Notes under the pieces: model-generated
Database searches by the model: none
The model's input: only the letters and a program-made list of their open reading frames with translations
What the model was told of the DNA's origin: nothing
From: a virus
Strand: one strand, 5' to 3'
DNA length: 48,930 bases
Virus record (IMG/VR): IMGVR_UViG_3300048997_000141
Location: 1 to 48,930 of that record
Shown here: one piece after another, positions 1 to 48,930 of the stretch
Layout of the letters: each line of letters begins with the position of its first letter
Position numbering within the stretch: position 1 is the first letter of the stretch
Translations under genes and position numbers: made by a program

Positions 1-8
1 AGCCGTAC
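1..8. repeat. 8-bp terminal direct repeat (copy 1 of 2)
   Basis: AGCCGTAC opens the window and closes it again at 48923-48930. Joining the ends with one copy kept restores an open frame on the minus strand; keeping both copies puts a stop a few codons later. This shows the two ends are adjacent in the real molecule. Whether the 8 bp are an assembly overlap or a physical end cannot be told from the sequence. Confidence 0.85.
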
Positions 9-182
9 ATCATTCGTGTATGGCACTCCAAGTTCGCCCGCGAGTTCCAACGCCGACTCTACCGACGCAAGGATCGCCATTTCATCGCCGCTCTCGAAAG
101 CCTCGATTACCAGTTTCGGATCGAAGCTCGACTGCTGAACCGCATTGACTACCCGGTCCAGCTCAGCGAGATCAATCTTCAT
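1..182 (-). CDS. Late protein spanning the contig ends, N-terminal 60 residues
   Basis: The ATG at 182-180 overlaps the stop of the holin-like gene as ATGA. The frame runs off the window at position 1 and continues at the far end (48930 down to 48802) once the 8-bp terminal repeat is collapsed. The joined product is 100 residues. It starts MKIDLAELDRVV, has an acidic, Ala/Leu-rich helical first half and a hydrophobic patch around LIIFGFIVHGYQ. It has no recognised family. It sits between a holin-like protein and a lipoprotein in the late operon, so a role in the envelope or in lysis is possible but unproven. Confidence 0.75.
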   Translation of the reverse strand, partial: MKIDLAELDRVVNAVQQSSFDPKLVIEAFESGDEMAILASVESALELAGELGVPYTNDVR

Positions 183-466
183 CGCGACACCACGTTGTCA
201 GGCAACCGCGCGGCCAGTGACGGATCGTTAAGAACGACCGTTTTGACCTCTGGCAGTGCCGCTACCGCCGCAATCCGCTGCTTCCGCATCTTATCGTACA
301 TGGACCAGAGAAGCCCGACCATCGGGGCTAGCACGCCAATCGCCGCCAGAATATCGTTTACCAGCGCCGACCAATCGGTTTTGGTCACCCAACCCTTCGC
401 GATGGCAAAGCCGCCACCAACAGTAAGAAGCCACCGAACGATCCCTTTGATTTGGTCGTTATCCAT
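179..466 (-). CDS. Small two-helix membrane protein, holin-like (Pam3 gp28 type)
   Basis: This 95-residue protein has two hydrophobic stretches, about residues 9-28 (GIVRWLLTVGGGFAIAKGWV) and 39-58 (ILAAIGVLAPMVGLLWSMY). A basic KMRKQR segment and a soluble tail containing ALPEVKTVV follow. Small two-span proteins ending this way are annotated as putative holins of the Pam3 gp28 type. An ATG four codons upstream (478) is possible, but GGAGG lies 5 nt before the ATG at 466, which I prefer. It sits in the late operon after two exported proteins. The holin role is inferred from topology and context. A second membrane candidate lies beside the endolysin at 12978-13316. Confidence 0.72.
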   Translation of the reverse strand: MDNDQIKGIVRWLLTVGGGFAIAKGWVTKTDWSALVNDILAAIGVLAPMVGLLWSMYDKMRKQRIAAVAALPEVKTVVLNDPSLAARLPDNVVSR

Positions 467-479
467 ACCAGCCTCCATG

Positions 480-1145
480 TCAAGGTGAACTTGCTACAAG
501 AAAGTTAACCAACGGCATTCCACTTGCCGAATCGGAAAACGTGGTCGAAGTTGTATCCGGCCAAGTACCATAGGCTTGAGTTCCAATCAATAAAACTTGT
601 GTCTCTGTTGAACCGATTGATACTGCTTGGCCGCCTATCATTGATAGGTATTGAGTACCGACTATGGTTGCTTGAAGAAAAGTTGCAGTGGCGTTGTCTA
701 CGTTAAACGCAAGCCAATAAGGAGTGCCTGCAAGGAACTGATAAGACATCGCCGCTGTAACTGTACCGGTAGTGGTAGTGGACATATCTCCGGTCGAAGC
801 TAAGGACAAACCGGTAGGTTTCTTTGTGGTGGGATCAGCTGCATAAATAGCAAAAGCGAATTTCCCGCCCGAGGACACAGTGGAGATTTTGGCCGAGATT
901 GAAGAGATGGTAACAGTTTCAGGGAAAACCATTGGAAGAAACAGTGGGCGGTTAGCGATAACTGTCGCTGTAGACCCGTATGTGGCTGGGATATTTGGCG
1001 GGTTGTAATAACGCCCAGCAGCATACCCCGGAAAACCTGAGAGTGCTCGTTGCTGGGTTAGGGAGAAAGGTGTGGCAATGTCACCCGCAAATGAAGCTGA
1101 GATCGCGCCGAAGAGACAGAAACTGGCTAAGGCAAGGCAACGCAT
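480..1145 (-). CDS. Exported phage protein with Sec signal peptide
   Basis: The 221-residue product begins MRCLALASFCLFGAISASFA followed by GD, a clear Sec signal peptide with an Ala-x-Ala cleavage site near residue 20. The mature part is rich in Thr, Ser and Ala, with beta-strand character: it mentions FAIYAADPTTKKPTG and YWLAFNVDN, as in jelly-roll or carbohydrate-binding proteins. I do not recognise the family. Its start overlaps or abuts the stop of the next exported gene at 1146. A signal peptide inside a head/tail operon is unusual, since virion proteins normally stay in the cytoplasm. A periplasmic or surface role is inferred. Confidence 0.8.
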   Translation of the reverse strand: MRCLALASFCLFGAISASFAGDIATPFSLTQQRALSGFPGYAAGRYYNPPNIPATYGSTATVIANRPLFLPMVFPETVTISSISAKISTVSSGGKFAFAIYAADPTTKKPTGLSLASTGDMSTTTTGTVTAAMSYQFLAGTPYWLAFNVDNATATFLQATIVGTQYLSMIGGQAVSIGSTETQVLLIGTQAYGTWPDTTSTTFSDSASGMPLVNFLVASSP

Positions 1146-1694
1146 TTAGTTGCCCTCCCACACGGTAACGGTGGTGCCGAGAGTGCTAACGCAAGCGAAA
1201 GCGTTGGTAGGCACAGGCTCACCTTGAAAATTCGTGCCACCGCCTTGATTGGTAGAGGAGGACCCTGGGTCGTAGTTCATCCCAACCCCTGCCACGATGG
1301 TGCCAGTACCTGGGCCGCAAGTCATCGGAGCCGTGCCCGTATTTTGCCAGCGAAGAGATTTACGCGTAGAGTTCGCGGCGATTAGTGTGGCTGAAGTTGC
1401 TGCGGCTAAAGTGACTCTGGTTTGGGTGATAGTCGCACCAATTGACTGTGTGACCCAAGGAGAAGTTCCTTGGGTGACAGATCCTCCACCCCCACCACCG
1501 CCTGAAATCAACAGATGCCCGGTACTATCACAAAGCACGTATTGAAAATTATTGTCAGCTTGTGTGATTGGAGAAGCCGCAGTCAAACACTGAATCGGTG
1601 CTCCATTAGCCTGTGCTCGGCCGCCGGTGTCAAGCTGTGCCTGGGCGGCACTAGCACCGCCCAGAAGGATGAGTAGTGCCGCCCAAATTCTCAC
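1146..1694 (-). CDS. Exported phage protein with Sec signal peptide and Gly hinge
   Basis: The 182-residue product starts MRIWAALLILLGGASAAQAQ, a signal peptide cleaved after AQA. A seven-Gly run (about residues 65-71) splits it into two parts. The first holds two Cys (IQCLTAA and YVLCDSTG). The second has RKSLRWQNTGTAPMTCGPGTG and VGMNYDPG, a beta-sandwich-like pattern often seen in small phage virion or secreted proteins. There are four Cys in all, consistent with disulfides after export. It overlaps the stop of the upstream gene by 4 bp (ATGA-type coupling). The family is not recognised; the export call is strong. Confidence 0.8.
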   Translation of the reverse strand: MRIWAALLILLGGASAAQAQLDTGGRAQANGAPIQCLTAASPITQADNNFQYVLCDSTGHLLISGGGGGGGSVTQGTSPWVTQSIGATITQTRVTLAAATSATLIAANSTRKSLRWQNTGTAPMTCGPGTGTIVAGVGMNYDPGSSSTNQGGGTNFQGEPVPTNAFACVSTLGTTVTVWEGN

Positions 1695-2101
1695 TTCTTT
1701 GATCCCTTCTTCGTTTCATCTTCGAGAACAGGGAACACGTCCTTGTTCAGCTTGTCTTTGACCTCCGGTTTGGCGGGGGCAGGCTTCGTAGTGTCGGGGG
1801 TATCCGGAAGCGGTGGCTGGCCACTCCCGTCCCTGACTACCGGCGCCGACTTCGGAATGAAGGGCCGGACGTCGTTAGTGCCCGGCTCCACAACTTCCTG
1901 CTCGTTCCAATCCCGATGCAGCTTCTCCACCGCAGCGATACCTTCGTCGTCCACACCCTCCATCTCGACCGACAGCCCGATGGTTCCATCTTTCGGTTGA
2001 CCGCCCTCCGTGACCGGAAAGGGCGTATCATCGCCGACGATAGTCCCCTCGTGGACAATTCGGTTAAGCATGAAGTGGTCACTAAGCAAACGAAAACGCA
2101 T
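1691..2101 (-). CDS. Small acidic, Pro/Lys-tailed late protein
   Basis: This 136-residue protein starts at an ATG preceded by GGGAGGG 5 nt upstream. Its first half (FRLLSDHFM, HEGTIVGDDTPFPV, VEMEGVDDEGIAAVEKLHRDW) looks folded. From about residue 85 it becomes a Pro/Asp/Lys-rich disordered tail ending KKGSKK. It lies directly after the cement gene, where BPP-1-like phages carry small head-completion or connector proteins. That position is the only functional hint. Intact, but not assignable. Confidence 0.7.
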   Translation of the reverse strand: MRFRLLSDHFMLNRIVHEGTIVGDDTPFPVTEGGQPKDGTIGLSVEMEGVDDEGIAAVEKLHRDWNEQEVVEPGTNDVRPFIPKSAPVVRDGSGQPPLPDTPDTTKPAPAKPEVKDKLNKDVFPVLEDETKKGSKK

Positions 2102-2113
2102 ATTGCCCTCCCG

Positions 2114-2572
2114 TTAGTTCGTGATCGTGATGCCAGCCGGATAAGGCGGGTTCGACTGCACATCGATTGTGACCTGCGCCGAAACCGTTCCCGCCGTCAT
2201 GGTGCCGACCACAACGTAGTTCAGCCGAACATACCGAGGGAACGCATTACCCGTAACCGGAACCAGCCGATGCGGCCAGTCGATCTGCCACAACTTCACA
2301 TTGGCAGTCAGATTGGCCAACGGGATCGCGCCCGTCTCGGCGTAGGTGACGTACGTTCCGGGGGTGCCACTACCGGAGTCCGGCGCTCCCTGAAACTGAA
2401 TATTGAGCGAGGTGCCACCGGTGAACGCCGCCTGCCCGTAGACCGACACGATCAAATCTTCGGTCGTGCCAAGGTCACGTGCGTTAAGCAGATCGATAAC
2501 GTTGGTAGACGCCCTCGTCGTGGTGATTGCCGATCCGGTAGGATCGAACTGCAGATAGCCGTCAATAATCAT
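2114..2572 (-). CDS. Capsid cement protein, Bbp16-like
   Basis: The 152-residue product starts MIIDGYLQFDPTGSAIT and continues with STNVIDLLNARDLG. This matches the opening of the Bbp16 family, the cement protein that stabilises the BPP-1 capsid as a jelly roll at quasi-threefold sites. The rest alternates beta strands and ends QVTIDVQSNPPYPAGI. GGGAG sits upstream of the start. It lies immediately after the major capsid gene, as in BPP-1. The family call rests on remembered sequence pattern plus gene order. Confidence 0.82.
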   Translation of the reverse strand: MIIDGYLQFDPTGSAITTTRASTNVIDLLNARDLGTTEDLIVSVYGQAAFTGGTSLNIQFQGAPDSGSGTPGTYVTYAETGAIPLANLTANVKLWQIDWPHRLVPVTGNAFPRYVRLNYVVVGTMTAGTVSAQVTIDVQSNPPYPAGITITN

Positions 2573-2596
2573 ATCCGTATCTCCTTCCCGCTGCCG

Positions 2597-3640
2597 TTAG
2601 ACCACGCGGGCTTCAGTGTTGAGGATAGCGTCCGTCGTCCTGACCGGCGCGCCGCGGAAGGTAGTTACAGACATCCCGTCCCACTCGCTGATCGCGAGAA
2701 GCACGTTCGACTTGTTGACCGCCTGTAGGTCGAGGTACGTCCGCACAGTGCGGTTGCAGTAGATCGCCATCCGACCCATGCTATCCCCAACGCGCGGGGT
2801 GTCCGAGCGCTGCGTGCCAGTCATTGAGGCCGCCGTCGTCGGCAACCGATTGACTGCGCGGATGAGCAGGTTGACGAACGAGGCCGCGGAACCACCGCTA
2901 AGCTGCGTTACGTCGATGTTGCAAATCCGAACCACATAACGCCAATCCCGAACCATCAGGCCGGCGTCCCAGCGGAAGTGATCGCGGTAGACCTGCATCA
3001 GCGAACCGTCGCTGAAGTTCTTCGTCTGCTCGCCGAGATCGCGGTGCGCGAGGCCAGCCTTGCTGCCCTTCGGGAAAATGCCCGCGACAGTCCGTGGTCC
3101 CCATACAACAATCCAGATGCTAGTGTTGTTGGAACCCGTCCCGCCTGCATCGACGACGTTCGCCGCATTGAGCGCCGTGCCGGTCGAAACCGTCGAGAAC
3201 CTCGGGGCAAAGCCCGTGATACGCTCCGGATTGACCGCCTGGTTTCCGTAGATAATGGCCTGCGCCATCTGCTGGGACATACCTTCGAGAAAGGCCTGCG
3301 TCTCCGACAGTCGGAACTCAGCAGTGTTGCCATTGAGATCGACGAGCGCCTTGTCGGCCTCGGCGTAGGTCTCCAGCATACCGCAGGTGTCGGTGATCTG
3401 CGCGGTCGTGGACTTCGTGGGCTGGACACCGTAGTTGAGCAGGCGCCAGGTCGCAGACGGAAGTCCCGTCCGGACAGTCGTGATATTGCCGGTCGGCTGG
3501 TTACCCTGAATCCAGAGCATGTCCGTCAGCATTTCGTTGGTCTGCGAGAGCAGCTCAACAATGTCGGCCAGAGTCTGGTCATCGCCGAAACGCGAAGCCC
3601 AGTCTGCAAGAGTAAGCGCCGTAGCGCCGAGAATAGCCAT
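2597..3640 (-). CDS. Major capsid protein, Bbp17-like (HK97 fold)
   Basis: This 347-residue protein starts MAILGATALTLADWASRFGD and contains LLSQTNEMLTDMLWIQGN, SATWRLLNYGVQPTKSTTAQ and YAEADKALVDLNG. These are the conserved N-arm and E-loop type segments of major capsid proteins in BPP-1-like podoviruses. It is followed by the cement gene and preceded by the scaffold gene, the standard head-module order. Family structures (BPP-1 cryo-EM) show a permuted HK97-like fold. No separate maturation protease gene is seen, so assembly probably relies on the scaffold. Confidence 0.88.
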   Translation of the reverse strand: MAILGATALTLADWASRFGDDQTLADIVELLSQTNEMLTDMLWIQGNQPTGNITTVRTGLPSATWRLLNYGVQPTKSTTAQITDTCGMLETYAEADKALVDLNGNTAEFRLSETQAFLEGMSQQMAQAIIYGNQAVNPERITGFAPRFSTVSTGTALNAANVVDAGGTGSNNTSIWIVVWGPRTVAGIFPKGSKAGLAHRDLGEQTKNFSDGSLMQVYRDHFRWDAGLMVRDWRYVVRICNIDVTQLSGGSAASFVNLLIRAVNRLPTTAASMTGTQRSDTPRVGDSMGRMAIYCNRTVRTYLDLQAVNKSNVLLAISEWDGMSVTTFRGAPVRTTDAILNTEARVV

Positions 3641-3646
3641 TGATCG

Positions 3647-4291
3647 TTATCCTTGAACCATATTGGGATACATCCGCTGGGCGGCAGATGACTGCGGCCG
3701 CGCGGGAGTGGAAGCTGGCGCAGGTTGACCTTCAGTCAGCGCCTTTGCCATTTTATAGACGAACTTGATGATGGCGGGGTTGTTCCCCGCGCCAGTCATG
3801 TCGAAAGCCGACTTGGTCTCGGGCGAGCCGTACTGTTCCAGGGCCTTGCCGATTGTCGCAAGCGTCCCAGGCAGATTCGCACCGCCGATTTCCTTATCCG
3901 CTTTCACCTCGCTCGTCCATGTTTCCTGCATTTTGGCCCAGGCCTGTTGCGACTTGTCGCCAGCCTCCTTAGCCTGCTGCGCCTGCAGATCAACCAACTT
4001 CTGCGCAGCTTCCTGCGAGATGCCATACTCCTTGGCGACCTCACCGAATTTCGTCATCAAGGCCGGATCGGCCTGAACCCCCTCGGGCAGCTTCAGCTTC
4101 GCAACGTCAAGTGGCTGGGGCGTGCCTTCAGCTTTCGCCGGCTCGGCGGCTGCCGGTTCAGCAGCGGGGGCTGGTTCGGCCGCCGGAGGCGCTGCCACAT
4201 TCGCGGCTTGTGCAGGCGTCTGCGAATAGCTTACATCGGGCGTCGGGGATGCAGTTGGGTTTGGGGCGCTCGGCGCCGGTTCGTCAGCCAT
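3647..4291 (-). CDS. Capsid assembly scaffold protein
   Basis: The 214-residue product has a low-complexity Ala/Pro/Glu N-terminus (about residues 1-65) and a helical middle containing GEVAKEYGISQEAAQKLVDL and an Ala/Gln/Lys coiled-coil stretch. It ends with a small conserved tail, AAQRMYPNM. The middle motif is typical of podovirus and siphovirus scaffolds that sit just upstream of the capsid gene. It should line the prohead interior and leave before or during packaging. Its start lies 8 bp inside the end of the Bbp19-like gene. Confidence 0.82.
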   Translation of the reverse strand: MADEPAPSAPNPTASPTPDVSYSQTPAQAANVAAPPAAEPAPAAEPAAAEPAKAEGTPQPLDVAKLKLPEGVQADPALMTKFGEVAKEYGISQEAAQKLVDLQAQQAKEAGDKSQQAWAKMQETWTSEVKADKEIGGANLPGTLATIGKALEQYGSPETKSAFDMTGAGNNPAIIKFVYKMAKALTEGQPAPASTPARPQSSAAQRMYPNMVQG

Positions 4292-4589
4292 TCTCTTGCT
4301 CCTTCACCATCGTCAGATACAAATCCGGGCATTCAGCCATTACCTCGGCGAGGATGGCTTGCCCGATGTTCATCTGTCCCGCGTTGAACGCGGTCACATA
4401 TGGAGAGTCAGAGAAGGGGTTCCTATACACTCCGCACCGATCTAGCGTGGACCATACCCATTGCCGGCCCTCTGCCATCCCCATAACAGCTTTTACAAAT
4501 CCTTTCAAGCGTTTGGCTTGTCGATCTGCCTTCTTTTGCCGCGCATTAACCTGATCAGGTTCGCTGGCGTTATACGGTTCATCAGCCAT
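4284..4589 (-). CDS. Bbp19-like small phage protein
   Basis: The 101-residue product has a charged N-terminus and then EGRQWVWSTLDRCGVYRNPF, FNAGQMNIGQAILAEV and CPDLYLTMVKEQ. The pattern R-x-W-x-W-x-LL-x-x-CG, then FNxGxxNIGxxLLxE, then CPD is diagnostic of the Bbp19-like family, found beside scaffold genes in many podoviruses. The function is unknown; the position suggests head assembly. The gene overlaps the next one (scaffold) by 8 bp and the previous one by 8 bp. Confidence 0.8.
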   Translation of the reverse strand: MADEPYNASEPDQVNARQKKADRQAKRLKGFVKAVMGMAEGRQWVWSTLDRCGVYRNPFSDSPYVTAFNAGQMNIGQAILAEVMAECPDLYLTMVKEQENG

Positions 4590-4815
4590 CTTCCCACGGC
4601 CCTACAAGATCCAGTTCCGGATCGCGAATTATATCGGGATTAGGAGACCAGCGCCGCCCGTTCGGGAACCACGAACATGCCTTTTCGCGGCCCTCGACAG
4701 TCCCACCGAAACCGAGAGCAGTCGGGTGAAGAGTAGCTTTAGCGCCACTACGACACCGGGCAAGTTGAGAAAGTACCCCCGGGTCAGGAGCATAAAGTTC
4801 TTTATCGTCGCTCAT
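4582..4815 (-). CDS. Small late protein, unknown
   Basis: This 77-residue protein starts MSDDKELYAPDPGVLSQLAR and is preceded by GGAAAG. It has two Cys (LARCRSG and KACSWFP) and a Trp-rich end (WFPNGRRWSPNPD and VGPWEDG). It is coupled to the tailspike gene upstream (4-bp overlap) and to the Bbp19-like gene downstream (8-bp overlap). No family is recognised. It is kept because it is well coupled and fills the gap between two secure genes. Confidence 0.65.
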   Translation of the reverse strand: MSDDKELYAPDPGVLSQLARCRSGAKATLHPTALGFGGTVEGREKACSWFPNGRRWSPNPDIIRDPELDLVGPWEDG

Positions 4816-7715
4816 GCTTTCCTCGTTGCGATAATTACGATGCCAGCTGGAACAGTGATCGAGGCCGCCGTAGAGTTGAAGAAGTAGTATTTGATCGTGT
4901 TAACAGCGGAAATCCACCGAACAAGCCCCGCTCCACCCTCGTTCCCGTTAAAGCTGTACCCAATAAGGAAATCGGCCAGAGCAACATTTGTCGCGGTAAT
5001 CGTACGTGTAGCGCCAGCGACGCCAGCAGCCAAAGTTTCACCGGGGTAGCCGCTGTCACTGAAATCGTTCGTGACGTGACCGAAGGTGTTAAACTGAAAC
5101 GCAGTGGCCTGCGAAGTCCACACCGCGCCGGCCGGGCCAATAAATGTCCAGGCTTGAGTTTGGTCGCGGAATACAGCGGTGGTCGTACCAGACGGTGGCA
5201 CAGTGCCGATAGCGGTATTTCCAGCGATATAGACATGAGCACCACAGTAGACAGTGTCACCTGCAGTATAGGAAGTTCCGCTAACGAAGGTGCCCCGCGA
5301 GGCAGCAAGCGGGCCAATATAAGTCCAAGTGATAGTACCATCTGACGAAGTAGTAGTACCGGATGGTGTAGTTGCACCACTGGGCGCGGTTGATCCAGCA
5401 CTGTAAACGCCGCTGATAGTATAGACTGTATCACCTGCGGTGTAAGCAGTGGCAGTAGTCCATTGGCCTCTGGTAGCGGTTTGGCCTTCCGAAACAGTAC
5501 CTGTGCCCGATGGGCCTGAGCCGAATTTTGTGCCTTGGACTGTGCAGAGATAAGTGACGCCACCATTAGTGACAAGGTCGTCTATAAAGGCCGTACCAGC
5601 GGCCCAAGCAGTAACCGAGGTGCTACCAGCAGTAACACAAGACCAACCAAACGGCTGCCCTGGCCCGGCATTTTGTTTAAGGCGAACTTCGCCCTGAGCA
5701 TAAGTACCGGTAGTTGGCGGAACCGTAGCATATTGAATAACCCGAGCGCCAGCTTCAGTACCATCACCAATAGCAATGCGCGGGGTTAGAAAACCGAGTT
5801 CGTAGAAGCTAGCCCGGCCTGCATGTTGCAGTGTTGGCGCAATGGTATTAACTTTACCTCCAGTCGCACGAAATTGTGGGACTGAACTAGCGCGTTGCAG
5901 AATAGTATCGCCGTTAATATACTGGAAATTCCAGCGAGTAGCATCTATTGATGGAGCCCAGCCAAGAATATTGCCGGTAACAAGCTTTGACCCAGAATAG
6001 GTATAAAACGAAGTCCCAACTTGGGCGTTACCTGCACCGGTGTAAATTGAAACGCCGCCTACACCAGCGTTCCACATCGAGGAATTACCATAATTTCCGA
6101 CGGACTTGGTGAGGTAAGATGAGTCTGGATCAGGACCGCTAGTGCCACCAAGAGAAATTCCAAGGTTCCCTAGAACACCAATTAGACCCTCAGTATAACC
6201 GCCCCCGAATAAACTAGCACCTTGGCAGTAATAACCTACCGCTACTTGGTAAGTATTGGCAGAGTTCCAAGCAATCGAGGATGAAGCTCCGATAACAATT
6301 CCGGTTCGACGCCAAATAGTTTCGTCAGTGCCTGGCTGTGTGGACGATCCAATACCTGGAGTGGTGTTTATAAGATAGTATCGATGGTCGTTAAGGATAT
6401 CAGCGATACCCTGGAAAGTGCGGTCAGCACCACCGATATCGTAACCGTAGTGTTCATTACCAAAAGACGATGCGTCGTAGATGCCACTAAGCCCAATGAC
6501 ACCGAAAGCCTCGAAGCCATGAGAAGTTCCCGCATTGGAATCAGCACCTTGGATGTAAAGCCCATGACCAGCGATGTTACGAACCTGGGTTCGCTTAATC
6601 CACCAGCCGTTGGGGGAACCGTAGAGTGCGCCTGTGCCAGCGCTAGTTGATCCAACGATGTTGATTCCATTCCCGGTAAAGCCATCGATGACGCAATCTT
6701 CAATGAAGCCGCGAGTACGTAGCCAAATCCCGTGATTAGCATCGGGGGCAAGCGTAACGCCACCATTTCCGGCCGAGATGATATGTAAGCCACTGAAATA
6801 TGAATTGACTGAAGCTGGGAGAGCCGTGGTAAGTTTAGTGCCACCGCCGGAGAAGTTGTCGTTAACGGTGATGGCCACAACACCGGCAGGGAAAAGCAAG
6901 ACCGTGCCGTTGTTATAAGTATAAGCACCAGCACCAACTCCGTGCCAGTATACTGTAGTACGAAGGTCGAAGCCTTGAGAGAAATAATAGTATTTGGCAC
7001 CCCAATAGATAGGTGCGCTGGATGGGATATTAGTAGTGACTGGAGCACGGTTGGTGCACTCCTGCTGGGCCATAACAGCAGGGTAGTTATCAGTCCCAGA
7101 GAAGGTTGAGGCATTAGTATAAACGCCGTCGCCGACGCCGCCGAACTGCTCAATCTCGCAGCGTTGCCCCTGCAGATAAGTATGGGCTACGCCGTTAACT
7201 GAAACGCCAGCGTACCGCGACGAGTATGCGGTTGGAGTGACTGGCGATGCTATGACAATGCGCCAGTGGCCACCGCCGTCACCCTCGGTCGCGTAGCCTT
7301 TGACATAGAAGGTCTGCCCAACTGACAGAGTTAAGCTGCTGGCAGCGATACTGGTAAACGTTGAAAATGTTTGGCCTCCAGCACCTCCCGAGGGGCCAGC
7401 TGGCCCAACTGGCCCCGTAGCACCAGGTGTACCGGGAGAACCTTTCAGATTAGTAAGTGGCCCATTCCATGCACCAGTAACCTTCATGTAAAGGTTTCCG
7501 GTCGCGCTATCCACGTACACGTCGCCGTTGTTGCCCAGGGTGGAACTAGGTACTCCCGAGCCGACAATGTACGACGGAACGTTCGGCCCAATTCCGCCGG
7601 ACTGATACATAATGCCAGTCGCAGTAAACTGCAGCCCACGCTCAGCACTCGCGTCGATTACCTCGAGGTTGCCGGTCTGCCGGAACGTAGCGTAGATATC
7701 GTTGTCGTCGGGCAT
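4812..7715 (-). CDS. Large tailspike / receptor-binding protein with collagen-like segment and right-handed beta-helix
   Basis: The 967-residue product is modular. Residues 1-90 form a virion-anchoring head. Residues 92-115 hold collagen-like Gly-x-y triplets (GSPGTPGATGPVGPAGPSGG). Residues about 185-690 have the repetitive Gly/Asn/Ser beta-strand pattern of a pectate-lyase-type beta-helix (for example GIWLRTRGFIEDCVIDGFTG). Residues 703-862 hold three tandem repeats resembling carbohydrate-binding modules (YTAGDTVY, VYxAG, TWTYIGP). A C-terminal cap follows. Such proteins bind or cleave surface polysaccharide, but no catalytic residue can be assigned from sequence alone. It lies between portal and scaffold, an unusual place. 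Its ATG overlaps the portal stop (TGATG). Confidence 0.85.
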   Translation of the reverse strand: MPDDNDIYATFRQTGNLEVIDASAERGLQFTATGIMYQSGGIGPNVPSYIVGSGVPSSTLGNNGDVYVDSATGNLYMKVTGAWNGPLTNLKGSPGTPGATGPVGPAGPSGGAGGQTFSTFTSIAASSLTLSVGQTFYVKGYATEGDGGGHWRIVIASPVTPTAYSSRYAGVSVNGVAHTYLQGQRCEIEQFGGVGDGVYTNASTFSGTDNYPAVMAQQECTNRAPVTTNIPSSAPIYWGAKYYYFSQGFDLRTTVYWHGVGAGAYTYNNGTVLLFPAGVVAITVNDNFSGGGTKLTTALPASVNSYFSGLHIISAGNGGVTLAPDANHGIWLRTRGFIEDCVIDGFTGNGINIVGSTSAGTGALYGSPNGWWIKRTQVRNIAGHGLYIQGADSNAGTSHGFEAFGVIGLSGIYDASSFGNEHYGYDIGGADRTFQGIADILNDHRYYLINTTPGIGSSTQPGTDETIWRRTGIVIGASSSIAWNSANTYQVAVGYYCQGASLFGGGYTEGLIGVLGNLGISLGGTSGPDPDSSYLTKSVGNYGNSSMWNAGVGGVSIYTGAGNAQVGTSFYTYSGSKLVTGNILGWAPSIDATRWNFQYINGDTILQRASSVPQFRATGGKVNTIAPTLQHAGRASFYELGFLTPRIAIGDGTEAGARVIQYATVPPTTGTYAQGEVRLKQNAGPGQPFGWSCVTAGSTSVTAWAAGTAFIDDLVTNGGVTYLCTVQGTKFGSGPSGTGTVSEGQTATRGQWTTATAYTAGDTVYTISGVYSAGSTAPSGATTPSGTTTSSDGTITWTYIGPLAASRGTFVSGTSYTAGDTVYCGAHVYIAGNTAIGTVPPSGTTTAVFRDQTQAWTFIGPAGAVWTSQATAFQFNTFGHVTNDFSDSGYPGETLAAGVAGATRTITATNVALADFLIGYSFNGNEGGAGLVRWISAVNTIKYYFFNSTAASITVPAGIVIIATRKA
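5130..5609 (-). repeat. Three tandem carbohydrate-binding-like repeats in the tailspike
   Basis: Residues about 703-745, 751-805 and 807-862 of the tailspike repeat a pattern: W-x-x-G/A-T-x-Y/F, then AGDTVY, then VYxAG, a Gly/Thr/Ser loop and TWTYIGP or AWTFIGP. The copies differ in length and are diverged at DNA level, so the duplication is old. The Trp and Tyr spacing suggests sugar-binding modules of the CBM5/12 style. Confidence 0.7.
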
Positions 7716-9376
7716 CAGGCATTTCCTAAAATAGCGTCAAGCGCCGACTGGCCATTGCCCAGCCTCGTCTGCGAAAGTGTTTGCGCACCCTGTACTGCAG
7801 CGGGCGTCTGCTCGGCCAAGGCCTGTTGCTTCTGCTGCTGCGCCCGCTCCGTCCGCCGTGCTTGCACATCCTTCGGCGCTCGCATCAGCTTCGGTGAGTT
7901 CGCCAGCAGTTCTGAATATTCATTGATCGCTTCGTCGAGATCGATGTTGTCGAGGACCGATGGATCGACTGCGGCGAGGTTGCCCGCCAGCGATAGCAGC
8001 CGTTCGATCGAGCCGGTGGCGATGCCGCGCTGAGCCTCAGCCAACATACTAACGTATTGGATTTGCAGTGACTGCCCTGCGATCTCGGGCGGCGGGGGCG
8101 GTAACAGCCCCGCTCGGTGCATGATCGCGAACGTCCGATCAATCGCCGGATCGAGCGCCTCGTTCTCAAACCGCTCTAGCACCGGGCCAAGTTGGATCAG
8201 CTTCTCTTCCCGCAGGGCGCTGATCTCGGTCGCCGTCCGTACCGCGCCAGTGGATTGGTCGCTGATCTGGGTGAACAGCGGATTGAAGAAAATCGCCTTG
8301 ATCCGCTGCTGAACTTCGGCGATGTCCTCTTTGATCTCCGCGACCGGGGGCATTACCTGATAGACCGGCTTGAAACCGACAGTGTTTGCGATGTTCGCGA
8401 CATACGTTACCCCGCCAGGGAGCAGCGAAGCCGGCTGGTTCTTCAGTTGCAGGTCCGCGAGCATCGGCGGGTTGACCATCTTATCGATGGCCTGCGCTTT
8501 CCGTTTCGTCTCTTGCTGCAGCTGTTTGATATCGCCAAGAGCATCCATCGCCGGGCTACGACCGTAGGCGTCATTGCTGGAGATATCCCAGCGCGGAGTC
8601 ATTCCCGGCCACTCGCTAAAGCCGCTAACCGACAGGACCTCGTCATCCCGGCCGACCTCAAGCCAGTAAATTTCCCGCCACTTGAACTTGGGCGCAAGCG
8701 CCCCATCACCGACATTCGGCTCGATCAGATGCCGAACCACAAACTCCTGGCCAAGGTTGGTCCCGCCCGCCCGGTACAGCGTCCGGACTTCGTCAGAGAC
8801 ATCGGCTTCGCCCCAGCGGGCGACTAGCTGTGCCACGTTCTGCACATACTCCCGGCCGATCGTATCGACCCGCTGAGTATAGCTGCAGCCGAAGAAATAC
8901 TCCCCGAGGCAGGGATTGTACCACCGGACCACGTCGTCGTAGTCCTCATACCCGATCATGCAGGCGCTGCCGAAGATCGCCAAATCCAAATAGGCCGTAG
9001 CCATCGCCGTATAGAAGTTGGACTCGGCGAACACCCGTGTCATCCGGCTCTCGACCTCTGCGAGCCACAAGCTGACCGGCGTCGTGCCGCTGGAGTCGGC
9101 CGCTGGCAGCCGCAGCTTAAACCACGGCCGCGTTGGAGAGGTGATACCGGACATGAGGCCCGCAGCCAGCACTCGCGCCGCGATAGTTCCTGTCGAATCA
9201 AGAATGCGATGGTTGATCGGCGAGCCTCGGTTCATCCGGTTTGCCGAAACCAGCCAATCGTACCGCCGGGGGAGGATGTTCTCAGCAAGCTCCGCCCAAT
9301 GAGTCCGCCAGGACTCGCGGTCATTCCGCAGCCCCTCAAGACGCTGGCCGGCTTTCTGGCGGAGCTTGCTTCGCAT
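7715..9376 (-). CDS. Portal protein (head-to-tail connecting protein)
   Basis: This 553-residue protein contains RLEGLRNDRESWRTHWAELA, then ILPRRYDW, the RILDSTGTIAARVLAAGLMSG block and SPTRPWFKLR. These are hallmarks of the bacteriophage head-to-tail connecting protein family (PF12236). The family forms the 12-subunit portal at the packaging vertex of podoviruses. The C-terminus is Gln-rich (RAQQQKQQALAEQ), consistent with a barrel extending into the capsid. Full length for the family (500-560 residues). A small Pro-rich linker gene precedes it. Confidence 0.92.
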   Translation of the reverse strand: MRSKLRQKAGQRLEGLRNDRESWRTHWAELAENILPRRYDWLVSANRMNRGSPINHRILDSTGTIAARVLAAGLMSGITSPTRPWFKLRLPAADSSGTTPVSLWLAEVESRMTRVFAESNFYTAMATAYLDLAIFGSACMIGYEDYDDVVRWYNPCLGEYFFGCSYTQRVDTIGREYVQNVAQLVARWGEADVSDEVRTLYRAGGTNLGQEFVVRHLIEPNVGDGALAPKFKWREIYWLEVGRDDEVLSVSGFSEWPGMTPRWDISSNDAYGRSPAMDALGDIKQLQQETKRKAQAIDKMVNPPMLADLQLKNQPASLLPGGVTYVANIANTVGFKPVYQVMPPVAEIKEDIAEVQQRIKAIFFNPLFTQISDQSTGAVRTATEISALREEKLIQLGPVLERFENEALDPAIDRTFAIMHRAGLLPPPPPEIAGQSLQIQYVSMLAEAQRGIATGSIERLLSLAGNLAAVDPSVLDNIDLDEAINEYSELLANSPKLMRAPKDVQARRTERAQQQKQQALAEQTPAAVQGAQTLSQTRLGNGQSALDAILGNA

Positions 9377-9377
9377 T

Positions 9378-9578
9378 CTACTGGCCCAACAGTGATTTCG
9401 GCGCCGAGGTGGCTGGCGTTGATAGCCCCGCAGCGGAGGTCATAAGTGTGCCGCCGAAGGGCTGGCCGGGATTATTCTTCCCCGCGACCTGTGCATTGGC
9501 GTCCGCTTGCTGCGGAACTAGCGGGAGAGCCTGCGGTGGCGGCGGGGCCGCAGGTGCTTTTGGCGTAAGAAAACCCAT
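9378..9578 (-). CDS. Small Pro/Ala-rich protein upstream of the portal
   Basis: The 66-residue product starts MGFLTPKAPAAPPPPQALPL and ends with TPATSAPKSLLGQ. Short Pro-rich proteins of this type (MGFL then PxxPPPP) commonly precede the portal gene in podoviruses. Their function is unknown. The stop is 1 bp from the portal start. It is probably disordered and may attach to a virion component. Confidence 0.7.
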   Translation of the reverse strand: MGFLTPKAPAAPPPPQALPLVPQQADANAQVAGKNNPGQPFGGTLMTSAAGLSTPATSAPKSLLGQ

Positions 9579-9588
9579 TGCTTTTACC

Positions 9589-11055
9589 TCACGTAGTGGT
9601 GCCAGTATTGGGGCTATTGCCGGTGCAGGTGCCAGGATCGACGTTGGTTACGGTCAGTCCCGCTGGCACCACGAACTTGTTCGACGTAACATTATCGACA
9701 AGCTGGATAGCCGAAGGCGTTCCAGCATAGATGCCCGGTCCGGCTTTGGACATATACAGCGTTCCGATGTTCATCCCGTAGAGGCTGCCGAACGCGGTGT
9801 TAGTCGTAGACTGGCCCACAACATAGACGTCGTTGTTCGTGCCGTTGGCTGTGAAAAGTGATAGCTTGTAGGCCTGGAAATCGCGGGCGTTGCGGAACTC
9901 CGCGCCGCGGGCGGTGCCGTTAAAGCCGGTGATATTACGGAGGGTGACGTTACGAATACCGACCAGCACTGACTCAACCACCACGCTCGCGGCGGCGGGA
10001 CTAACCCCGAAGGCCGTAGCCACCACTATCGTATTGGTCGTATTGGACACGATAGTACGGAACTGGCCTGACGCGCCGCCGCTTGTAGCCCGCAGCTGCA
10101 GCAGCCCGTTCGCGAACTGGTTGGTCGTGAAGGGGTTACCGGCGAAGACGATCGAGGTGCCAGTGACCGAACTGACCGTGCCAGTGTACAAGGTGGTCGG
10201 CCGCGCCAAGCCATCGAGGCACAGCGGATACGAGATTGTCCCGCCGTTGAGACTGGAGATGTTTACATTCTCGACGTCAAAGAAGTCGGGCGAATAGCCA
10301 AGCTGGTTCGCGACGAGATACACGCCAAAGGTGCTGGCTGTGGCCGGCCCATCGAAATCGACGGAGAGGTTGCGAAGGGAGCCGCCGACACCATACTGCC
10401 CGGTGGCGACAAAGCCGTTCCCGTTGTGGCGGATGTTTAGAACGGAGTAGGACTCATTATCGCCGTAGACGTTCAGCCCAAAATCGACCGCGTTGGCCTG
10501 TGAGGCGAAGAACCAGTTTCCGGGTGGGATATATAACTCGTTCAGCTGGTAGACCTGGCGAAGATCGCTGATGGCTTGGTTCCATGCGGAGACGCAGTCA
10601 GAGCCACCGGGGGACGCGCCCCAATCGTAAAGGTCGGGGGCCTGTCGAAGGTAACGGCGGATGGCGAACTTGGGTATATACCCTGCCGGTAAATCGGCCG
10701 GGGCGAGGTTCGCGAGCAGGCTGTGCGCGAAGGCAGTCGTCGCCAACTGCGTGGTGTTGGCCGCCGCTGCGGCAGTCGGGGCAGTCGGCGTGCCTGTGAA
10801 CGCAGGCGAAGTCAGCGCAGCCCGCGTCGTGTCGCTCGGATGGACATGATCCTCGTGGCTCACGTTAACGGCAGTTCCCGGCGCTGCCGTACCATCGGGT
10901 AGCGGATTGGCGCTGCCAAGCAGCTGTGGCACGCTCTGCCCGACGTAGTTTACAACCTGGGTTAGCACCGACCGCAGCTGCGCCGCTGTGTTCTGGCCGA
11001 GGGCGTTCGTTGTGACGGTAGTGATTGCCGCGTAGAGGTCGGAGAGGGTAGTCAT
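9589..11055 (-). CDS. Tail fibre / tailspike protein with beta-helix-like body
   Basis: The 488-residue product begins with a short helical head (MTTLSDLYAAITTVTTNALG). A typical phage fibre linker follows (HEDHVHPSDTTRAAL, then SPAFTGTPTAPTA, then TTQLATTAFA). The body starts near RRYLRQAPDLYDWGASPGGSD and shows Asn/Gly/Val-rich strands typical of right-handed beta-helix spikes. It is the second receptor-binding protein candidate, besides the 967-residue spike. Its start overlaps the terminase stop by 1 bp. Which sugar it recognises cannot be told. Confidence 0.82.
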   Translation of the reverse strand: MTTLSDLYAAITTVTTNALGQNTAAQLRSVLTQVVNYVGQSVPQLLGSANPLPDGTAAPGTAVNVSHEDHVHPSDTTRAALTSPAFTGTPTAPTAAAAANTTQLATTAFAHSLLANLAPADLPAGYIPKFAIRRYLRQAPDLYDWGASPGGSDCVSAWNQAISDLRQVYQLNELYIPPGNWFFASQANAVDFGLNVYGDNESYSVLNIRHNGNGFVATGQYGVGGSLRNLSVDFDGPATASTFGVYLVANQLGYSPDFFDVENVNISSLNGGTISYPLCLDGLARPTTLYTGTVSSVTGTSIVFAGNPFTTNQFANGLLQLRATSGGASGQFRTIVSNTTNTIVVATAFGVSPAAASVVVESVLVGIRNVTLRNITGFNGTARGAEFRNARDFQAYKLSLFTANGTNNDVYVVGQSTTNTAFGSLYGMNIGTLYMSKAGPGIYAGTPSAIQLVDNVTSNKFVVPAGLTVTNVDPGTCTGNSPNTGTTT

Positions 11056-12536
11056 CAGAATGCCATCTCCAGGGGGTTGTATTCGCTAACGACCTCGGGG
11101 GCTGGGTACGGCCCACCAGCATCCGGGCTCCGTGAAACGGGGTAGGCGAAGGTCAGCGCGAGTGCGTCCGCCATATCGGGTGATGGCACACCGCGCTTGC
11201 GCATCGCCTCTTTCGCCTCCAGCAGAATGGCGTTCTGGGCGTTGTACCCGTACATCGGGGCGCACAGCTCCGCGTCCAGCTGATCGTCGTCGGGGATCGC
11301 GCCACCTTTCAGCCACTCCCGCATCGCCGACCAAATCTCCGCCCGCTTGTTCGCGCAGAGCGAAGCGTCCGCTTCTAGCTGGAGCCGGTCCGGTTTCGCA
11401 CCGAACTGTACTTCAATACAGTGAACGCGCAACTGACGCAGGCGATCAATAACACCACCACCAACACCGCCGCCGTCCACGAATATGCCGTCGGGCCGAT
11501 AAGAGGCCGCAAACTCGGCGACTCTTGCAGCCAACTGCATCGTGTCAAGTCCGCGGAATACAGCGGGTTGCATACCTCTCGCATCACGGCCCTTTCGGAA
11601 AAACACCACGCTGGCATCATCGCCAAAGCGGGCCACGTCAACGCCCAGAATCAGTGGCTCGTCCCGGTGGACCATCACGTCCCGGGCGCGGGCCTCAGCC
11701 ACTACCGCTGGGGAGATGAACGAATTAAACCCGACGCGAGGGAACTCGCCCTTAACACGAACACGAAAGAAATCGCTGTCTTCCCCTTCGGCCTTGGCCC
11801 AGGCCTCAAACTCAGCTTTGTCCGTGAACGAGACATCGCGGCTATCGACTTTATGGCTACGCCAGCGCCATGCTTGTTTGCCACCAGGGAAACAGTCGCG
11901 AAATCGGCCGATTGGATGGTTCGGGTTTCCACAGACCATCCACAGCCGCTCGGTGTTCGCGTCGGTCATGCAGCCGTCGGCGGCTTCCCAGATCACGTCC
12001 GCGATCCCTGACGCCTCATCGAACAGCATGAATAGCCGCTTGCCTTCGTTATGCAGTCCCTGGAACGCCGCGACGTTATTCTCCGACCAGGGAACCATGT
12101 CCACACGCCATGTCCGCTCCCGTTCCTTCGCGAAAAGCGCGGTCGCAGTAAGCGAGAACATCGCCCGCCCGATGAACATATAAAACCACTTACCGAGTTC
12201 GGCCCACGTTTTGGTTTTAAGCTGACCCTCGGTGTTGGCAGTGACGACCCCACGGGTGTCCTCGAAGGTTGAAAACGCCCAGAGGATGATCCAGGCGACG
12301 AGGGCCGATTTCCCCACGCCGTTGCCGGAGACGGTCGCAACGCGAATGGCCTGTTCAGGCGTAAGCAGGCCCGTGCGGAGGTCCTCAAGAACCGCTAGTT
12401 GCCAGGGCTCCGGCCCCGCCCGGTCGGCCAGCTGCGTGTGCGGCTCGCCCCAGGGAAACGCGAACATGACGAATCGGAGTGGATCGCCGCCGCAAGCGCC
12501 GAGTTCGTCGAGGATTTCGATCGAGAGGTCAGGCAA
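11055..12536 (-). CDS. terL: Terminase large subunit
   Basis: This 493-residue ATPase/nuclease packages DNA into the prohead. Residues 69-78 hold the Walker A loop (VSGNGVGKSA). FMLFDEASG (about 169-177) is Walker B with the catalytic Asp-Glu. The C-terminal RNase H-like nuclease has LILGVDVARFGDD with D300 and IFVDGGGVGGGV with D354. The length is normal. It follows the lysis pair and overlaps the endolysin gene by 8 bp. With the circular closure, it fits a headful or concatemer-cutting terminase, but the end type cannot be assigned here. Confidence 0.95.
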   Translation of the reverse strand: MPDLSIEILDELGACGGDPLRFVMFAFPWGEPHTQLADRAGPEPWQLAVLEDLRTGLLTPEQAIRVATVSGNGVGKSALVAWIILWAFSTFEDTRGVVTANTEGQLKTKTWAELGKWFYMFIGRAMFSLTATALFAKERERTWRVDMVPWSENNVAAFQGLHNEGKRLFMLFDEASGIADVIWEAADGCMTDANTERLWMVCGNPNHPIGRFRDCFPGGKQAWRWRSHKVDSRDVSFTDKAEFEAWAKAEGEDSDFFRVRVKGEFPRVGFNSFISPAVVAEARARDVMVHRDEPLILGVDVARFGDDASVVFFRKGRDARGMQPAVFRGLDTMQLAARVAEFAASYRPDGIFVDGGGVGGGVIDRLRQLRVHCIEVQFGAKPDRLQLEADASLCANKRAEIWSAMREWLKGGAIPDDDQLDAELCAPMYGYNAQNAILLEAKEAMRKRGVPSPDMADALALTFAYPVSRSPDAGGPYPAPEVVSEYNPLEMAF

Positions 12537-12981
12537 TGAGTGGCCCCGCCCCGTGGTCGTACTGGCCGAGGGCGTTCGCCCGCATGATCGTGATCAGCTT
12601 GCTGGTGTACTTCGGGTCGGTCGCATACTTCAGTCGGCCCGCCACCACGGCCTTAGCCGCGACCTCTCCACTGACGTGGCACGCAGCGGGCCAGTTATGG
12701 GCGATTAGCCGCCCGTGGCTGTCGAAGGCTTCCGCCACAGACGCGAAGCGTCGAAATTGCTGCGGTACGCGAACGTCCCGGCCCTCAAGGTGTTCCCACG
12801 TCATAAGGGTCTGCGAGGGCTCGCCCGGCCGCGCCTTGATCCCGAAGGGGTTCCCGCCTGGGGCGTGTGCGCCGTACGCGGACTCGAGCGCCCATTGTGC
12901 CAGCACGAGGCTCGCCGGCACCGCCCACTTCGCCTGGCTCGCCTCGGCGGCGGCGATGGTCTCGGTTGGAAATCGGCTCAT
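12529..12981 (-). CDS. Endolysin: glucosaminidase-type muramidase domain
   Basis: The 150-residue product contains SLVLAQWALESAYGAHAPGGNPFGIKA, shown here only as the motif region of residues 25-50, with the catalytic Glu at E33 in WALESA. A conserved FRRFASVAEAFDSHGRLI block follows. This is the FlgJ/mannosyl-glycoprotein endo-beta-N-acetylglucosaminidase fold (PF01832), which cuts peptidoglycan glycan strands. No signal peptide is present, so it needs a holin. The neighbouring iron-permease-like membrane protein overlaps it by 4 bp and is the natural partner. Confidence 0.88.
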   Translation of the reverse strand: MSRFPTETIAAAEASQAKWAVPASLVLAQWALESAYGAHAPGGNPFGIKARPGEPSQTLMTWEHLEGRDVRVPQQFRRFASVAEAFDSHGRLIAHNWPAACHVSGEVAAKAVVAGRLKYATDPKYTSKLITIMRANALGQYDHGAGPLIA

Positions 12982-13316
12982 CGATCCGCCCCCTGGCCCC
13001 TTTGGGGCCTCACCTCTTCATCCGGTCGGTATTGCAGCCCGACCACATCGTTCGGCAGCCGGGGATCGACTTCGACCTGTTGGTCCAGCTTCTCGTTCAC
13101 GACATCGCTGTCCCGGTTCAGCGAGTGCTGGAGGATGAGGGTCATCAGCAGGGCGGCGACACTGAGCGCGGAGTTGCCTGTAATGTTCCATGCGTCCGAC
13201 CAGTGAAATAGGGGGCCGACGCCGAGCCAGCCCCCTATCCCAGCCAGCGCCACCCCGATCGCATAGGGCGAACCGAGAGCCCGTGTAACTGCAAAGGAGA
13301 AGCGCCGATAAGTCAA
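12978..13316 (-). CDS. Low-affinity iron permease-like membrane protein, candidate holin
   Basis: The 112-residue product has a first hydrophobic segment (about 15-33, SPYAIGVALAGIGGWLGVG). GPLFHWSDAWNITGNSALSV and a second segment ending LLMTLILQHSLNRDSD follow. The string PLF-x-x-SD-x-WQ/N, then TxxVxxxMxFLIQxxxNRDS, is that of the low-affinity iron permease family (PF04120), of which phages carry half-length versions. In cells these are membrane proteins. Here, next to the endolysin, it may act as a holin. The C-terminal tail is cytoplasmic and charged. Confidence 0.78.
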   Translation of the reverse strand: MTYRRFSFAVTRALGSPYAIGVALAGIGGWLGVGPLFHWSDAWNITGNSALSVAALLMTLILQHSLNRDSDVVNEKLDQQVEVDPRLPNDVVGLQYRPDEEVRPQRGQGADR

Positions 13317-13714
13317 GACTGCGAAGCACCGTCGGTCGGGGCGAGGGCAGTTGAACCGTCGGGGTTGACCACTGCGTTCGGTGGGGGAGTGGCCGTGCCG
13401 CCGGAGGCGTCCGCGACCGGGGCGGGGCTACCGCCACTCGGCGTTGGGCCGGAAGGCGTTGGGTTTGTGGACGGAGGGCTGACGCCGCCAACAGGCTGGC
13501 CTGCGGGCACGGTTGCGACCGCGGAGGCGAGGCCCTGACGAGCAGTCGCCAGCCCCGAGACGTATTCGTCGATGGCGTCGAGGTCGCCCTGCTGCACCAT
13601 GCCGCCGAGGTCGTTGGTGATCTTTTCGAGGAGGGCGATGGCCGCGTTTTCGCCCGCCTCCGTCTGCTGCACTTCCTGCTGCAACTGCTGCAGCTTCGCG
13701 CTGATCTGGCTCAT
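13313..13714 (-). CDS. Coiled-coil protein with Pro/Thr/Gly-rich tail
   Basis: The product is 133 residues from ATG 13714, which follows the small-terminase stop by one base and has GGAG 6 nt upstream. A longer reading from 13795 would overlap the terminase gene by 80 bp. Residues 1-25 (MSQISAKLQQLQQEVQQTEA) form a coiled coil; residues about 65-133 are a Pro/Gly/Thr/Ser-rich disordered tail. Many phages carry this kind of protein near the terminase or lysis genes, with unknown role. Confidence 0.72.
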   Translation of the reverse strand: MSQISAKLQQLQQEVQQTEAGENAAIALLEKITNDLGGMVQQGDLDAIDEYVSGLATARQGLASAVATVPAGQPVGGVSPPSTNPTPSGPTPSGGSPAPVADASGGTATPPPNAVVNPDGSTALAPTDGASQS

Positions 13715-13715
13715 C

Positions 13716-14330
13716 TCATTCTCCATCCGAGTCAGTTGTGCTATGATCGGGGATAGAAGGCTGCGCATCAATCGTTCGAGTAGTTGCGAGCGCATCCATC
13801 CTCCTTCGGGCGGCCTCTAACCGTCCGGCCATGTCCACTGTGATGTTGACGTTTGTGGACTTGGTCTGCGGGCCGTGACCAGTGCGGTCGGCGGACATTT
13901 TTACGATATCAACGAGAGAATCGGTTGCGATCGCATCGGGGTCGTCCTCGATCCGGTCGGCGAGGGTGTCGATGGCGACGATGTTCAGGCTCGCCAGCCG
14001 GCGTTGCACGTCCACGAAGTGCTCGGCCTTGGTCTCGCGGTAATGCGATAGCAGTTCCTGGAACGCCGGGTCGGCCTGAAGGATGCTGACGCGGGATGGG
14101 TCGTAGCCGGTCAGGCTTGCCGCCTCGGCTTTGGTCAAGCCGCTGGCGAGGGCCTGCGCGAGCGCGTGGTGGCGGTCGGTTAGCCGCTTCAGCAGGCTAG
14201 GGGCGGAGATGCCCCTCGGCAGCGCGAGCGCCTCCATGTCCGCCGGGGTCAGGTCCCGCACGTAGTCGGCCGCCAGATCGGCGCTGGCGCGGCCGCTGGT
14301 CCGCGGCGAAAGGTCAAGGTCCAGTTCCAT
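13716..14330 (-). CDS. Putative terminase small subunit
   Basis: The 204-residue product is acidic and helical. RHHALAQALASGLTKAEAASLTGYDPSRVSILQADPAFQ (residues about 52-90, cited by motif) reads as a helix-turn-helix followed by an oligomerisation helix region with FVDVQRRLASL. That layout fits small terminases, which recognise the packaging site. It is the first gene of the late operon, two genes above the lysis pair. I use ATG 14330 because GGAGGG precedes it. ATG 14351 would be leaderless relative to the promoter at 14359-14387. The call rests on HTH plus position, not a clear family match. Confidence 0.6.
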   Translation of the reverse strand: MELDLDLSPRTSGRASADLAADYVRDLTPADMEALALPRGISAPSLLKRLTDRHHALAQALASGLTKAEAASLTGYDPSRVSILQADPAFQELLSHYRETKAEHFVDVQRRLASLNIVAIDTLADRIEDDPDAIATDSLVDIVKMSADRTGHGPQTKSTNVNITVDMAGRLEAARRRMDALATTRTIDAQPSIPDHSTTDSDGE

Positions 14331-14358
14331 ATGGCCCGATCGGCCCTCCATACACCCC

Positions 14359-14387
14359 CGCATACGCGCGCGCGAGCAATTTGTCAA
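14359..14387 (-). promoter_or_regulatory. Late-operon promoter (sigma70-like)
   Basis: Reading the minus strand, TTGACA (14387-14382), 17 nt and TATGCG (14364-14359) form a -35/-10 pair with a perfect -35 and a weak -10. Transcription would start near 14352, just ahead of the GGAGGG and ATG of the small-terminase candidate. A weak -10 with a perfect -35 suits an activator-dependent or late promoter. This is prediction only. Confidence 0.5.
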
Positions 14388-14620
14388 CCCTGTCCGCTTC
14401 GTGGGAAGCAGATGGTATGGGCCAGGGAGATACGTACCTCTGCTTTCAGTGCCACAAAATTTGCGAGGGTGGTTTCCCGCGCGAGGGGGTACGGCCGATT
14501 TCGCGGGGCCGGGTCGGGCCAAGGCCCGGGGGGTGGTCGATAAGCGAGTGGTTGTGCGGTGCAACATGATGACCAGGGCGACGTGAAGCTCATGGGATGG
14601 CCGCGGCGAGTGGCGAAGCG

Positions 14621-14636
14621 ATCACGAACTCGTGAT
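14621..14636. promoter_or_regulatory. Operator-like inverted repeat
   Basis: ATCACGA, AC, TCGTGAT is a perfect 7-bp inverted repeat touching the -35 element of the first early promoter. A dimeric regulator could bind here. It has no T-run, so it is not a terminator. Confidence 0.45.
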
Positions 14637-14665
14637 TGGACGTGAGCAGACAGATATGGTTCTAT
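14636..14665 (+). promoter_or_regulatory. First early promoter (extended -10 type)
   Basis: TTGGAC (14636-14641), an 18-nt spacer and TTCTAT (14660-14665) with TG just upstream make an extended -10 promoter. The core ATATGGTTctAT recurs as ATATGGTTtaAT at the 18.37 kb promoter. It lies 31 nt before the start codon of the first early gene. Confidence 0.45.
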
Positions 14666-14695
14666 CTCGTTGTTGCAAACGAAAGGACCAGTCCA

Positions 14696-14845
14696 ATGTG
14701 GGTTAATTGCCAAGGCTCTATGCCTTTGTGCCTCGCGCCGTTCGCGCTTGTGTCGATCATGTATGCTGATGGATATGTATGGTTCGGCGCACCAGCGCAT
14801 GGTCCGAATTGGGCCAAGGTTGCGGCGTATCGGCTCGAAGATTGA
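14696..14845 (+). CDS. Small hydrophobic early protein
   Basis: The 49-residue product begins MWVNCQGSMPLCLAPFALVS and is Trp/Tyr/Ala rich (YVWFGAPAHGPNWAKVAAY). Its ATG is preceded by AAAGGACC with 6 nt spacing, the recurrent start element of this genome, which is the main reason to call it. It is the first gene of the early arm, where phages often place small host-takeover proteins. No family is recognised. Confidence 0.6.
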   Translation: MWVNCQGSMPLCLAPFALVSIMYADGYVWFGAPAHGPNWAKVAAYRLED

Positions 14846-14852
14846 CAAGCTC

Positions 14853-14873
14853 ATGTCGGGCGAGCCCCGACAT
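14853..14873 (+). promoter_or_regulatory. Leader hairpin upstream of the 147-residue early gene
   Basis: ATGTCGGG, CGAGC and CCCGACAT form an 8-bp perfect stem between the preceding stop codon and the AAAGGACC start element. TTGACA at 14842-14847 has no good -10 at 16-18 nt, so I read this as a leader RNA stem or operator rather than a promoter spacer. The next leader (16253-16268) holds a similar GTCGG/CCGAC stem. Confidence 0.4.
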
Positions 14874-14910
14874 CGGCGTGCCAATCACGGCGCGACAAAG
14901 GACCACTCAC

Positions 14911-15354
14911 ATGACCAACATCATCATCGGACTCGGCGCGGATCGCACCATCGAGGTGGATCGGGCCAAGTTCACCCCCGAAGTCGCAGAGCACATTTTC
15001 ATGTACGGGCTGCGTCAGATCCTCAACGACGCACACGCGTCCGAAAAGGACGGCGCGGCAAAGACCGCACTCAGCGAGAAGCGGCTCGCCAAGCTTTACG
15101 AGGGTCAAATCAATCGTGGCGGAAATGGGGCAAAGGCCTCGGCCGACCCCGTCGAAAAGGAAGCAACTCGCCTTGCAAAAGCCATAATCTCCAAAATCGA
15201 CAAATCCCGGCTTGAGGCTGCTGCGAAGCGCCGCGCGATCGAAGTTGACGATTTGAAGCTTGAACTGATCGCGGCGTATGCCGCGAAGCCAGAGACCATC
15301 GCGCAAGCTCGCGCCAACGTCTCGGCGATGAATGCGGTTGAGATCGAGCTCTAG
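14911..15354 (+). CDS. Early helical protein, unknown
   Basis: The 147-residue product starts after ACAAAGGACC plus 6 nt. It begins MTNIIIGLGADRTIEVDRAK and contains FMYGLRQILNDAHASEKD. A long Ala/Lys/Glu-rich helical half follows (EKEATRLAKAIISKIDKSRL). No family is recognised. It ends just before a strong terminator, so with the 49-residue gene it may form a short separate early transcript. High predicted expression (strong start site, own terminator) suggests an abundant DNA-binding or host-control protein; this is inference. Confidence 0.75.
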   Translation: MTNIIIGLGADRTIEVDRAKFTPEVAEHIFMYGLRQILNDAHASEKDGAAKTALSEKRLAKLYEGQINRGGNGAKASADPVEKEATRLAKAIISKIDKSRLEAAAKRRAIEVDDLKLELIAAYAAKPETIAQARANVSAMNAVEIEL

Positions 15355-15368
15355 CGGCAGAAAGCCGC

Positions 15369-15432
15369 GTGGCGAGTTAGATGTGGCTCGCCACCCACAC
15401 AAATTAGCCCCGGCAATCGTCCGGGGCTTTTT
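15369..15432 (+). terminator. Tandem hairpins ending in a rho-independent terminator
   Basis: A first stem, GTGGCGAG/CTCGCCAC (15369-15394), is followed by AGCCCCGG, a 7-nt loop, CCGGGGCT and TTTTT (15406-15432). The second is a textbook intrinsic terminator 52 bp after the stop of the 147-residue gene. Confidence 0.9.
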
Positions 15433-15891
15433 CATGGGCAAATGGCACCTCGTTATTTGTCCACCCACGGCGATCCGGGGGCCGCCCGCCACCACCATGG
15501 CCAAAACCGTAAATGCCCGCCACGTGCCAACGTCGACCGAAGCACCTAGCCCCCTCCGCTCGTACCGCTCCTCCGTATCCCTCGCAGCGGCCAAATGCCA
15601 AAATCGGCATGGCATGATATGGCTCTCGTTTTTTCGACGTGAGCCATATGTCTCTTTTCTCTCAATTCTCTCATTTTTTTTTTTTGGAGAAGAAACTACA
15701 CGAGGCCCTTTCGAGCCCAAAACACATGCCGATTTTCCAAAATGCCCAAATGTAGGGATACCTAGGCCGGGTATGAGGCCGGTTACTAGGCAGCCACTTA
15801 GGTCACCATGATTTGGCCACGTTTGCGGCCACATTTCGGTCATGTTCTTTTGGCAATATTAAATTGTTGCAACCAATTATGGAGCTTTCCC
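15433..15891. other. Non-coding region with T12 tract and inverted repeats, candidate origin or control region
   Basis: No convincing gene lies in these 459 bp. They hold a 12-T run (15674-15685), a 9-bp stem ATATGGCTC/GAGCCATAT (15617-15649) and the 12-bp inverted pair AAAATCGGCATG (15600-15611) and CATGCCGATTTT (15725-15736). Several CAAATG-type repeats and an AT-rich end around AATATTAAATTG (15856-15868) are also present. The mix of AT-rich DNA and repeats is unlike the GC-rich genes around it. A replication origin or regulator-binding region is inferred. Confidence 0.45.
15617..15649. repeat. 9-bp inverted repeat with T6 centre
   Basis: ATATGGCTC (15617-15625) and GAGCCATAT (15641-15649) are perfect inverted copies. 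The loop contains TCG, TTTTTT and CGA, which could extend the stem. It may be a hairpin, a regulator site or a weak terminator. Confidence 0.55.
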
Positions 15892-16221
15892 GTGCTTGAC
15901 ACTGAACTTTCCAGCCCTGCTGGCTTCGCGGCGACCGAAAACATCCTCGCCGCACAGGGAATGATCCACCGCTACGGGAATTTTGCTTGGAATTTTATCG
16001 ATAATCAACCGGGTGAGTTCAAATCGGACGATCTAAAACTGGCGCTTTGCAGCAATTTCATCCTCGCACCGTCGTCGGGCCAGGTTATTGCGTCGATACT
16101 GCTGCGGTATTTCTTGCATGTTGAATATGAGGGGCGGCGTTTGATGAAATATCCTCGTCGAATTTACAAGATGATCGGCACCCCTGCACATGACACGGCC
16201 GCACACGAAGAAAACGCTTGA
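15892..16221 (+). CDS. Early protein, unknown (GTG start)
   Basis: This 109-residue protein starts at GTG 15892 with GGAG 7 nt upstream. An ATG further up at 15808 has no ribosome site and would run through the AT-rich region. It contains AATENILAAQGMIHRYGNFAW, cited as a motif of residues 13-33 with the key part RYGNFAW, then LCSNFILAPSSGQVIASILL, and a basic end (RRLMKYPRRIYKMIG). The stop lies inside the next promoter's -35. The family is not recognised. Confidence 0.65.
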   Translation: MLDTELSSPAGFAATENILAAQGMIHRYGNFAWNFIDNQPGEFKSDDLKLALCSNFILAPSSGQVIASILLRYFLHVEYEGRRLMKYPRRIYKMIGTPAHDTAAHEENA

Positions 16222-16246
16222 CACCGGCGAAACGCCGGTCCACAAT
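16218..16246 (+). promoter_or_regulatory. Promoter with palindromic operator in the spacer
   Basis: TTGACA (16218-16223), 17 nt and CACAAT (16241-16246) form a promoter. The spacer holds a perfect 7-bp inverted repeat, ACCGGCG-AAA-CGCCGGT (16223-16239), where a repressor would block polymerase directly. Downstream, GTCGG/CCGAC (16253-16268) could form a leader stem before the AAAAGGACC start site at 16278. Confidence 0.55.
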
Positions 16247-16292
16247 CCCAACGTCGGCCACACCCGACACATTGTTTGAAAAGGACCAGCCC

Positions 16293-16484
16293 ATGACACG
16301 ATCTCAACAAGCCTTCAAAGCCTTATCTCCGGTTCGTGGCGCACTTCGCGGCTGGGCGTTCGCCCAGGACCCACACGGCTATGTGCGCCACGCCAAAACC
16401 GTGCGAGACACACTTCCCGCGCAATATCAACCGACAGCCGATGAAATGATCGGAGAGGTTGAGCGCATACTGGCAAATAAGTGA
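16293..16484 (+). CDS. Small early protein, unknown
   Basis: The 63-residue product starts after AAAAGGACC plus 5 nt. It reads MTRSQQAFKALSPVRGALRG then WAFAQDPHGYVRHAKTVRDT and ends IGEVERILANK; helical and basic. It is the first gene behind the palindrome-containing promoter, so it is probably regulated on its own. A hairpin follows its stop. No family is recognised. Confidence 0.62.
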   Translation: MTRSQQAFKALSPVRGALRGWAFAQDPHGYVRHAKTVRDTLPAQYQPTADEMIGEVERILANK

Positions 16485-16493
16485 CCCTTCGAC

Positions 16494-16514
16494 CAGGGGG
16501 CATCGCGCCCCCTG
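16494..16514 (+). terminator. GC-rich hairpin after the 63-residue gene
   Basis: CAGGGGGC, ATCGC and GCCCCCTG form an 8-bp stem 10 bp past the stop codon. No T-run follows, so it may stabilise the mRNA end or act as a factor-dependent pause rather than an intrinsic terminator. A second small stem (GAAGCG/CGCTTC) follows. Confidence 0.5.
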
Positions 16515-16626
16515 CACGAAGCGCCATCGCTTCACCACTGCCAGCAATGATTAACCCGCAGTCGCAGAGACGTAAGAGGTCGGGTAAGATCAGGATCGCA
16601 GTGCTTCTTCACAAAGGACCCCTACC

Positions 16627-16797
16627 ATGTGCCACCCTTACCCGCTCAGCACCATCTCCCACAAAATCCGCGTCGATTACGGGCTAAAGATGAACCTGGC
16701 CCGGCTTCGCAAGGCGGCCGAACTGACCGCCAAGGGTTACGACCCATCCACCGCGGCGTTCACCCTCGCTTCGCTCATTCAGCGCGGGGAAGTCTGA
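16627..16797 (+). CDS. Small early protein, unknown
   Basis: This 56-residue protein starts after CAAAGGACC plus 6 nt. It reads MCHPYPLSTISHKIRVDYGL then KMNLARLRKAAELTAKGYDP and ends ASLIQRGEV. The middle looks like a helix pair of a small DNA- or RNA-binding protein, but no family is recognised. Its stop overlaps the next start (TGATG), opening a run of five coupled small genes. Confidence 0.6.
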   Translation: MCHPYPLSTISHKIRVDYGLKMNLARLRKAAELTAKGYDPSTAAFTLASLIQRGEV

Positions 16798-16880
16798 TGG
16801 GCGACATCATCGAGCCAGTCGATCCCGACTTCGACGAAATCCACCCCGGCGACCTCCCGCACCCAGCAGGTGACCAATGA
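16797..16880 (+). CDS. 27-residue acidic peptide
   Basis: A short acidic frame (MGDIIEPVDPDFDEIHPGDL then PHPAGDQ) starts inside the previous stop and ends inside the next start (ATGA). It has no ribosome site of its own, so it would be translated by coupling. It is kept because it fills the gap exactly and reads as an acidic peptide. It might instead be only a spacer. Confidence 0.45.
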   Translation: MGDIIEPVDPDFDEIHPGDLPHPAGDQ

Positions 16881-17206
16881 CCCTACGCATCGGCACAGCC
16901 ATTATCGTGGAAGGCGAGGTGTCCCACGGGACCCTTCGCATCCAGGACCTGCTTCGTACCTTCGCGGCCGAACTTGAACGGCTATCACCAACAAACTGCG
17001 CCGCGATGGCCCGCGACATGCGAGCGCAAGCCGACATTATCGACTCAGGTGAATGGGGCTACATCAGCGAGGAGATTGGTGCCGAAGGCATCGTCGCAGC
17101 CGAGGATCACATCAACTACATCCTCGCCCAGCACGGCAGTCCCTACTACTTCGGCGCAAACGAAGGCGACGGCTCGTCAATCGGCTACTGGTCGCACAGC
17201 GAATGA
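16877..17206 (+). CDS. Early protein, unknown
   Basis: The 109-residue product starts MTLRIGTAIIVEGEVSHGTL. It contains LLRTFAAELERLSPTNCAAM, the acidic EEIGAEGIVAAEDHINYILA and a Tyr/Gly-rich end (GSPYYFGANEGDGSSIGYWS). The tail resembles small single-fold phage proteins but has no family I recognise. It is coupled by ATGA overlaps on both sides. Confidence 0.65.
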   Translation: MTLRIGTAIIVEGEVSHGTLRIQDLLRTFAAELERLSPTNCAAMARDMRAQADIIDSGEWGYISEEIGAEGIVAAEDHINYILAQHGSPYYFGANEGDGSSIGYWSHSE

Positions 17207-17328
17207 CCCACCAGTTCGCCCACATCGCCACTTTCTACCTCCACCGCACCGGCTTCACCAGCCGCGGCGTCACCTACGCGATGGCCAGCGCCTTTCCCCG
17301 ACCATCGGCCTACATCGATTTCAACTAG
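17203..17328 (+). CDS. 41-residue early peptide
   Basis: A short frame (MTHQFAHIATFYLHRTGFTS then RGVTYAMASAFPRPSAYIDF) starts in the previous stop (ATGA overlap). It is aromatic and basic. It is called only from coupling and plausible composition, and ends at the first of two 14-bp direct repeats. Confidence 0.42.
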   Translation: MTHQFAHIATFYLHRTGFTSRGVTYAMASAFPRPSAYIDFN

Positions 17329-17372
17329 AGCTCCGTCCACTGGGATTTGCCCCAACGCGAGCTCCGTCCACT
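17328..17372. repeat. Two 14-bp direct repeats
   Basis: GAGCTCCGTCCACT occurs at 17328-17341 and 17359-17372, 31 bp apart (three helical turns). It lies in the short gap between two early genes. Equal-phase spacing suits a protein-binding pair, or slippage-derived duplication. Confidence 0.7.
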
Positions 17373-17390
17373 ACAGCGAGGCAACCGAAC

Positions 17391-17606
17391 ATGCCAACCC
17401 TAGCTAAAAAGCATTTCAAAGCCATCGTCCGGGCGATGCAGGTTTCGCGGCCGATGCTTATCGCTCCGACTACCCCGGCTCGTGAGCGCAGGTACGAGTA
17501 TGTTCACGCTTATTGGAGCGACATAGTTATATCGATCGGCGACGCCCTCGAAAAGCTGGAACCAAAATTCAACAAGGAGAAATTCATCAATGCGTGCTAC
17601 AGCTAA
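17391..17606 (+). CDS. Small basic early protein, unknown
   Basis: The 71-residue product begins MPTLAKKHFKAIVRAMQVSR and contains YVHAYWSDIVISIGDALEKL. It ends with FNKEKFINACYS. The fold is helical with a basic first half. No strong ribosome site is seen, only GAGG 11 nt upstream. The next gene starts 17 bp inside its end. No family is recognised. Confidence 0.55.
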   Translation: MPTLAKKHFKAIVRAMQVSRPMLIAPTTPARERRYEYVHAYWSDIVISIGDALEKLEPKFNKEKFINACYS

Positions 17607-17697
17607 CATTATCGGCGACGGCCTCGCTCTCGCCACCATCCTCTTCGCCATCCTGACACTTTGCGCCATCGCGGCCGGGAACATCATTGTCCAGTGA
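17590..17697 (+). CDS. 35-residue single-span membrane peptide
   Basis: The frame (MRATANIIGDGLALATILFA then ILTLCAIAAGNIIVQ) is one hydrophobic helix with short ends. AAGGAG lies 10 nt before the ATG, which supports translation. Small inner-membrane peptides in early arms may interfere with host envelope functions; here that is only a possibility. Confidence 0.5.
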   Translation: MRATANIIGDGLALATILFAILTLCAIAAGNIIVQ

Positions 17698-17749
17698 GCT
17701 TTGGAACCAGCCGCCGCACAGCGGCTGTGTCGAGGACTCGGAGGGCACA

Positions 17750-18016
17750 ATGATTAGATGGCATAAACCAGGGCAAAAAGTAACGATGGTAGAGCCGCAT
17801 GTGTGGCCCACAGGTAGCCACGGAGCTCAAGCTGCGTTCGGCATTGTCTACACAATCAACAACTGCGTACTTTCACCACAGGGCAATCTCCATTTCAACC
17901 TCGCTGAGCTTCATAGGCTAGATAACTGGGGCGCTCGTTGGTTTCGCCCGGTCTACCCAAAACTTATCGAGGAACTCGCCACTATGGAAGTTCCCGTGCT
18001 GGAGCCAGCCGCGTGA
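17750..18016 (+). CDS. Small early protein, unknown
   Basis: The 88-residue product starts after GGAGGG with 4 nt spacing. It reads MIRWHKPGQKVTMVEPHVWP and then GIVYTINNCVLSPQGNLHFN. The end (LDNWGARWFRPVYPKLIEEL) matches small phage proteins with an SH3-like beta barrel start (KPGQKVTMVEPHVWP...GIVYTI). A nucleic-acid or protein-binding barrel is possible. It is coupled to the next gene by a GTGA overlap. Confidence 0.62.
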   Translation: MIRWHKPGQKVTMVEPHVWPTGSHGAQAAFGIVYTINNCVLSPQGNLHFNLAELHRLDNWGARWFRPVYPKLIEELATMEVPVLEPAA

Positions 18017-18348
18017 GCAACCTTGGCAAATATCACGATATCAAACAGATCCTCGACGCAGCTCTCGCGGGCGGCGGCGGAAAGGTCGAGTGTACAACCC
18101 CAGGCGCGGCCACGAAGTGGCGGCACAGGGCGTACGCCTTCCGCAAGGCATACCGCGAGGAGGGCGACGGCACATCCCCCTGGGACGGACTTACGTTGGT
18201 TCTGGATACCGATCCGGTCACCCGCAAAGCTACCTCGAAGGTGGTCCGCGTGGAGTTCGGCAGTGCCCATCGCGTCACCTTCACCCCCAACAGCGAGGCC
18301 GACCCATTCGGCGGCCAGCCCGATCCGGAAGACCTGCAACTGGACTAA
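18013..18348 (+). CDS. Early protein, unknown (GTG start)
   Basis: The 111-residue product starts at GTG 18013, overlapping the preceding TGA. It begins with SNLGKYHDIKQILDAALAGG and contains ATKWRHRAYAFRKAYRE, then LVLDTDPVTRKATSKVVRVE. The pattern (helix, then Arg/Lys-rich strand, then two hydrophobic strands) recurs in small alphaproteobacterial phage proteins of unknown role. It ends directly before a good promoter. Confidence 0.62.
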   Translation: MSNLGKYHDIKQILDAALAGGGGKVECTTPGAATKWRHRAYAFRKAYREEGDGTSPWDGLTLVLDTDPVTRKATSKVVRVEFGSAHRVTFTPNSEADPFGGQPDPEDLQLD

Positions 18349-18353
18349 CCGCA

Positions 18354-18382
18354 TTGACATTTGCGGTGATATATGGTTTAAT
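18354..18382 (+). promoter_or_regulatory. Early promoter with consensus -35
   Basis: TTGACA (18354-18359), 17 nt and TTTAAT (18377-18382) with TG upstream form the best sigma70-type promoter in the window. The -10 area reads ATATGGTTtaAT, shared with the first early promoter. The start element AAAGGATC and ATG 18404 follow at once. Confidence 0.7.
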
Positions 18383-18403
18383 ATAAGCGAAAGGATCAGC
18401 ACA

Positions 18404-18544
18404 ATGACCCACAACGAATATATTATAGTAGACGCAGGTTTTGTGCTACTGCGCTTTTGGGTTTCGACAGTAGCGGAGGCTCGTGCTCTCCGCGACCGCG
18501 ACTATCCTGGTATGGAACTTTTCGTGGCGATCGATGATGCGTGA
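18404..18544 (+). CDS. 46-residue early protein
   Basis: The product (MTHNEYIIVDAGFVLLRFWV then STVAEARALRDRDYPGMELF) starts after AAAGGATC, a one-base variant of the recurrent start element, with 6 nt spacing. It reads strand-helix-strand and is too short for a family call. It is the first gene behind a strong promoter, so probably expressed early and well. Confidence 0.6.
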   Translation: MTHNEYIIVDAGFVLLRFWVSTVAEARALRDRDYPGMELFVAIDDA

Positions 18545-18893
18545 CATCCCTCTCCCCGCCGGCTGCGCCAACATCTGGCTCACCGGCACGACGCTGTGGC
18601 TGGGCCTCCCCGGCCTCGGCCCGCAAGAGCAGGGCCACGCTCTGCATTTCTCCGCCGACACCTACGGCTTGCAGTGCGCTATGCTCGTGCTTCGCGAGCG
18701 GGCGAAAGCTGCCGGTCGTATCGGCACCCCCTCTGCACCAGTGCAAAGCACAGTCGATGCCATGGCACAGGCGCTGAAGCAGCGCCGCGACCCAGCAGTA
18801 TCGCTTGGCGCGAAGATCATCCGTAACGGCAAGGCTTACACCCAGGCAGAGATCGACGAGGCCGAAGATTTCCTCAAGGAGTTCGATCTATGA
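18534..18893 (+). CDS. Early protein, unknown
   Basis: This 119-residue protein has two possible adjacent starts (ATGATG at 18534 and 18537), overlapping the previous stop. It begins MMRDIPLPAGCANIWLTGTT then LWLGLPGLGPQEQGHALHFS, a beta-rich region. A helical end carries LKQRRDPAVSLGAKIIRNGK and EIDEAEDFLKEF. It has no family I recognise and is coupled by ATGA to the next gene. Confidence 0.62.
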   Translation: MMRDIPLPAGCANIWLTGTTLWLGLPGLGPQEQGHALHFSADTYGLQCAMLVLRERAKAAGRIGTPSAPVQSTVDAMAQALKQRRDPAVSLGAKIIRNGKAYTQAEIDEAEDFLKEFDL

Positions 18894-19129
18894 ACAACAC
18901 CTACGATCTCGACGCCCAGGTGGAGGTTGACTTTACCGCCAGCATCGAAGATGGCCCATTTGGTCGTAAAACCTACGCAACTAATCCCTTCGCCTGCACC
19001 CTCCGCATCGCAGGGAAAGAGTTCGACCTCTTCTCTCCGCAGTTTAGCCGAGCGGCGCTTCGCACCGCGATCCTAGATACACTCGACGCGGCTATGTCGG
19101 ACGACGCAGCGGCGGAGTTGGGCGAATGA
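18890..19129 (+). CDS. Small early beta-rich protein
   Basis: The 79-residue product starts after AAGGAG at 18877 (7-nt spacing). It reads MNNTYDLDAQVEVDFTASIE, then FACTLRIAGKEFDLFSPQFS and a C-terminal helix (AAMSDDAAAELGE). The two beta strands plus helix look like a small compact domain. The family is unknown. Confidence 0.6.
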   Translation: MNNTYDLDAQVEVDFTASIEDGPFGRKTYATNPFACTLRIAGKEFDLFSPQFSRAALRTAILDTLDAAMSDDAAAELGE

Positions 19130-19159
19130 CCCGTGCCCGTTCCACGAAGGAGCCCTCCC

Positions 19160-19426
19160 ATGGTGGATGATCGCGAGACGCGGGGCGGGAGTCTAACCTT
19201 GAGGCCGCGTTGCTCATGCGGACGACTTGTCAGAACTCACAACAACGACCGCCGGATTGGATGGTTTGCCTACGGGGAGCACGGCTCCGAGGAGGGGTGG
19301 GTTTGTCCACGCTGTGCTGAGATATGGACGCCAAGAGACGGTATGGGACGAGGGCCTGAAGCGGGCTATTGCGGCTTCATCACCCCCGCAGGCCGTGCCA
19401 CCCTCGAAGAGCGGAGAGAACCGTGA
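19160..19426 (+). CDS. Zinc-finger-like early protein
   Basis: The 88-residue product starts at ATG 19160 behind AGGAG (7-nt spacing); a GTG at 19133 lacks such a site. CSCGRLVRTH (about 18-27) and VCPRCAEIW (about 48-56) give a Cx1C and CxxC pair, a zinc-knuckle or ribbon pattern. The end holds GYCGFITPAGRA. It is one of several small Cys-rich early proteins here. It could bind DNA, RNA or a host protein. Confidence 0.65.
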   Translation: MVDDRETRGGSLTLRPRCSCGRLVRTHNNDRRIGWFAYGEHGSEEGWVCPRCAEIWTPRDGMGRGPEAGYCGFITPAGRATLEERREP

Positions 19427-19638
19427 GCGTCGATTATCCTTCCGCGCAGTGGTTCAATCCGCTACGTACATGCCGGGTGTGCGGCAAGCCGGCCGGAGAA
19501 CTGAGAAGCTTTCGAGACAACAGCGTGGTCGCCTTCATGTGTGAAAAGCACGCGAAAGCCGCGATCAGCGCCGCTCATCGAAAGATGCAGTTTGCACCCG
19601 ATGCATTTCTCCCCTCAGAGACGGAGGCCGATCAATGA
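19423..19638 (+). CDS. Zinc-ribbon-like early protein (GTG start)
   Basis: The 71-residue product starts at GTG 19423, overlapping the previous TGA. TCRVCGKPAGE and FMCEKHAKAA give CxxC plus CxxH, a small zinc-binding fold. The rest is helical. It is coupled to the next gene by ATGA. The metal-site call comes from residues seen; no specific family is recognised. Confidence 0.65.
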   Translation: MSVDYPSAQWFNPLRTCRVCGKPAGELRSFRDNSVVAFMCEKHAKAAISAAHRKMQFAPDAFLPSETEADQ

Positions 19639-20807
19639 CCAATTCCAATCCGACTGCACAGCCCGCGAGCGAGGGGCGCATTGAGCGTCTCGCTGGGCCG
19701 AGAACGCATATCTGCTGGACACCAGACGGTACTCCTTTGGAGAACCGCGTGTTGGTCAGTCTAGTTCGAGAAGGTGATCTTCACCGCCTTGAGACCGCCG
19801 CCCTGGCCCAGCCAGCCACGCAGGGGGCTGTAGCTAGTGCTCTTCATGAGCGAGCAGAACGCGGAGACGAACTTGCTGTCCCTGTTTGGCAAGCCCACCA
19901 GCCCGTGGCCGCGTCGAGCGATGTTGATCTAGTTCAGGATTATGGAGAGGCGCTGAGCACTAACGTCTACATTTATGCAAATGTTAATGAGTTTACTTCG
20001 AAGCGACGTGAAGCATCGGACGAGCAGGTAAGAAAAGCCCGCACCGCCCTTCTCGCGCGCCTCGCCTCCCGCCCCGCAACGCAGGCCAGCCCTACTGCTT
20101 GGATGCGCGGCGTTTATCAGCCTTCAACACCCAGCGGCCCTGCTGAGCACGATGTCGATCTTGTCTATGGCGACGATCAGCCCGAAGGCAAAGGATGGCT
20201 GCCTCTATATCGAGAGCCACCCGCAGCGCAGGCCAGCCCGGCACCATCGGACAGCAGCTATTTATTGTCCCTTGCTGTGCGGACAGCGGTATCGAGGTTC
20301 GTCCTAGACGATCACTATAATCCGGAAGAAAGTACTGAAGACGAGATAGGGCGTCTGGCAGACAACCTATTTCGCGACATCATCGCTGAGCTACATGGGC
20401 AGCAGGCCAGTCCAGCACCATCGGCGGGGGTGGATACGGGTGAAATCGAGAAGGATATCGCAGCTTTGATTTTTGAGTGCGTTAGTAAATTCGCCGACGC
20501 AGACGTAGAGGCGAAACGCGCCGACCTCCTCGCCACCATCTGCGCTGCCCTGGACGACAAGGCGGTGCCGGACGAACTGCGGAAGCTGAGCGAGGCGGCA
20601 ACACCCGCAGCCGCAACAGTCTGGCCGTCAACGCCAGAATACCTTCGTCAAGATGATCGAAACGGATGGGGCTTGTTCACGGATCATCATAGACGGCCGG
20701 GTGAAGCAAAAGAGAACGCCAAGTTTGCGGCCGGCTGCTGGAACTGGGTCCGCTCGCTCCTGTCCGCCCCGCCTCAGCCCGGCAGCAAGACGGAGGGGAA
20801 GTCGTGA
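19635..20807 (+). CDS. Mosaic early protein with repeated linkers
   Basis: The 390-residue product joins several short blocks by similar Ala/Pro/Gln linkers (LAQPATQGA, RPATQASPTA, AAQASPAPSD, QQASPAPSA). One block (DVDLVYGDDQPEGKGWLPLYREPP, residues about 173-196) ends in GWLPLY, the type of sequence seen in small phage DUF551-like proteins. Another (NGWGLFTDHHRRPGEA) precedes the end. It looks like a run of once separate small phage proteins strung together. Start GGAGG plus 8 nt. The role is unknown. Confidence 0.65.
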   Translation: MTNSNPTAQPASEGRIERLAGPRTHICWTPDGTPLENRVLVSLVREGDLHRLETAALAQPATQGAVASALHERAERGDELAVPVWQAHQPVAASSDVDLVQDYGEALSTNVYIYANVNEFTSKRREASDEQVRKARTALLARLASRPATQASPTAWMRGVYQPSTPSGPAEHDVDLVYGDDQPEGKGWLPLYREPPAAQASPAPSDSSYLLSLAVRTAVSRFVLDDHYNPEESTEDEIGRLADNLFRDIIAELHGQQASPAPSAGVDTGEIEKDIAALIFECVSKFADADVEAKRADLLATICAALDDKAVPDELRKLSEAATPAAATVWPSTPEYLRQDDRNGWGLFTDHHRRPGEAKENAKFAAGCWNWVRSLLSAPPQPGSKTEGKS

Positions 20808-21028
20808 GCCGACGTTTCAACGAGCGCGGCGTCATGGACTCCGCAGATCTCTGCCGCAACATCGACGGCGAGAAGTGGATCTCAATGGCGATGGATTTCG
20901 ACGCTGCGGTCGCAGATCACCTTCGTAAGAAAGGCATTCGCTGCCGGAAGATCATGAACGAGATTTTTGTCCGCGAGGTCGACGGGCTGCGCGCGCTCGA
21001 TGTTTCGCAGGGGGCTCCGCATGCCTAA
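20804..21028 (+). CDS. Small early protein, unknown (GTG start)
   Basis: The 74-residue product begins at GTG 20804 with GGGG upstream and a GTGA overlap with the previous stop. A later ATG (20834) is possible. It reads SRRFNERGVMDSADLCRNID, then AAVADHLRKKGIRCRKIMNE, with an end ALDVSQGAPHA. Helical and basic; no family is recognised. Confidence 0.55.
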   Translation: MSRRFNERGVMDSADLCRNIDGEKWISMAMDFDAAVADHLRKKGIRCRKIMNEIFVREVDGLRALDVSQGAPHA

Positions 21029-21437
21029 CGCCACAGAACTGAAGGCGCTGCGAGAGCGTTTGCGCGCTGCGAAGGGGCCGGATCGGGATCTGGACGACGC
21101 TATTGAAGCCTTGCTCTGGAAGGGCGTGGCTGCCGACCACCCGCACGCTGTACCTGTTGGCAGGACCGGCTGGAAGATGCAGGCTCCCGAATACTACACC
21201 GTCAGCATCGACGCGGCTGTGGCGCTGGTTGAGCGGGTGCTGCCGGGGTGCTGCATTTATCCAGACCTGACGCCAGGAGACTATGCCTGCGGGCTCCGGT
21301 TGCCCGACAAATCGAGGCACGCGACAGCCTTCCAGAAAGGCGCGACCGGGCCACTCGCGATTTTACACGCGCTCTTGGTGATGCTGGAACTCATCGCCAC
21401 CGCCGAAGATCAGAACAGAGAGTCAAGCGATGTCTAA
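21021..21437 (+). CDS. Small early protein, possible ABA-sandwich type
   Basis: The 138-residue product contains LKALRERLRAAKGPDRDLDD, then APEYYTVSIDAAVALVERVL, then CGLRLPDKSRHATAF and LAILHALLVMLELIA. The opening GPDRxLDxAI plus YTxSxDAAxxLV is common in small proteins of proteobacterial phages annotated with an alpha-beta-alpha sandwich. I know of no biochemical role. GGGGG lies upstream; the start is 8 bp inside the previous gene. Confidence 0.65.
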   Translation: MPNATELKALRERLRAAKGPDRDLDDAIEALLWKGVAADHPHAVPVGRTGWKMQAPEYYTVSIDAAVALVERVLPGCCIYPDLTPGDYACGLRLPDKSRHATAFQKGATGPLAILHALLVMLELIATAEDQNRESSDV

Positions 21438-21669
21438 GACCCGCGATCTCACGCCTGAAGAACGCGACGACTTCGACCATAATGTGATGGGGCAGCAGTG
21501 GTGCTGCGTCATTTGTGCGAACAAGTTCCCTTTCGGGAAGCTCAAGGCAACAGCTTTTGGGGTTGCCTGCCCCCATTGCGGGTCAACGGAAGTCGCGCGT
21601 GCTGACGGCCAGATTGCCGATGCAATCGATCCTGAGAATTACCCAGGTCCACAAGGAACGCTGCAATGA
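21430..21669 (+). CDS. Zinc-ribbon early protein
   Basis: The 79-residue product has CCVICANKFP (about 26-35) and ACPHCGST (about 47-54), two CxxC pairs 19 residues apart, a classic zinc ribbon. The ends are acidic (LTPEERDDFDH and IDPENYPGPQ). Zinc ribbons of this size often bind nucleic acid or RNA polymerase. Its start lies 8 bp inside the previous gene; the next gene overlaps by 4 bp. Confidence 0.72.
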   Translation: MSKTRDLTPEERDDFDHNVMGQQWCCVICANKFPFGKLKATAFGVACPHCGSTEVARADGQIADAIDPENYPGPQGTLQ

Positions 21670-23105
21670 CCGCCCCCGATCTCACCGCGCCAGAGGATGT
21701 GGAGCGTGTCGCGCGGGCGATTTACTTCGCTAAGCACACGATCATGCACGACCACGAAAAGCTATGGTCAAAGACCAAACAACTTCAGGGTAAGGTTTGG
21801 GAAGAGATCGCTCTTGCCGCCATCGCCGCCCTTCAGCCCACCATCACCGCCGCGCGTGAGGCCGGACGACGGGAGGAGCGTGAGGCGTGTGCGCTTATCT
21901 GCGACGGCTATGGTCGCGAAGGCGAATGGGTCGCAAAGGCTTACGAGGCCGAGACGGCTGATGAACTAGCCGCTCGTATCCGCGCCCGAGCAGCCGCGCT
22001 GCCGGCGATGGGCGAAGGTTCCTCAAGCCAGGAAGGGGGCAAACATGTTGCAGGAATTGACCAAGGGATTTCTATGGGGAACAGCGGCAGCTGCGATGGC
22101 GGTTTCGCTAGGCGTATTTCTGATGAACGTGCTGTAACCCCGACCGCCTCTGAGCAATCCGGGGCGGCCGGACCCTCCGCTAAAGGTGAGGCCGCCCGTT
22201 GGGTCACCTTGGCAGAGAGAACACGTAAAGCTTTTGAGGCAACCCCCGAGCCAGTGCAGGCGGATGCGGGGGAAGTGCTGCGCGAATTTGAGTGGTCAGG
22301 CCGGAATTACGATATTCACGGCAACAGGAGTGTTCCCTGTTGCCCTATCTGTAAAGGGGAATATCCCGAATATAAAGGACTGTCCGGCGGAGGTCTATTA
22401 GGACATTCAACCAAGTGCCGCCTCGCCGCCGCCCTCCAGCCAGTGCGGGCGGATGCGGTGGCGCTTGGCGTCAAAATCGATCAAGCAAGAACAAATCCGC
22501 ATTGGTCGGGGACGGCCTCGTTCGGTTTCGAGGAATGGGAGATGATCGCCGCCGCCCTCCGCCACACCACCAGCCCCGGCGCGGATGCCGAGGACGGAGG
22601 GTGGTTACGCTGTGCTGTAAGCGGCCCTGACCATGATGAATCTGGTCACATGCTGGTAACTGTGCAAGACGGAACCTATGACGGCGCCCGCGTATCAGTT
22701 CACCAGGACCTTATCCGGCGAGACCTTATTCCGGAAGACCGTGCGGATGCCGAGATTGCAAGGCTTACATCTCTGGTTGGAATGGCAAGGCAGGCTGTAT
22801 CGATTACCGAAGCCAGTGCTTCCGTCAAGGATGCCGAGATTACAGCGCTGAAGGCTGAGGTGGAGCGGGTGAAAAGGATCTACAGCTTCGGCAACATGAC
22901 GTTCGACGCTTTGGTCAAAGAACGGGATGGCTTGAAGCACAGCACCACCGATCTCGCGGCCAAGCTCGCGGCTGCTGAAGCGGCGATGGACGAAGCCCTA
23001 GCCTACCTCGATCAGGCAAGCTCTTACCCATCAATGACTTCTTGTAAGTCTGGTGCTGCGCGCCTCCGCTCCGTCCTGGCTTCAATTCGAGGAGGTGAGG
23101 CGTGA
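21666..23105 (+). CDS. Large mosaic early protein with coiled-coil end
   Basis: The 479-residue product has three parts. Residues 1-120 hold APEDVERVARAIYFAKHT and AREAGRREEREACALICDGY, a block common in small phage proteins. Residues about 120-190 are low complexity and unlike a folded domain. Residues 200-350 hold CCPICKGEYPEYKG with an ENxxH-like GHSTKC zinc site. Residues 350-479 are coiled coil (SLVGMARQAV, ITALKAEVERVK). A small membrane peptide gene sits in the middle linker in another frame. It may be an old gene fusion. The function is unknown. Confidence 0.65.
   Translation: MTAPDLTAPEDVERVARAIYFAKHTIMHDHEKLWSKTKQLQGKVWEEIALAAIAALQPTITAAREAGRREEREACALICDGYGREGEWVAKAYEAETADELAARIRARAAALPAMGEGSSSQEGGKHVAGIDQGISMGNSGSCDGGFARRISDERAVTPTASEQSGAAGPSAKGEAARWVTLAERTRKAFEATPEPVQADAGEVLREFEWSGRNYDIHGNRSVPCCPICKGEYPEYKGLSGGGLLGHSTKCRLAAALQPVRADAVALGVKIDQARTNPHWSGTASFGFEEWEMIAAALRHTTSPGADAEDGGWLRCAVSGPDHDESGHMLVTVQDGTYDGARVSVHQDLIRRDLIPEDRADAEIARLTSLVGMARQAVSITEASASVKDAEITALKAEVERVKRIYSFGNMTFDALVKERDGLKHSTTDLAAKLAAAEAAMDEALAYLDQASSYPSMTSCKSGAARLRSVLASIRGGEA
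22045..22137 (+). CDS. Nested 30-residue membrane peptide
   Basis: A +1-frame reading inside the mosaic gene (MLQELTKGFLWGTAAAAMAV then SLGVFLMNVL) is one amphipathic start plus a transmembrane helix. GGAAGGGGG lies just upstream of the ATG. The host gene is low complexity over exactly this stretch, as expected if the nested frame is the selected one. Confidence 0.45.
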   Translation: MLQELTKGFLWGTAAAAMAVSLGVFLMNVL

Positions 23106-23329
23106 GTAAAATCAAGTTAGGAAGAGCGCAGGAAGAACTTCTGCATCTACTTGCTTCGGGTGAGCGAACCGACATCACAGACGAATCGATTGTCCGCGCC
23201 CTCGAAAGAAAAGGATTGGCAGAACGCCACGTTGATCGGCATGGCCACCTCGCCAATCGCCATTCATGGCGCATCACGCCGGCCGGCCGTTCCGCCCTCT
23301 CCGCCAGCACGAGTGCGACAGATGTCTGA
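23102..23329 (+). CDS. Small winged-helix-like early protein (GTG start)
   Basis: The 75-residue product has one of the strongest ribosome sites here (GGAGGTGA). KLGRAQEELLHLLASGERTD then SIVRALERKGLAERHVDRHG and WRITPAGRSAL give helix-helix-helix-wing order, as in small phage and MarR-like winged helices. TPAGRxAL is a frequent winged-helix end. A DNA-binding regulator is likely but the target is unknown. Confidence 0.68.
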   Translation: MSKIKLGRAQEELLHLLASGERTDITDESIVRALERKGLAERHVDRHGHLANRHSWRITPAGRSALSASTSATDV

Positions 23330-23492
23330 GCTTCGCTACCTAGCTGTTCTCGGAAGCAGCGCTCTAGCGTTCGGAGGATGTATCGCTATGTGGTTTACGC
23401 ACTCTGCGGCTGCCGGCGCTTCATGCACACTCGGACTGCTCTCGCTTACGATAAGTATCGCGTATGTGCGGGAAGGCCACCCCGATGTCTGA
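23322..23492 (+). CDS. Two-span small membrane protein
   Basis: The 56-residue product (MSELRYLAVLGSSALAFGGC, then IAMWFTHSAAAGASCTLGLL and SLTISIAYVREGHPDV) has two hydrophobic segments around a short loop. It overlaps the previous stop by 8 bp and is translated by coupling. Small membrane proteins recur in this arm (also at 17590 and 22045). Confidence 0.55.
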   Translation: MSELRYLAVLGSSALAFGGCIAMWFTHSAAAGASCTLGLLSLTISIAYVREGHPDV

Positions 23493-23534
23493 ATTAGCGT
23501 ATCTGGCATGGCCGATTAGCGGGAGCCGCGCGAC

Positions 23535-23879
23535 ATGACCAGCTTACCCTGGACCGACGACGAGATCGCCATCCTCCGCAAAGCCTGTCACCATCGCAGC
23601 TATTTCACAGTTGGGCGTCTTCTCGGCCTAACCCGTTCTTACTCCGCCGTTAAGACAATGGTGTTCCAGCTTAACCTCCGCAAGTCAATTCCGATAAAAC
23701 ACGTTCGTATCCGACTAATGCCAAAGGACCACGATTATGTCGAACAGCAGCGCGGCCGACTCACCCGCTCCGACTTTTTCCGCAAACTCATCCGAGATCA
23801 TCGAAGCCGAAACCTTCAAGTACGTCCGCCAGCACACAAAACTGATGGCTCTATCGACCGGCCGCTGGGCAATTCTTGA
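23535..23879 (+). CDS. DNA-binding-like protein: SANT/Myb-like start plus ribbon-helix-helix-like segment
   Basis: The 114-residue product begins MTSLPWTDDEIAILRKACHH, a SANT/Myb-like DNA-binding helix start. RSYSAVKTMVFQLNLRKS, a recognition-helix-like stretch, follows. A later part (HVRIRLMPKDHDYVEQQRGR then LTRSDFFRKLIRDHRSRN) has strand-helix-helix order as in ribbon-helix-helix proteins. The last 143 bp overlap the next gene in a second frame, and both readings look real. A small transcription regulator or origin binder is inferred. Confidence 0.6.
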   Translation: MTSLPWTDDEIAILRKACHHRSYFTVGRLLGLTRSYSAVKTMVFQLNLRKSIPIKHVRIRLMPKDHDYVEQQRGRLTRSDFFRKLIRDHRSRNLQVRPPAHKTDGSIDRPLGNS

Positions 23880-24018
23880 CGCCAAGTTCCAGCTCATAAC
23901 TATTGTCAACCGCCCTTCGGACTATCAGCCGCTTGCCAACCTCGAAAGTGTGTTTGCATCGCTGCCGCGGGCGCTGAAGCTGGATATGGCCGAACTGCTA
24001 AAGGAGCTAGACCTGTGA
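23737..24018 (+). CDS. Small early protein, unknown
   Basis: The 93-residue product starts behind CAAAGGACC plus 6 nt, inside the previous gene. It begins Ser/Ala/Pro-rich and then FKYVRQHTKLMALSTGRWAI, LDAKFQLITIVNRPSDYQPL. It ends with a helix (LDMAELLKELDL). The start element makes translation likely despite the overlap. Its stop overlaps the helicase start (GTGA), so the two are probably co-translated. Confidence 0.65.
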   Translation: MSNSSAADSPAPTFSANSSEIIEAETFKYVRQHTKLMALSTGRWAILDAKFQLITIVNRPSDYQPLANLESVFASLPRALKLDMAELLKELDL

Positions 24019-25469
24019 CCCCTACCGCCGAACAGCAAGCAATTGTCGATTTCGCCAAAACCCGTCAGGAGAACCTCCTAATCTCCGCCCTCGCCGGCGC
24101 AGCCAAAACCACCACCCTCGAACTTATCTGCAAGAAGGTCAACTCCATTCCGATCCTTTCGGTGGCCTTCAACAAAAAGATCGCCGACGAGATGAAAACC
24201 CGTCTCCCCGGCCACGTCGAGTCGAAGACCATGAACGGCCTCGGCCACAGCGTCTGGGGCCATAAGACTGGCCAACGTCTCGTCATCGACATGAAGAAGT
24301 CCTACAACCTGCTCCGCGCCGAGATCGACGCCCTCGGCCGGGGCGATAAACAGGCAGCATTCGCCGATTTCGCCGACACCCTGAAAATGATCAGCCGGGC
24401 GAAGCTCTCCGGCTACATCCCCGACGGCGCCTGGGCCGAGGCCGATCACCTGCTCACCCGGGAAGAGTTCGAGGATAGCTTCGAAGACCCCCCAGCTTCG
24501 CTTCAGCTCCGCCTTACCGACAAGGTCCTTAACGCCAGCATCGCGGCCGCCTATAACGGAGCCATCGACTTCGATGACCAAATTTACATGCCCACACTGT
24601 TCGGCGGAACTTTCCCTCGCTTCCCTCTCGTACTCGTGGATGAAGCTCAAGACCTCTCCCCTCTCAATCACGCCATGCTACGTCGACTTGTCTCACGACG
24701 AGTTATTGCTGTCGGTGATCCGTGGCAATCAATATACGGCTTTCGGGGAGCCGTTAGTAATGGAATGGAGGCACTTCGTACCAGTTTCGGTATGTCCGAG
24801 TTGCCGCTTAACATTAGTTTTCGGTGTCCCCAAGCTGTTGTTCGTCGGGCCTGGTTCCGAGTCCCCGACATGCGGTGGCCGGATTGGGCGGCTCAGGGCT
24901 CGGTGGAAGAACTGGACATCTGGGGGCCGCGAACTATCCCTGACGGCGCGGCTATTATTTGCCGGAACAATGCTCCTCTTTTCCGTTGCGCTCTGGCGCT
25001 CATCCGATCTGGGCGCGGTGTTAGCGTTGTTGGTAGGGATGTTGGCCCTTCTCTCGTAAAGGTGCTAAAGTCGCTCGGCTCCCCGACCACCGGCCGCGAA
25101 GACGTGCTGAAGCTGATCGATCAATGGCTGCAGTCCACGCTGCGGAAGAACAAAGGAAAGGCCTCGACCTATGACCGCGCCGAATGTCTACGTGTCTTTG
25201 CCGGAACAGCTAACGATCTGGCAGGAGCGATCGCTTATGCAGAGGACCTCTTTAAACGAGAGGGGCCGATCCAGTTGCTTAGTGGCCATAAATCCAAAGG
25301 GCTTGAATGGGACACTGTCTTTCATCTTGATCCATTCCGCGTCCCTTCGCCTTGGGCCAAAGAAGCGGAAGAAATCTCCCAGGAACTGAACATCCGCTAC
25401 GTCATCCTCACCCGGGCGAAGCAGCGGTATGTAGAGATTAACATGGACGATTTCGATCCAGTGACATAA
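24015..25469 (+). CDS. UvrD/Rep-like superfamily 1 helicase
   Basis: The 484-residue product shows the SF1 motifs in order. Motif I is SALAGAAKTTTL (about 24-35), with Ala in place of the usual Gly before Lys. Motif II is LVDEAQDLS (207-215), motif III AVGDPWQSIYGFRG (232-245), then LSGHKSKGLEWDTV and motif VI YVILTRAKQRYVEI (about 463-476). It should translocate on single-stranded DNA and unwind it, using ATP. GTG start behind AAGGAG, overlapping the previous stop. It opens the replication module. A 161-residue reading in another frame inside it is probably not real. Confidence 0.9.
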   Translation: MTPTAEQQAIVDFAKTRQENLLISALAGAAKTTTLELICKKVNSIPILSVAFNKKIADEMKTRLPGHVESKTMNGLGHSVWGHKTGQRLVIDMKKSYNLLRAEIDALGRGDKQAAFADFADTLKMISRAKLSGYIPDGAWAEADHLLTREEFEDSFEDPPASLQLRLTDKVLNASIAAAYNGAIDFDDQIYMPTLFGGTFPRFPLVLVDEAQDLSPLNHAMLRRLVSRRVIAVGDPWQSIYGFRGAVSNGMEALRTSFGMSELPLNISFRCPQAVVRRAWFRVPDMRWPDWAAQGSVEELDIWGPRTIPDGAAIICRNNAPLFRCALALIRSGRGVSVVGRDVGPSLVKVLKSLGSPTTGREDVLKLIDQWLQSTLRKNKGKASTYDRAECLRVFAGTANDLAGAIAYAEDLFKREGPIQLLSGHKSKGLEWDTVFHLDPFRVPSPWAKEAEEISQELNIRYVILTRAKQRYVEINMDDFDPVT

Positions 25470-25481
25470 GGCTTTCGTCCT

Positions 25482-25546
25482 TTGGACGTGATATGGTTCG
25501 GGCCTGCACGTCTCGCTTGACAATCGCCCGGTCTTATGCGTATATG
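25482..25546 (+). promoter_or_regulatory. Early promoter region of the 184-residue gene
   Basis: TTGACA (25517-25522), 18 nt and TATATG (25541-25546) form a promoter. Upstream, TTGGACGTGA (25482-25491) merges into GATATGGTTC (25490-25499). Both also occur at the first early promoter (14636-14645 and 14653-14662). The shared pair suggests a common regulator site. Confidence 0.5.
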
Positions 25547-25588
25547 TCCGAACGGTCACAAAGGACCGCCACACAAGGAGCCACCCCC

Positions 25589-26143
25589 ATGCAATTGACC
25601 ATCGCCGGCAAGACCTTTCAGGTTGAGCCCAAGTACGAAGCCGGCCACTCGCTCAGCGAGAACGAGGCTAACGCTCTCAACCAGCTGCGCTACGAGAACC
25701 TCCGCAATAACTTCGCGGGCAAGGTCAAGGCGGGCGCAGAGGCCGGCATCGATGACGATACCCTCCAGAGCCAGCTGGCCGATTACGCCAACAGCTACGA
25801 GTTCGGCGCCCGTGCAGTCCGCTCTGCTGTCATCGCCGATCCGGTTCTCAACGAGGCGATCAAGATCGTCAAGGAGAAGCTGATGGCGGCGGCCAAGGCC
25901 AAGGGCTACAAGCCGGCGGAAGTCCGCGAGGAACTGGCCGAGAAAGCCGAATCCTTCATCGCCTCCCGCGACACGAACGAGAAAGCCCAGCGCATCTGGG
26001 AACTGGCGCAGGAGCGCGTCAGCCAGAAGGCGTCCATCGCGTCCGACGATCTCGGGGATATGCTCGGCGAGCGCCCTGCTTCGCAGGAGGCCCCGGCCAA
26101 GAAGGCCCGCAAGAGCAAGGGCGAACAGCACGCTTCAGCCTAA
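25589..26143 (+). CDS. Conserved phage protein near replication genes
   Basis: The 184-residue product starts MQLTIAGKTFQVEPKYEAGH then SLSENEANALNQLRYENLRN. Middle parts are DDDTLQSQLADYANSYEFGA and KEKLMAAAKAKGYKPAEVRE, with a Lys/Ala-rich tail. Proteins with this opening (GKTFxVxPxYxxGHxLxxxEAxALNQ) recur near replication genes of podoviruses, function unknown. AAGGAG lies 8 nt upstream, behind an AAAGGACC copy. Own promoter and downstream hairpins suggest high expression, as for a DNA-binding or structural accessory protein. Confidence 0.75.
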   Translation: MQLTIAGKTFQVEPKYEAGHSLSENEANALNQLRYENLRNNFAGKVKAGAEAGIDDDTLQSQLADYANSYEFGARAVRSAVIADPVLNEAIKIVKEKLMAAAKAKGYKPAEVREELAEKAESFIASRDTNEKAQRIWELAQERVSQKASIASDDLGDMLGERPASQEAPAKKARKSKGEQHASA

Positions 26144-26152
26144 CGAGTTCCC

Positions 26153-26219
26153 CTCCCCGCTTTGTTGGTCCTTTGTCGGGGAGTGGTGGCGGGGCGACTA
26201 TCCACGTAGTCGCCCCGCC
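26153..26219 (+). terminator. Two strong hairpins after the 184-residue gene
   Basis: CTCCCCG/CGGGGAG (26153-26183) is followed by a perfect 13-bp stem GGCGGGGCGACTA/TAGTCGCCCCGCC around a 6-nt loop (26188-26219). No T-run follows, so termination may be partial. The first loop holds TTGGTCCTTTGT, the reverse complement of the AAAGGACC start element. Confidence 0.7.
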
Positions 26220-26246
26220 TGACCTTCGGACCACCCAAGGACCACA

Positions 26247-26459
26247 ATGAAATACCTCGAACTCTGGTATCAAGCGATGGCCGCACAGTTCGGGATTGTG
26301 GTCGAGACCAGCCGGCCGCAGCTATTTATCCAGAAGCTTTACGCCGCCCGCCGGGGGTCAATGGACCCCGCCCTCGCCAACCTCAGCATCGTCCAGTCCC
26401 CGCTCGTCGTGGGCGAGGTGTGGATTTTGAAGCGCAAGGAGCCGACCAGTGAAGCGTGA
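26247..26459 (+). CDS. Small early protein, unknown
   Basis: The 70-residue product starts after CAAGGACC plus 3 nt (the closest spacing of the element). It reads MKYLELWYQAMAAQFGIVVE then TSRPQLFIQKLYAARRGSMD and SLIVQSPL-type strand end. Helix-rich with a basic middle. The family is unknown. Confidence 0.6.
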   Translation: MKYLELWYQAMAAQFGIVVETSRPQLFIQKLYAARRGSMDPALANLSIVQSPLVVGEVWILKRKEPTSEA

Positions 26460-26622
26460 ACTTCCAAAGCCGAAGACAAACGCTGAATCTGGCTGCCTCT
26501 ACTGTGACACACTAGGGCCAAATAGTTGTTTGACGCCTGAGCAGGCTCAAGCTTGTCGCGATAAATGTGCGCGCGAGTTTAAGATTGCACTACGACGCGC
26601 GGAGGCTCATCGTGAAGCGTGA
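26449..26622 (+). CDS. Small Cys-rich protein (GTG start)
   Basis: The 57-residue product starts at GTG 26449 behind AAGGAG (8-nt spacing). SGCLYCDTLG and then NSCLT, ACRDKCARE give CxxC plus three more Cys, a probable zinc site. The end is a basic helix (FKIALRRAEAHREA). It overlaps both neighbours. It may be a small nucleic-acid binder. Confidence 0.55.
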   Translation: MKRELPKPKTNAESGCLYCDTLGPNSCLTPEQAQACRDKCAREFKIALRRAEAHREA

Positions 26623-26806
26623 AGAAATCCCCATCGAGAAGATCACCCTGAACCTGTTCGAGGGGGACTACGCATTTCTCCGGAACTGGTACAGCACTCG
26701 CGTCGGCGCGGGCAAAATCATTCGCGAGCTTGTCCGCGCCAAGCGATTGCAGCTGGAAGCGGAACTTGAGCGCCGAGCCCCTATCATGAAAGGACCAGAT
26801 CTATGA
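26612..26806 (+). CDS. Ribbon-helix-helix-like small protein (GTG start)
   Basis: The 64-residue product starts at GTG 26612 (GAGG, 6-nt spacing). IEKITLNLFEGDYAFLRNWY then STRVGAGKIIRELVRAKRLQ gives one strand and two helices, the order in ribbon-helix-helix DNA-binding dimers. It is similar in style to the C-terminal part of the 23535 protein. The function is inferred from fold only. Confidence 0.6.
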   Translation: MKREEIPIEKITLNLFEGDYAFLRNWYSTRVGAGKIIRELVRAKRLQLEAELERRAPIMKGPDL

Positions 26807-26991
26807 GCGAAGAATGGCACGGCCGACAAATTCTCACTTATCGCGAGTACACTCCGATCCCTGATCGCCGATGGGACTGGTATGCCTACCTTGAGGGCAG
26901 CGACGAAGAGACCGGTCTTCGCGGCTGGGGTCGCACCGAGCAGGAGGCCATCAACGACCTGATTTCTGAACTGGAGGCCGACGATGAGTGA
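26803..26991 (+). CDS. Small early protein, unknown
   Basis: The 62-residue product starts behind AAAGGACC plus 6 nt and overlaps the previous stop. It reads MSEEWHGRQILTYREYTPIP, then DRRWDWYAYLEGSDEETGLR and a helix (EQEAINDLISELEADDE). Trp-rich strands plus a helix, a common small phage fold. The family is unknown. Confidence 0.62.
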   Translation: MSEEWHGRQILTYREYTPIPDRRWDWYAYLEGSDEETGLRGWGRTEQEAINDLISELEADDE

Positions 26992-27190
26992 CCTCCAGGA
27001 ACTCTTCTCCCGCGACCCTCTAAAGTTGACCCGCGAAGACACCGACCAGATCATCGAGTACTACCGCGCCCAGCGCGTCAACTTCAAGAAGGTTGAGAAA
27101 GAGGGCAAAGTCCCGAAAGCGCCGAAAGCGGTAAAGCCGGAAAAACCGAGCGGCCCCCTGAACATGGACGCGCTCCTCGATGACATCTGA
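26984..27190 (+). CDS. Small early protein with Lys/Pro linker
   Basis: The 68-residue product begins MSDLQELFSRDPLKLTREDT then DQIIEYYRAQRVNFKKVEKE. A Lys/Pro linker and a short hydrophobic end (GPLNMDALLDDI) follow. The helical start with RDPLxLTxEDxxxIIxxYR is frequent in phage proteins next to nucleases of the PD-(D/E)XK type. The peptide-like tail may dock a partner, perhaps the nuclease encoded next. Confidence 0.65.
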   Translation: MSDLQELFSRDPLKLTREDTDQIIEYYRAQRVNFKKVEKEGKVPKAPKAVKPEKPSGPLNMDALLDDI

Positions 27191-27201
27191 AAGGACCAGC
27201 C

Positions 27202-28149
27202 ATGACCGACTCGCCTTTCCTCCCCGGCACCAAGGTGCAATACGCTTGGGACTCGACGTCCCTCGGCCTCTATAAAGAGTGCCCGCGGAAATATTACTAT
27301 CAGATGATCCTGGGCTATCGGCCGAAGTCGCTCGGCGGTAGCCCCCACCTGCGGTTCGGCCAGATCTACCATTCAGCCCTCGAAAGTTATGATCGCTACC
27401 GAGTGCAAGGTCGATCGCACGACGATGCTCTTAGCTTTGCTGTGCTTAATGCTATGATGGATAGCTGGGACTATCATGACGATAAACCGTCTGGCCCCTG
27501 GGTCTCCGACCATTCTTTGAAAAATCGCGAGTTCCTTATCCGTTCCATCATCTGGTATCTCGAGGAGTTCGCGGACGATGCAGCGCATACTGTCATCCTT
27601 GCGAACGGTAAGCCTGCGGTGGAACTCAGTTTTCGAATGGAGCTTGATAGCGATATTATGCTGTGCGGTCATCTGGACCGTGTGGTCGAGTTTGCGGGCG
27701 ATACCTATGTGATGGATCGGAAGACCACCACGACCACGCTGTCGCAGCGCTACTTCGACCAGTACAACCCTGACAACCAGATGTCGCTTTACACTGTCGC
27801 GGCCAAGGTCATCTACAACACCCCGGTCAAGGGCGTCATCATTGATGCCGCGCAGATCGCCGTCGGCTTTACCCGCTTCAGCCGGGGCTTCACCTTCCGC
27901 ACGGAGGGGCAGATTGAGGAGTGGCTTGCAGCTACAAAGGGCTGGATTGTTGAAGCACAAGAACGAGCTGATGGCAGCGCACGCAATATCTTGGACCCGC
28001 TTGTATGGTGGCCCCAAAACGAAAAAGCCTGTGGCAACTACGGCGGCTGCCCTTTCCGTTCTGTCTGCTCCCGCGATCCCCGAGTCCGGCAAAACTTTCT
28101 TGAAAGCAACTTTGAGGTAAACCCATGGAACCCCTTGGCGGCTCGCTAA
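27202..28149 (+). CDS. PD-(D/E)XK nuclease, RecB/Cas4-like with Cys cluster
   Basis: The 315-residue product has Cys27 (KECPRKYYY) and a C-terminal trio, C277, C283 and C289 (CGNYGGCPFRSVC). Together they form the four-Cys iron-sulphur site of Cas4/AddB-type nucleases. Active-site residues are H57 (IYHSAL), E141 in AVELSF, D159 in GHLDRVV, D172 and K174 in VMDRKT. It should resect or process DNA ends. It starts behind AAAGGACC (4-nt spacing). With the Sak4-like gene it forms a recombination pair. Confidence 0.88.
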   Translation: MTDSPFLPGTKVQYAWDSTSLGLYKECPRKYYYQMILGYRPKSLGGSPHLRFGQIYHSALESYDRYRVQGRSHDDALSFAVLNAMMDSWDYHDDKPSGPWVSDHSLKNREFLIRSIIWYLEEFADDAAHTVILANGKPAVELSFRMELDSDIMLCGHLDRVVEFAGDTYVMDRKTTTTTLSQRYFDQYNPDNQMSLYTVAAKVIYNTPVKGVIIDAAQIAVGFTRFSRGFTFRTEGQIEEWLAATKGWIVEAQERADGSARNILDPLVWWPQNEKACGNYGGCPFRSVCSRDPRVRQNFLESNFEVNPWNPLAAR

Positions 28150-28343
28150 TCAACCCGCACTCTGCTCCGGTAACTCGTCTTTTTCGCAGCGTCGAAGACA
28201 ACCTCCCCCAGCGTGACATCCTCGTCTTCATCGATCTCATTCGGAGTTACAAACAGTGTCTGCACTTTCTCTCGAACCCACCAACCGACTCTTCAAAACC
28301 CTCCTCATCGGGGACTCCGGATCAGGAAAAACTGGATCTCTAA
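28125..28343 (+). CDS. Possible small protein between nuclease and Sak4-like genes
   Basis: A 72-residue frame (MEPLGGSLINPHSAPVTRLF then RSVEDNLPQRDILVFIDLIR) starts inside the nuclease end and runs 88 bp into the next gene. The middle looks folded; the end does not. It fills a 106-bp gap. It could be real but ending at an alternative place, or a chance frame. Confidence 0.3.
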   Translation: MEPLGGSLINPHSAPVTRLFRSVEDNLPQRDILVFIDLIRSYKQCLHFLSNPPTDSSKPSSSGTPDQEKLDL

Positions 28344-29035
28344 TCTCCTTGATCCAGGCCGGGCTTCGCTTACGCGTCCTTGACATGGACAATAAGCTGC
28401 AAACAGGCATCCTCCCGGCCCTAATCAAACAGCAGTGCCCCGAGAAGGCCGCACTCGTTGACTTCGAGTCCCTCCGGGATAAGCTAAAAGCTTCACCGAT
28501 GGGATATATCCTCGATGGCCCGCCCAAGGCATTCGCTGGCGCACTGCAGCTGATGGACAAATGGTCTGACGGCACTCGGCCTGAAGCCTGGGGCGCCGAC
28601 CATGTCTTCGTCCTCGACAGCCTCACTTTCCTCTCCGACGCTGCATTCGAGTGGACCAAGGCCATGAACCCCTCGGTCAAAGACCCCCGGCAGTGGTACG
28701 GGGCGGCGCAGCAGGCCGTCGAGGCGGTGCTGGCAAAGTTGACTAGCAGTAGCTTCAACACGAACGTTATCGTAATCGCGCATGTCTCTTGGGTCGATCG
28801 CCCCGACGGGACTATGCGCGGCTACCCCGCATCAGTTGGCAAAGCCCTTGGCCCAACTATTCCGGCCTACTTTGACAACATGATAATGGCCCAGACGAAA
28901 GTAGGAGGTAAACGCGAACTACAAATAGCCCCGACAGCAATGGTGGACCTCAAAAACCCAACGCTCGGTAAGTTGGCACAGGCCCTCCCAATCGAAACCG
29001 GACTCAAAACATTCTTCGATGCAGTGAAAGGTTAA
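28256..29035 (+). CDS. Sak4-like RecA-fold ATPase (single-strand annealing/recombination)
   Basis: The 259-residue product starts at GTG 28256 with GGAG 9 nt upstream. Walker A is GDSGSGKT (19-26) and Walker B VFVLDSL (117-123). MIMAQTKVGG near the end and the compact length match phage Sak4 proteins, which are RecA-core ATPases that help annealing. Partners are the nearby nuclease and the SSB-like gene two positions downstream. Sak4 is typical in recombination modules with an SSB. Confidence 0.8.
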   Translation: MSALSLEPTNRLFKTLLIGDSGSGKTGSLISLIQAGLRLRVLDMDNKLQTGILPALIKQQCPEKAALVDFESLRDKLKASPMGYILDGPPKAFAGALQLMDKWSDGTRPEAWGADHVFVLDSLTFLSDAAFEWTKAMNPSVKDPRQWYGAAQQAVEAVLAKLTSSSFNTNVIVIAHVSWVDRPDGTMRGYPASVGKALGPTIPAYFDNMIMAQTKVGGKRELQIAPTAMVDLKNPTLGKLAQALPIETGLKTFFDAVKG

Positions 29036-29039
29036 AGCG

Positions 29040-29198
29040 ATGCCAGAAACCTGCCAAATCCGCCATGCCGAGAATGGCTTCATCCTCGAATGGTACGACG
29101 AGCGGGACGATGGAACGACCGTTCATCGTGTAGCCATCTACGTAGATATCTATGAGCTCACTCGTGCCCTTATCAACATCTTCCCGGAGCAAAAGTAA
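29040..29198 (+). CDS. Small early protein, unknown
   Basis: The 52-residue product (MPETCQIRHAENGFILEWYD then ERDDGTTVHRVAIYVDIYEL) starts after AAAGG with 8-nt spacing. FILEWYDERD plus a short helix end is seen in small phage proteins near SSB genes. No function is known. Its stop abuts the next start (TAA then ATG). Confidence 0.58.
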   Translation: MPETCQIRHAENGFILEWYDERDDGTTVHRVAIYVDIYELTRALINIFPEQK

Positions 29199-29642
29199 AT
29201 GGCCGACTCATTCTCTTCAATCCTCGATCGTCCTCTCGAGACAGCCGAACGCCCGAAGCCGACGCCGACGGGCACCTATACGGCGATGATTTTGCCGGAG
29301 TATAAGATCGACAAATCAACCAAACAGCAGACGGATTACGTTGAGTACAAGTTTAAGCTGCTGCAACCTCACGATGACGTTGACCAAGAGGAACTAGCCG
29401 CCATCAAAAATGGCATTCAGTCACGCGAGATGCGCAAGTCGTTTTATCTCACCGAGGACTCACTCTATCGGCTCACTGCATTCCTCGACTGCGCCGGCGT
29501 GGAGTGGAAAGGCAAGTCGCCCCGGCAGTTCATCAGCGAGGCACCCGGCCATCAGGTCAATCTTCAAGTGATCCACAAGCCCACCGCCGACAAACAGGGA
29601 CTGTTCGCGGACATCTCTGACAACGGCTTCTCGGCCGTCTAA
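29199..29642 (+). CDS. SSB-like (OB-fold) candidate
   Basis: The 147-residue product contains PTPTGTYTAMILPEYKIDKS, QTDYVEYKFKLLQPHDDVD and FADISDNGFSAV. Middle and end segments (RKSFYLTEDSLYRLTAFLDC, APGHQVNLQVIHKP) suggest a beta barrel with helices. A phage single-strand-binding protein is expected next to Sak4, and this is the best candidate by place and length. The acidic C-terminal tip of true SSBs is absent, so the call is inferred. Confidence 0.5.
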   Translation: MADSFSSILDRPLETAERPKPTPTGTYTAMILPEYKIDKSTKQQTDYVEYKFKLLQPHDDVDQEELAAIKNGIQSREMRKSFYLTEDSLYRLTAFLDCAGVEWKGKSPRQFISEAPGHQVNLQVIHKPTADKQGLFADISDNGFSAV

Positions 29643-29644
29643 TC

Positions 29645-29670
29645 GAGGGGGCTTCGGCCCCCTCTCTTTT
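29645..29670 (+). terminator. Intrinsic terminator after the SSB-like gene
   Basis: GAGGGGGC, loop TTCG and GCCCCCTC make an 8-bp stem with a stable UUCG-type loop, followed by TCTTTT. It ends the recombination unit 2 bp after the stop and before the TTG-started fusion gene, so the next gene may have its own transcription or readthrough. Confidence 0.85.
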
Positions 29671-29681
29671 GGGAGGAACCA

Positions 29682-30926
29682 TTGACGTCAGGCATCTTCC
29701 GCACCGCCCCCCTCGCCGATATACAGGTGAACCGTGACCAGCGACAGCGACGTGATCTTGTCAACATCGACGAACTTGCAGAATCCATCCGAGCGCGCGG
29801 ACTTATTAATCCGATTACAGTCACAGGTGACCTTGTCCTTGTTGCCGGAGAGCGCCGGCTTGAGGCTTGCCGTCAGCTTGGATGGGCTAACATACCCTAC
29901 CAGCTTGCTTCTGACCTTTCCCCAGATGAACTCCATGCTATCGAACTCGAAGAAAACATCAAGCGTGTAGACCTTTCTTGGCAAGATCGTGCTCGCGCCA
30001 TCTCTGATTACCACAACTACCTCAAGGCCAAGTCCAAGGACTGGTCGATGGAGAAGACCGGCGAGGCCATGGGTTGGTCCGGCTCCGTGGTGCAGAAGCA
30101 CCTACTCGTCGCGGCCGAACTTGGCAACCCCAAGGTTGCCACCGCCCCCAAGTTTTCAGTCGCACACGGCATCGTTGATCGTCAGCGTTCTCGTAAGGCC
30201 GAGGCTGCTGTAGCTGGCATTCGTGCCACCGCCCCCAAGTCAACCGACGGCCCCGGCGAAATCATTCAGGCCGACTTCCTTAAATGGAGCCAGACCTACG
30301 ATGGACCCCATTTTAATCTGCTGCATTGTGACTTTCCCTACGGCATTAATGCTGACAAATTTGATCAGGGTAGCGCTGCAGCACACGGGGGCTACGCCGA
30401 CACACCCGAGCACTATTTTGATCTCATTGATTGTCTGCTGGGCTTTGCTGATAATCACTGCCATGACAGCTGTCATTTGGTCTTCTGGTTTTCTATGGCC
30501 CACTACACCCCTACACTCGAACGGTTGTCAGCCGGGGGCTGGCGGATCGAGCCCTTTCCACTTGTTTGGATGAAGTCGGACAATGTCGGAATCCTGCCAG
30601 ACCCACAGCGTGGACCCCGTCGAATTTATGAGACAGCTCTCCTTGGATCACGAGGCGATCGAAAGGTTGTCTCAGCTGTTGCAAACGCATTCGCCGGCCC
30701 AACTAGCCGAAACATTCATATGTCCGAGAAGCCGCAGCCCATGCTCGCGCACTTCCTCCGAATGCTTGTTGACGAGAGTACCAGCCTACTTGATCCAACT
30801 GCTGGATCGGGTTCGGCAATCCGGGCCGCCGAGCACTTGAAGGCGACGCGAGCCCTCGGGCTGGAAGTGAATCCTGAATTTGCAAAGCTGGCGCAAGACG
30901 CGCTCGCCGGATCGAGGAAGAAGTGA
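29682..30926 (+). CDS. ParB-like/DNA methyltransferase fusion (TTG start)
   Basis: The 414-residue product starts at TTG 29682 with GGGAGGA 6 nt upstream. Residues 1-150 are ParB/Srx-like: NIDELAESIRARGLINP, AGERRLEA (55-62), ELEENIKRVDL (88-98) and an HTH after that. Residues 195-410 are a DNA methyltransferase with motif IV HCDFPYG (215-221), where the usual DPPY is DFPY, and motif I DPTAGSGSAIRAAEHL (371-386). Such fusions modify phage DNA, perhaps at sites chosen by the ParB-like part. An N4/N6 type is inferred from the motif. Confidence 0.85.
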   Translation: MTSGIFRTAPLADIQVNRDQRQRRDLVNIDELAESIRARGLINPITVTGDLVLVAGERRLEACRQLGWANIPYQLASDLSPDELHAIELEENIKRVDLSWQDRARAISDYHNYLKAKSKDWSMEKTGEAMGWSGSVVQKHLLVAAELGNPKVATAPKFSVAHGIVDRQRSRKAEAAVAGIRATAPKSTDGPGEIIQADFLKWSQTYDGPHFNLLHCDFPYGINADKFDQGSAAAHGGYADTPEHYFDLIDCLLGFADNHCHDSCHLVFWFSMAHYTPTLERLSAGGWRIEPFPLVWMKSDNVGILPDPQRGPRRIYETALLGSRGDRKVVSAVANAFAGPTSRNIHMSEKPQPMLAHFLRMLVDESTSLLDPTAGSGSAIRAAEHLKATRALGLEVNPEFAKLAQDALAGSRKK

Positions 30927-31069
30927 TGAACAGCTGGGAGTTCTATCGGATAATCGAGGATCGCGTGTATGGCATTTGCGACCTTAATGCTTTTCGCGAG
31001 CACCTTGTTCATCTTAATGTTCCCGGGCACGTTATTGCCTGGCTCTGCGTTAACATCAAACCGGAGTAG
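30926..31069 (+). CDS. 47-residue early protein
   Basis: The product (MNSWEFYRIIEDRVYGICDL then NAFREHLVHLNVPGHVIAWL) overlaps the previous stop. A GTG one codon earlier (30923) is also in frame. Helix-rich with two Cys. It is one of five small coupled genes between the methyltransferase and polymerase parts. No family is recognised. Confidence 0.52.
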   Translation: MNSWEFYRIIEDRVYGICDLNAFREHLVHLNVPGHVIAWLCVNIKPE

Positions 31070-31075
31070 GAAGTA

Positions 31076-31264
31076 ATGCACATCAGCAGCCCCGTCGAAC
31101 ACGAAACCTTTCAACGCCTCGTCGAGAACATTCGCGAAGCGAAGTCGTGCTGTGAGCAGATGGATCACTGGCAGGCAAATAACGGCTGGGCGCAGGTCGC
31201 CACCCAGATGGACACCATGCTGGAACTGCTTTACAAGCTGGCCGAGAGGGGGCTACGCCAATGA
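31076..31264 (+). CDS. Small helical early protein
   Basis: The 62-residue product (MHISSPVEHETFQRLVENIR then EAKSCCEQMDHWQANNGWAQ) is all-helical with a Cys pair. GGAA lies 4 nt upstream. It is coupled to the next gene by ATGA. The pattern (helix, Trp-containing helix, LLYKLAERG) is common in small phage proteins without known role. Confidence 0.58.
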   Translation: MHISSPVEHETFQRLVENIREAKSCCEQMDHWQANNGWAQVATQMDTMLELLYKLAERGLRQ

Positions 31265-31470
31265 TTAAAGACCCTATCGCCGTGGTGAAACTGACACTGA
31301 CTCTACCAATATATCTGAACGATGAAAATAATCTGGGCGCTTTGAACGAGTTACTATCCGAAGCTAAACAAAAACCAATAGCTCGTTCGATAGGAGAAAC
31401 CATCGCAAAACTTGATAGCCCACAGCTTACGTTCGACCTCGAATTTATTCGCTTCGGTTATCCCAAATGA
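31261..31470 (+). CDS. Small early protein, unknown
   Basis: The 69-residue product (MIKDPIAVVKLTLTLPIYLN then DENNLGALNELLSEAKQKPI) shows a strand and then helices, ending LTFDLEFIRFGYPK. Overlaps on both sides are ATGA. It has AT-rich codons unlike most neighbours, which may mark later arrival. The family is unknown. Confidence 0.55.
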   Translation: MIKDPIAVVKLTLTLPIYLNDENNLGALNELLSEAKQKPIARSIGETIAKLDSPQLTFDLEFIRFGYPK

Positions 31471-31619
31471 CCGAGCGGTTTCCAACCCCCGCGATCGTCC
31501 GGTATAGCTCCATCATGCGTGTGTACGTTGGTAGCTTTTGGACGTATCGGTCTAACCCAAAGCTGCGCTTCAGCTACCTCACGCGCTGGCTCGACCCAAC
31601 TTACGGGCGTAAGCAATGA
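31467..31619 (+). CDS. 50-residue basic early protein
   Basis: The product (MTERFPTPAIVRYSSIMRVY then VGSFWTYRSNPKLRFSYLTR) is basic and aromatic and linked to both neighbours by ATGA overlaps. That tight linkage is the reason for the call. No family is recognised. Confidence 0.5.
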   Translation: MTERFPTPAIVRYSSIMRVYVGSFWTYRSNPKLRFSYLTRWLDPTYGRKQ

Positions 31620-31810
31620 CTCCCCCATCCGAAGAACTGTACCAAGAAGTTAAAGCTTTCCTCGACAGTCTTACTCCCGAACACATGGCTGAAAAACCTC
31701 TCGAACTTCTCATGGAAGCTGAAGTGCTTCTGGTTAAGGCAAACGTTTACGTAGGCCTTTACGCCATTCACCGAGCAAAAACTGATGGCCAAAATAGCAC
31801 TCCTCGGTGA
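31616..31810 (+). CDS. Small helical early protein
   Basis: The 64-residue product (MTPPSEELYQEVKAFLDSLT then PEHMAEKPLELLMEAEVLLV) is acidic, helical and Leu/Glu-rich. Its end overlaps the next gene by 26 bp. It may help the glycosylase/exonuclease product, but only position says so. Confidence 0.55.
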   Translation: MTPPSEELYQEVKAFLDSLTPEHMAEKPLELLMEAEVLLVKANVYVGLYAIHRAKTDGQNSTPR

Positions 31811-32843
31811 GGCCTGGGGCGAGTACGAGGCAAAGCTGAAGCACCCGTTCGTCGGCCCCTCCGGCCGCGAACTTGTCCGGATGCTCGCCCAGGCTGGCTA
31901 CTTTCCCGATCCGAAGGTCTGGGACGAGGAAGCCGTCCGCCGCTTCTGGCTGACCCAGAACGTGGTCAGCCTCCATAACGTGTTCAACATCCGGCCGGAG
32001 CCGACAAACGATGTCACAAATCTGTGTGGAAGCAAAAGTGATGATATTGTGCGAGGGCTTGAACCTCTCGCTCCCGGTAAATATTTACTTGGACGATACG
32101 CAGGGGAACTCGATCGAGTTACGACCGAGCTTACAGATGCTGCTCCAAACATTATCATTGCCCTGGGCTCTACAGCAGCCTGGTTCCTCTTTGGCAGCGG
32201 GCGAATATCGAAAGTTCGTGGCGCGATTGCAGGGAGCCGTTTCGGCAAAGTCCTCGCTACCTATCACCCCTCCGCCGTACTTCGACAGTGGGACCTCCGT
32301 CCCGTTACCATCCTCGATCTGGCAAAAGCTCGACGAGAGTCGGCCTTCCGAGAAATCCGACGACCCGCCCGAGAAGCCTGGATTGCCCCCACTCTGGCAG
32401 ACCTTGAAGAATTTTATGAGAGGTATATAGCAGATGCCAAGTTCCTCAGCGTCGATATCGAAACATACGCGGACACGATTACTTGCATCGGTTTCGCCCC
32501 GAGCACTAACCGCTGTATTGTTGTCCCCTTCAGCGACCCACGGCGCGAAACTTATTCGTACTGGGGATCAATGGGAGACGAGGCTCGCGCATGGCTATGG
32601 GTGCGACGAGTGCTACAACATTCTTCAGCAAAAGTTTTCCAGAATGGGCTTTACGACCTACACTTCCTCTGGCGTCGTTACGGCATCGCTGTAGCCAACG
32701 CCGGCGAAGACACCATGCTTCTCCACCATGCCCTCCAGCCCGAGTCGCCGAAGGGCCTCGACTTCCTTGGCTCCGTCTATACCAGCGAAGCCGGATGGAA
32801 GTTAATGCGCCGGTCAGTCACAACAATCAAAAAGGAGGAATAA
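31785..32843 (+). CDS. Uracil-DNA-glycosylase-like domain fused to the first part of a polymerase 3'-5' exonuclease
   Basis: The 352-residue product has a UDG-superfamily half (1-190): LGEAWGEYEAKLKHPFVGPS (7-26), HNVFNIRPEPTND (64-76), IIALGSTAAWFLFG (124-137) and ATYHPSAVLRQ (158-168). The second half (200-352) is the start of a family A 3'-5' exonuclease: Exo I SVDIET (222-227) and Exo II QNGLYDLHFL (286-295). Exo III is missing here and occurs at the start of the separate polymerase gene. The N-terminal CxxC of iron-sulphur family 4 enzymes is not seen. Uracil recognition next to proofreading is implied. Confidence 0.85.
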   Translation: MAKIALLGEAWGEYEAKLKHPFVGPSGRELVRMLAQAGYFPDPKVWDEEAVRRFWLTQNVVSLHNVFNIRPEPTNDVTNLCGSKSDDIVRGLEPLAPGKYLLGRYAGELDRVTTELTDAAPNIIIALGSTAAWFLFGSGRISKVRGAIAGSRFGKVLATYHPSAVLRQWDLRPVTILDLAKARRESAFREIRRPAREAWIAPTLADLEEFYERYIADAKFLSVDIETYADTITCIGFAPSTNRCIVVPFSDPRRETYSYWGSMGDEARAWLWVRRVLQHSSAKVFQNGLYDLHFLWRRYGIAVANAGEDTMLLHHALQPESPKGLDFLGSVYTSEAGWKLMRRSVTTIKKEE

Positions 32844-33169
32844 TGCGACGTGTGATTGTTGAGTCCCCCTACGCGGGCGACACCGAGACCAACATCCGCT
32901 ACGCGCAGGATGCGCTGCTCGACTCCCTCCAGCGTGGCGAAGCCCCTTTCGCCAGCCATCTTCTGTACACCCAGGTCCTCGCAGACAAGGGCGCTGCCCG
33001 TGATCTTGGCATCAAAGCGGGCGTAGTCTGGGGACTCGTCGCCAACGCCGCTGTCTTCTACACCGACCTCGGCTGGTCGCCGGGGATGCTTACGGCCCGA
33101 GATTTCTACGGCCGTCCCCGCACACTGGTCACGGTTGAAGAACGGAGCCTCCCCGCGTGGCGAAAATAA
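32843..33169 (+). CDS. DUF7768-like protein (nucleoside-deoxyribosyltransferase-like fold)
   Basis: The 108-residue product starts behind AAAGGAGGA, overlapping the upstream stop (TAATG). It reads RRVIVESPYAGDTETNIRYA, then DSLQRGEAPFASHLLYTQVL, then GVVWGLVANAAVFYTDLGWS. VESPYAG, then ApfASHLLYTQ and YTDLG are the marks of the DUF7768-like phage family, related in fold to nucleoside 2-deoxyribosyltransferases. It sits between the two halves of the polymerase. A role in nucleotide handling is possible. It overlaps the polymerase start by 13 bp. Confidence 0.82.
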   Translation: MRRVIVESPYAGDTETNIRYAQDALLDSLQRGEAPFASHLLYTQVLADKGAARDLGIKAGVVWGLVANAAVFYTDLGWSPGMLTARDFYGRPRTLVTVEERSLPAWRK

Positions 33170-34668
33170 TCCAGACCGCCGACCTACACCCCGGCGAGCC
33201 CGCCAGCGACACGGAGAAGCTATGGGTCTACAACGCCCTCGATTGCATGGTCACGCTGGAGGTCTACGAAACCATCGAGCCTATGCTCGACAACCATACC
33301 CGCGCCACCTACGAGTTCTCTAAATCCCTCCAAGCCCCGGTGCTGGAGATGAACATGCACGGCGTGCTGATCGACAAGTCTCAGCGCGACCGTCTGCTTA
33401 CCGCGTACTCCGCCGACATCAACCGCCTCGCCACCCAGCTTAACCGGATCATCGAGGAGGGCATCGGCATCCAGATGAACTGGAACAGCCCTCAGCAGCT
33501 GAAGGAACTTCTCTATGAGCGACTCCGCCTCCCTCCGGTTCGTAAGCGAAACGCAAAGGGCCAGCTTGTCCCGACAGCTGATCGAGGGGCACTTGAGAAA
33601 CTCTCTGACTACTTCGTGGCACAACCGATTATCAACCACATTCTGGCCCTCCGAGACCTGTCAAAAAAGGCTGGCGTCCTTAGAACTTCGATTGACACCG
33701 ACGGACGAATCAGGACAAGTTTCAATATCGGTGGAACAACTACTGGCCGCTTGGCTTCTTCACTGTCCGACTTCGGAACGGGAACGAATCTCCAAAATAT
33801 TGAGCAGCGGCTTCGTCGTATCCTTGTCGCAGATCCCGGATACAAATTCGCCTATATCGACCTCGAACAAGCCGAGTCCCGAGCCGTCGCCGGAATAGTC
33901 TGGAACCTCTTTCAGGATGGCCGCTACCTCGACGCCTGCGAGTCGGGCGATCTTCATACCAGCGTCTGCAAGATGGCGTGGCGGAACCTGCCCTGGACGG
34001 GCAACCTTAAGGAGGATAAAGATGTCGCAGAACTTCCGTTCTATCGAATGTTCAGTTACCGTGACATGGCCAAACGTCTTGGGCATGGTTCCAACTATTA
34101 CGGACAGCCTGCACACATGGCTAAACAAACTAAGATCGAGCAGCGAATCGTTTCAGAATTTCAAGGTGCGTATTTTTCTGCCTTCCCTGGTATACCAAGA
34201 TGGCACGCTTGGGTTCAGCGGGAACTCCGCGAAACTGGCTATCTCGTTTCGCTTACAGGAAGAAAACGTTGGTTCTTCGGTCGGCGAGATGACCCAGAGA
34301 CTTTACGTGCTGCCATTGCCTTTAGTCCTCAAGGAGGGATCGGTGACATTCTCAACTCCGGCATGCTCGCCGTCTGGCGATCCGGCATAGCCCAGCTACT
34401 GCTCCAAATCCACGACGCCATTCTCATCCAATATCGCGAAGCGGATGAGGACTGGGTCGTGCCGCAGGCGATGAAGCTACTGGTCCAGCCGTTTCAGCTT
34501 GACCACGGCCGAACCCTCGTCATCCCCTGCGAAGCGAAAGTCGGATGGAATTGGGCGAACCAAGAAACAGATCGAGCGGGCAATGTAATTGGTAACCCGA
34601 ACGGCCTGGCCAAGTGGCGCGGCCACGACGACCGCCAACGTGTCGGATTTCTAGATGAAGTTCTGTAA
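33157..34668 (+). CDS. DNA polymerase family A, lacking the first part of the exonuclease domain
   Basis: The 503-residue product starts at GTG 33157 (GGAG, 9-nt spacing). It opens with Exo III (VYNALDCMVTLEVYE, 24-38), which other polymerases carry after Exo I and II; those are in the upstream gene. Polymerase motif A is FAYIDLEQAESR (231-242), the O helix is RDMAKRLGHGSNYYG (302-316) and motif C is QIHDAILI (417-424), where the usual HDE is HDA. It should copy phage DNA. A working proofreading domain would need the two polypeptides to associate. Confidence 0.9.
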   Translation: MAKIIQTADLHPGEPASDTEKLWVYNALDCMVTLEVYETIEPMLDNHTRATYEFSKSLQAPVLEMNMHGVLIDKSQRDRLLTAYSADINRLATQLNRIIEEGIGIQMNWNSPQQLKELLYERLRLPPVRKRNAKGQLVPTADRGALEKLSDYFVAQPIINHILALRDLSKKAGVLRTSIDTDGRIRTSFNIGGTTTGRLASSLSDFGTGTNLQNIEQRLRRILVADPGYKFAYIDLEQAESRAVAGIVWNLFQDGRYLDACESGDLHTSVCKMAWRNLPWTGNLKEDKDVAELPFYRMFSYRDMAKRLGHGSNYYGQPAHMAKQTKIEQRIVSEFQGAYFSAFPGIPRWHAWVQRELRETGYLVSLTGRKRWFFGRRDDPETLRAAIAFSPQGGIGDILNSGMLAVWRSGIAQLLLQIHDAILIQYREADEDWVVPQAMKLLVQPFQLDHGRTLVIPCEAKVGWNWANQETDRAGNVIGNPNGLAKWRGHDDRQRVGFLDEVL

Positions 34669-35855
34669 TGACAAGAAAGCTTGGGAGTTGGATCGATGGC
34701 TTCATGCAATACTCCACGAGCTTCTCCAGCCCCGCCATCTTCCGGCGATGGACAGCCGTCGCGATTGTCGCTGGCACACTGGAGCGAAAGGTTTGGGTCT
34801 TCACCAAGGGTGCCCCCCTCTACCCCAACCTCTACATCTTCCTCGTCGGGCCACCCGGAGTCGGCAAGACCCACGTCCTTAACAGTGCCGCTCGTTTCTG
34901 GGGAAGCCTACCAGATTATCATACTGCAAGGACGAGTGTCACTAAAGCTTCGCTTGTTGACGAACTCGCAGATGCTAAACGAAATATACTTCGACCAGGT
35001 GATGATCCACCGCACGTCGCATATAATTCCCTGCTGGTTCCTATTCGTGAACTTGGAGCTTTCCTTTCATCGTACGATCCTGATTTCATGGGTTTCCTCA
35101 CAGATATCTATGACAATCAAAAATACGGAGAATCTCGTCGCACTAAAGGGACCAAGCTGGACATTGAAGCCCCGATGCTCAACATCCTTGCGGCCTGCAC
35201 CCCCAGCTACTTAGCCACCACTCTTCCAGAGGGAGCCTGGGACCAAGGCTTTCTCTCCCGCGTCCTGCTGGTTAGCAGCGGCGCATCCGCCCCCGAGGAC
35301 ATCTTTGTCGAAGGCACTGATGATGGACTACCAGAGCCACTTATACATGATCTTCGCGCGATCGCAAAGCTCTATGGAAAGGTCGGTTTCACTGAAGAGG
35401 CAAAGACTGACATTCGTGATTGGCATATGGCTGGCGGACCACCAACACCCGAACACCCGAAGCTCGTCAATTATAACACTCGCCGGACTGCCCACTTGCT
35501 TAAACTGGCAACAGTTCTGCGCGCGAGTAAAGATGACCGGCTTATCATAGAGCGGGAAGACTTCGAAGACGCCCTCGCTTACATCACCGATCTTGAAGAG
35601 GCCATCCCGGACATCTTCAAAGGCATGACCGGGGGCGGCGACAGCAAAGCCATTCAGGATGTTTGGTATTTGGTGCTGCAGGTCTGGGCCAAAAAGAAAG
35701 AGCCAATCCCCGAGGGACGGCTCTATGCGTGGCTCAGCCAACGGGTCCCGACTTACAGCATTCAGCGGGTAATCGAAGCGATGGTCAAAGCGGGGACATT
35801 ACAGCAGGGCCTCATCAACGGTATCACCGTTTACCGGCCGGGGCATAAGCCTTAG
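34668..35855 (+). CDS. P-loop ATPase, helicase-like (DUF3987-type)
   Basis: The 395-residue product has Walker A LVGPPGVGKTHVL (59-71) and a Walker B region near LLVPIRELGAF. LDIEAPMLNILAACTPSYLA (cited as the motif of residues 164-183), then GFLSRVLLVSS and a C-terminal winged helix (GRLYAWLSQRVPTYSIQRVI) follow. This layout resembles DUF3987/primase-associated helicases of phages. It follows the polymerase by TAATG overlap, the usual place for a replicative helicase or loader. It ends at the convergent hairpin. Confidence 0.78.
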   Translation: MTRKLGSWIDGFMQYSTSFSSPAIFRRWTAVAIVAGTLERKVWVFTKGAPLYPNLYIFLVGPPGVGKTHVLNSAARFWGSLPDYHTARTSVTKASLVDELADAKRNILRPGDDPPHVAYNSLLVPIRELGAFLSSYDPDFMGFLTDIYDNQKYGESRRTKGTKLDIEAPMLNILAACTPSYLATTLPEGAWDQGFLSRVLLVSSGASAPEDIFVEGTDDGLPEPLIHDLRAIAKLYGKVGFTEEAKTDIRDWHMAGGPPTPEHPKLVNYNTRRTAHLLKLATVLRASKDDRLIIEREDFEDALAYITDLEEAIPDIFKGMTGGGDSKAIQDVWYLVLQVWAKKKEPIPEGRLYAWLSQRVPTYSIQRVIEAMVKAGTLQQGLINGITVYRPGHKP

Positions 35856-35866
35856 TGCCCGGCCGG
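35834..35866. terminator. Bidirectional hairpin at the convergent junction
   Basis: CCGGCCGGGGCA (35834-35845) and TGCCCGGCCGG (35856-35866) pair with one bulged base around a 10-nt loop that contains both stop codons. Early (+) and late (-) transcripts meet here. No T-run is present on either side, so it may slow polymerases or protect 3' ends. Confidence 0.6.
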
Positions 35867-36511
35867 CGGCTGCTTTGATCGCATCACTTCCAGTTCCGTG
35901 TGGTCCGTAGATTGCGCCTTCAATAAATCGGTGATCGCCTGCCGCAGATCGGCATTCGATTTTGTCTCCCAGTCCCGAATACTTGTAATCGATTGCGCCA
36001 TCGTCTGCACCCGTTCGGTCAGCAGTTCCTGTGCCTGCACTGCTTTCTCAATCTCGGGGATATACTTGTCCGTCCGCAGGGCTGTTGCCTTCCGCTCGTC
36101 ATCCAGCGCACTCTTTAGATTTTCAATTCCCGCCTGCATCGTAAGCATACTCGCGGCTACAGTGGTAAATTGTTTATTCGTTGTCTCGCGGTCATTATTG
36201 ATTGCAGTATAGATTGCGCTGTTCGTTGCTACGCCGAAGGTGGTAACTCCGACAATCGCGCCGATCACAATCACCGCCGCGCTTAGCCCTGCGAATATCT
36301 CTGCTCGAGTCCAGCGGTTAGGTGGCCCAGGTGGGTCCATTTGTTGCAGCTTCAGCATCGCGCGGGCGATCTTATCTTCGAAATCCTGCTGTGACGCAAA
36401 CAGCAGCCCTGACTCCGTCGTGATATGATCGCCCTCGGCGTTGTCTCTTCGCTCTTCTTGCAACTTCTTCCACTCGGGATCGTTGAAGTTCATACGCTCA
36501 CCGTTCATCAT
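35852..36511 (-). CDS. Single-span membrane protein with coiled-coil tail
   Basis: The 219-residue product has an acidic start, one transmembrane helix (about residues 72-94, IFAGLSAAVIVIGAIVGVTT), then a long helical coiled coil (LKSALDDERKATALRTDKYI, QELLTERVQTMAQ). The order fits an inner-membrane anchor with a periplasmic or cytoplasmic rod, as in i-spanin-like or virion proteins. ATGATG starts overlap the stop of the giant protein. It is the last late gene before the hairpin. Spanin is one possibility, not shown. Confidence 0.65.
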   Translation of the reverse strand: MMNGERMNFNDPEWKKLQEERRDNAEGDHITTESGLLFASQQDFEDKIARAMLKLQQMDPPGPPNRWTRAEIFAGLSAAVIVIGAIVGVTTFGVATNSAIYTAINNDRETTNKQFTTVAASMLTMQAGIENLKSALDDERKATALRTDKYIPEIEKAVQAQELLTERVQTMAQSITSIRDWETKSNADLRQAITDLLKAQSTDHTELEVMRSKQPPAGH

Positions 36512-39500
36512 TTATGCTTGCGTCCAGGCTGCGATCGACCCATGAGCAGGCCCCGGGCCATCTCTCCAGGGTTGTTGGCGAACTGTTTGTTATGTTCAAT
36601 ATCCCAGAGGAACTGACCTGTTGTTCCGGCCTGCCCCGTGCCCGGCAATGGAATAAAAACGTTCACAGCACTTGCTGCGTCTCGAAGCGCACTCGGTGCT
36701 GGTTTGCCGCCGGTTGCCTCTTCGGCCAGGTTATACGCCGTAAGCAGCAGTGACTTGATTGGCTCATACGCCGGACTGGCCGATACATCAATATGCTGTC
36801 GCCCCTTGTGGAACGCATCGAGCACCGCAGCTGATAGATCGCGCAGCAGGGGTATGCCAGAGAATTGCGTATGCACTAGTTCCAGTCCGAACTCCTTCGC
36901 CCAATCCTCGCCCTTCGAAAAACCGCCAGCAATCGCCATCTCGCCCAGCGTTACCATCGCCCCATAGTATACAGTGTAGCTAATGGCATTGATGAATTTC
37001 TGGCTAGCTTTATCGTAGTTCCCATGAACAAGGTCGCTTGGAATTTGCGCCACCCCTTTCCCAACCTCGTACTGCTTCTGAAATACCCTGTTAAAGAAGC
37101 CCATCGCAACCATCATAGTGCGGAGGAACTCATTATTGTTCCGCATCAGCGCCGGCTGATCTACGATGTTGCCGGAGCCATGAGCACGGCGAACCGCTTC
37201 GTTCGCTTCTGCTACCGCATCCTCGAACGGCTTACCTTCAGCCAGTGCATTCTTCTTGGCGGCGATATAGGTTGGCGCAGCCGAGAACATATCTGTCAGC
37301 GCGTAACCAATATGCCCCCAATGATTAGCTGTAGCGAGCGTGCTGTTCTGTCCAAGGCTTCGCAAATCCTGGTCGTGGAGATCACGATCCATGTTCGCCC
37401 AGCGAGTTCGAAGCTCGCCCGACTCCGCCATCAGCTGCTGGATTTTCTCTGGGAACCGAACGGGGTTAGCAAACAGTTCGCCTGTGGCTTTCGCAAACGG
37501 AACCAGCCCAACCTCGTGTGCGCTAGTCGCACCGACTGCCGTGAAATGCTTTCCGAGAGTGCTGGCCCGATAGGTAAGCTGGCCCAACACAAAGCCCAGC
37601 CGCTGCCGCTGCATGAACTTAGCAAGCGCACCAGCCCCCGCGTCCATCTGCTGTAGCCCACCACCAGCGACATCTTTGAGATAATCGTCGAACAGTTTCG
37701 CACGATCCTTGCCGACAGCATCTTTCAGCGCTCGCTGCACCCCCGACCGATCGAGGAACTTCTTTGCTTCCATCAGCGGCTGCCGGAACGATACATCGTG
37801 GATCATCTCGCGGAGCGCTGACGCCACCGCTCCCGGCTGCAAGTCCACCGCGTACAGCGCCGACGTTACATCTTTTGAGTAACCAGCTGCTGGTTTGCTT
37901 CCACGCCAGTTTCCATTGTCAAATAGCGCCTCTGGCTTTCGCGGCTTGATATCGTTCCGCAGTGGGTCCTGCCGCAGCGGCGCATAGCCGCCATCGTAGG
38001 TGCCGAATGGAGTATCGATCGAGACTGGCTCTTTCTTTCGCGGAGCTACGCCGGTTGTCCGTCGCTCATTCTCTTCCACTCGCGGCCACATCTCTTTCTC
38101 GAACAGGTTCCAAATACCCTGCGCCCAGCCCCAGTCCTTCTCTGTAGCATTATCGTGAATGAAGTCCATAACCGACTGCTTGGTCCACTTAGCGATGTTC
38201 GGATCACGCCGCTCCAGCGCCACGTTCATCCCGTTAACCAGCTTCTTGACGTTCTCTTCCGACCCAACATGCAGCATCATTTGCCGCATTTCGCCAATCG
38301 TCAGATCGCGGAGCTTACCATCCACATCGTACAGTCGCGTATTCTTAGCGGTGTTCTTCCCTGCCTTCTGGAAGTCCTTGTCCCCCGCAAGTTCCCGCAA
38401 CTTCCCGCCGATCAACTTCTCCAAGTCGCCTTGGAGATACTTCGCCTCTTGCAGTGGCCGCTGAAATATCCGATCTACGAGGCCGCCGAACTTTCCGCCG
38501 TCCATCTCCCGCGCGATAACCGACATCGACAGCATCGCATCGGTCATATCATGGATGCCCTTGCCCAGCTTTTTGAAGTAGCCGGGCGGGCGCAAATCGA
38601 TTTCCCGTGGCACCGGGAACACATCACGTAGCTGGTCACGCAGCTGACCCTCTAGGTCGGCCGCCGCCATTTCGGCTTCGCCCAGCCGGACTTTTTGCAG
38701 TTCCCGCCCTGCGTGCGCGAGCGTCTGGATGGAGTCCCGGATTTCGCGGAACCGCTGAACGTCCACCTTCGAGAAGTTGATCTGTTGATCGAGGCCATCG
38801 GCGACCGGGAGGTCCAGCCCGAGGTTGTCCCGGATGTCGGCAAGGAAGCTAGCCAGCGGCTTATCGTGCACAGCCCGTCTAAGTTCGGCCGTGTCCCGGC
38901 GTAGCCCGAACTGCAGATTCACAAGAATCCGCTGGATCTGGTCGGAGAATCCCTGCTCAACCTTCTCCACAACTTTGTTCTTGATGAAGGGATCGGTCAG
39001 TCGTTTGAACCCTTCAGTCTCCTTAGCGAACGCTCGCGCTTCCCGAGCCAAAACAAAATTGGTAAGTTGCCGCAGTTTGTTTTGGAGCGCTGTGACCGGA
39101 TCTCCTTTAAGTAGCGCCGTCTCAGCCGCTTGGCCATACTTACCCGCCAGCCGAGCAAACGCTTCAAACTTCCCGGCATTCTTGGCTGGCGTTGTGGAGA
39201 AGAGGTCTCTAGCATGTTGTTCAACTGCCTCCCTCGTCAGCTGCTTATCACCTGCTATAGTGTTTGCCTCTTCGGTCAGTACATCGAGCTGCGCCACCGA
39301 CATAACCGCATCGATCGCAGCATTGCGAACCCGGTCGTCAAACCGACCGTGCTCGTCTTCTACCCGCCGCTCCGCCTCCGCGCGCACAAGCTTCTCGAAA
39401 TACTTCGCAGGCTGTTCCGTGCCCCGCTGCCGCTGGAGATCGATAAGGGCGTCGAGCATCTCTCGGCCGGAGTGGAAGCCGAAGGTGTCTGCGATTTCGT

Positions 39501-42279
39501 CGGGATGGTATCCGTCTTTGGCCCAGATACCTTTCGGGAGTTCGTTGAGCCCACCTTTATCTCCTATAAGTTTCTCTAGCTGCGCGCGTCCCTCTTCAAC
39601 CGAAAGAGCACCACTGGCCACATCCTTTCGAAGCTGCTCAAGTTCAGCTCTTTTATGCACGTTGGCAAAATCAGCATCATGCGCATTTATTTCAGCAAGT
39701 AACTGTGCTGTTTCACGCTTTCCCGTCCAGGGCCGTTTAGTTGGATCAGTCTCCGAACCAAGACGATTTATATCAGTAGCAGCAACCATGTCTCCTTGGC
39801 TATTCAGTACCGACCTTGTAATAACTCCATCGATACCGGTATGCGTAGTAGTAACAGCGTTGGCAGTACCTGATGATTTGGTTTCGCCTAAGTCAGGATC
39901 TGAGACTACGAAATGATTTCCATTCGCATCTTTAACTGTTTTAACGCCAGAGACTTGCTCTGGCATAAGTTCTTCGGTCGCCTCGCGATTAAGCTTTCGC
40001 CCCAGCGGATCGTCCTTACGGTCGCCGCGCAGCGTCCGGTCGGCCTCGTGGACCGGCGTAGCCTCGAGTTCGCTACGGACCTCGTCCGACCGCTTCCGGA
40101 CTTCGTCCTTCCAGAACGCCGTCTCCCGCCGCTTAATCTCCCGCTCCGCTGCATCCATCGCGCCCTTGGCCAGCCCGAATTGGACCTTCTGGATCAGCTT
40201 GCTGTAGCGGGCGAAGTTGGCGGCCGGCATTCCCGCAGCGTCGGACGTAAGAATTGGGTCGAGCCAAAGCTGTCGGCGGACGGCATCTTCGTTGGCGAGG
40301 ACATGAGTCTCGGTTGCAGTAGCTATTGGATTGATCAGTGCTTCTCTTCGTACAATTTTGGTCAAGGCCGACCGAACCGCTATGCTTGTGCCTTGGTGGC
40401 CCTCGTCAACCAGCATAGCACCAAATTCAGGCGAGTGCTGCAGAACGGTTCGAGCATTCCCAAACCCAGGCAGTCCTGAAGCCTGAATAAATCCTTCACT
40501 GGTTAACTTTGGAAGTTTTTCATCAGGGTCACTTACAGTCTTATTAAATTGAGTGCGTAACTGCTTATAATGGGCTTGCCCTTCAGCTGTTCGCAAATCA
40601 AGAACTTGCCCAAGGTCCGCTTGAACATGATATATAGTTGGTCCTTCAGTCGCTCCTTGAATTTTCCCTGAACCCAGTAAATCGTTTTGGGCGTATTCTT
40701 TAGCAACTGCCGGATCAGCAGTTAAGTAAGAAATTCCGTCAAGGGAACTTAGCTGGTCAATATCCGAGTAACGACTGCCGTGGTATAGCACAGGCTGCTT
40801 TTCGATTAAACCTTTGGTCTCTGGCAGTTCCTTCGCCTCATTAACCGTCAGCCCACTCTCGCCCCGGATATCATCCTTGACCAGGTCGTGAACTTCAGTT
40901 GACGTCTTCGCGAAGTACTCTCCAGAGGGGATGCTAACGTCGCCGCCATGAACTTGTGCCTGCGCCACCTTCGACTCGATGTCCGGGACGTAGCTGAAAG
41001 CGGTCGGGTCGCTCGCACGCACCTCTGCGATCTTGTCCGCCGAGACATCGATAGTCTTGCCGTTGTCAATCGCCTGCGACAGCAGGTCAGGCACTCGCTC
41101 TTTCGCTTTGGTCGCATCCGCCGCCGCCATCGTGGCGTCACGAGCGGCGGCTTCAGTCTCGGTCTGCTTGATATGGAACTGGTCGATGAGGGGATGCAGC
41201 CCGACGGGCAAGGCCCCGATCACCGCGCCGCCGATCAGACCATCGCGGGCTGCGTCCACGATTTGTTGCGATAGCTGCGCTCGTTCGGTCGGATCGTTGA
41301 AAATCGTTTTGAAGGCGGGGTCCGTGACCGCACGGGCGATTTGTGGCGCGATGGCTTGTGCGGCTGTCATGGAGGCATTAAGCCCGCCCACGGTCAATCC
41401 TGACCGGCCGGCGGCCCCCGCCATGCGGGTTAACGTCCCGGCTACCACCCGATCACCCGCAAGCTTACTCACCACGTCGGTCACGAGCGCGCTTGTGGCT
41501 TCCGCCGACTCCGCGCCCATCTTGCCGCCTAGCATACCCACTACAGCCCCGCCTGTAATCGATGCTAGTTGTTTCGTGATTTCGGGGATGCGTTCGCCGT
41601 TCGGTCCACGGAACTGATCGGTCGTGAGATAGATGTTGCCCGATGTAGTTGCACTAAGCCCCACGGTCAACCCGGTTGTGGCACCGATCCCAGCTCCAAC
41701 AGGACCCCCCATAGCGAACCCGCCAGCGGTCCCCGTAGCCACTTCCGGCGCAAGCGCAAGCATCCCGCCGATAAAATTACCCGCCGCATTCACCACATAC
41801 CGGTAGCCGGTGTAGTTCGGCGCATCGTCGAGCTGCTTCTTTTTTGCTAGTATGTCCGGTAGTAGGCTACCTGCCCCGGCTTGGTAGGCTGCCGCCTCAC
41901 GTCCGAGATTGGTCTCCCGATAGCCATGCACCATGCCAGCCCAGCCAGTCCAATCCGCCCAGCCGTTCGCTGTGTCTTTCGCCTTTTTGATCGCAGGTAG
42001 GTCGTCGGCCACCGCCTCGTAGTCGGTCGGTGAGCGTATCACCCCCGCGAGGTCGGGATCGCCGCTGACGATCTGGGCGTTCCGCCGCTGTTGCACCTGC
42101 GCAGTGTAGCCGGGGGTGTCCGTGTTCACAACCGCAGGCGGTAGCCCAACCTGCGGCGCAAGCTGTACAGCCTTACCTGCTTGCTCAGCATTTGGCTGTG
42201 GCGTGCCTGTGATCCACCGCTGCGCCTGTTCTTCTGGCGTCACATACTGCGAGACAACGTCATCATACTCATTCGGCAT
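36508..42279 (-). CDS. Giant internal virion/polyvalent protein with ADP-ribosyltransferase-like segment
   Basis: The 1,923-residue product has Gly/Ala-rich hydrophobic stretches at about 165-310, which could enter membranes. An ART-PolyVal-like segment lies at 497-640 (VLYHGSRYSD at 497-506, ISYLTADPAVAKEYA at 516-530, YHVQADLGQVLDL at 550-562). Long helical repeats follow, with Lys/Glu-rich blocks, and the end is Gly/Asn/Pro-rich. Giant proteins at this place in podoviruses (T7 gp16, DarB-type) are ejected with DNA. The ART fold suggests modification of a host target, but the catalytic triad needs a model to confirm. Confidence 0.82.
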   Translation of the reverse strand: MPNEYDDVVSQYVTPEEQAQRWITGTPQPNAEQAGKAVQLAPQVGLPPAVVNTDTPGYTAQVQQRRNAQIVSGDPDLAGVIRSPTDYEAVADDLPAIKKAKDTANGWADWTGWAGMVHGYRETNLGREAAAYQAGAGSLLPDILAKKKQLDDAPNYTGYRYVVNAAGNFIGGMLALAPEVATGTAGGFAMGGPVGAGIGATTGLTVGLSATTSGNIYLTTDQFRGPNGERIPEITKQLASITGGAVVGMLGGKMGAESAEATSALVTDVVSKLAGDRVVAGTLTRMAGAAGRSGLTVGGLNASMTAAQAIAPQIARAVTDPAFKTIFNDPTERAQLSQQIVDAARDGLIGGAVIGALPVGLHPLIDQFHIKQTETEAAARDATMAAADATKAKERVPDLLSQAIDNGKTIDVSADKIAEVRASDPTAFSYVPDIESKVAQAQVHGGDVSIPSGEYFAKTSTEVHDLVKDDIRGESGLTVNEAKELPETKGLIEKQPVLYHGSRYSDIDQLSSLDGISYLTADPAVAKEYAQNDLLGSGKIQGATEGPTIYHVQADLGQVLDLRTAEGQAHYKQLRTQFNKTVSDPDEKLPKLTSEGFIQASGLPGFGNARTVLQHSPEFGAMLVDEGHQGTSIAVRSALTKIVRREALINPIATATETHVLANEDAVRRQLWLDPILTSDAAGMPAANFARYSKLIQKVQFGLAKGAMDAAEREIKRRETAFWKDEVRKRSDEVRSELEATPVHEADRTLRGDRKDDPLGRKLNREATEELMPEQVSGVKTVKDANGNHFVVSDPDLGETKSSGTANAVTTTHTGIDGVITRSVLNSQGDMVAATDINRLGSETDPTKRPWTGKRETAQLLAEINAHDADFANVHKRAELEQLRKDVASGALSVEEGRAQLEKLIGDKGGLNELPKGIWAKDGYHPDEIADTFGFHSGREMLDALIDLQRQRGTEQPAKYFEKLVRAEAERRVEDEHGRFDDRVRNAAIDAVMSVAQLDVLTEEANTIAGDKQLTREAVEQHARDLFSTTPAKNAGKFEAFARLAGKYGQAAETALLKGDPVTALQNKLRQLTNFVLAREARAFAKETEGFKRLTDPFIKNKVVEKVEQGFSDQIQRILVNLQFGLRRDTAELRRAVHDKPLASFLADIRDNLGLDLPVADGLDQQINFSKVDVQRFREIRDSIQTLAHAGRELQKVRLGEAEMAAADLEGQLRDQLRDVFPVPREIDLRPPGYFKKLGKGIHDMTDAMLSMSVIAREMDGGKFGGLVDRIFQRPLQEAKYLQGDLEKLIGGKLRELAGDKDFQKAGKNTAKNTRLYDVDGKLRDLTIGEMRQMMLHVGSEENVKKLVNGMNVALERRDPNIAKWTKQSVMDFIHDNATEKDWGWAQGIWNLFEKEMWPRVEENERRTTGVAPRKKEPVSIDTPFGTYDGGYAPLRQDPLRNDIKPRKPEALFDNGNWRGSKPAAGYSKDVTSALYAVDLQPGAVASALREMIHDVSFRQPLMEAKKFLDRSGVQRALKDAVGKDRAKLFDDYLKDVAGGGLQQMDAGAGALAKFMQRQRLGFVLGQLTYRASTLGKHFTAVGATSAHEVGLVPFAKATGELFANPVRFPEKIQQLMAESGELRTRWANMDRDLHDQDLRSLGQNSTLATANHWGHIGYALTDMFSAAPTYIAAKKNALAEGKPFEDAVAEANEAVRRAHGSGNIVDQPALMRNNNEFLRTMMVAMGFFNRVFQKQYEVGKGVAQIPSDLVHGNYDKASQKFINAISYTVYYGAMVTLGEMAIAGGFSKGEDWAKEFGLELVHTQFSGIPLLRDLSAAVLDAFHKGRQHIDVSASPAYEPIKSLLLTAYNLAEEATGGKPAPSALRDAASAVNVFIPLPGTGQAGTTGQFLWDIEHNKQFANNPGEMARGLLMGRSQPGRKHK

Positions 42280-44416
42280 TGACGGTCTCGCCCTTCTTCT
42301 GCAGGTAGATTTGCTTCACTTCGGCTGGTGAGGGCGGCCGCTTGTGCAACCGCTGGAATGCCTCGGTGATTTGATCAGCGTCACCCTGTGGCACAGGGAA
42401 GTTATACGCCGGATAGTTGCTATTCCAAATCCGCCCCTTCGACACATATTCCTTCATCACCTCATTGTTCATGCGGATATAGTCATCGTTTCCGGGAGGT
42501 TTGCCGATGTTCTCTCGGTTGAATGCTTCCAGCTTAAGCGCCATTGCACCGCGATAGTTGTTCAGCTTATCTTTGTCCTGAATGATATCGTCAGGAACCA
42601 TCCCTTGGCCTTTGAGATAGTTATATGCATGGTCATACGACGCAGGCTTCTCTGCATCTTTAATCCAGCCGGCTTTCGTTCGGTTGACTTGATCGAGCTG
42701 CCGCCGAGTAAGCGTAGTTTCGTCCTCAAGGTGCAGCTCCATTACGTCCTTACGATCCATCCCAAGGATCTGCTGAAAGCGAGCATCACCTTCGGCCGAT
42801 GGCTGGACAGTGTTCATCCGTACAACTTGTGCCTGGATTGCGTTCCGCCGGTTAAGTGGCAGCTGCTCCAGCGCCGCTGCATTATTCGGATCGTTTCGAA
42901 AACTGTCCCAATCCTTATACTGCCCTGTTACTGCTGCTTCGCTTAGCGTCTGCACCGCCCCATTCACAATGTCATTGTGCTCGGCCATGACATTGGCAGC
43001 CTGCTGTCGAACTCTCTGCGTTGCGTTGAGGACAAACTGCGTCTTGAAACCTTCGTCGCCGGGATGCGCTTTATCTGCGTAGGCTTCGGCCGCTGTTTTG
43101 GCCTCGTTCTCGAGTCGGACAAGTTGGCCAGGCCCTGAGTCCGGAGTAAGTCCCGGAGCACTAACCTCGCTTCCAGCCAAGCGCACAGCGGCCCCAAGTC
43201 GTCGGTTGTATCCGGCTTCGCCTGGTTTGTCTGCTGAGACTTCATACTTGCCGTTGGCGGCTGCAGTTGCTTCTTCAGGAGTTGTAGCCGCTTTAAGCGC
43301 CGCTGCTGCTCCGGCCTTATCATGCGTCAGTTCCCACTTGATGAACTCGACTTGCGTGTGGAAGTCGCCAGGCGATCCGCCATTGTCGACGGCGAACTTT
43401 ACCAACTGCTGATAACGAGTACCGTTCCACTGCCCGATACCAACACTGTTACTGCCATCTTTGCCATCGCCAGGGTTCGTCTTGAGGGGATCCAGTCCGC
43501 TCTCTTGAGCCGACATCCCGCCAACCAGCGCCGCTGCACCCGTTTTCCCGATCAGGGGCGACAGCTGTGCCATCATGTAGTTTTCGCGCTGGGTGACCGT
43601 ACCAGTCGGGCCGCCGCTCACCACCCGTTGTGCGACACCCTGAGCACCGAGGTTAAGTTCCTGCTGTGTTATATGTTCTTGCAGCTGTGCTCGCAATGGC
43701 CCCGACATCTCCGTATCGGGAACCTTCTTCAGTTCCTCGTTCGCTTGCCCAGGATTGGTTTTGGCCTCTACCATTAAGTGAGTCTGCCAAGCTCCGCCAG
43801 CGGCTTTTTGACGCTCAAGCATCGCCTGCGGTGAGTCGAGCGGGATGCCCATCATCTTGCTACCGGCATCTGCCTGCGAAATCGCTGCAGCTTTGTAGCC
43901 GTTGAACTCGTCGGCGCTGCTCGCAGTCGCCGCTTTGCTCTGAGCCAGCTGCACCGCCGCGTTCGAACTTTGAACGTAGTACTGCTTCGCCTGCTCACCC
44001 GCGTGAACCCCGCTTCGCAGGTACGTCCGCTCGTATTCCGACGTAAGGTTCTCGTCCAGCATCCGCGCTACCGCTGGGTTACTTACTCCCGCGAGGGCGT
44101 TCTTGCGAATGTCCTGCATCTGCTGCCGAAACGCCGGCAGGCTATCCAGTGCATCCTTGCCGGTCTTCGTGTAGTACGCTGCCTCTGCGTCGCCCATTTG
44201 CGAGATAGCGTTAACGCTGGCGTCTTTGACAGCGGCTGCGTTCGCCACATCCTGCAGCGACAGCGCCGTCTTCGACGCCACCCCTCCGGCCTGTTCCAGC
44301 GCCCCACCAATTCCCGCGCCATAGGCATCAGGCGAAGCATAGCTCCGCTGGTAGAGATCGCCTTGGGCAAAGCCCTGACCGACATCCGGGACGCTGAGCG
44401 CGGGGACCTGCGGCAT
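42269..44416 (-). CDS. Internal virion protein with phage tail lysozyme domain
   Basis: The 715-residue product has a helical start, then a tail-lysozyme domain at about 265-415. TQRENYMMAQLSPLIGKTGA (275-294) leads to GGMSAQESGLDP, where E305 is the likely catalytic acid. Next come SVGIGQWNGTRY (324-335) and FHTQVEFIKWEL (352-363). The tail is helical. As in PF18013 proteins, it should cut peptidoglycan during DNA entry. It overlaps the giant protein by 11 bp and follows the GNAT-like and membrane-associated genes. Confidence 0.88.
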   Translation of the reverse strand: MPQVPALSVPDVGQGFAQGDLYQRSYASPDAYGAGIGGALEQAGGVASKTALSLQDVANAAAVKDASVNAISQMGDAEAAYYTKTGKDALDSLPAFRQQMQDIRKNALAGVSNPAVARMLDENLTSEYERTYLRSGVHAGEQAKQYYVQSSNAAVQLAQSKAATASSADEFNGYKAAAISQADAGSKMMGIPLDSPQAMLERQKAAGGAWQTHLMVEAKTNPGQANEELKKVPDTEMSGPLRAQLQEHITQQELNLGAQGVAQRVVSGGPTGTVTQRENYMMAQLSPLIGKTGAAALVGGMSAQESGLDPLKTNPGDGKDGSNSVGIGQWNGTRYQQLVKFAVDNGGSPGDFHTQVEFIKWELTHDKAGAAAALKAATTPEEATAAANGKYEVSADKPGEAGYNRRLGAAVRLAGSEVSAPGLTPDSGPGQLVRLENEAKTAAEAYADKAHPGDEGFKTQFVLNATQRVRQQAANVMAEHNDIVNGAVQTLSEAAVTGQYKDWDSFRNDPNNAAALEQLPLNRRNAIQAQVVRMNTVQPSAEGDARFQQILGMDRKDVMELHLEDETTLTRRQLDQVNRTKAGWIKDAEKPASYDHAYNYLKGQGMVPDDIIQDKDKLNNYRGAMALKLEAFNRENIGKPPGNDDYIRMNNEVMKEYVSKGRIWNSNYPAYNFPVPQGDADQITEAFQRLHKRPPSPAEVKQIYLQKKGETVNAE

Positions 44417-44920
44417 TTAGAAAATCCCCTTGCTTTTGTACATCGACCACTTATCTGCCACACTCGCGCCCGTGCTAATCAGCGAGGCTGTCAGCGCGTT
44501 ATCGCCGGTCGCCTGTGCGAACTGTGCTTGGCTGGTAAAGTCCTGCGACTGGTTCTTGTCACTCGCAACCGCGAACGCGCCGGCTGTACCTGTCCGCAGG
44601 GTGTTCAACCGCGCCAGCTGCTGCGATCCGGTGATCACATCCTTCTGCGAACCGCTATTCACATCTAGCCCACTCGCCGCTTGAATCGCGCCGATCTTCC
44701 CGAGTTCCTGCCGCGACCGCAGGTCCTGGTCATGCTCCTGCGCGGCTGCCGCCTGTGCATCATAGCTGGCTTTCTGATCGGCAATGGTTGCGTTATTCCG
44801 CGCGACCGCAGCTTGGTAGTCGCCTGACTGCTTTGCAGCCACACCCGCTGTAACCCCGCCGGCCACCGACCCGAGAAGGCCGACAACGGCAATGGCCTCA
44901 GTAACGCCAAAATCAGCCAT
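44417..44920 (-). CDS. Small internal virion protein (Gly/Ala-rich start)
   Basis: The 167-residue product starts at ATG 44920 behind AGGAG (5-nt spacing); an upstream ATG has no such site. It begins MADFGVTEAIAVVGLLGSVA with a hydrophobic Gly/Ala helix (residues 9-30), then helical DYQAAVARNNATIADQKAS, and GLDVNSGSQKDVITGSQQLA. This is the pattern of podovirus internal proteins that form part of the ejection channel (T7 gp14 place). It overlaps the GNAT-like gene by 8 bp. Confidence 0.75.
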   Translation of the reverse strand: MADFGVTEAIAVVGLLGSVAGGVTAGVAAKQSGDYQAAVARNNATIADQKASYDAQAAAAQEHDQDLRSRQELGKIGAIQAASGLDVNSGSQKDVITGSQQLARLNTLRTGTAGAFAVASDKNQSQDFTSQAQFAQATGDNALTASLISTGASVADKWSMYKSKGIF

Positions 44921-45347
44921 TTCGGCTCCTGTGATAAAGTAGAAGCTGGCGCTCGATATCAACCTCGCCGATATGGCGGAAGCCAAGCCAGGTCAGCCAT
45001 CGGCGACCGCGCACGAAGTCCGGTCGAGCGTAAGCATAAAGGTCGTTAAACTGAAGATGCAATCCATCGATCACGCGGGGGCTGAAGCGGGCGAGTGCCT
45101 TTGGCGTGCTGTCGGCGGCTGCGGTTGTGACCATCCACAGCACCGCTCGGCCGGTTATCATCCCGGCTGGCACAGCCCCACCGACCGCAACCAGCCGCCC
45201 GTTTACCCGAGTTGCCCAAGCATACCGACTTTCAACAAGGTGCTGCATCTCCTTGCCGACCAGCAGATCACCTTCATTCTCCGCACGGATATGCTTGCGT
45301 GCATATGCAAGATCGAACTCAGTTGCCTGCTGAATATCAATCTCCAA
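44913..45347 (-). CDS. GNAT-like internal protein (gp13-like position)
   Basis: The 144-residue product begins MEIDIQQATEFDLAYARKHI and contains ESRYAWATRVNGRLVAVGGAV (residues 41-61 region), TGRAVLWMVTTAAADSTPKA and GRRWLTWLGFRHIGEVD. Strand and helix order resembles the GNAT acetyltransferase fold found at this place in many podoviruses. RRWLTWLGF is close to the GNAT C-terminal motif. Acetyl-CoA-binding Arg/Gln-x-x-G is not clear, so it may be structural only. It overlaps tail tubular B by 11 bp. Confidence 0.7.
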   Translation of the reverse strand: MEIDIQQATEFDLAYARKHIRAENEGDLLVGKEMQHLVESRYAWATRVNGRLVAVGGAVPAGMITGRAVLWMVTTAAADSTPKALARFSPRVIDGLHLQFNDLYAYARPDFVRGRRWLTWLGFRHIGEVDIERQLLLYHRSRNG

Positions 45348-47658
45348 GATTGATCTCCATCACCGAAGCCAGCACCGTCGCCGGAAGCGGGTCGTCCTGC
45401 TGGTAGAACACGCGGCCGTAATCGTCCCAGGCGCTGGTCGCGATCGTTCGCTCATCTAGCGACACGAAATCGGTCGGGCCGAGGCTGTAGGTTGTGTCGG
45501 TGATCGGCTGAAGAAACGCTGGGTCACTCCCGACTTTCAGCCCACGCGTCTCATTCAGCCGCGACACAACTGCCTGAATTTCCTTCCGCCGGCCCTGTAA
45601 CGTCTCGCCCCCGGTTACCTCGACCGGCAGGGTTTGCAACTGCGCCTGGAATGGTAAGCCCACAATGACGATCGAGGCAGGCATTGCAAGTGCAATCTGC
45701 CCGCCCACTACAATCGTCGGTGGCAGCACAACTCCGTCGGCGACCACGGCCACGGTCTGGCCCTCAAGATGGGATAGCCCACCCACAGTCGAGACCGGAG
45801 TTCCCGGCCCAATGCCGACTCCCGAGTCCACGCACCACGCTGTTGCCGGCCCAGCGGCATAGTTCCGCGTTGCCATCAGTTCGACACATCGGACAGACTG
45901 CCCATTTAGCGTCCGGTTGACGATCATGTAAAGACTGTCTTCTTTCCCGTCCACTGATGGGATGGTCGCGACCGACTCGACTGTCCCAGCGGTATCATGC
46001 CGAGCCCAGCCAGCCAACTGCTGTTCCTGCAGATACGTTAGCGACAGCAACGTGCCATCATCGCGGACGGCCCAGATTACTTTGAACGGCTCTTCAACGT
46101 AGGCCATCTCGACGATCTGGTGGCCGTAGAACAGGTGGTTGGAATAGATTGTGGTATCAACACCAGTGTAGATGTTGGCGTAGAAGTTGTAGGAAAGGTC
46201 GCGGACGGCGTTGCCCTTCTGCTGAACGTAGAGGATGTTGAAGTTAATGACGATCGGTGGAACGTCCGCGCAGCCGGTTGCTGACTGTGGCGTAGCCGTT
46301 GCATTGGTCGGCGTAAGCGGTGTGTTCTGGCCACCACCCGATAGCTGCCACAGCCCGCCGCCGGTGAAAATCACCAGGCCTCCCGGCATCGCAACCATCC
46401 ACTTGATATCGTTGATTTGGTTGGACGAGAGAGTGAAATTAAAGCTGTCGGTATCGACGACAGGCGTGGTGGTGTCAAAGTTGTTGAAGAGGCCCGGTCG
46501 CGATCCCCACAGTGTGGTTGGCTTGTTCGCTGTGGCTGCAAAGACTCGGCGCTGCTGATAGTAGCCGCAGACGCTGGGATAGTCACCCGGCCCAGGGAAA
46601 GGGTTAAAGTGCGTGGGTGGGACTTTGGTGAAGTCGGCTACAACGTTGTTGTCGATAAAGCCGCCGCCAGTGTGGTCGGCATTCCCGACGTAGCCCATCT
46701 CCGCGCCGGTTTGCACAGTGTTACCGGCAAACGCAGCTGTGCGATAAACGTTATAGTGATCGACAGGCAGCGCCGGCCCGGTCCACCCAAGGAAGTTACT
46801 CGCCTGCACAACACCCATATTATAGATGGAACCGCCAGACAACGTCAACGTTGTTGCTGGCAGACTTTCTTCGCCGGTCGCATCTACTGACGTGACAGTA
46901 TATTGGTAGACCGCAGGGGCTGGTGTGCTTGGTGCTGTCGGAGCTGACTGTGTAACCGACACCAACGTCGGTGGCAGCACTTTGGCCGCGAAGGTGATCG
47001 TGATGAAGGTCCAGTCGGTATACGAAAGACGAGTGAGGTTGTACGGCGGGTAGCTCGGATGCGTGAGTGTGATAACATCGAGGAACTGAGTGTATTTAAG
47101 CACTGCGAGATCGGCCGCCGCAAACGGCGAGACTGCCGTGTACACGCGGGCGACAGTGCCGACGGCTGCTCCAACCGGAATGTTAGTATTGCCGAAGATA
47201 TTTCCGACGGTGATTATGTCTCCCGCTACAGCCATTACCGGATACAGTTCACCATCCAGCTGCGGGTTGCCTGTTCCATTATAGAACAGCAAATCGCCCA
47301 CAGCAAAGTTGTGGCCAACAGCAGTTACCTGTAACGGGTTTGTGCTTGGAAATGCACTGAGCGCGAATGCGGGTTCGGTCACATACCCTGCGCCGACAAT
47401 CACCCGCATATAGTGATCGCCAAATTCCAGCACCGCGCCCTGCGTTGCTGAGAACTTGAACGGGATCAGCCGCGCAACGGATTTCGTATACCCTATATAC
47501 TTCGTGCCCGCGCGAGTACTTGCCCCTCCGCGGTAGTCCACAAAGAAGTTCCGCATAACCCGCGCGCCAGTTTTGTACTTCGCGAGGTCGGTTCGGCCGA
47601 GGAGGGTGGGGCTAACCTCTCCGGTCGAGAATGAATTTTGGATAAGGCGGTTGGTCAT
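45337..47658 (-). CDS. Tail tubular protein B-like (nozzle) protein
   Basis: The 773-residue product starts MTNRLIQNSFSTGEVSPTLL, then GRTDLAKYKTGARVMRNFFV and DYRGGASTRAGTKYIG. This opening is highly conserved in the nozzle/tubular B-like proteins of podoviruses. An Fn3-like block (VYQYTVTSVDATGEESLPAT, about residues 247-266) sits in the middle. Later parts are beta-rich. It should form the tail nozzle below tail tubular A. It overlaps A by 4 bp. Confidence 0.85.
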   Translation of the reverse strand: MTNRLIQNSFSTGEVSPTLLGRTDLAKYKTGARVMRNFFVDYRGGASTRAGTKYIGYTKSVARLIPFKFSATQGAVLEFGDHYMRVIVGAGYVTEPAFALSAFPSTNPLQVTAVGHNFAVGDLLFYNGTGNPQLDGELYPVMAVAGDIITVGNIFGNTNIPVGAAVGTVARVYTAVSPFAAADLAVLKYTQFLDVITLTHPSYPPYNLTRLSYTDWTFITITFAAKVLPPTLVSVTQSAPTAPSTPAPAVYQYTVTSVDATGEESLPATTLTLSGGSIYNMGVVQASNFLGWTGPALPVDHYNVYRTAAFAGNTVQTGAEMGYVGNADHTGGGFIDNNVVADFTKVPPTHFNPFPGPGDYPSVCGYYQQRRVFAATANKPTTLWGSRPGLFNNFDTTTPVVDTDSFNFTLSSNQINDIKWMVAMPGGLVIFTGGGLWQLSGGGQNTPLTPTNATATPQSATGCADVPPIVINFNILYVQQKGNAVRDLSYNFYANIYTGVDTTIYSNHLFYGHQIVEMAYVEEPFKVIWAVRDDGTLLSLTYLQEQQLAGWARHDTAGTVESVATIPSVDGKEDSLYMIVNRTLNGQSVRCVELMATRNYAAGPATAWCVDSGVGIGPGTPVSTVGGLSHLEGQTVAVVADGVVLPPTIVVGGQIALAMPASIVIVGLPFQAQLQTLPVEVTGGETLQGRRKEIQAVVSRLNETRGLKVGSDPAFLQPITDTTYSLGPTDFVSLDERTIATSAWDDYGRVFYQQDDPLPATVLASVMEINLGD

Positions 47659-48410
47659 AGGGCGAGCAGCGGTCCATAGGGTGTCCAGAACTGGTCAAGC
47701 CCGGAGATATTATAGTAGTCGCGCACACGTATCCAGTCCGGCGTGTGGTCGATTACGTCAGTGTCCTGATTAGCATCGAGTAGCCGCGCCTGCATGATTG
47801 CGTCGTTAGCGATCTGTAGCCGTTGCTGCGCCAACTTCAAATCCCCACTGAGGGTTTGCGCGAGCTGCGCGGCCAGCCCGTGGATAATGGCGGTAGTGAA
47901 CGAAGCATCCCACAGCCGCGGGTCTAGAATATCGCGGATGTAAACCACTGACGGCGATGAATAATTCGTCAGGATCACTCGTTCGATGACGAAGTTCACC
48001 AGCAGATTATCAACGCGAAATGGGAGCGGGCTCTGCTGACAGCCGACACCGACCGGCCAAATTGAACTAACCGCAATCGCATCGCTCGGGTAGGCGAAAG
48101 CATAAACCCAAGGTGCTGGCACGGGTGCGGTCGCGAACGCGAAGTCACTGCTAAACGACACATCGAACGTATCGTTGGCTGTAGTTACGCCCGGCCCTTG
48201 TACCACCTCCAACAGCGAGTTAACACTTGCGAAACTCCATCGGGCCGCTCGCAGCACCGACAGCCGGACCTCGTCGTAAAAAAGGCCGCACTGGTATGCG
48301 GCCTCCCCGGTGTCATTCAGTGCAAGGATACGAGATCGACCCTTCGCCAGCGCAAGCGCCTGGTTCCAAATCTTCAGTACATTTGCATCATAGTCTGCCA
48401 CGGCACTCAA
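47655..48410 (-). CDS. Tail tubular protein A-like (adaptor) protein
   Basis: The 251-residue product starts MSAVADYDANVLKIWNQALA, then ALNDTGEAAYQCGLFYDEVR and VLRAARWSFASVNSLLEVVQ. This is the helical adaptor pattern of T7 gp11-like proteins. Middle and end parts (ILDPRLWDASFTTAIIHGLA, DLKLAQQRLQIANDAIMQAR) match. It joins the portal to the nozzle. It overlaps the small exported gene by 23 bp. Confidence 0.82.
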   Translation of the reverse strand: MSAVADYDANVLKIWNQALALAKGRSRILALNDTGEAAYQCGLFYDEVRLSVLRAARWSFASVNSLLEVVQGPGVTTANDTFDVSFSSDFAFATAPVPAPWVYAFAYPSDAIAVSSIWPVGVGCQQSPLPFRVDNLLVNFVIERVILTNYSSPSVVYIRDILDPRLWDASFTTAIIHGLAAQLAQTLSGDLKLAQQRLQIANDAIMQARLLDANQDTDVIDHTPDWIRVRDYYNISGLDQFWTPYGPLLAL

Positions 48411-48558
48411 CCTTTGCTTGCGCCGGCTCCCAGGTGCCGTTCACCGGCACCTCTGCCCTCGCAACCTTTCCGCACCACGCGGACTCGATCCGCACTTCGT
48501 GCTTCTCGCAAGCTCCACTAACCGTAAGGCAAAGTGAGATGACAGCGGCAGTCAACAT
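48388..48558 (-). CDS. Small exported protein
   Basis: The 56-residue product starts at ATG 48558, overlapping the lipoprotein stop (TAATG). It begins MLTAAVISLCLTVSGACEKH, a signal peptide-like segment, followed by a mature part with AWCGKV and VECRGRL Cys residues. The Cys after SGA makes a weak lipobox, so it may be a small lipoprotein or disulfide-bonded periplasmic protein. With the upstream lipoprotein it may form a spanin-like pair. Confidence 0.6.
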   Translation of the reverse strand: MLTAAVISLCLTVSGACEKHEVRIESAWCGKVARAEVPVNGTWEPAQAKVECRGRL

Positions 48559-48800
48559 TACTGTACCGTGCCGCCAGCCACCAGACAAGCAGTGTTACTA
48601 ATTGCGTAGCGGACGGTCTTGCGGCCGCCAAGCCCAGCCACTGCACAAGCGATCGGTGCAGCCACGGACTCGACTGCGCGAAGATCGGCGGCTGCGTTCT
48701 GGAATGCCAGTTGGGTGGCCGGGTTATTAAGCTGAGCGCAACCACTGAGGGCGAACGCAGCGACAACCATACCACATTTTTTTGATGAAAGCCATATCAT
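48558..48800 (-). CDS. Lipoprotein
   Basis: The 80-residue product starts at ATG 48800 behind GGGAGGG (7-nt spacing). It has a clear lipobox: basic start SSKKCGMVV and then AFALSGC, with Cys at residue 20. The mature part (AQLNNPATQLAFQNAAADLR then AVESVAAPIACAVAGLGGRK) is Ala-rich and helical. Phage outer-membrane lipoproteins may be spanins or exclusion factors. Here it lies between the end-spanning protein and the small exported protein. Confidence 0.78.
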   Translation of the reverse strand: MIWLSSKKCGMVVAAFALSGCAQLNNPATQLAFQNAAADLRAVESVAAPIACAVAGLGGRKTVRYAISNTACLVAGGTVQ

Positions 48801-48801
48801 G

Positions 48802-48930
48802 CTATCGCCCTCCCATTCCCGTTCGACCAGTTGCATGTTGCATCGTCGGATCGGTCGGCTCCGCGCCACGAATTTCGCCCGTCTGATACCCATGCACAAT
48901 GAACCCGAAGATGATCAGGCCAAGCCGTAC
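48802..48930 (-). CDS. Late protein spanning the contig ends, C-terminal part
   Basis: This is the continuation of the gene that starts at 182 on the minus strand. The frame runs VRLGLIIFGFIVHGYQTGEI then RGAEPTDPTMQHATGRTGMG and stops at TAG (48804-48802). The first seven bases shown here repeat those at the window start, so residues V-R-L are shared. It ends just before the lipoprotein ATG. Read alone it has no start codon. Confidence 0.75.
   Translation of the reverse strand, partial: VRLGLIIFGFIVHGYQTGEIRGAEPTDPTMQHATGRTGMGGR
48923..48930. repeat. 8-bp terminal direct repeat (copy 2 of 2)
   Basis: AGCCGTAC repeats positions 1-8 exactly. See the first copy: collapsing them restores a gene across the ends. 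Confidence 0.85.

Follow-up and report, generated by a model that had tools for sequence, protein, structure and literature searches.

Covarying ribosome-site addresses and hairpin loops in a family of uncultured phages: a putative antisense RNA over a phage regulon

Introduction

In phages P1 and P7, loops of the phage-encoded c4 antisense RNA pair with the ribosome-binding site (RBS) of a phage mRNA and block its translation (PMC12197685). In Staphylococcus, RNAIII and the Rsa RNAs carry unpaired, C-rich UCCC loops that pair with the Shine-Dalgarno (SD) sequences of many mRNAs (PMC3861533). The locus described here resembles both: as with c4, a loop is complementary to the RBS of phage mRNA, and as with the UCCC-loop RNAs, the phage loops hold UCC against the SD GGA of several mRNAs. 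In the literature searched, no description of such a loop/RBS address system was found. The timing of phage gene expression is usually attributed to promoters, sigma factors and polymerases, whereas this phage appears to have a regulon set by one RNA loop at the level of the ribosome site.

The DNA analysed (the window), a linear virus record of 48,930 bases from a soil phage, has no match among cultured phages (INPHARED, megablast) and no tRNA. Genes between 14.7 and 35.8 kb run rightwards, and the structural genes on either side, up to 14.6 kb and from 35.8 kb on, run leftwards. The closest cellular terminases to that of the window are those of Reyranella and other alphaproteobacteria. The object of this study is a pair, consisting of a ribosome-site address and an antisense hairpin loop, whose two members diverge together across a phage family. 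We consider it likely that the phage encodes an antisense RNA for which AAAGGACCA serves as the target address, and that this RNA keeps a regulon from being translated.

An extended start element in the window

The sequence-only reading that preceded this work had proposed a recurrent start element with fixed spacing to ATG, and this recurrence stood up genome-wide. Counting both strands, the window has nine exact copies of AAAGGACC, where dinucleotide shuffling gives 1.24 and none of 100 shuffles reaches nine; the longer AAAGGACCA has seven copies against 0.22 expected. The pattern of AAAGGACC read backwards, used as a control, has no copy in the window. Eight exact copies of AAAGGACC lie on the plus strand (the rows with AAAGGACC or AAAGGACCA in Table 1), seven of them with an ATG 4–6 nt downstream and the eighth in the leader of gene 25589. 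Two one-base variants, AAAGGATC at 18390 and CAAGGACC at 26236, also stand 5' of starts. The distance from CC to ATG is 6, 6, 5, 6, 6 (with TC), 6, 6 and 4 nt, and 3 nt for 26247. Start sites were called mechanically and counts per phage are small; on this basis CC follows AAAGGA at 7 of 9 well-placed ATG starts in the window.

Table 1. Features of the window that bear on the loop/RBS pair
Feature	Position	Strand	Remark
AAAGGACCA, RBS of gene 14696-14845	14682..14690	+	49 aa
AAAGGACCA, RBS of gene 14911-15354	14897..14905	+	147 aa
AAAGGACCA, RBS of gene 16293-16484	16280..16288	+	
AAAGGACC, RBS of gene 16627-16797	16613..16620	+	
AAAGGATCA, RBS of gene 18404-18544	18390..18398	+	
AAAGGACCA, RBS of gene 23737-24018	23723..23731	+	gene within ORF 23535-23879
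AAAGGACC in the leader of 25589	25560..25567	+	5' of 25589's own SD
Gene, function not assigned	25589..26143	+	184 aa; directly 5' of hairpin H1
Hairpin H1: stem CTCCCCG, 17-nt apical loop, stem CGGGGAG	26153..26183	+	RNAfold, loop unpaired
Anti-RBS loop stretch TGGTCCTTT, exact complement of AAAGGACCA	26166..26174	+	P(unpaired) 0.78
Hairpin H2: perfect 14-bp stem	26188..26219	+	terminator-like, without T-run
AAGGACCA, RBS of gene 26247-26459	26237..26244	+	directly 3' of H1/H2
AAAGGACCA, RBS of gene 26803-26991	26789..26797	+	ATGA-coupled
AAAGGACCA, RBS of exonuclease gene 27202-28149	27190..27198	+	
Ortholog of the second element-bearing gene of relatives	29199..29642	+	

About ten genes spread over 12.5 kb are marked in this way. 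The earlier description of GGA as a ribosome site was right as far as it went, but the part that pairs with the ribosome is AAAGGA and the conserved stretch reaches to AAAGGACCA. Its proposal that the element marks entry cistrons, with a gap in front and without ATGA coupling, holds only in part: the ATGA of 26803 overlaps the stop of 26612-26806, gene 23737 begins inside another ORF, and the gap before 27202 is only 11 nt. The copy that it placed upstream of 25589 is present, but lies 5' of that gene's SD and is not the SD itself.

A hairpin that presents the complement of the element

The sole minus-strand copy of AAAGGACC in the window (26167-26174, or 26166-26174 as a 9-mer) lies inside the loop of hairpin H1, 22 nt past the stop of 25589-26143. 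The sequence-only reading had missed this copy, which proved decisive. H1 has the layout CTCCCCG-CTTTGTTGGTCCTTTGT-CGGGGAG and sits in the 103-nt gap between 25589 and 26247; its loop, UGGUCCUUU, complements the start element exactly. The region 26140-26260 folds with z = -4.1, beating 200 of 200 shuffles.

Counting G-U pairs, the marked start sites can form 8–12 contiguous pairs with the H1 loop; the RBS of 14911-15354 holds an 11-nt contiguous complement, and the variant at 18390 preserves the pairing through a G-U pair. When leaders are ranked by duplex energy with the loop, nearly all of those at the top belong to marked genes, and the copy at 25560 gives the best energy of all leaders (-20.9). 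At the window's element neither a sigma-70-like promoter nor a canonical terminator was found, and no Rfam 15 family reaches its gathering score for it. The element directly follows coding sequence, and across the mapped elements the anti-RBS stretch lies 0–60 nt past a stop codon, a position from which the antisense RNA would probably be 3'-UTR-derived. In 18 elements the anti-RBS stretch lies in a loop with P(unpaired) of 0.52–0.99, and most of these phages have several candidate targets with at least 8 contiguous pairs to it.

Start elements and loops change together among relatives

On the view that the loop explains the CC, different loops are expected in relatives whose start sites differ. 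Start elements in related phages include GGAGTCAG, ACGGAGTCA, GGAGTCTA, GGAGTCCA and AAAGGAGACCA, each matched by a complementary hairpin loop in its own phage; apart from Caulobacter phage Kuura, the nearest cultured relative found, the relatives used are metagenomic contigs throughout. Thus G401, G411, G417 and G426, with the extended start sites AACGGAGTC, GGAGTCAG, GGAGACCA and GGAGTCCA respectively, each carry an antisense copy of their own site in a hairpin loop. In 8 of the 8 phages first mapped, the element directly follows, on the 3' side, the ortholog of either 29199 or 25589. It stands after 25589 in the window, G417, L061 and G428, and after 29199 in most others. The window's own element is at the rarer of the two spots, and the gene downstream of it could be a cis target. 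On the 3' side of its 29199 ortholog the window has only an ordinary tetraloop hairpin. Gene 29199 adjoins a gene for a Sak4-like annealing protein; its product, which has no family match, may be a single-strand binding protein. Several relatives have a second strong stem after the element, and most relatives have no recognised element.

The closest comparison is offered by G401, G423 and L025, which have a common stem with the loops TTGACTCCGT or TAGACTCCGT and, in step with these, the start sites GGAGTCA or GGAGTCTA; G401 and G423 thus present TTGACTCC and TAGACTCC respectively on the same stem. In these three phages the orthologs of 14911-15354 each have their own phage's motif. The exonuclease gene behaves likewise, its orthologs having the motif of their own phage as RBS: AAAGGACCA in the window, GGAGACCAA in G417 and L061, GGAGTCAG in G411 and L011, and GGAGTCAA in L026. 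In a matrix of duplex energies for these exonuclease RBSs, the strongest partner in 5 of 6 phages is the phage's own loop or one almost identical to it; the exception is G411, whose RBS does slightly better with the loop of L011, both having CTGACTCC. G411 also has AGGAGTCAG 5' of the frame that runs into its hairpin.

Not every extended start site could be matched: for AAAGGAAA in G421 and TTGGAGAGA in G430 no corresponding loop was found, and the antisense GGAGTCAG of G435, which lies within a palindrome, was left out of the counts. Kuura, in which AAGGACC(C) sites occur and a large hairpin between genes holds a single GGGTCCTT, is a weak lead as an instance of the pair, its duplex energies not being specific. 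A MAFFT alignment of eight elements gave 11 pairs, 4 of them double-changed, with an energy of -5.86 and a covariation term of -0.11; this low value is probably due to differing loop lengths, and the stem covariation was not counted as support.

Statistical tests of the match

Matching was tested on 100 regions, each 120 bases around the stops of the two genes, from 61 non-redundant contigs. An RBS 8-mer with at least 5 copies had its complement in 6 of 100 regions of the same phage; when regions were set against the other phages, this was so in 10 of 6000 pairings. Reassigning regions to phages 2000 times gave a mean of 0.26 and a maximum of 3. A control by site, with self-antisense copies removed, found 8 of 100 cases with at least 4 copies 3' of 25589 and 29199 and, by the same procedure, none 3' of every other orthologous gene. 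Eight phages use an RBS 8-mer at least five times; in six of them a complement with at least 5 copies lies at either site, while of the remaining two L078 has a partly overlapping complement (3 copies) and G421 has none. Summed over the two sites, 8-nt complementarities came to 877 for own phages against 721.6 expected, a score diluted by false start codons and replaced for this reason by the largest count of a single 8-mer. Scanning all hairpins of all contigs returned many chance loops (counts of 3–4) and trivial hairpins opposite start sites.

In loops holding GACTCC, the two bases in front of this hexamer predict which two follow GGAGTC at the start sites (NNGACTCC to GGAGTCNN) in 37 of 91 cases against 9.1 expected (p = 5e-5; 0 of 20,000 permutations as high), in a set picked after examples had been seen. 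An independent, small repeat used new contigs found via gene 28256, with duplicates of earlier contigs removed and a fixed rule for reading the loop: 9 of 20 start sites match against 1.55 expected (p = 0.00135), and with a 3-nt extension 6 against 0.63 (p = 0.0008). The loop of L318 predicts GGAGTCGAA, which occurs 7 times in its own record and 0–2 times in 17 others; the GGAGTCACC sites predicted for L014 were not found in the remainder of that contig. Taken as covariation, these matches strongly support pairing between loop and RBS.

Alternative readings

The sequence-only reading had offered either a phage regulator or ribosome-level selection as the source of the extra bases. One alternative takes the extended site to be no more than the usual way in which host ribosomes are bound, or a matter of C/A-rich spacers, with a CC that has no partner. 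Kuura, with five AAGGACC start sites and C-rich spacers, fits this, as do several relatives in which the SD is followed by a C/A-rich spacer. However, across 385 alphaproteobacterial genomes the highest count of AAAGGACCN(4-6)ATG is 24 per 4.6 Mb, against 7 in the 49 kb of the phage, so that 0 of 385 come near the phage density, and AAAGGACC-type start sites are likewise infrequent in Reyranella and in the Rhodospirillales genomes with the nearest terminase; the exclusion of a host habit by these counts extends to the genomes sampled. Among relatives (80 helicase-sharing loci) CC follows AAAGGA before ATG in only 6 of 217 cases. Taken literally, this is the loss of the CC in relatives that the sequence-only reading had named as refuting its proposal, but the result is misleading, since the CC is replaced by phage-specific bases that match each phage's own loop. 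Where relatives have another extension of equal strength, matching loops stand at fixed spots. We regard a host or spacer habit as improbable. The idea of a phage regulator is supported in one particular form, an RNA whose loop complements the element over its full length, rather than a protein or a ribosome preference.

That H1 is a mere terminator of the 25589 unit with an accidental loop sequence would agree with the loop-poor, terminator-like hairpins found at the same places in many relatives, but is opposed by the permutation, site-control and independent-set results and has hardly any probability left. An attenuator acting only in cis on the RBS of 26247, the other copies being unrelated, draws on the presence of AAGGACCA 62 nt past the loop and on G417, where the next gene (27279) also has a matching RBS. 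In G411, G413, G426, G409, G401 and G423 the start site of the next gene lacks a loop match, and sites that do match are spread across up to about 11 kb; with the downstream gene often unmatched and distant genes matched, we judge action in cis only to be quite improbable. The direction of the effect is not given by the sequence, which leaves some room, though in our estimate rather little, for a decoy or sponge for another RNA or protein that recognises the start sites, or for an activator. The loop is the reverse complement of the start site, so a protein would find no common site in the same sense, and pairing across an SD normally blocks initiation, as with c4 RNA and RNAIII.

Proposed mechanism and significance

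In the favoured reading, translational repression by an antisense RNA, the hairpin 3' of 25589 would present UGGUCCUUU in its loop and pair with AAAGGACCA at the ribosome sites of some ten phage genes, as well as with the copy in the 25589 leader. Pairing would block binding of the 30S subunit, and expression of the marked genes would fall in concert after the 25589 transcript has built up. Specificity would come from the CC(A): AAAGGA should suffice for the host ribosome, with the extra bases directing the loop to phage mRNAs. That complementarity between loop and SD is kept through change points to direct RNA-RNA pairing over ribosome sites and, through this, to translational repression, an outcome suggested by analogy with c4 RNA (PMC12197685) and the UCCC loops of RNAIII (PMC3861533). 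We infer that the RNA is made and processed, that it acts in trans and represses, and that it does so after the first genes have been expressed. The presence of AAAGGACC in the leader of 25589 in the window, and of AGGAGTCAG ahead of the frame that runs into the hairpin in G411, suggests self-regulation.

Whether the family as a whole has a private post-transcriptional code, in which the RBS extension and the loop of a 3'-UTR RNA drift together and are orthogonal in each phage, is in our view an evenly balanced question. Such a code, if true, would let a phage control its own genes, avoid host mRNAs and other phages, and feed back on the source transcript of the RNA. Loop pairing would account for the retention of bases beyond the SD core. 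The loop/RBS code, which differs among relatives, can be read from sequence alone; it offers a means of predicting similar systems in other uncultured phages, and supplies natural orthogonal loop/RBS pairs usable for translational control.

Comparison with known systems

Like small RNAs derived from 3' UTRs, the element lies directly past a stop codon. In the window the stem of H2 is strong but lacks a T-run, and nothing resembling a promoter was found at the element. The c4 RNA has one target, ant, in the same transcript and a role in immunity, whereas about ten genes are addressed in the window, among whose genes no ant or immunity gene was recognised. Unlike in c4, the shared extended RBS address changes along with the loop from phage to phage. 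The UCCC-loop RNAs are bacterial and chromosomal and target the general SD core; in the phages, by contrast, it is the bases outside that core that would give specificity, and these covary with their targets.

Repeated sequences and other features around the marked genes

In the gaps upstream of the marked genes (those sharing the extended ribosome-site element, named by start coordinate), ATATGGTT occurs three times and is preceded in two of the three cases by GGACGTGA; ATATGGTT, together with GGACGTGA, may be part of a promoter common to these genes. A strong, GC-rich hairpin, CAGGGGGCATCGCGCCCCCTG, lies between genes 16293 and 16627 and has no T-run. The start of gene 23737 is covered in a different frame by a 114-aa open frame, whose coding sequence would contain the ribosome-binding site of 23737; a Pfam search with this frame gave no matches. 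Elsewhere in the window, two genes encode fused domains: one joins a ParB-like N-terminus to a DNA methyltransferase, the other a uracil-DNA-glycosylase domain to a 3'-5' exonuclease domain, and the polymerase gene is distinct from the glycosylase/exonuclease fusion.

Coordinates of the features
Feature	Position	Strand
ATATGGTT	14654, 18371, 25491	+
GGACGTGA	14638, 25484	+
Hairpin CAGGGGGCATCGCGCCCCCTG	16493-16513	
Open frame	23535-23879	
DNA methyltransferase with ParB-like N-terminus	29682-30926	
Uracil-DNA-glycosylase and 3'-5' exonuclease domains	31785-32843	
Polymerase gene	33157	
Kuura stretch (Kuura coordinates)	35321-35800	

Sites in related phages

In the related contig L091 (record G430), the extended start site is TTGGAGAGA; no loop matching it was found in this contig, and a putative tRNA-like stretch stands 3' of the 25589 ortholog, where other relatives have the hairpin with the complementary loop. 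In Caulobacter phage Kuura (L269), a cultured relative, a stretch with few genes holds several strong hairpins and palindromes, including ACCCATATGGGT and TTCCATATGGAA, and one hairpin loop carries GGGTCCTT, the complement of AAGGACC(C) start sites.

Follow-up and report, generated by a model that had tools for sequence, protein, structure and literature searches.

A phage family A DNA polymerase encoded in two genes, with the motifs of its proofreading site divided between the chains

How could a replicative DNA polymerase proofread when the motifs of its exonuclease are divided between two genes? The question is raised by the IMG/VR virus record IMGVR_UViG_3300048997_000141, the whole of which (48,930 bases) is referred to here as the window. 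It carries podovirus-type genes (terminase large subunit, portal-type head-tail adaptor, major head protein and tail proteins), and no second polymerase was found among its scanned ORFs. The locus very probably encodes a two-chain family A polymerase (PolA) in which the proofreading site would be completed in trans, the split having a single origin and the break having become a place of gene turnover. The grounds for this are comparative; we infer from them the physical assembly of the chains, their proofreading activity and any benefit that the arrangement may bring.

The locus and the position of the cut

Re-reading of the sequence places three ORFs, all on the + strand, where the initial annotation had put them (Table 1), and its gene identities and its placement of Exo I, Exo II and Exo III agree with the sequence, Pfam and PHROGs. 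It was also right that the gene in the break overlaps its neighbours at both ends (by 1 nt and 13 nt), with Shine-Dalgarno-like sites at both downstream starts. The C chain is a family A DNA polymerase, as judged by PF00476 together with the catalytic Asp of motifs A and C. Every motif of a DEDDy proofreading exonuclease is present (D-x-E in Exo I, D in Exo II and Y-x3-D in Exo III), spread over the two chains: rather than lying on a single polypeptide, Exo I and Exo II are on a separate ORF from Exo III in 182 of 182 loci. The exonuclease family DNA_pol_A_exo1 (PF01612) matches the N chain at residues 205-330 with an E value of 8e-5, its 23.0 bits falling 0.6 bit under the curated Pfam cut-off of 23.6; the DUF7768 ORF scores 79.3 bits against a gathering cut-off of 26. 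The UDG-like domain of the window keeps the motifs GEAWGEYE, PFVG and HPSAVL, and so has the family 4 UDG motifs GExxGxxE, PFxG and HPxxxL, with the Pro of GEAPG changed to Trp or Tyr; its profile matches in the PDB are to family 4 UDG and UdgX. Because C81 is its sole cysteine, the domain does not have the four-Cys ligand set of the 4Fe-4S cluster of family 4 UDG.

Table 1. Coordinates of the split polymerase locus and its features in the window
Feature	Position	Strand	Evidence or remark
N chain, 352 aa: UDG-like domain fused to first part of 3'-5' exonuclease	31785..32843	+	Pfam, PHROGs, homologues
UDG-superfamily domain, aa 2-171	31788..32297	+	Pfam PF03167, E 9e-14; PDB profile matches; motif counts
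Exo I, D224-I-E226-T	32454..32465	+	N chain; D and E invariant in 182/182 split loci
Exo II, N287-G-L-Y-D291	32643..32657	+	N chain; N and D invariant in 182/182 split loci
N-chain C-terminal tail following WK, LMRRSVTTIKKEE in window; consensus ..TIKRDE	32802..32840	+	Locus comparison
AGGAGG (32833-32838), Shine-Dalgarno-like, and TAATG (32841-32845) stop/start with 1-nt overlap, N chain to DUF7768	32833..32845	+	Sequence
DUF7768 gene in break, 108 aa, nucleoside 2-deoxyribosyltransferase-like	32843..33169	+	PF24963, E 3e-22; phrog_355
GGAG (33144-33147), Shine-Dalgarno-like, and GTG start of polymerase chain within DUF7768 3' end	33144..33159	+	Sequence; 13-nt overlap (33157-33169)
C chain, 503 aa, GTG start: Exo III helix and complete family A polymerase (thumb, palm, fingers)	33157..34668	+	PF00476, E 2e-39; phrog_17, E 1e-60
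C-chain N-terminal lead preceding Exo III, M[KR].I.T..L.P...	33157..33228	+	Locus comparison
Exo III, Y25-N-A-L-D29	33229..33243	+	C chain; Y and D invariant in 182/182 split loci; aligns to Klenow Tyr497
Polymerase motif A, DLEQAESR	33859..33882	+	D invariant in 182/182
Polymerase motif B, RDMAKRLGHGSNYYG	34060..34104	+	R, K, G and final G invariant in 111 loci
Polymerase motif C, QIHDAI	34405..34422	+	D invariant in 182/182

A scan with the N half as a single sequence returned no matches, and profile scans were therefore required: five of IMG/VR and one of bacterial genomes, with the best 80 matches kept per scan and duplicates and fragments removed. On that basis there are at least 182 distinct split phage loci and at least 52 unsplit UDG-PolA loci. 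Several of the split loci are near-identical, and clustering reduces them to 142 clusters at 90% identity or to 19 at 50%; among the loci collected, identity within the split group falls to 34% and the highest value between a split and an unsplit locus is 38%. The scan of bacterial genomes matched four MAG contigs, and the nearest isolate among the matches listed, Caulobacter phage Kuura, shares the split architecture. Several of the counts given below come from smaller subsets, namely 140-141 loci for tails, gene order, frames and DUF7768 position, and 111 loci for motif B.

Every one of the 182 loci is cut at the same homologous loop, in the interval between Exo II and Exo III. N chains stop a median of 14 aa past a conserved WK, usually in a TIKRDE-like tail (140 loci), and C chains start a median of 23 aa ahead of the Exo III Tyr (141 loci). 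These tails are specific to split loci: 14 + 23 aa stand in place of the 18-aa linker of the unsplit proteins, which leaves about 19 extra residues at the cut. The alignment of the C-half profile with E. coli Klenow chains begins at their residue 174; by our own numbering offset we take this residue to be Tyr497 of Exo III, and the break is for this reason placed in the connection into the Exo III helix. When the halves are joined they align with unsplit polymerases over the full length with no segment missing, and what is a contiguous gene in 52 unsplit relatives is here two complete ORFs, the pattern of a gene in pieces. The frames of the halves had been read as a sign that this is not one frameshifted gene; they do differ in the window, but the difference has no special meaning, as the three offsets are about equally common across 141 relatives (51/46/44) and three near-identical relatives (L144, L149 and L150) have both halves in one frame with a lone TAA between them.

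Origin of the split and the case for a shared site

In the tree of 182 split and 52 unsplit loci, the two groups form a perfect bipartition with support 1.0, and the earlier trees were likewise free of misplaced members (joined halves, 1.0; N half alone, 0.98; C half alone, 1.0). So perfect a separation argues that the split arose once, in the ancestor shared by a large clade of phages, after which it became fixed; no re-fused locus was seen among the 182 split loci collected. In all 141 loci compared for order, the halves share a strand and the C half follows the N half, and loci with a single half have a contig end close to the missing one.

Comparative evidence gives good support to the view that the two chains serve one site, as had been proposed when the locus was first described as a two-part polymerase whose proofreading needs both chains; it comprises invariant residues, synteny, purifying selection and congruent histories. 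The D/E of Exo I, the N/D of Exo II, the Y/D of Exo III and the Asp of polymerase motifs A and C are without exception in the 182 split loci, against a background in which 25 of 328 well-occupied N-chain columns and 39 of 475 C-chain columns are invariant. Values of dN/dS are mostly 0.02-0.2, with a maximum of 0.24, in the UDG, exonuclease, Exo III and polymerase segments of 17 close pairs. The evolutionary distances of the N and C chains are correlated (r 0.79, permutations reaching 0.21 at most), almost as strongly as those of the corresponding segments within unsplit proteins (0.89). Covariation between the chains, uncorrected for phylogeny, is modest for exonuclease and thumb (47 of the top 200 pairs, 26.7 expected) and gives no clear signal for exonuclease and Exo III helix (5 against 4.0 expected); our reading does not draw on it. 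Structure models of the single chains are of low confidence (pLDDT 57.7 for the N chain and 46.2 for the C chain) because the alignments contained four sequences; a Foldseek search with the weak N-chain model, supporting at best, returned phiLo PolA at the top, with UdgX, ExnV1 and Klenow.

Such constancy of the catalytic residues on either piece makes it most likely that the two must join to proofread. In the scheme that we favour, one family A replicative polymerase would be encoded as two polypeptides, the first consisting of the UDG-like domain and of an exonuclease core with Exo I and Exo II, the second of the Exo III helix and the complete polymerase. The chains would be translated separately, probably off one transcript, and would come together by non-covalent assembly; the DEDDy site would thereby be completed in trans, chain 1 supplying the acidic residues of Exo I and Exo II, and chain 2 the Tyr and Asp of Exo III. 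The split occurred once, in the clade ancestor, in the loop between Exo II and Exo III, and became fixed afterwards; the break has since turned into a site of gain and loss of small genes, DUF7768 being its current tenant in the window.

Besides having its own start, the N chain carries a second functional domain, and a free-standing PolA-type exonuclease, ExnV1, is known as a protein (PMC9629493). It could thus be supposed that the two proteins act apart, the polymerase having lost proofreading and the UDG-exonuclease protein being concerned with uracil handling or acting as a free nuclease. This is improbable: the Tyr and Asp of Exo III, needless if there were no proofreading, are invariant on the polymerase chain in all 182 loci, both genes are always found together, and the N chain is without Exo III, whereas ExnV1 has counterparts of Klenow Tyr497 and Asp501 (PMC9629493). 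Still less credit can be given to the idea that intron or intein splicing, frameshifting or stop read-through unites the halves before they act, despite the inteins in the polymerase of two relatives (L151 and L109) and the loci in which the halves overlap or have a lone TAA between them. No Rfam match to a group I intron ribozyme core, or to any other intron, was obtained at the break in the window region or in 13 relatives; the tail and lead flanking the break amount to about 37 aa in all, have no intein motifs or other intein features and are too short for a split intein; and most gaps contain complete genes or exceed 300 nt, with the three frame offsets about equally common. On these four grounds (Rfam, tail length, gap contents and frame offsets), joining was rejected. 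The window being an uncultivated virus record from IMG/VR, an assembly or sequencing error at 32840-33170, named in the initial annotation as what could undo its reading, has also to be considered, but its probability is negligible; it is refuted by the fact that 182 loci from many metagenomes share the split, as does Kuura, a phage in isolation.

If the two chains do assemble non-covalently, one might go further and regard the UDG-exonuclease chain as a detachable subunit, with which the phage could switch proofreading on and off and couple its mode of synthesis to uracil sensing. We consider this possible though rather doubtful. Were it true, a split of the exonuclease site would have been fixed for an adaptive reason and not just tolerated, and we know of no earlier lineage with an adaptively fixed split through an exonuclease active site.

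The break and its tenants

At its smallest, in the best-defined cases, the gap between the halves is -4 nt (an ATGA overlap); at its largest it is about 2.8 kb, and the median is about 365 nt. It is shorter than 60 nt in 22 of the 182 loci, which also counts against a group I intron there. Apart from DUF7768 its tenants include KTSC-domain proteins, DUF1937/DUF4406 deoxyribosyltransferase-like proteins, FkbM methyltransferases, MazG and a HAD-like protein, and some gaps are geneless. How freely they are exchanged is illustrated by two loci (L122 and L136) that are near-identical around the break yet differ by one whole 119-aa gene inside it.

The unsplit versions looked for among related phages do exist, and the DUF7768 gene occurs at the same site in 41 of the 182 split loci; the rest are without it there. 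Its distribution nevertheless has some regularity. In the 141 loci for which position was compared, it was in the gap in 35 and nowhere else in the fetched flanks; its presence requires 13 changes on the tree, compared with 32 when labels are shuffled, and its distances track those of the polymerase (r 0.73). With the overlaps of its start and stop with both flanking genes, this could indicate a working third subunit or a regulator that owes its place in the break to that function. We think this unlikely, in that about three quarters of the split loci do without DUF7768 and have unrelated genes instead, or in some cases none. The same distribution led us to reject DUF7768 as cause or essential part of the split, and the initial annotation, in which it was a defining part of the arrangement, is to be corrected on this point. 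Since only 41 of the gaps contain it, the others holding unrelated genes or nothing, DUF7768 appears from these comparisons to be an interchangeable passenger gene, though a strictly placed one. A role in nucleotide metabolism, if it has one, would suit the neighbourhood.

It had also been remarked that the insert is not a homing nuclease and that the break is unusual for this reason. The remark does not hold for the clade, because at least 11 relatives have HNH-type ORFs, from three HNH families of which one is under the Pfam cut-off, at the same break, where the window has DUF7768 instead. HNH genes are found as well at a separate break, between UDG and exonuclease, in the unsplit sister clade (L218 and L239). 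Their presence at both breaks fits the route described for T4-type phages, in which genes are fragmented by homing nucleases and the pieces stay functional (PMC2988022). By analogy, invasion by a homing-type nuclease may be the likeliest origin of the split, a view that we hold with about even confidence. In most split loci the original invader can no longer be seen. Breaks elsewhere are known among the UDG-PolA relatives: in the palm (Vibrio phage VS-ABTNL-3, L004; also L211, L233, L234, L235 and L238), after the exonuclease (ctLwi270, L012), and between UDG and exonuclease in the two loci of the sister clade.

Relation to other split enzymes

Split phage enzymes are already known, and the present one would be their counterpart in family A; what is unusual here is the site of the cut and the wide, old and stable distribution of the split. 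In Aeromonas phages 25 and 44RR the family B polymerase gp43 is split, and 43A and 43B of phage 25 co-purify and show polymerase activity (PMC2988022). The likeness is that of a replicative phage polymerase made from two adjacent genes. The gp43 split, however, is found in few phages, and its halves are parted by a seg homing nuclease or by untranslated sequence, whereas the present system is of family A, clade-wide and cut between Exo II and Exo III. NrdA of phage Aeh1, interrupted by insertion of mobE, is reassembled into a fully functional enzyme (PMC2988022); it too is a gene in pieces cut in a functionally critical region, but it is another enzyme, in one phage, with the homing nuclease still there. 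Closer in family are the two-ORF PolA of the OM43 phages MEP401 and MEP402, with a small unknown gene between the ORFs in MEP401 (PMC10580990), and the pol gamma-like polymerase of cyanophage Mic1, in two ORFs 298 bp apart (PMC7156551); an intron is suggested or assumed in both papers (PMC10580990, PMC7156551). In these phages, unlike the present case, the break is within the polymerase domain and leaves the first chain with an intact exonuclease. Searches of the open-access literature brought up no PolA reported to be cut between Exo II and Exo III.

The unsplit counterparts include Microcystis phage Mel-JY34, ctMlz233 and their relatives, in which the domains and their order are the same, with about 30% identity to each half, but which consist of one UDG-PolA chain with the 18-aa linker. 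The sole solved DNA polymerase that matches the UDG part of the N chain by sequence is the family A polymerase of phiLo (PDB 9qhs), which differs in being a single chain of 1142 residues. The same split is found in an isolated phage in genes 029 and 026 of Kuura, about 40% identical, with two other small genes in the break.

Splits of phage enzymes have usually been reported as oddities of one or a few phages, and here one is the fixed state of a large clade that numbers 142 clusters at 90% identity; no reversal was seen, not even in loci whose halves are a single stop codon apart. The clade thus offers a natural fragment-complementation system for proofreading, with many diverse pairs of chains, and a clear gene-turnover site inside an essential enzyme. 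The two Kuura genes are annotated as 'hypothetical protein' and 'DNA polymerase', and the word split is absent from the paper on that phage. With the N half annotated in this way, such phages appear to be without a polymerase exonuclease, and annotators should be warned accordingly.

Inserts within polymerase chains

In two relatives whose UDG–PolA (N and polymerase chains) is likewise encoded by two ORFs (L151, L109), the polymerase chain carries an in-frame insert of ~290 aa, with DFGTG on one side and TNLQN on the other. The insert begins with Cys, ends with GN followed by Thr, and contains a TPxHRV motif; by its sequence, it is very likely an intein within an already split polymerase. The thumb region of the L109 polymerase has an additional frame change. 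In four relatives with an unsplit UDG–PolA (L213, L215, L216 and L219), the polymerase contains an in-frame insert of ~860–930 bp, located close to query residue 645, which is probably another intein.

Breaks and their occupants

In L096, the gap between Exo II and Exo III holds an ORF that, read by eye, resembles a LAGLIDADG homing nuclease (LAGLLEGEGSF) and has no Pfam match. The UDG–PolA of other relatives is interrupted elsewhere. In L218 and L239, a break separating UDG from the exonuclease domain, possibly a recent invasion, contains an ORF of a family shared with the HNH gene of locus L110, and the cut directly after the exonuclease domain in ctLwi270 is a further, independent break point. 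In L238, the palm-domain break encloses a dUTPase gene (PF00692, E 7e-20), a striking neighbour given the uracil-related domain of the same polymerase.

Other features of the window

The UDG insertion (~17 residues, around aa 39–56) is missing in the relatives compared. Genes similar to the fusion directly upstream of the polymerase genes occur at the equivalent position in relatives.

Coordinates of features in the window and in related UDG–PolA loci
Locus	Position	Feature
L151	5336-7786	polymerase chain with insert
L109	3536-5497	polymerase chain with insert
L213	4001-7231	unsplit UDG–PolA with insert
L096	5380-5763	ORF between Exo II and Exo III
L218	1362-1662	UDG/exonuclease break
L239	4645-4945	UDG/exonuclease break
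L012 (ctLwi270)	1727-4364	UDG–PolA broken after exonuclease
L238	5132-5584	dUTPase gene
Window	31899-31952	UDG insertion
Window	29682-30926	ParB-N domain–N6/N4 DNA methyltransferase fusion
Window	36508-42279, minus strand	1923-aa protein; residues 680-1917 match phrog_9880 (family annotated unknown function)
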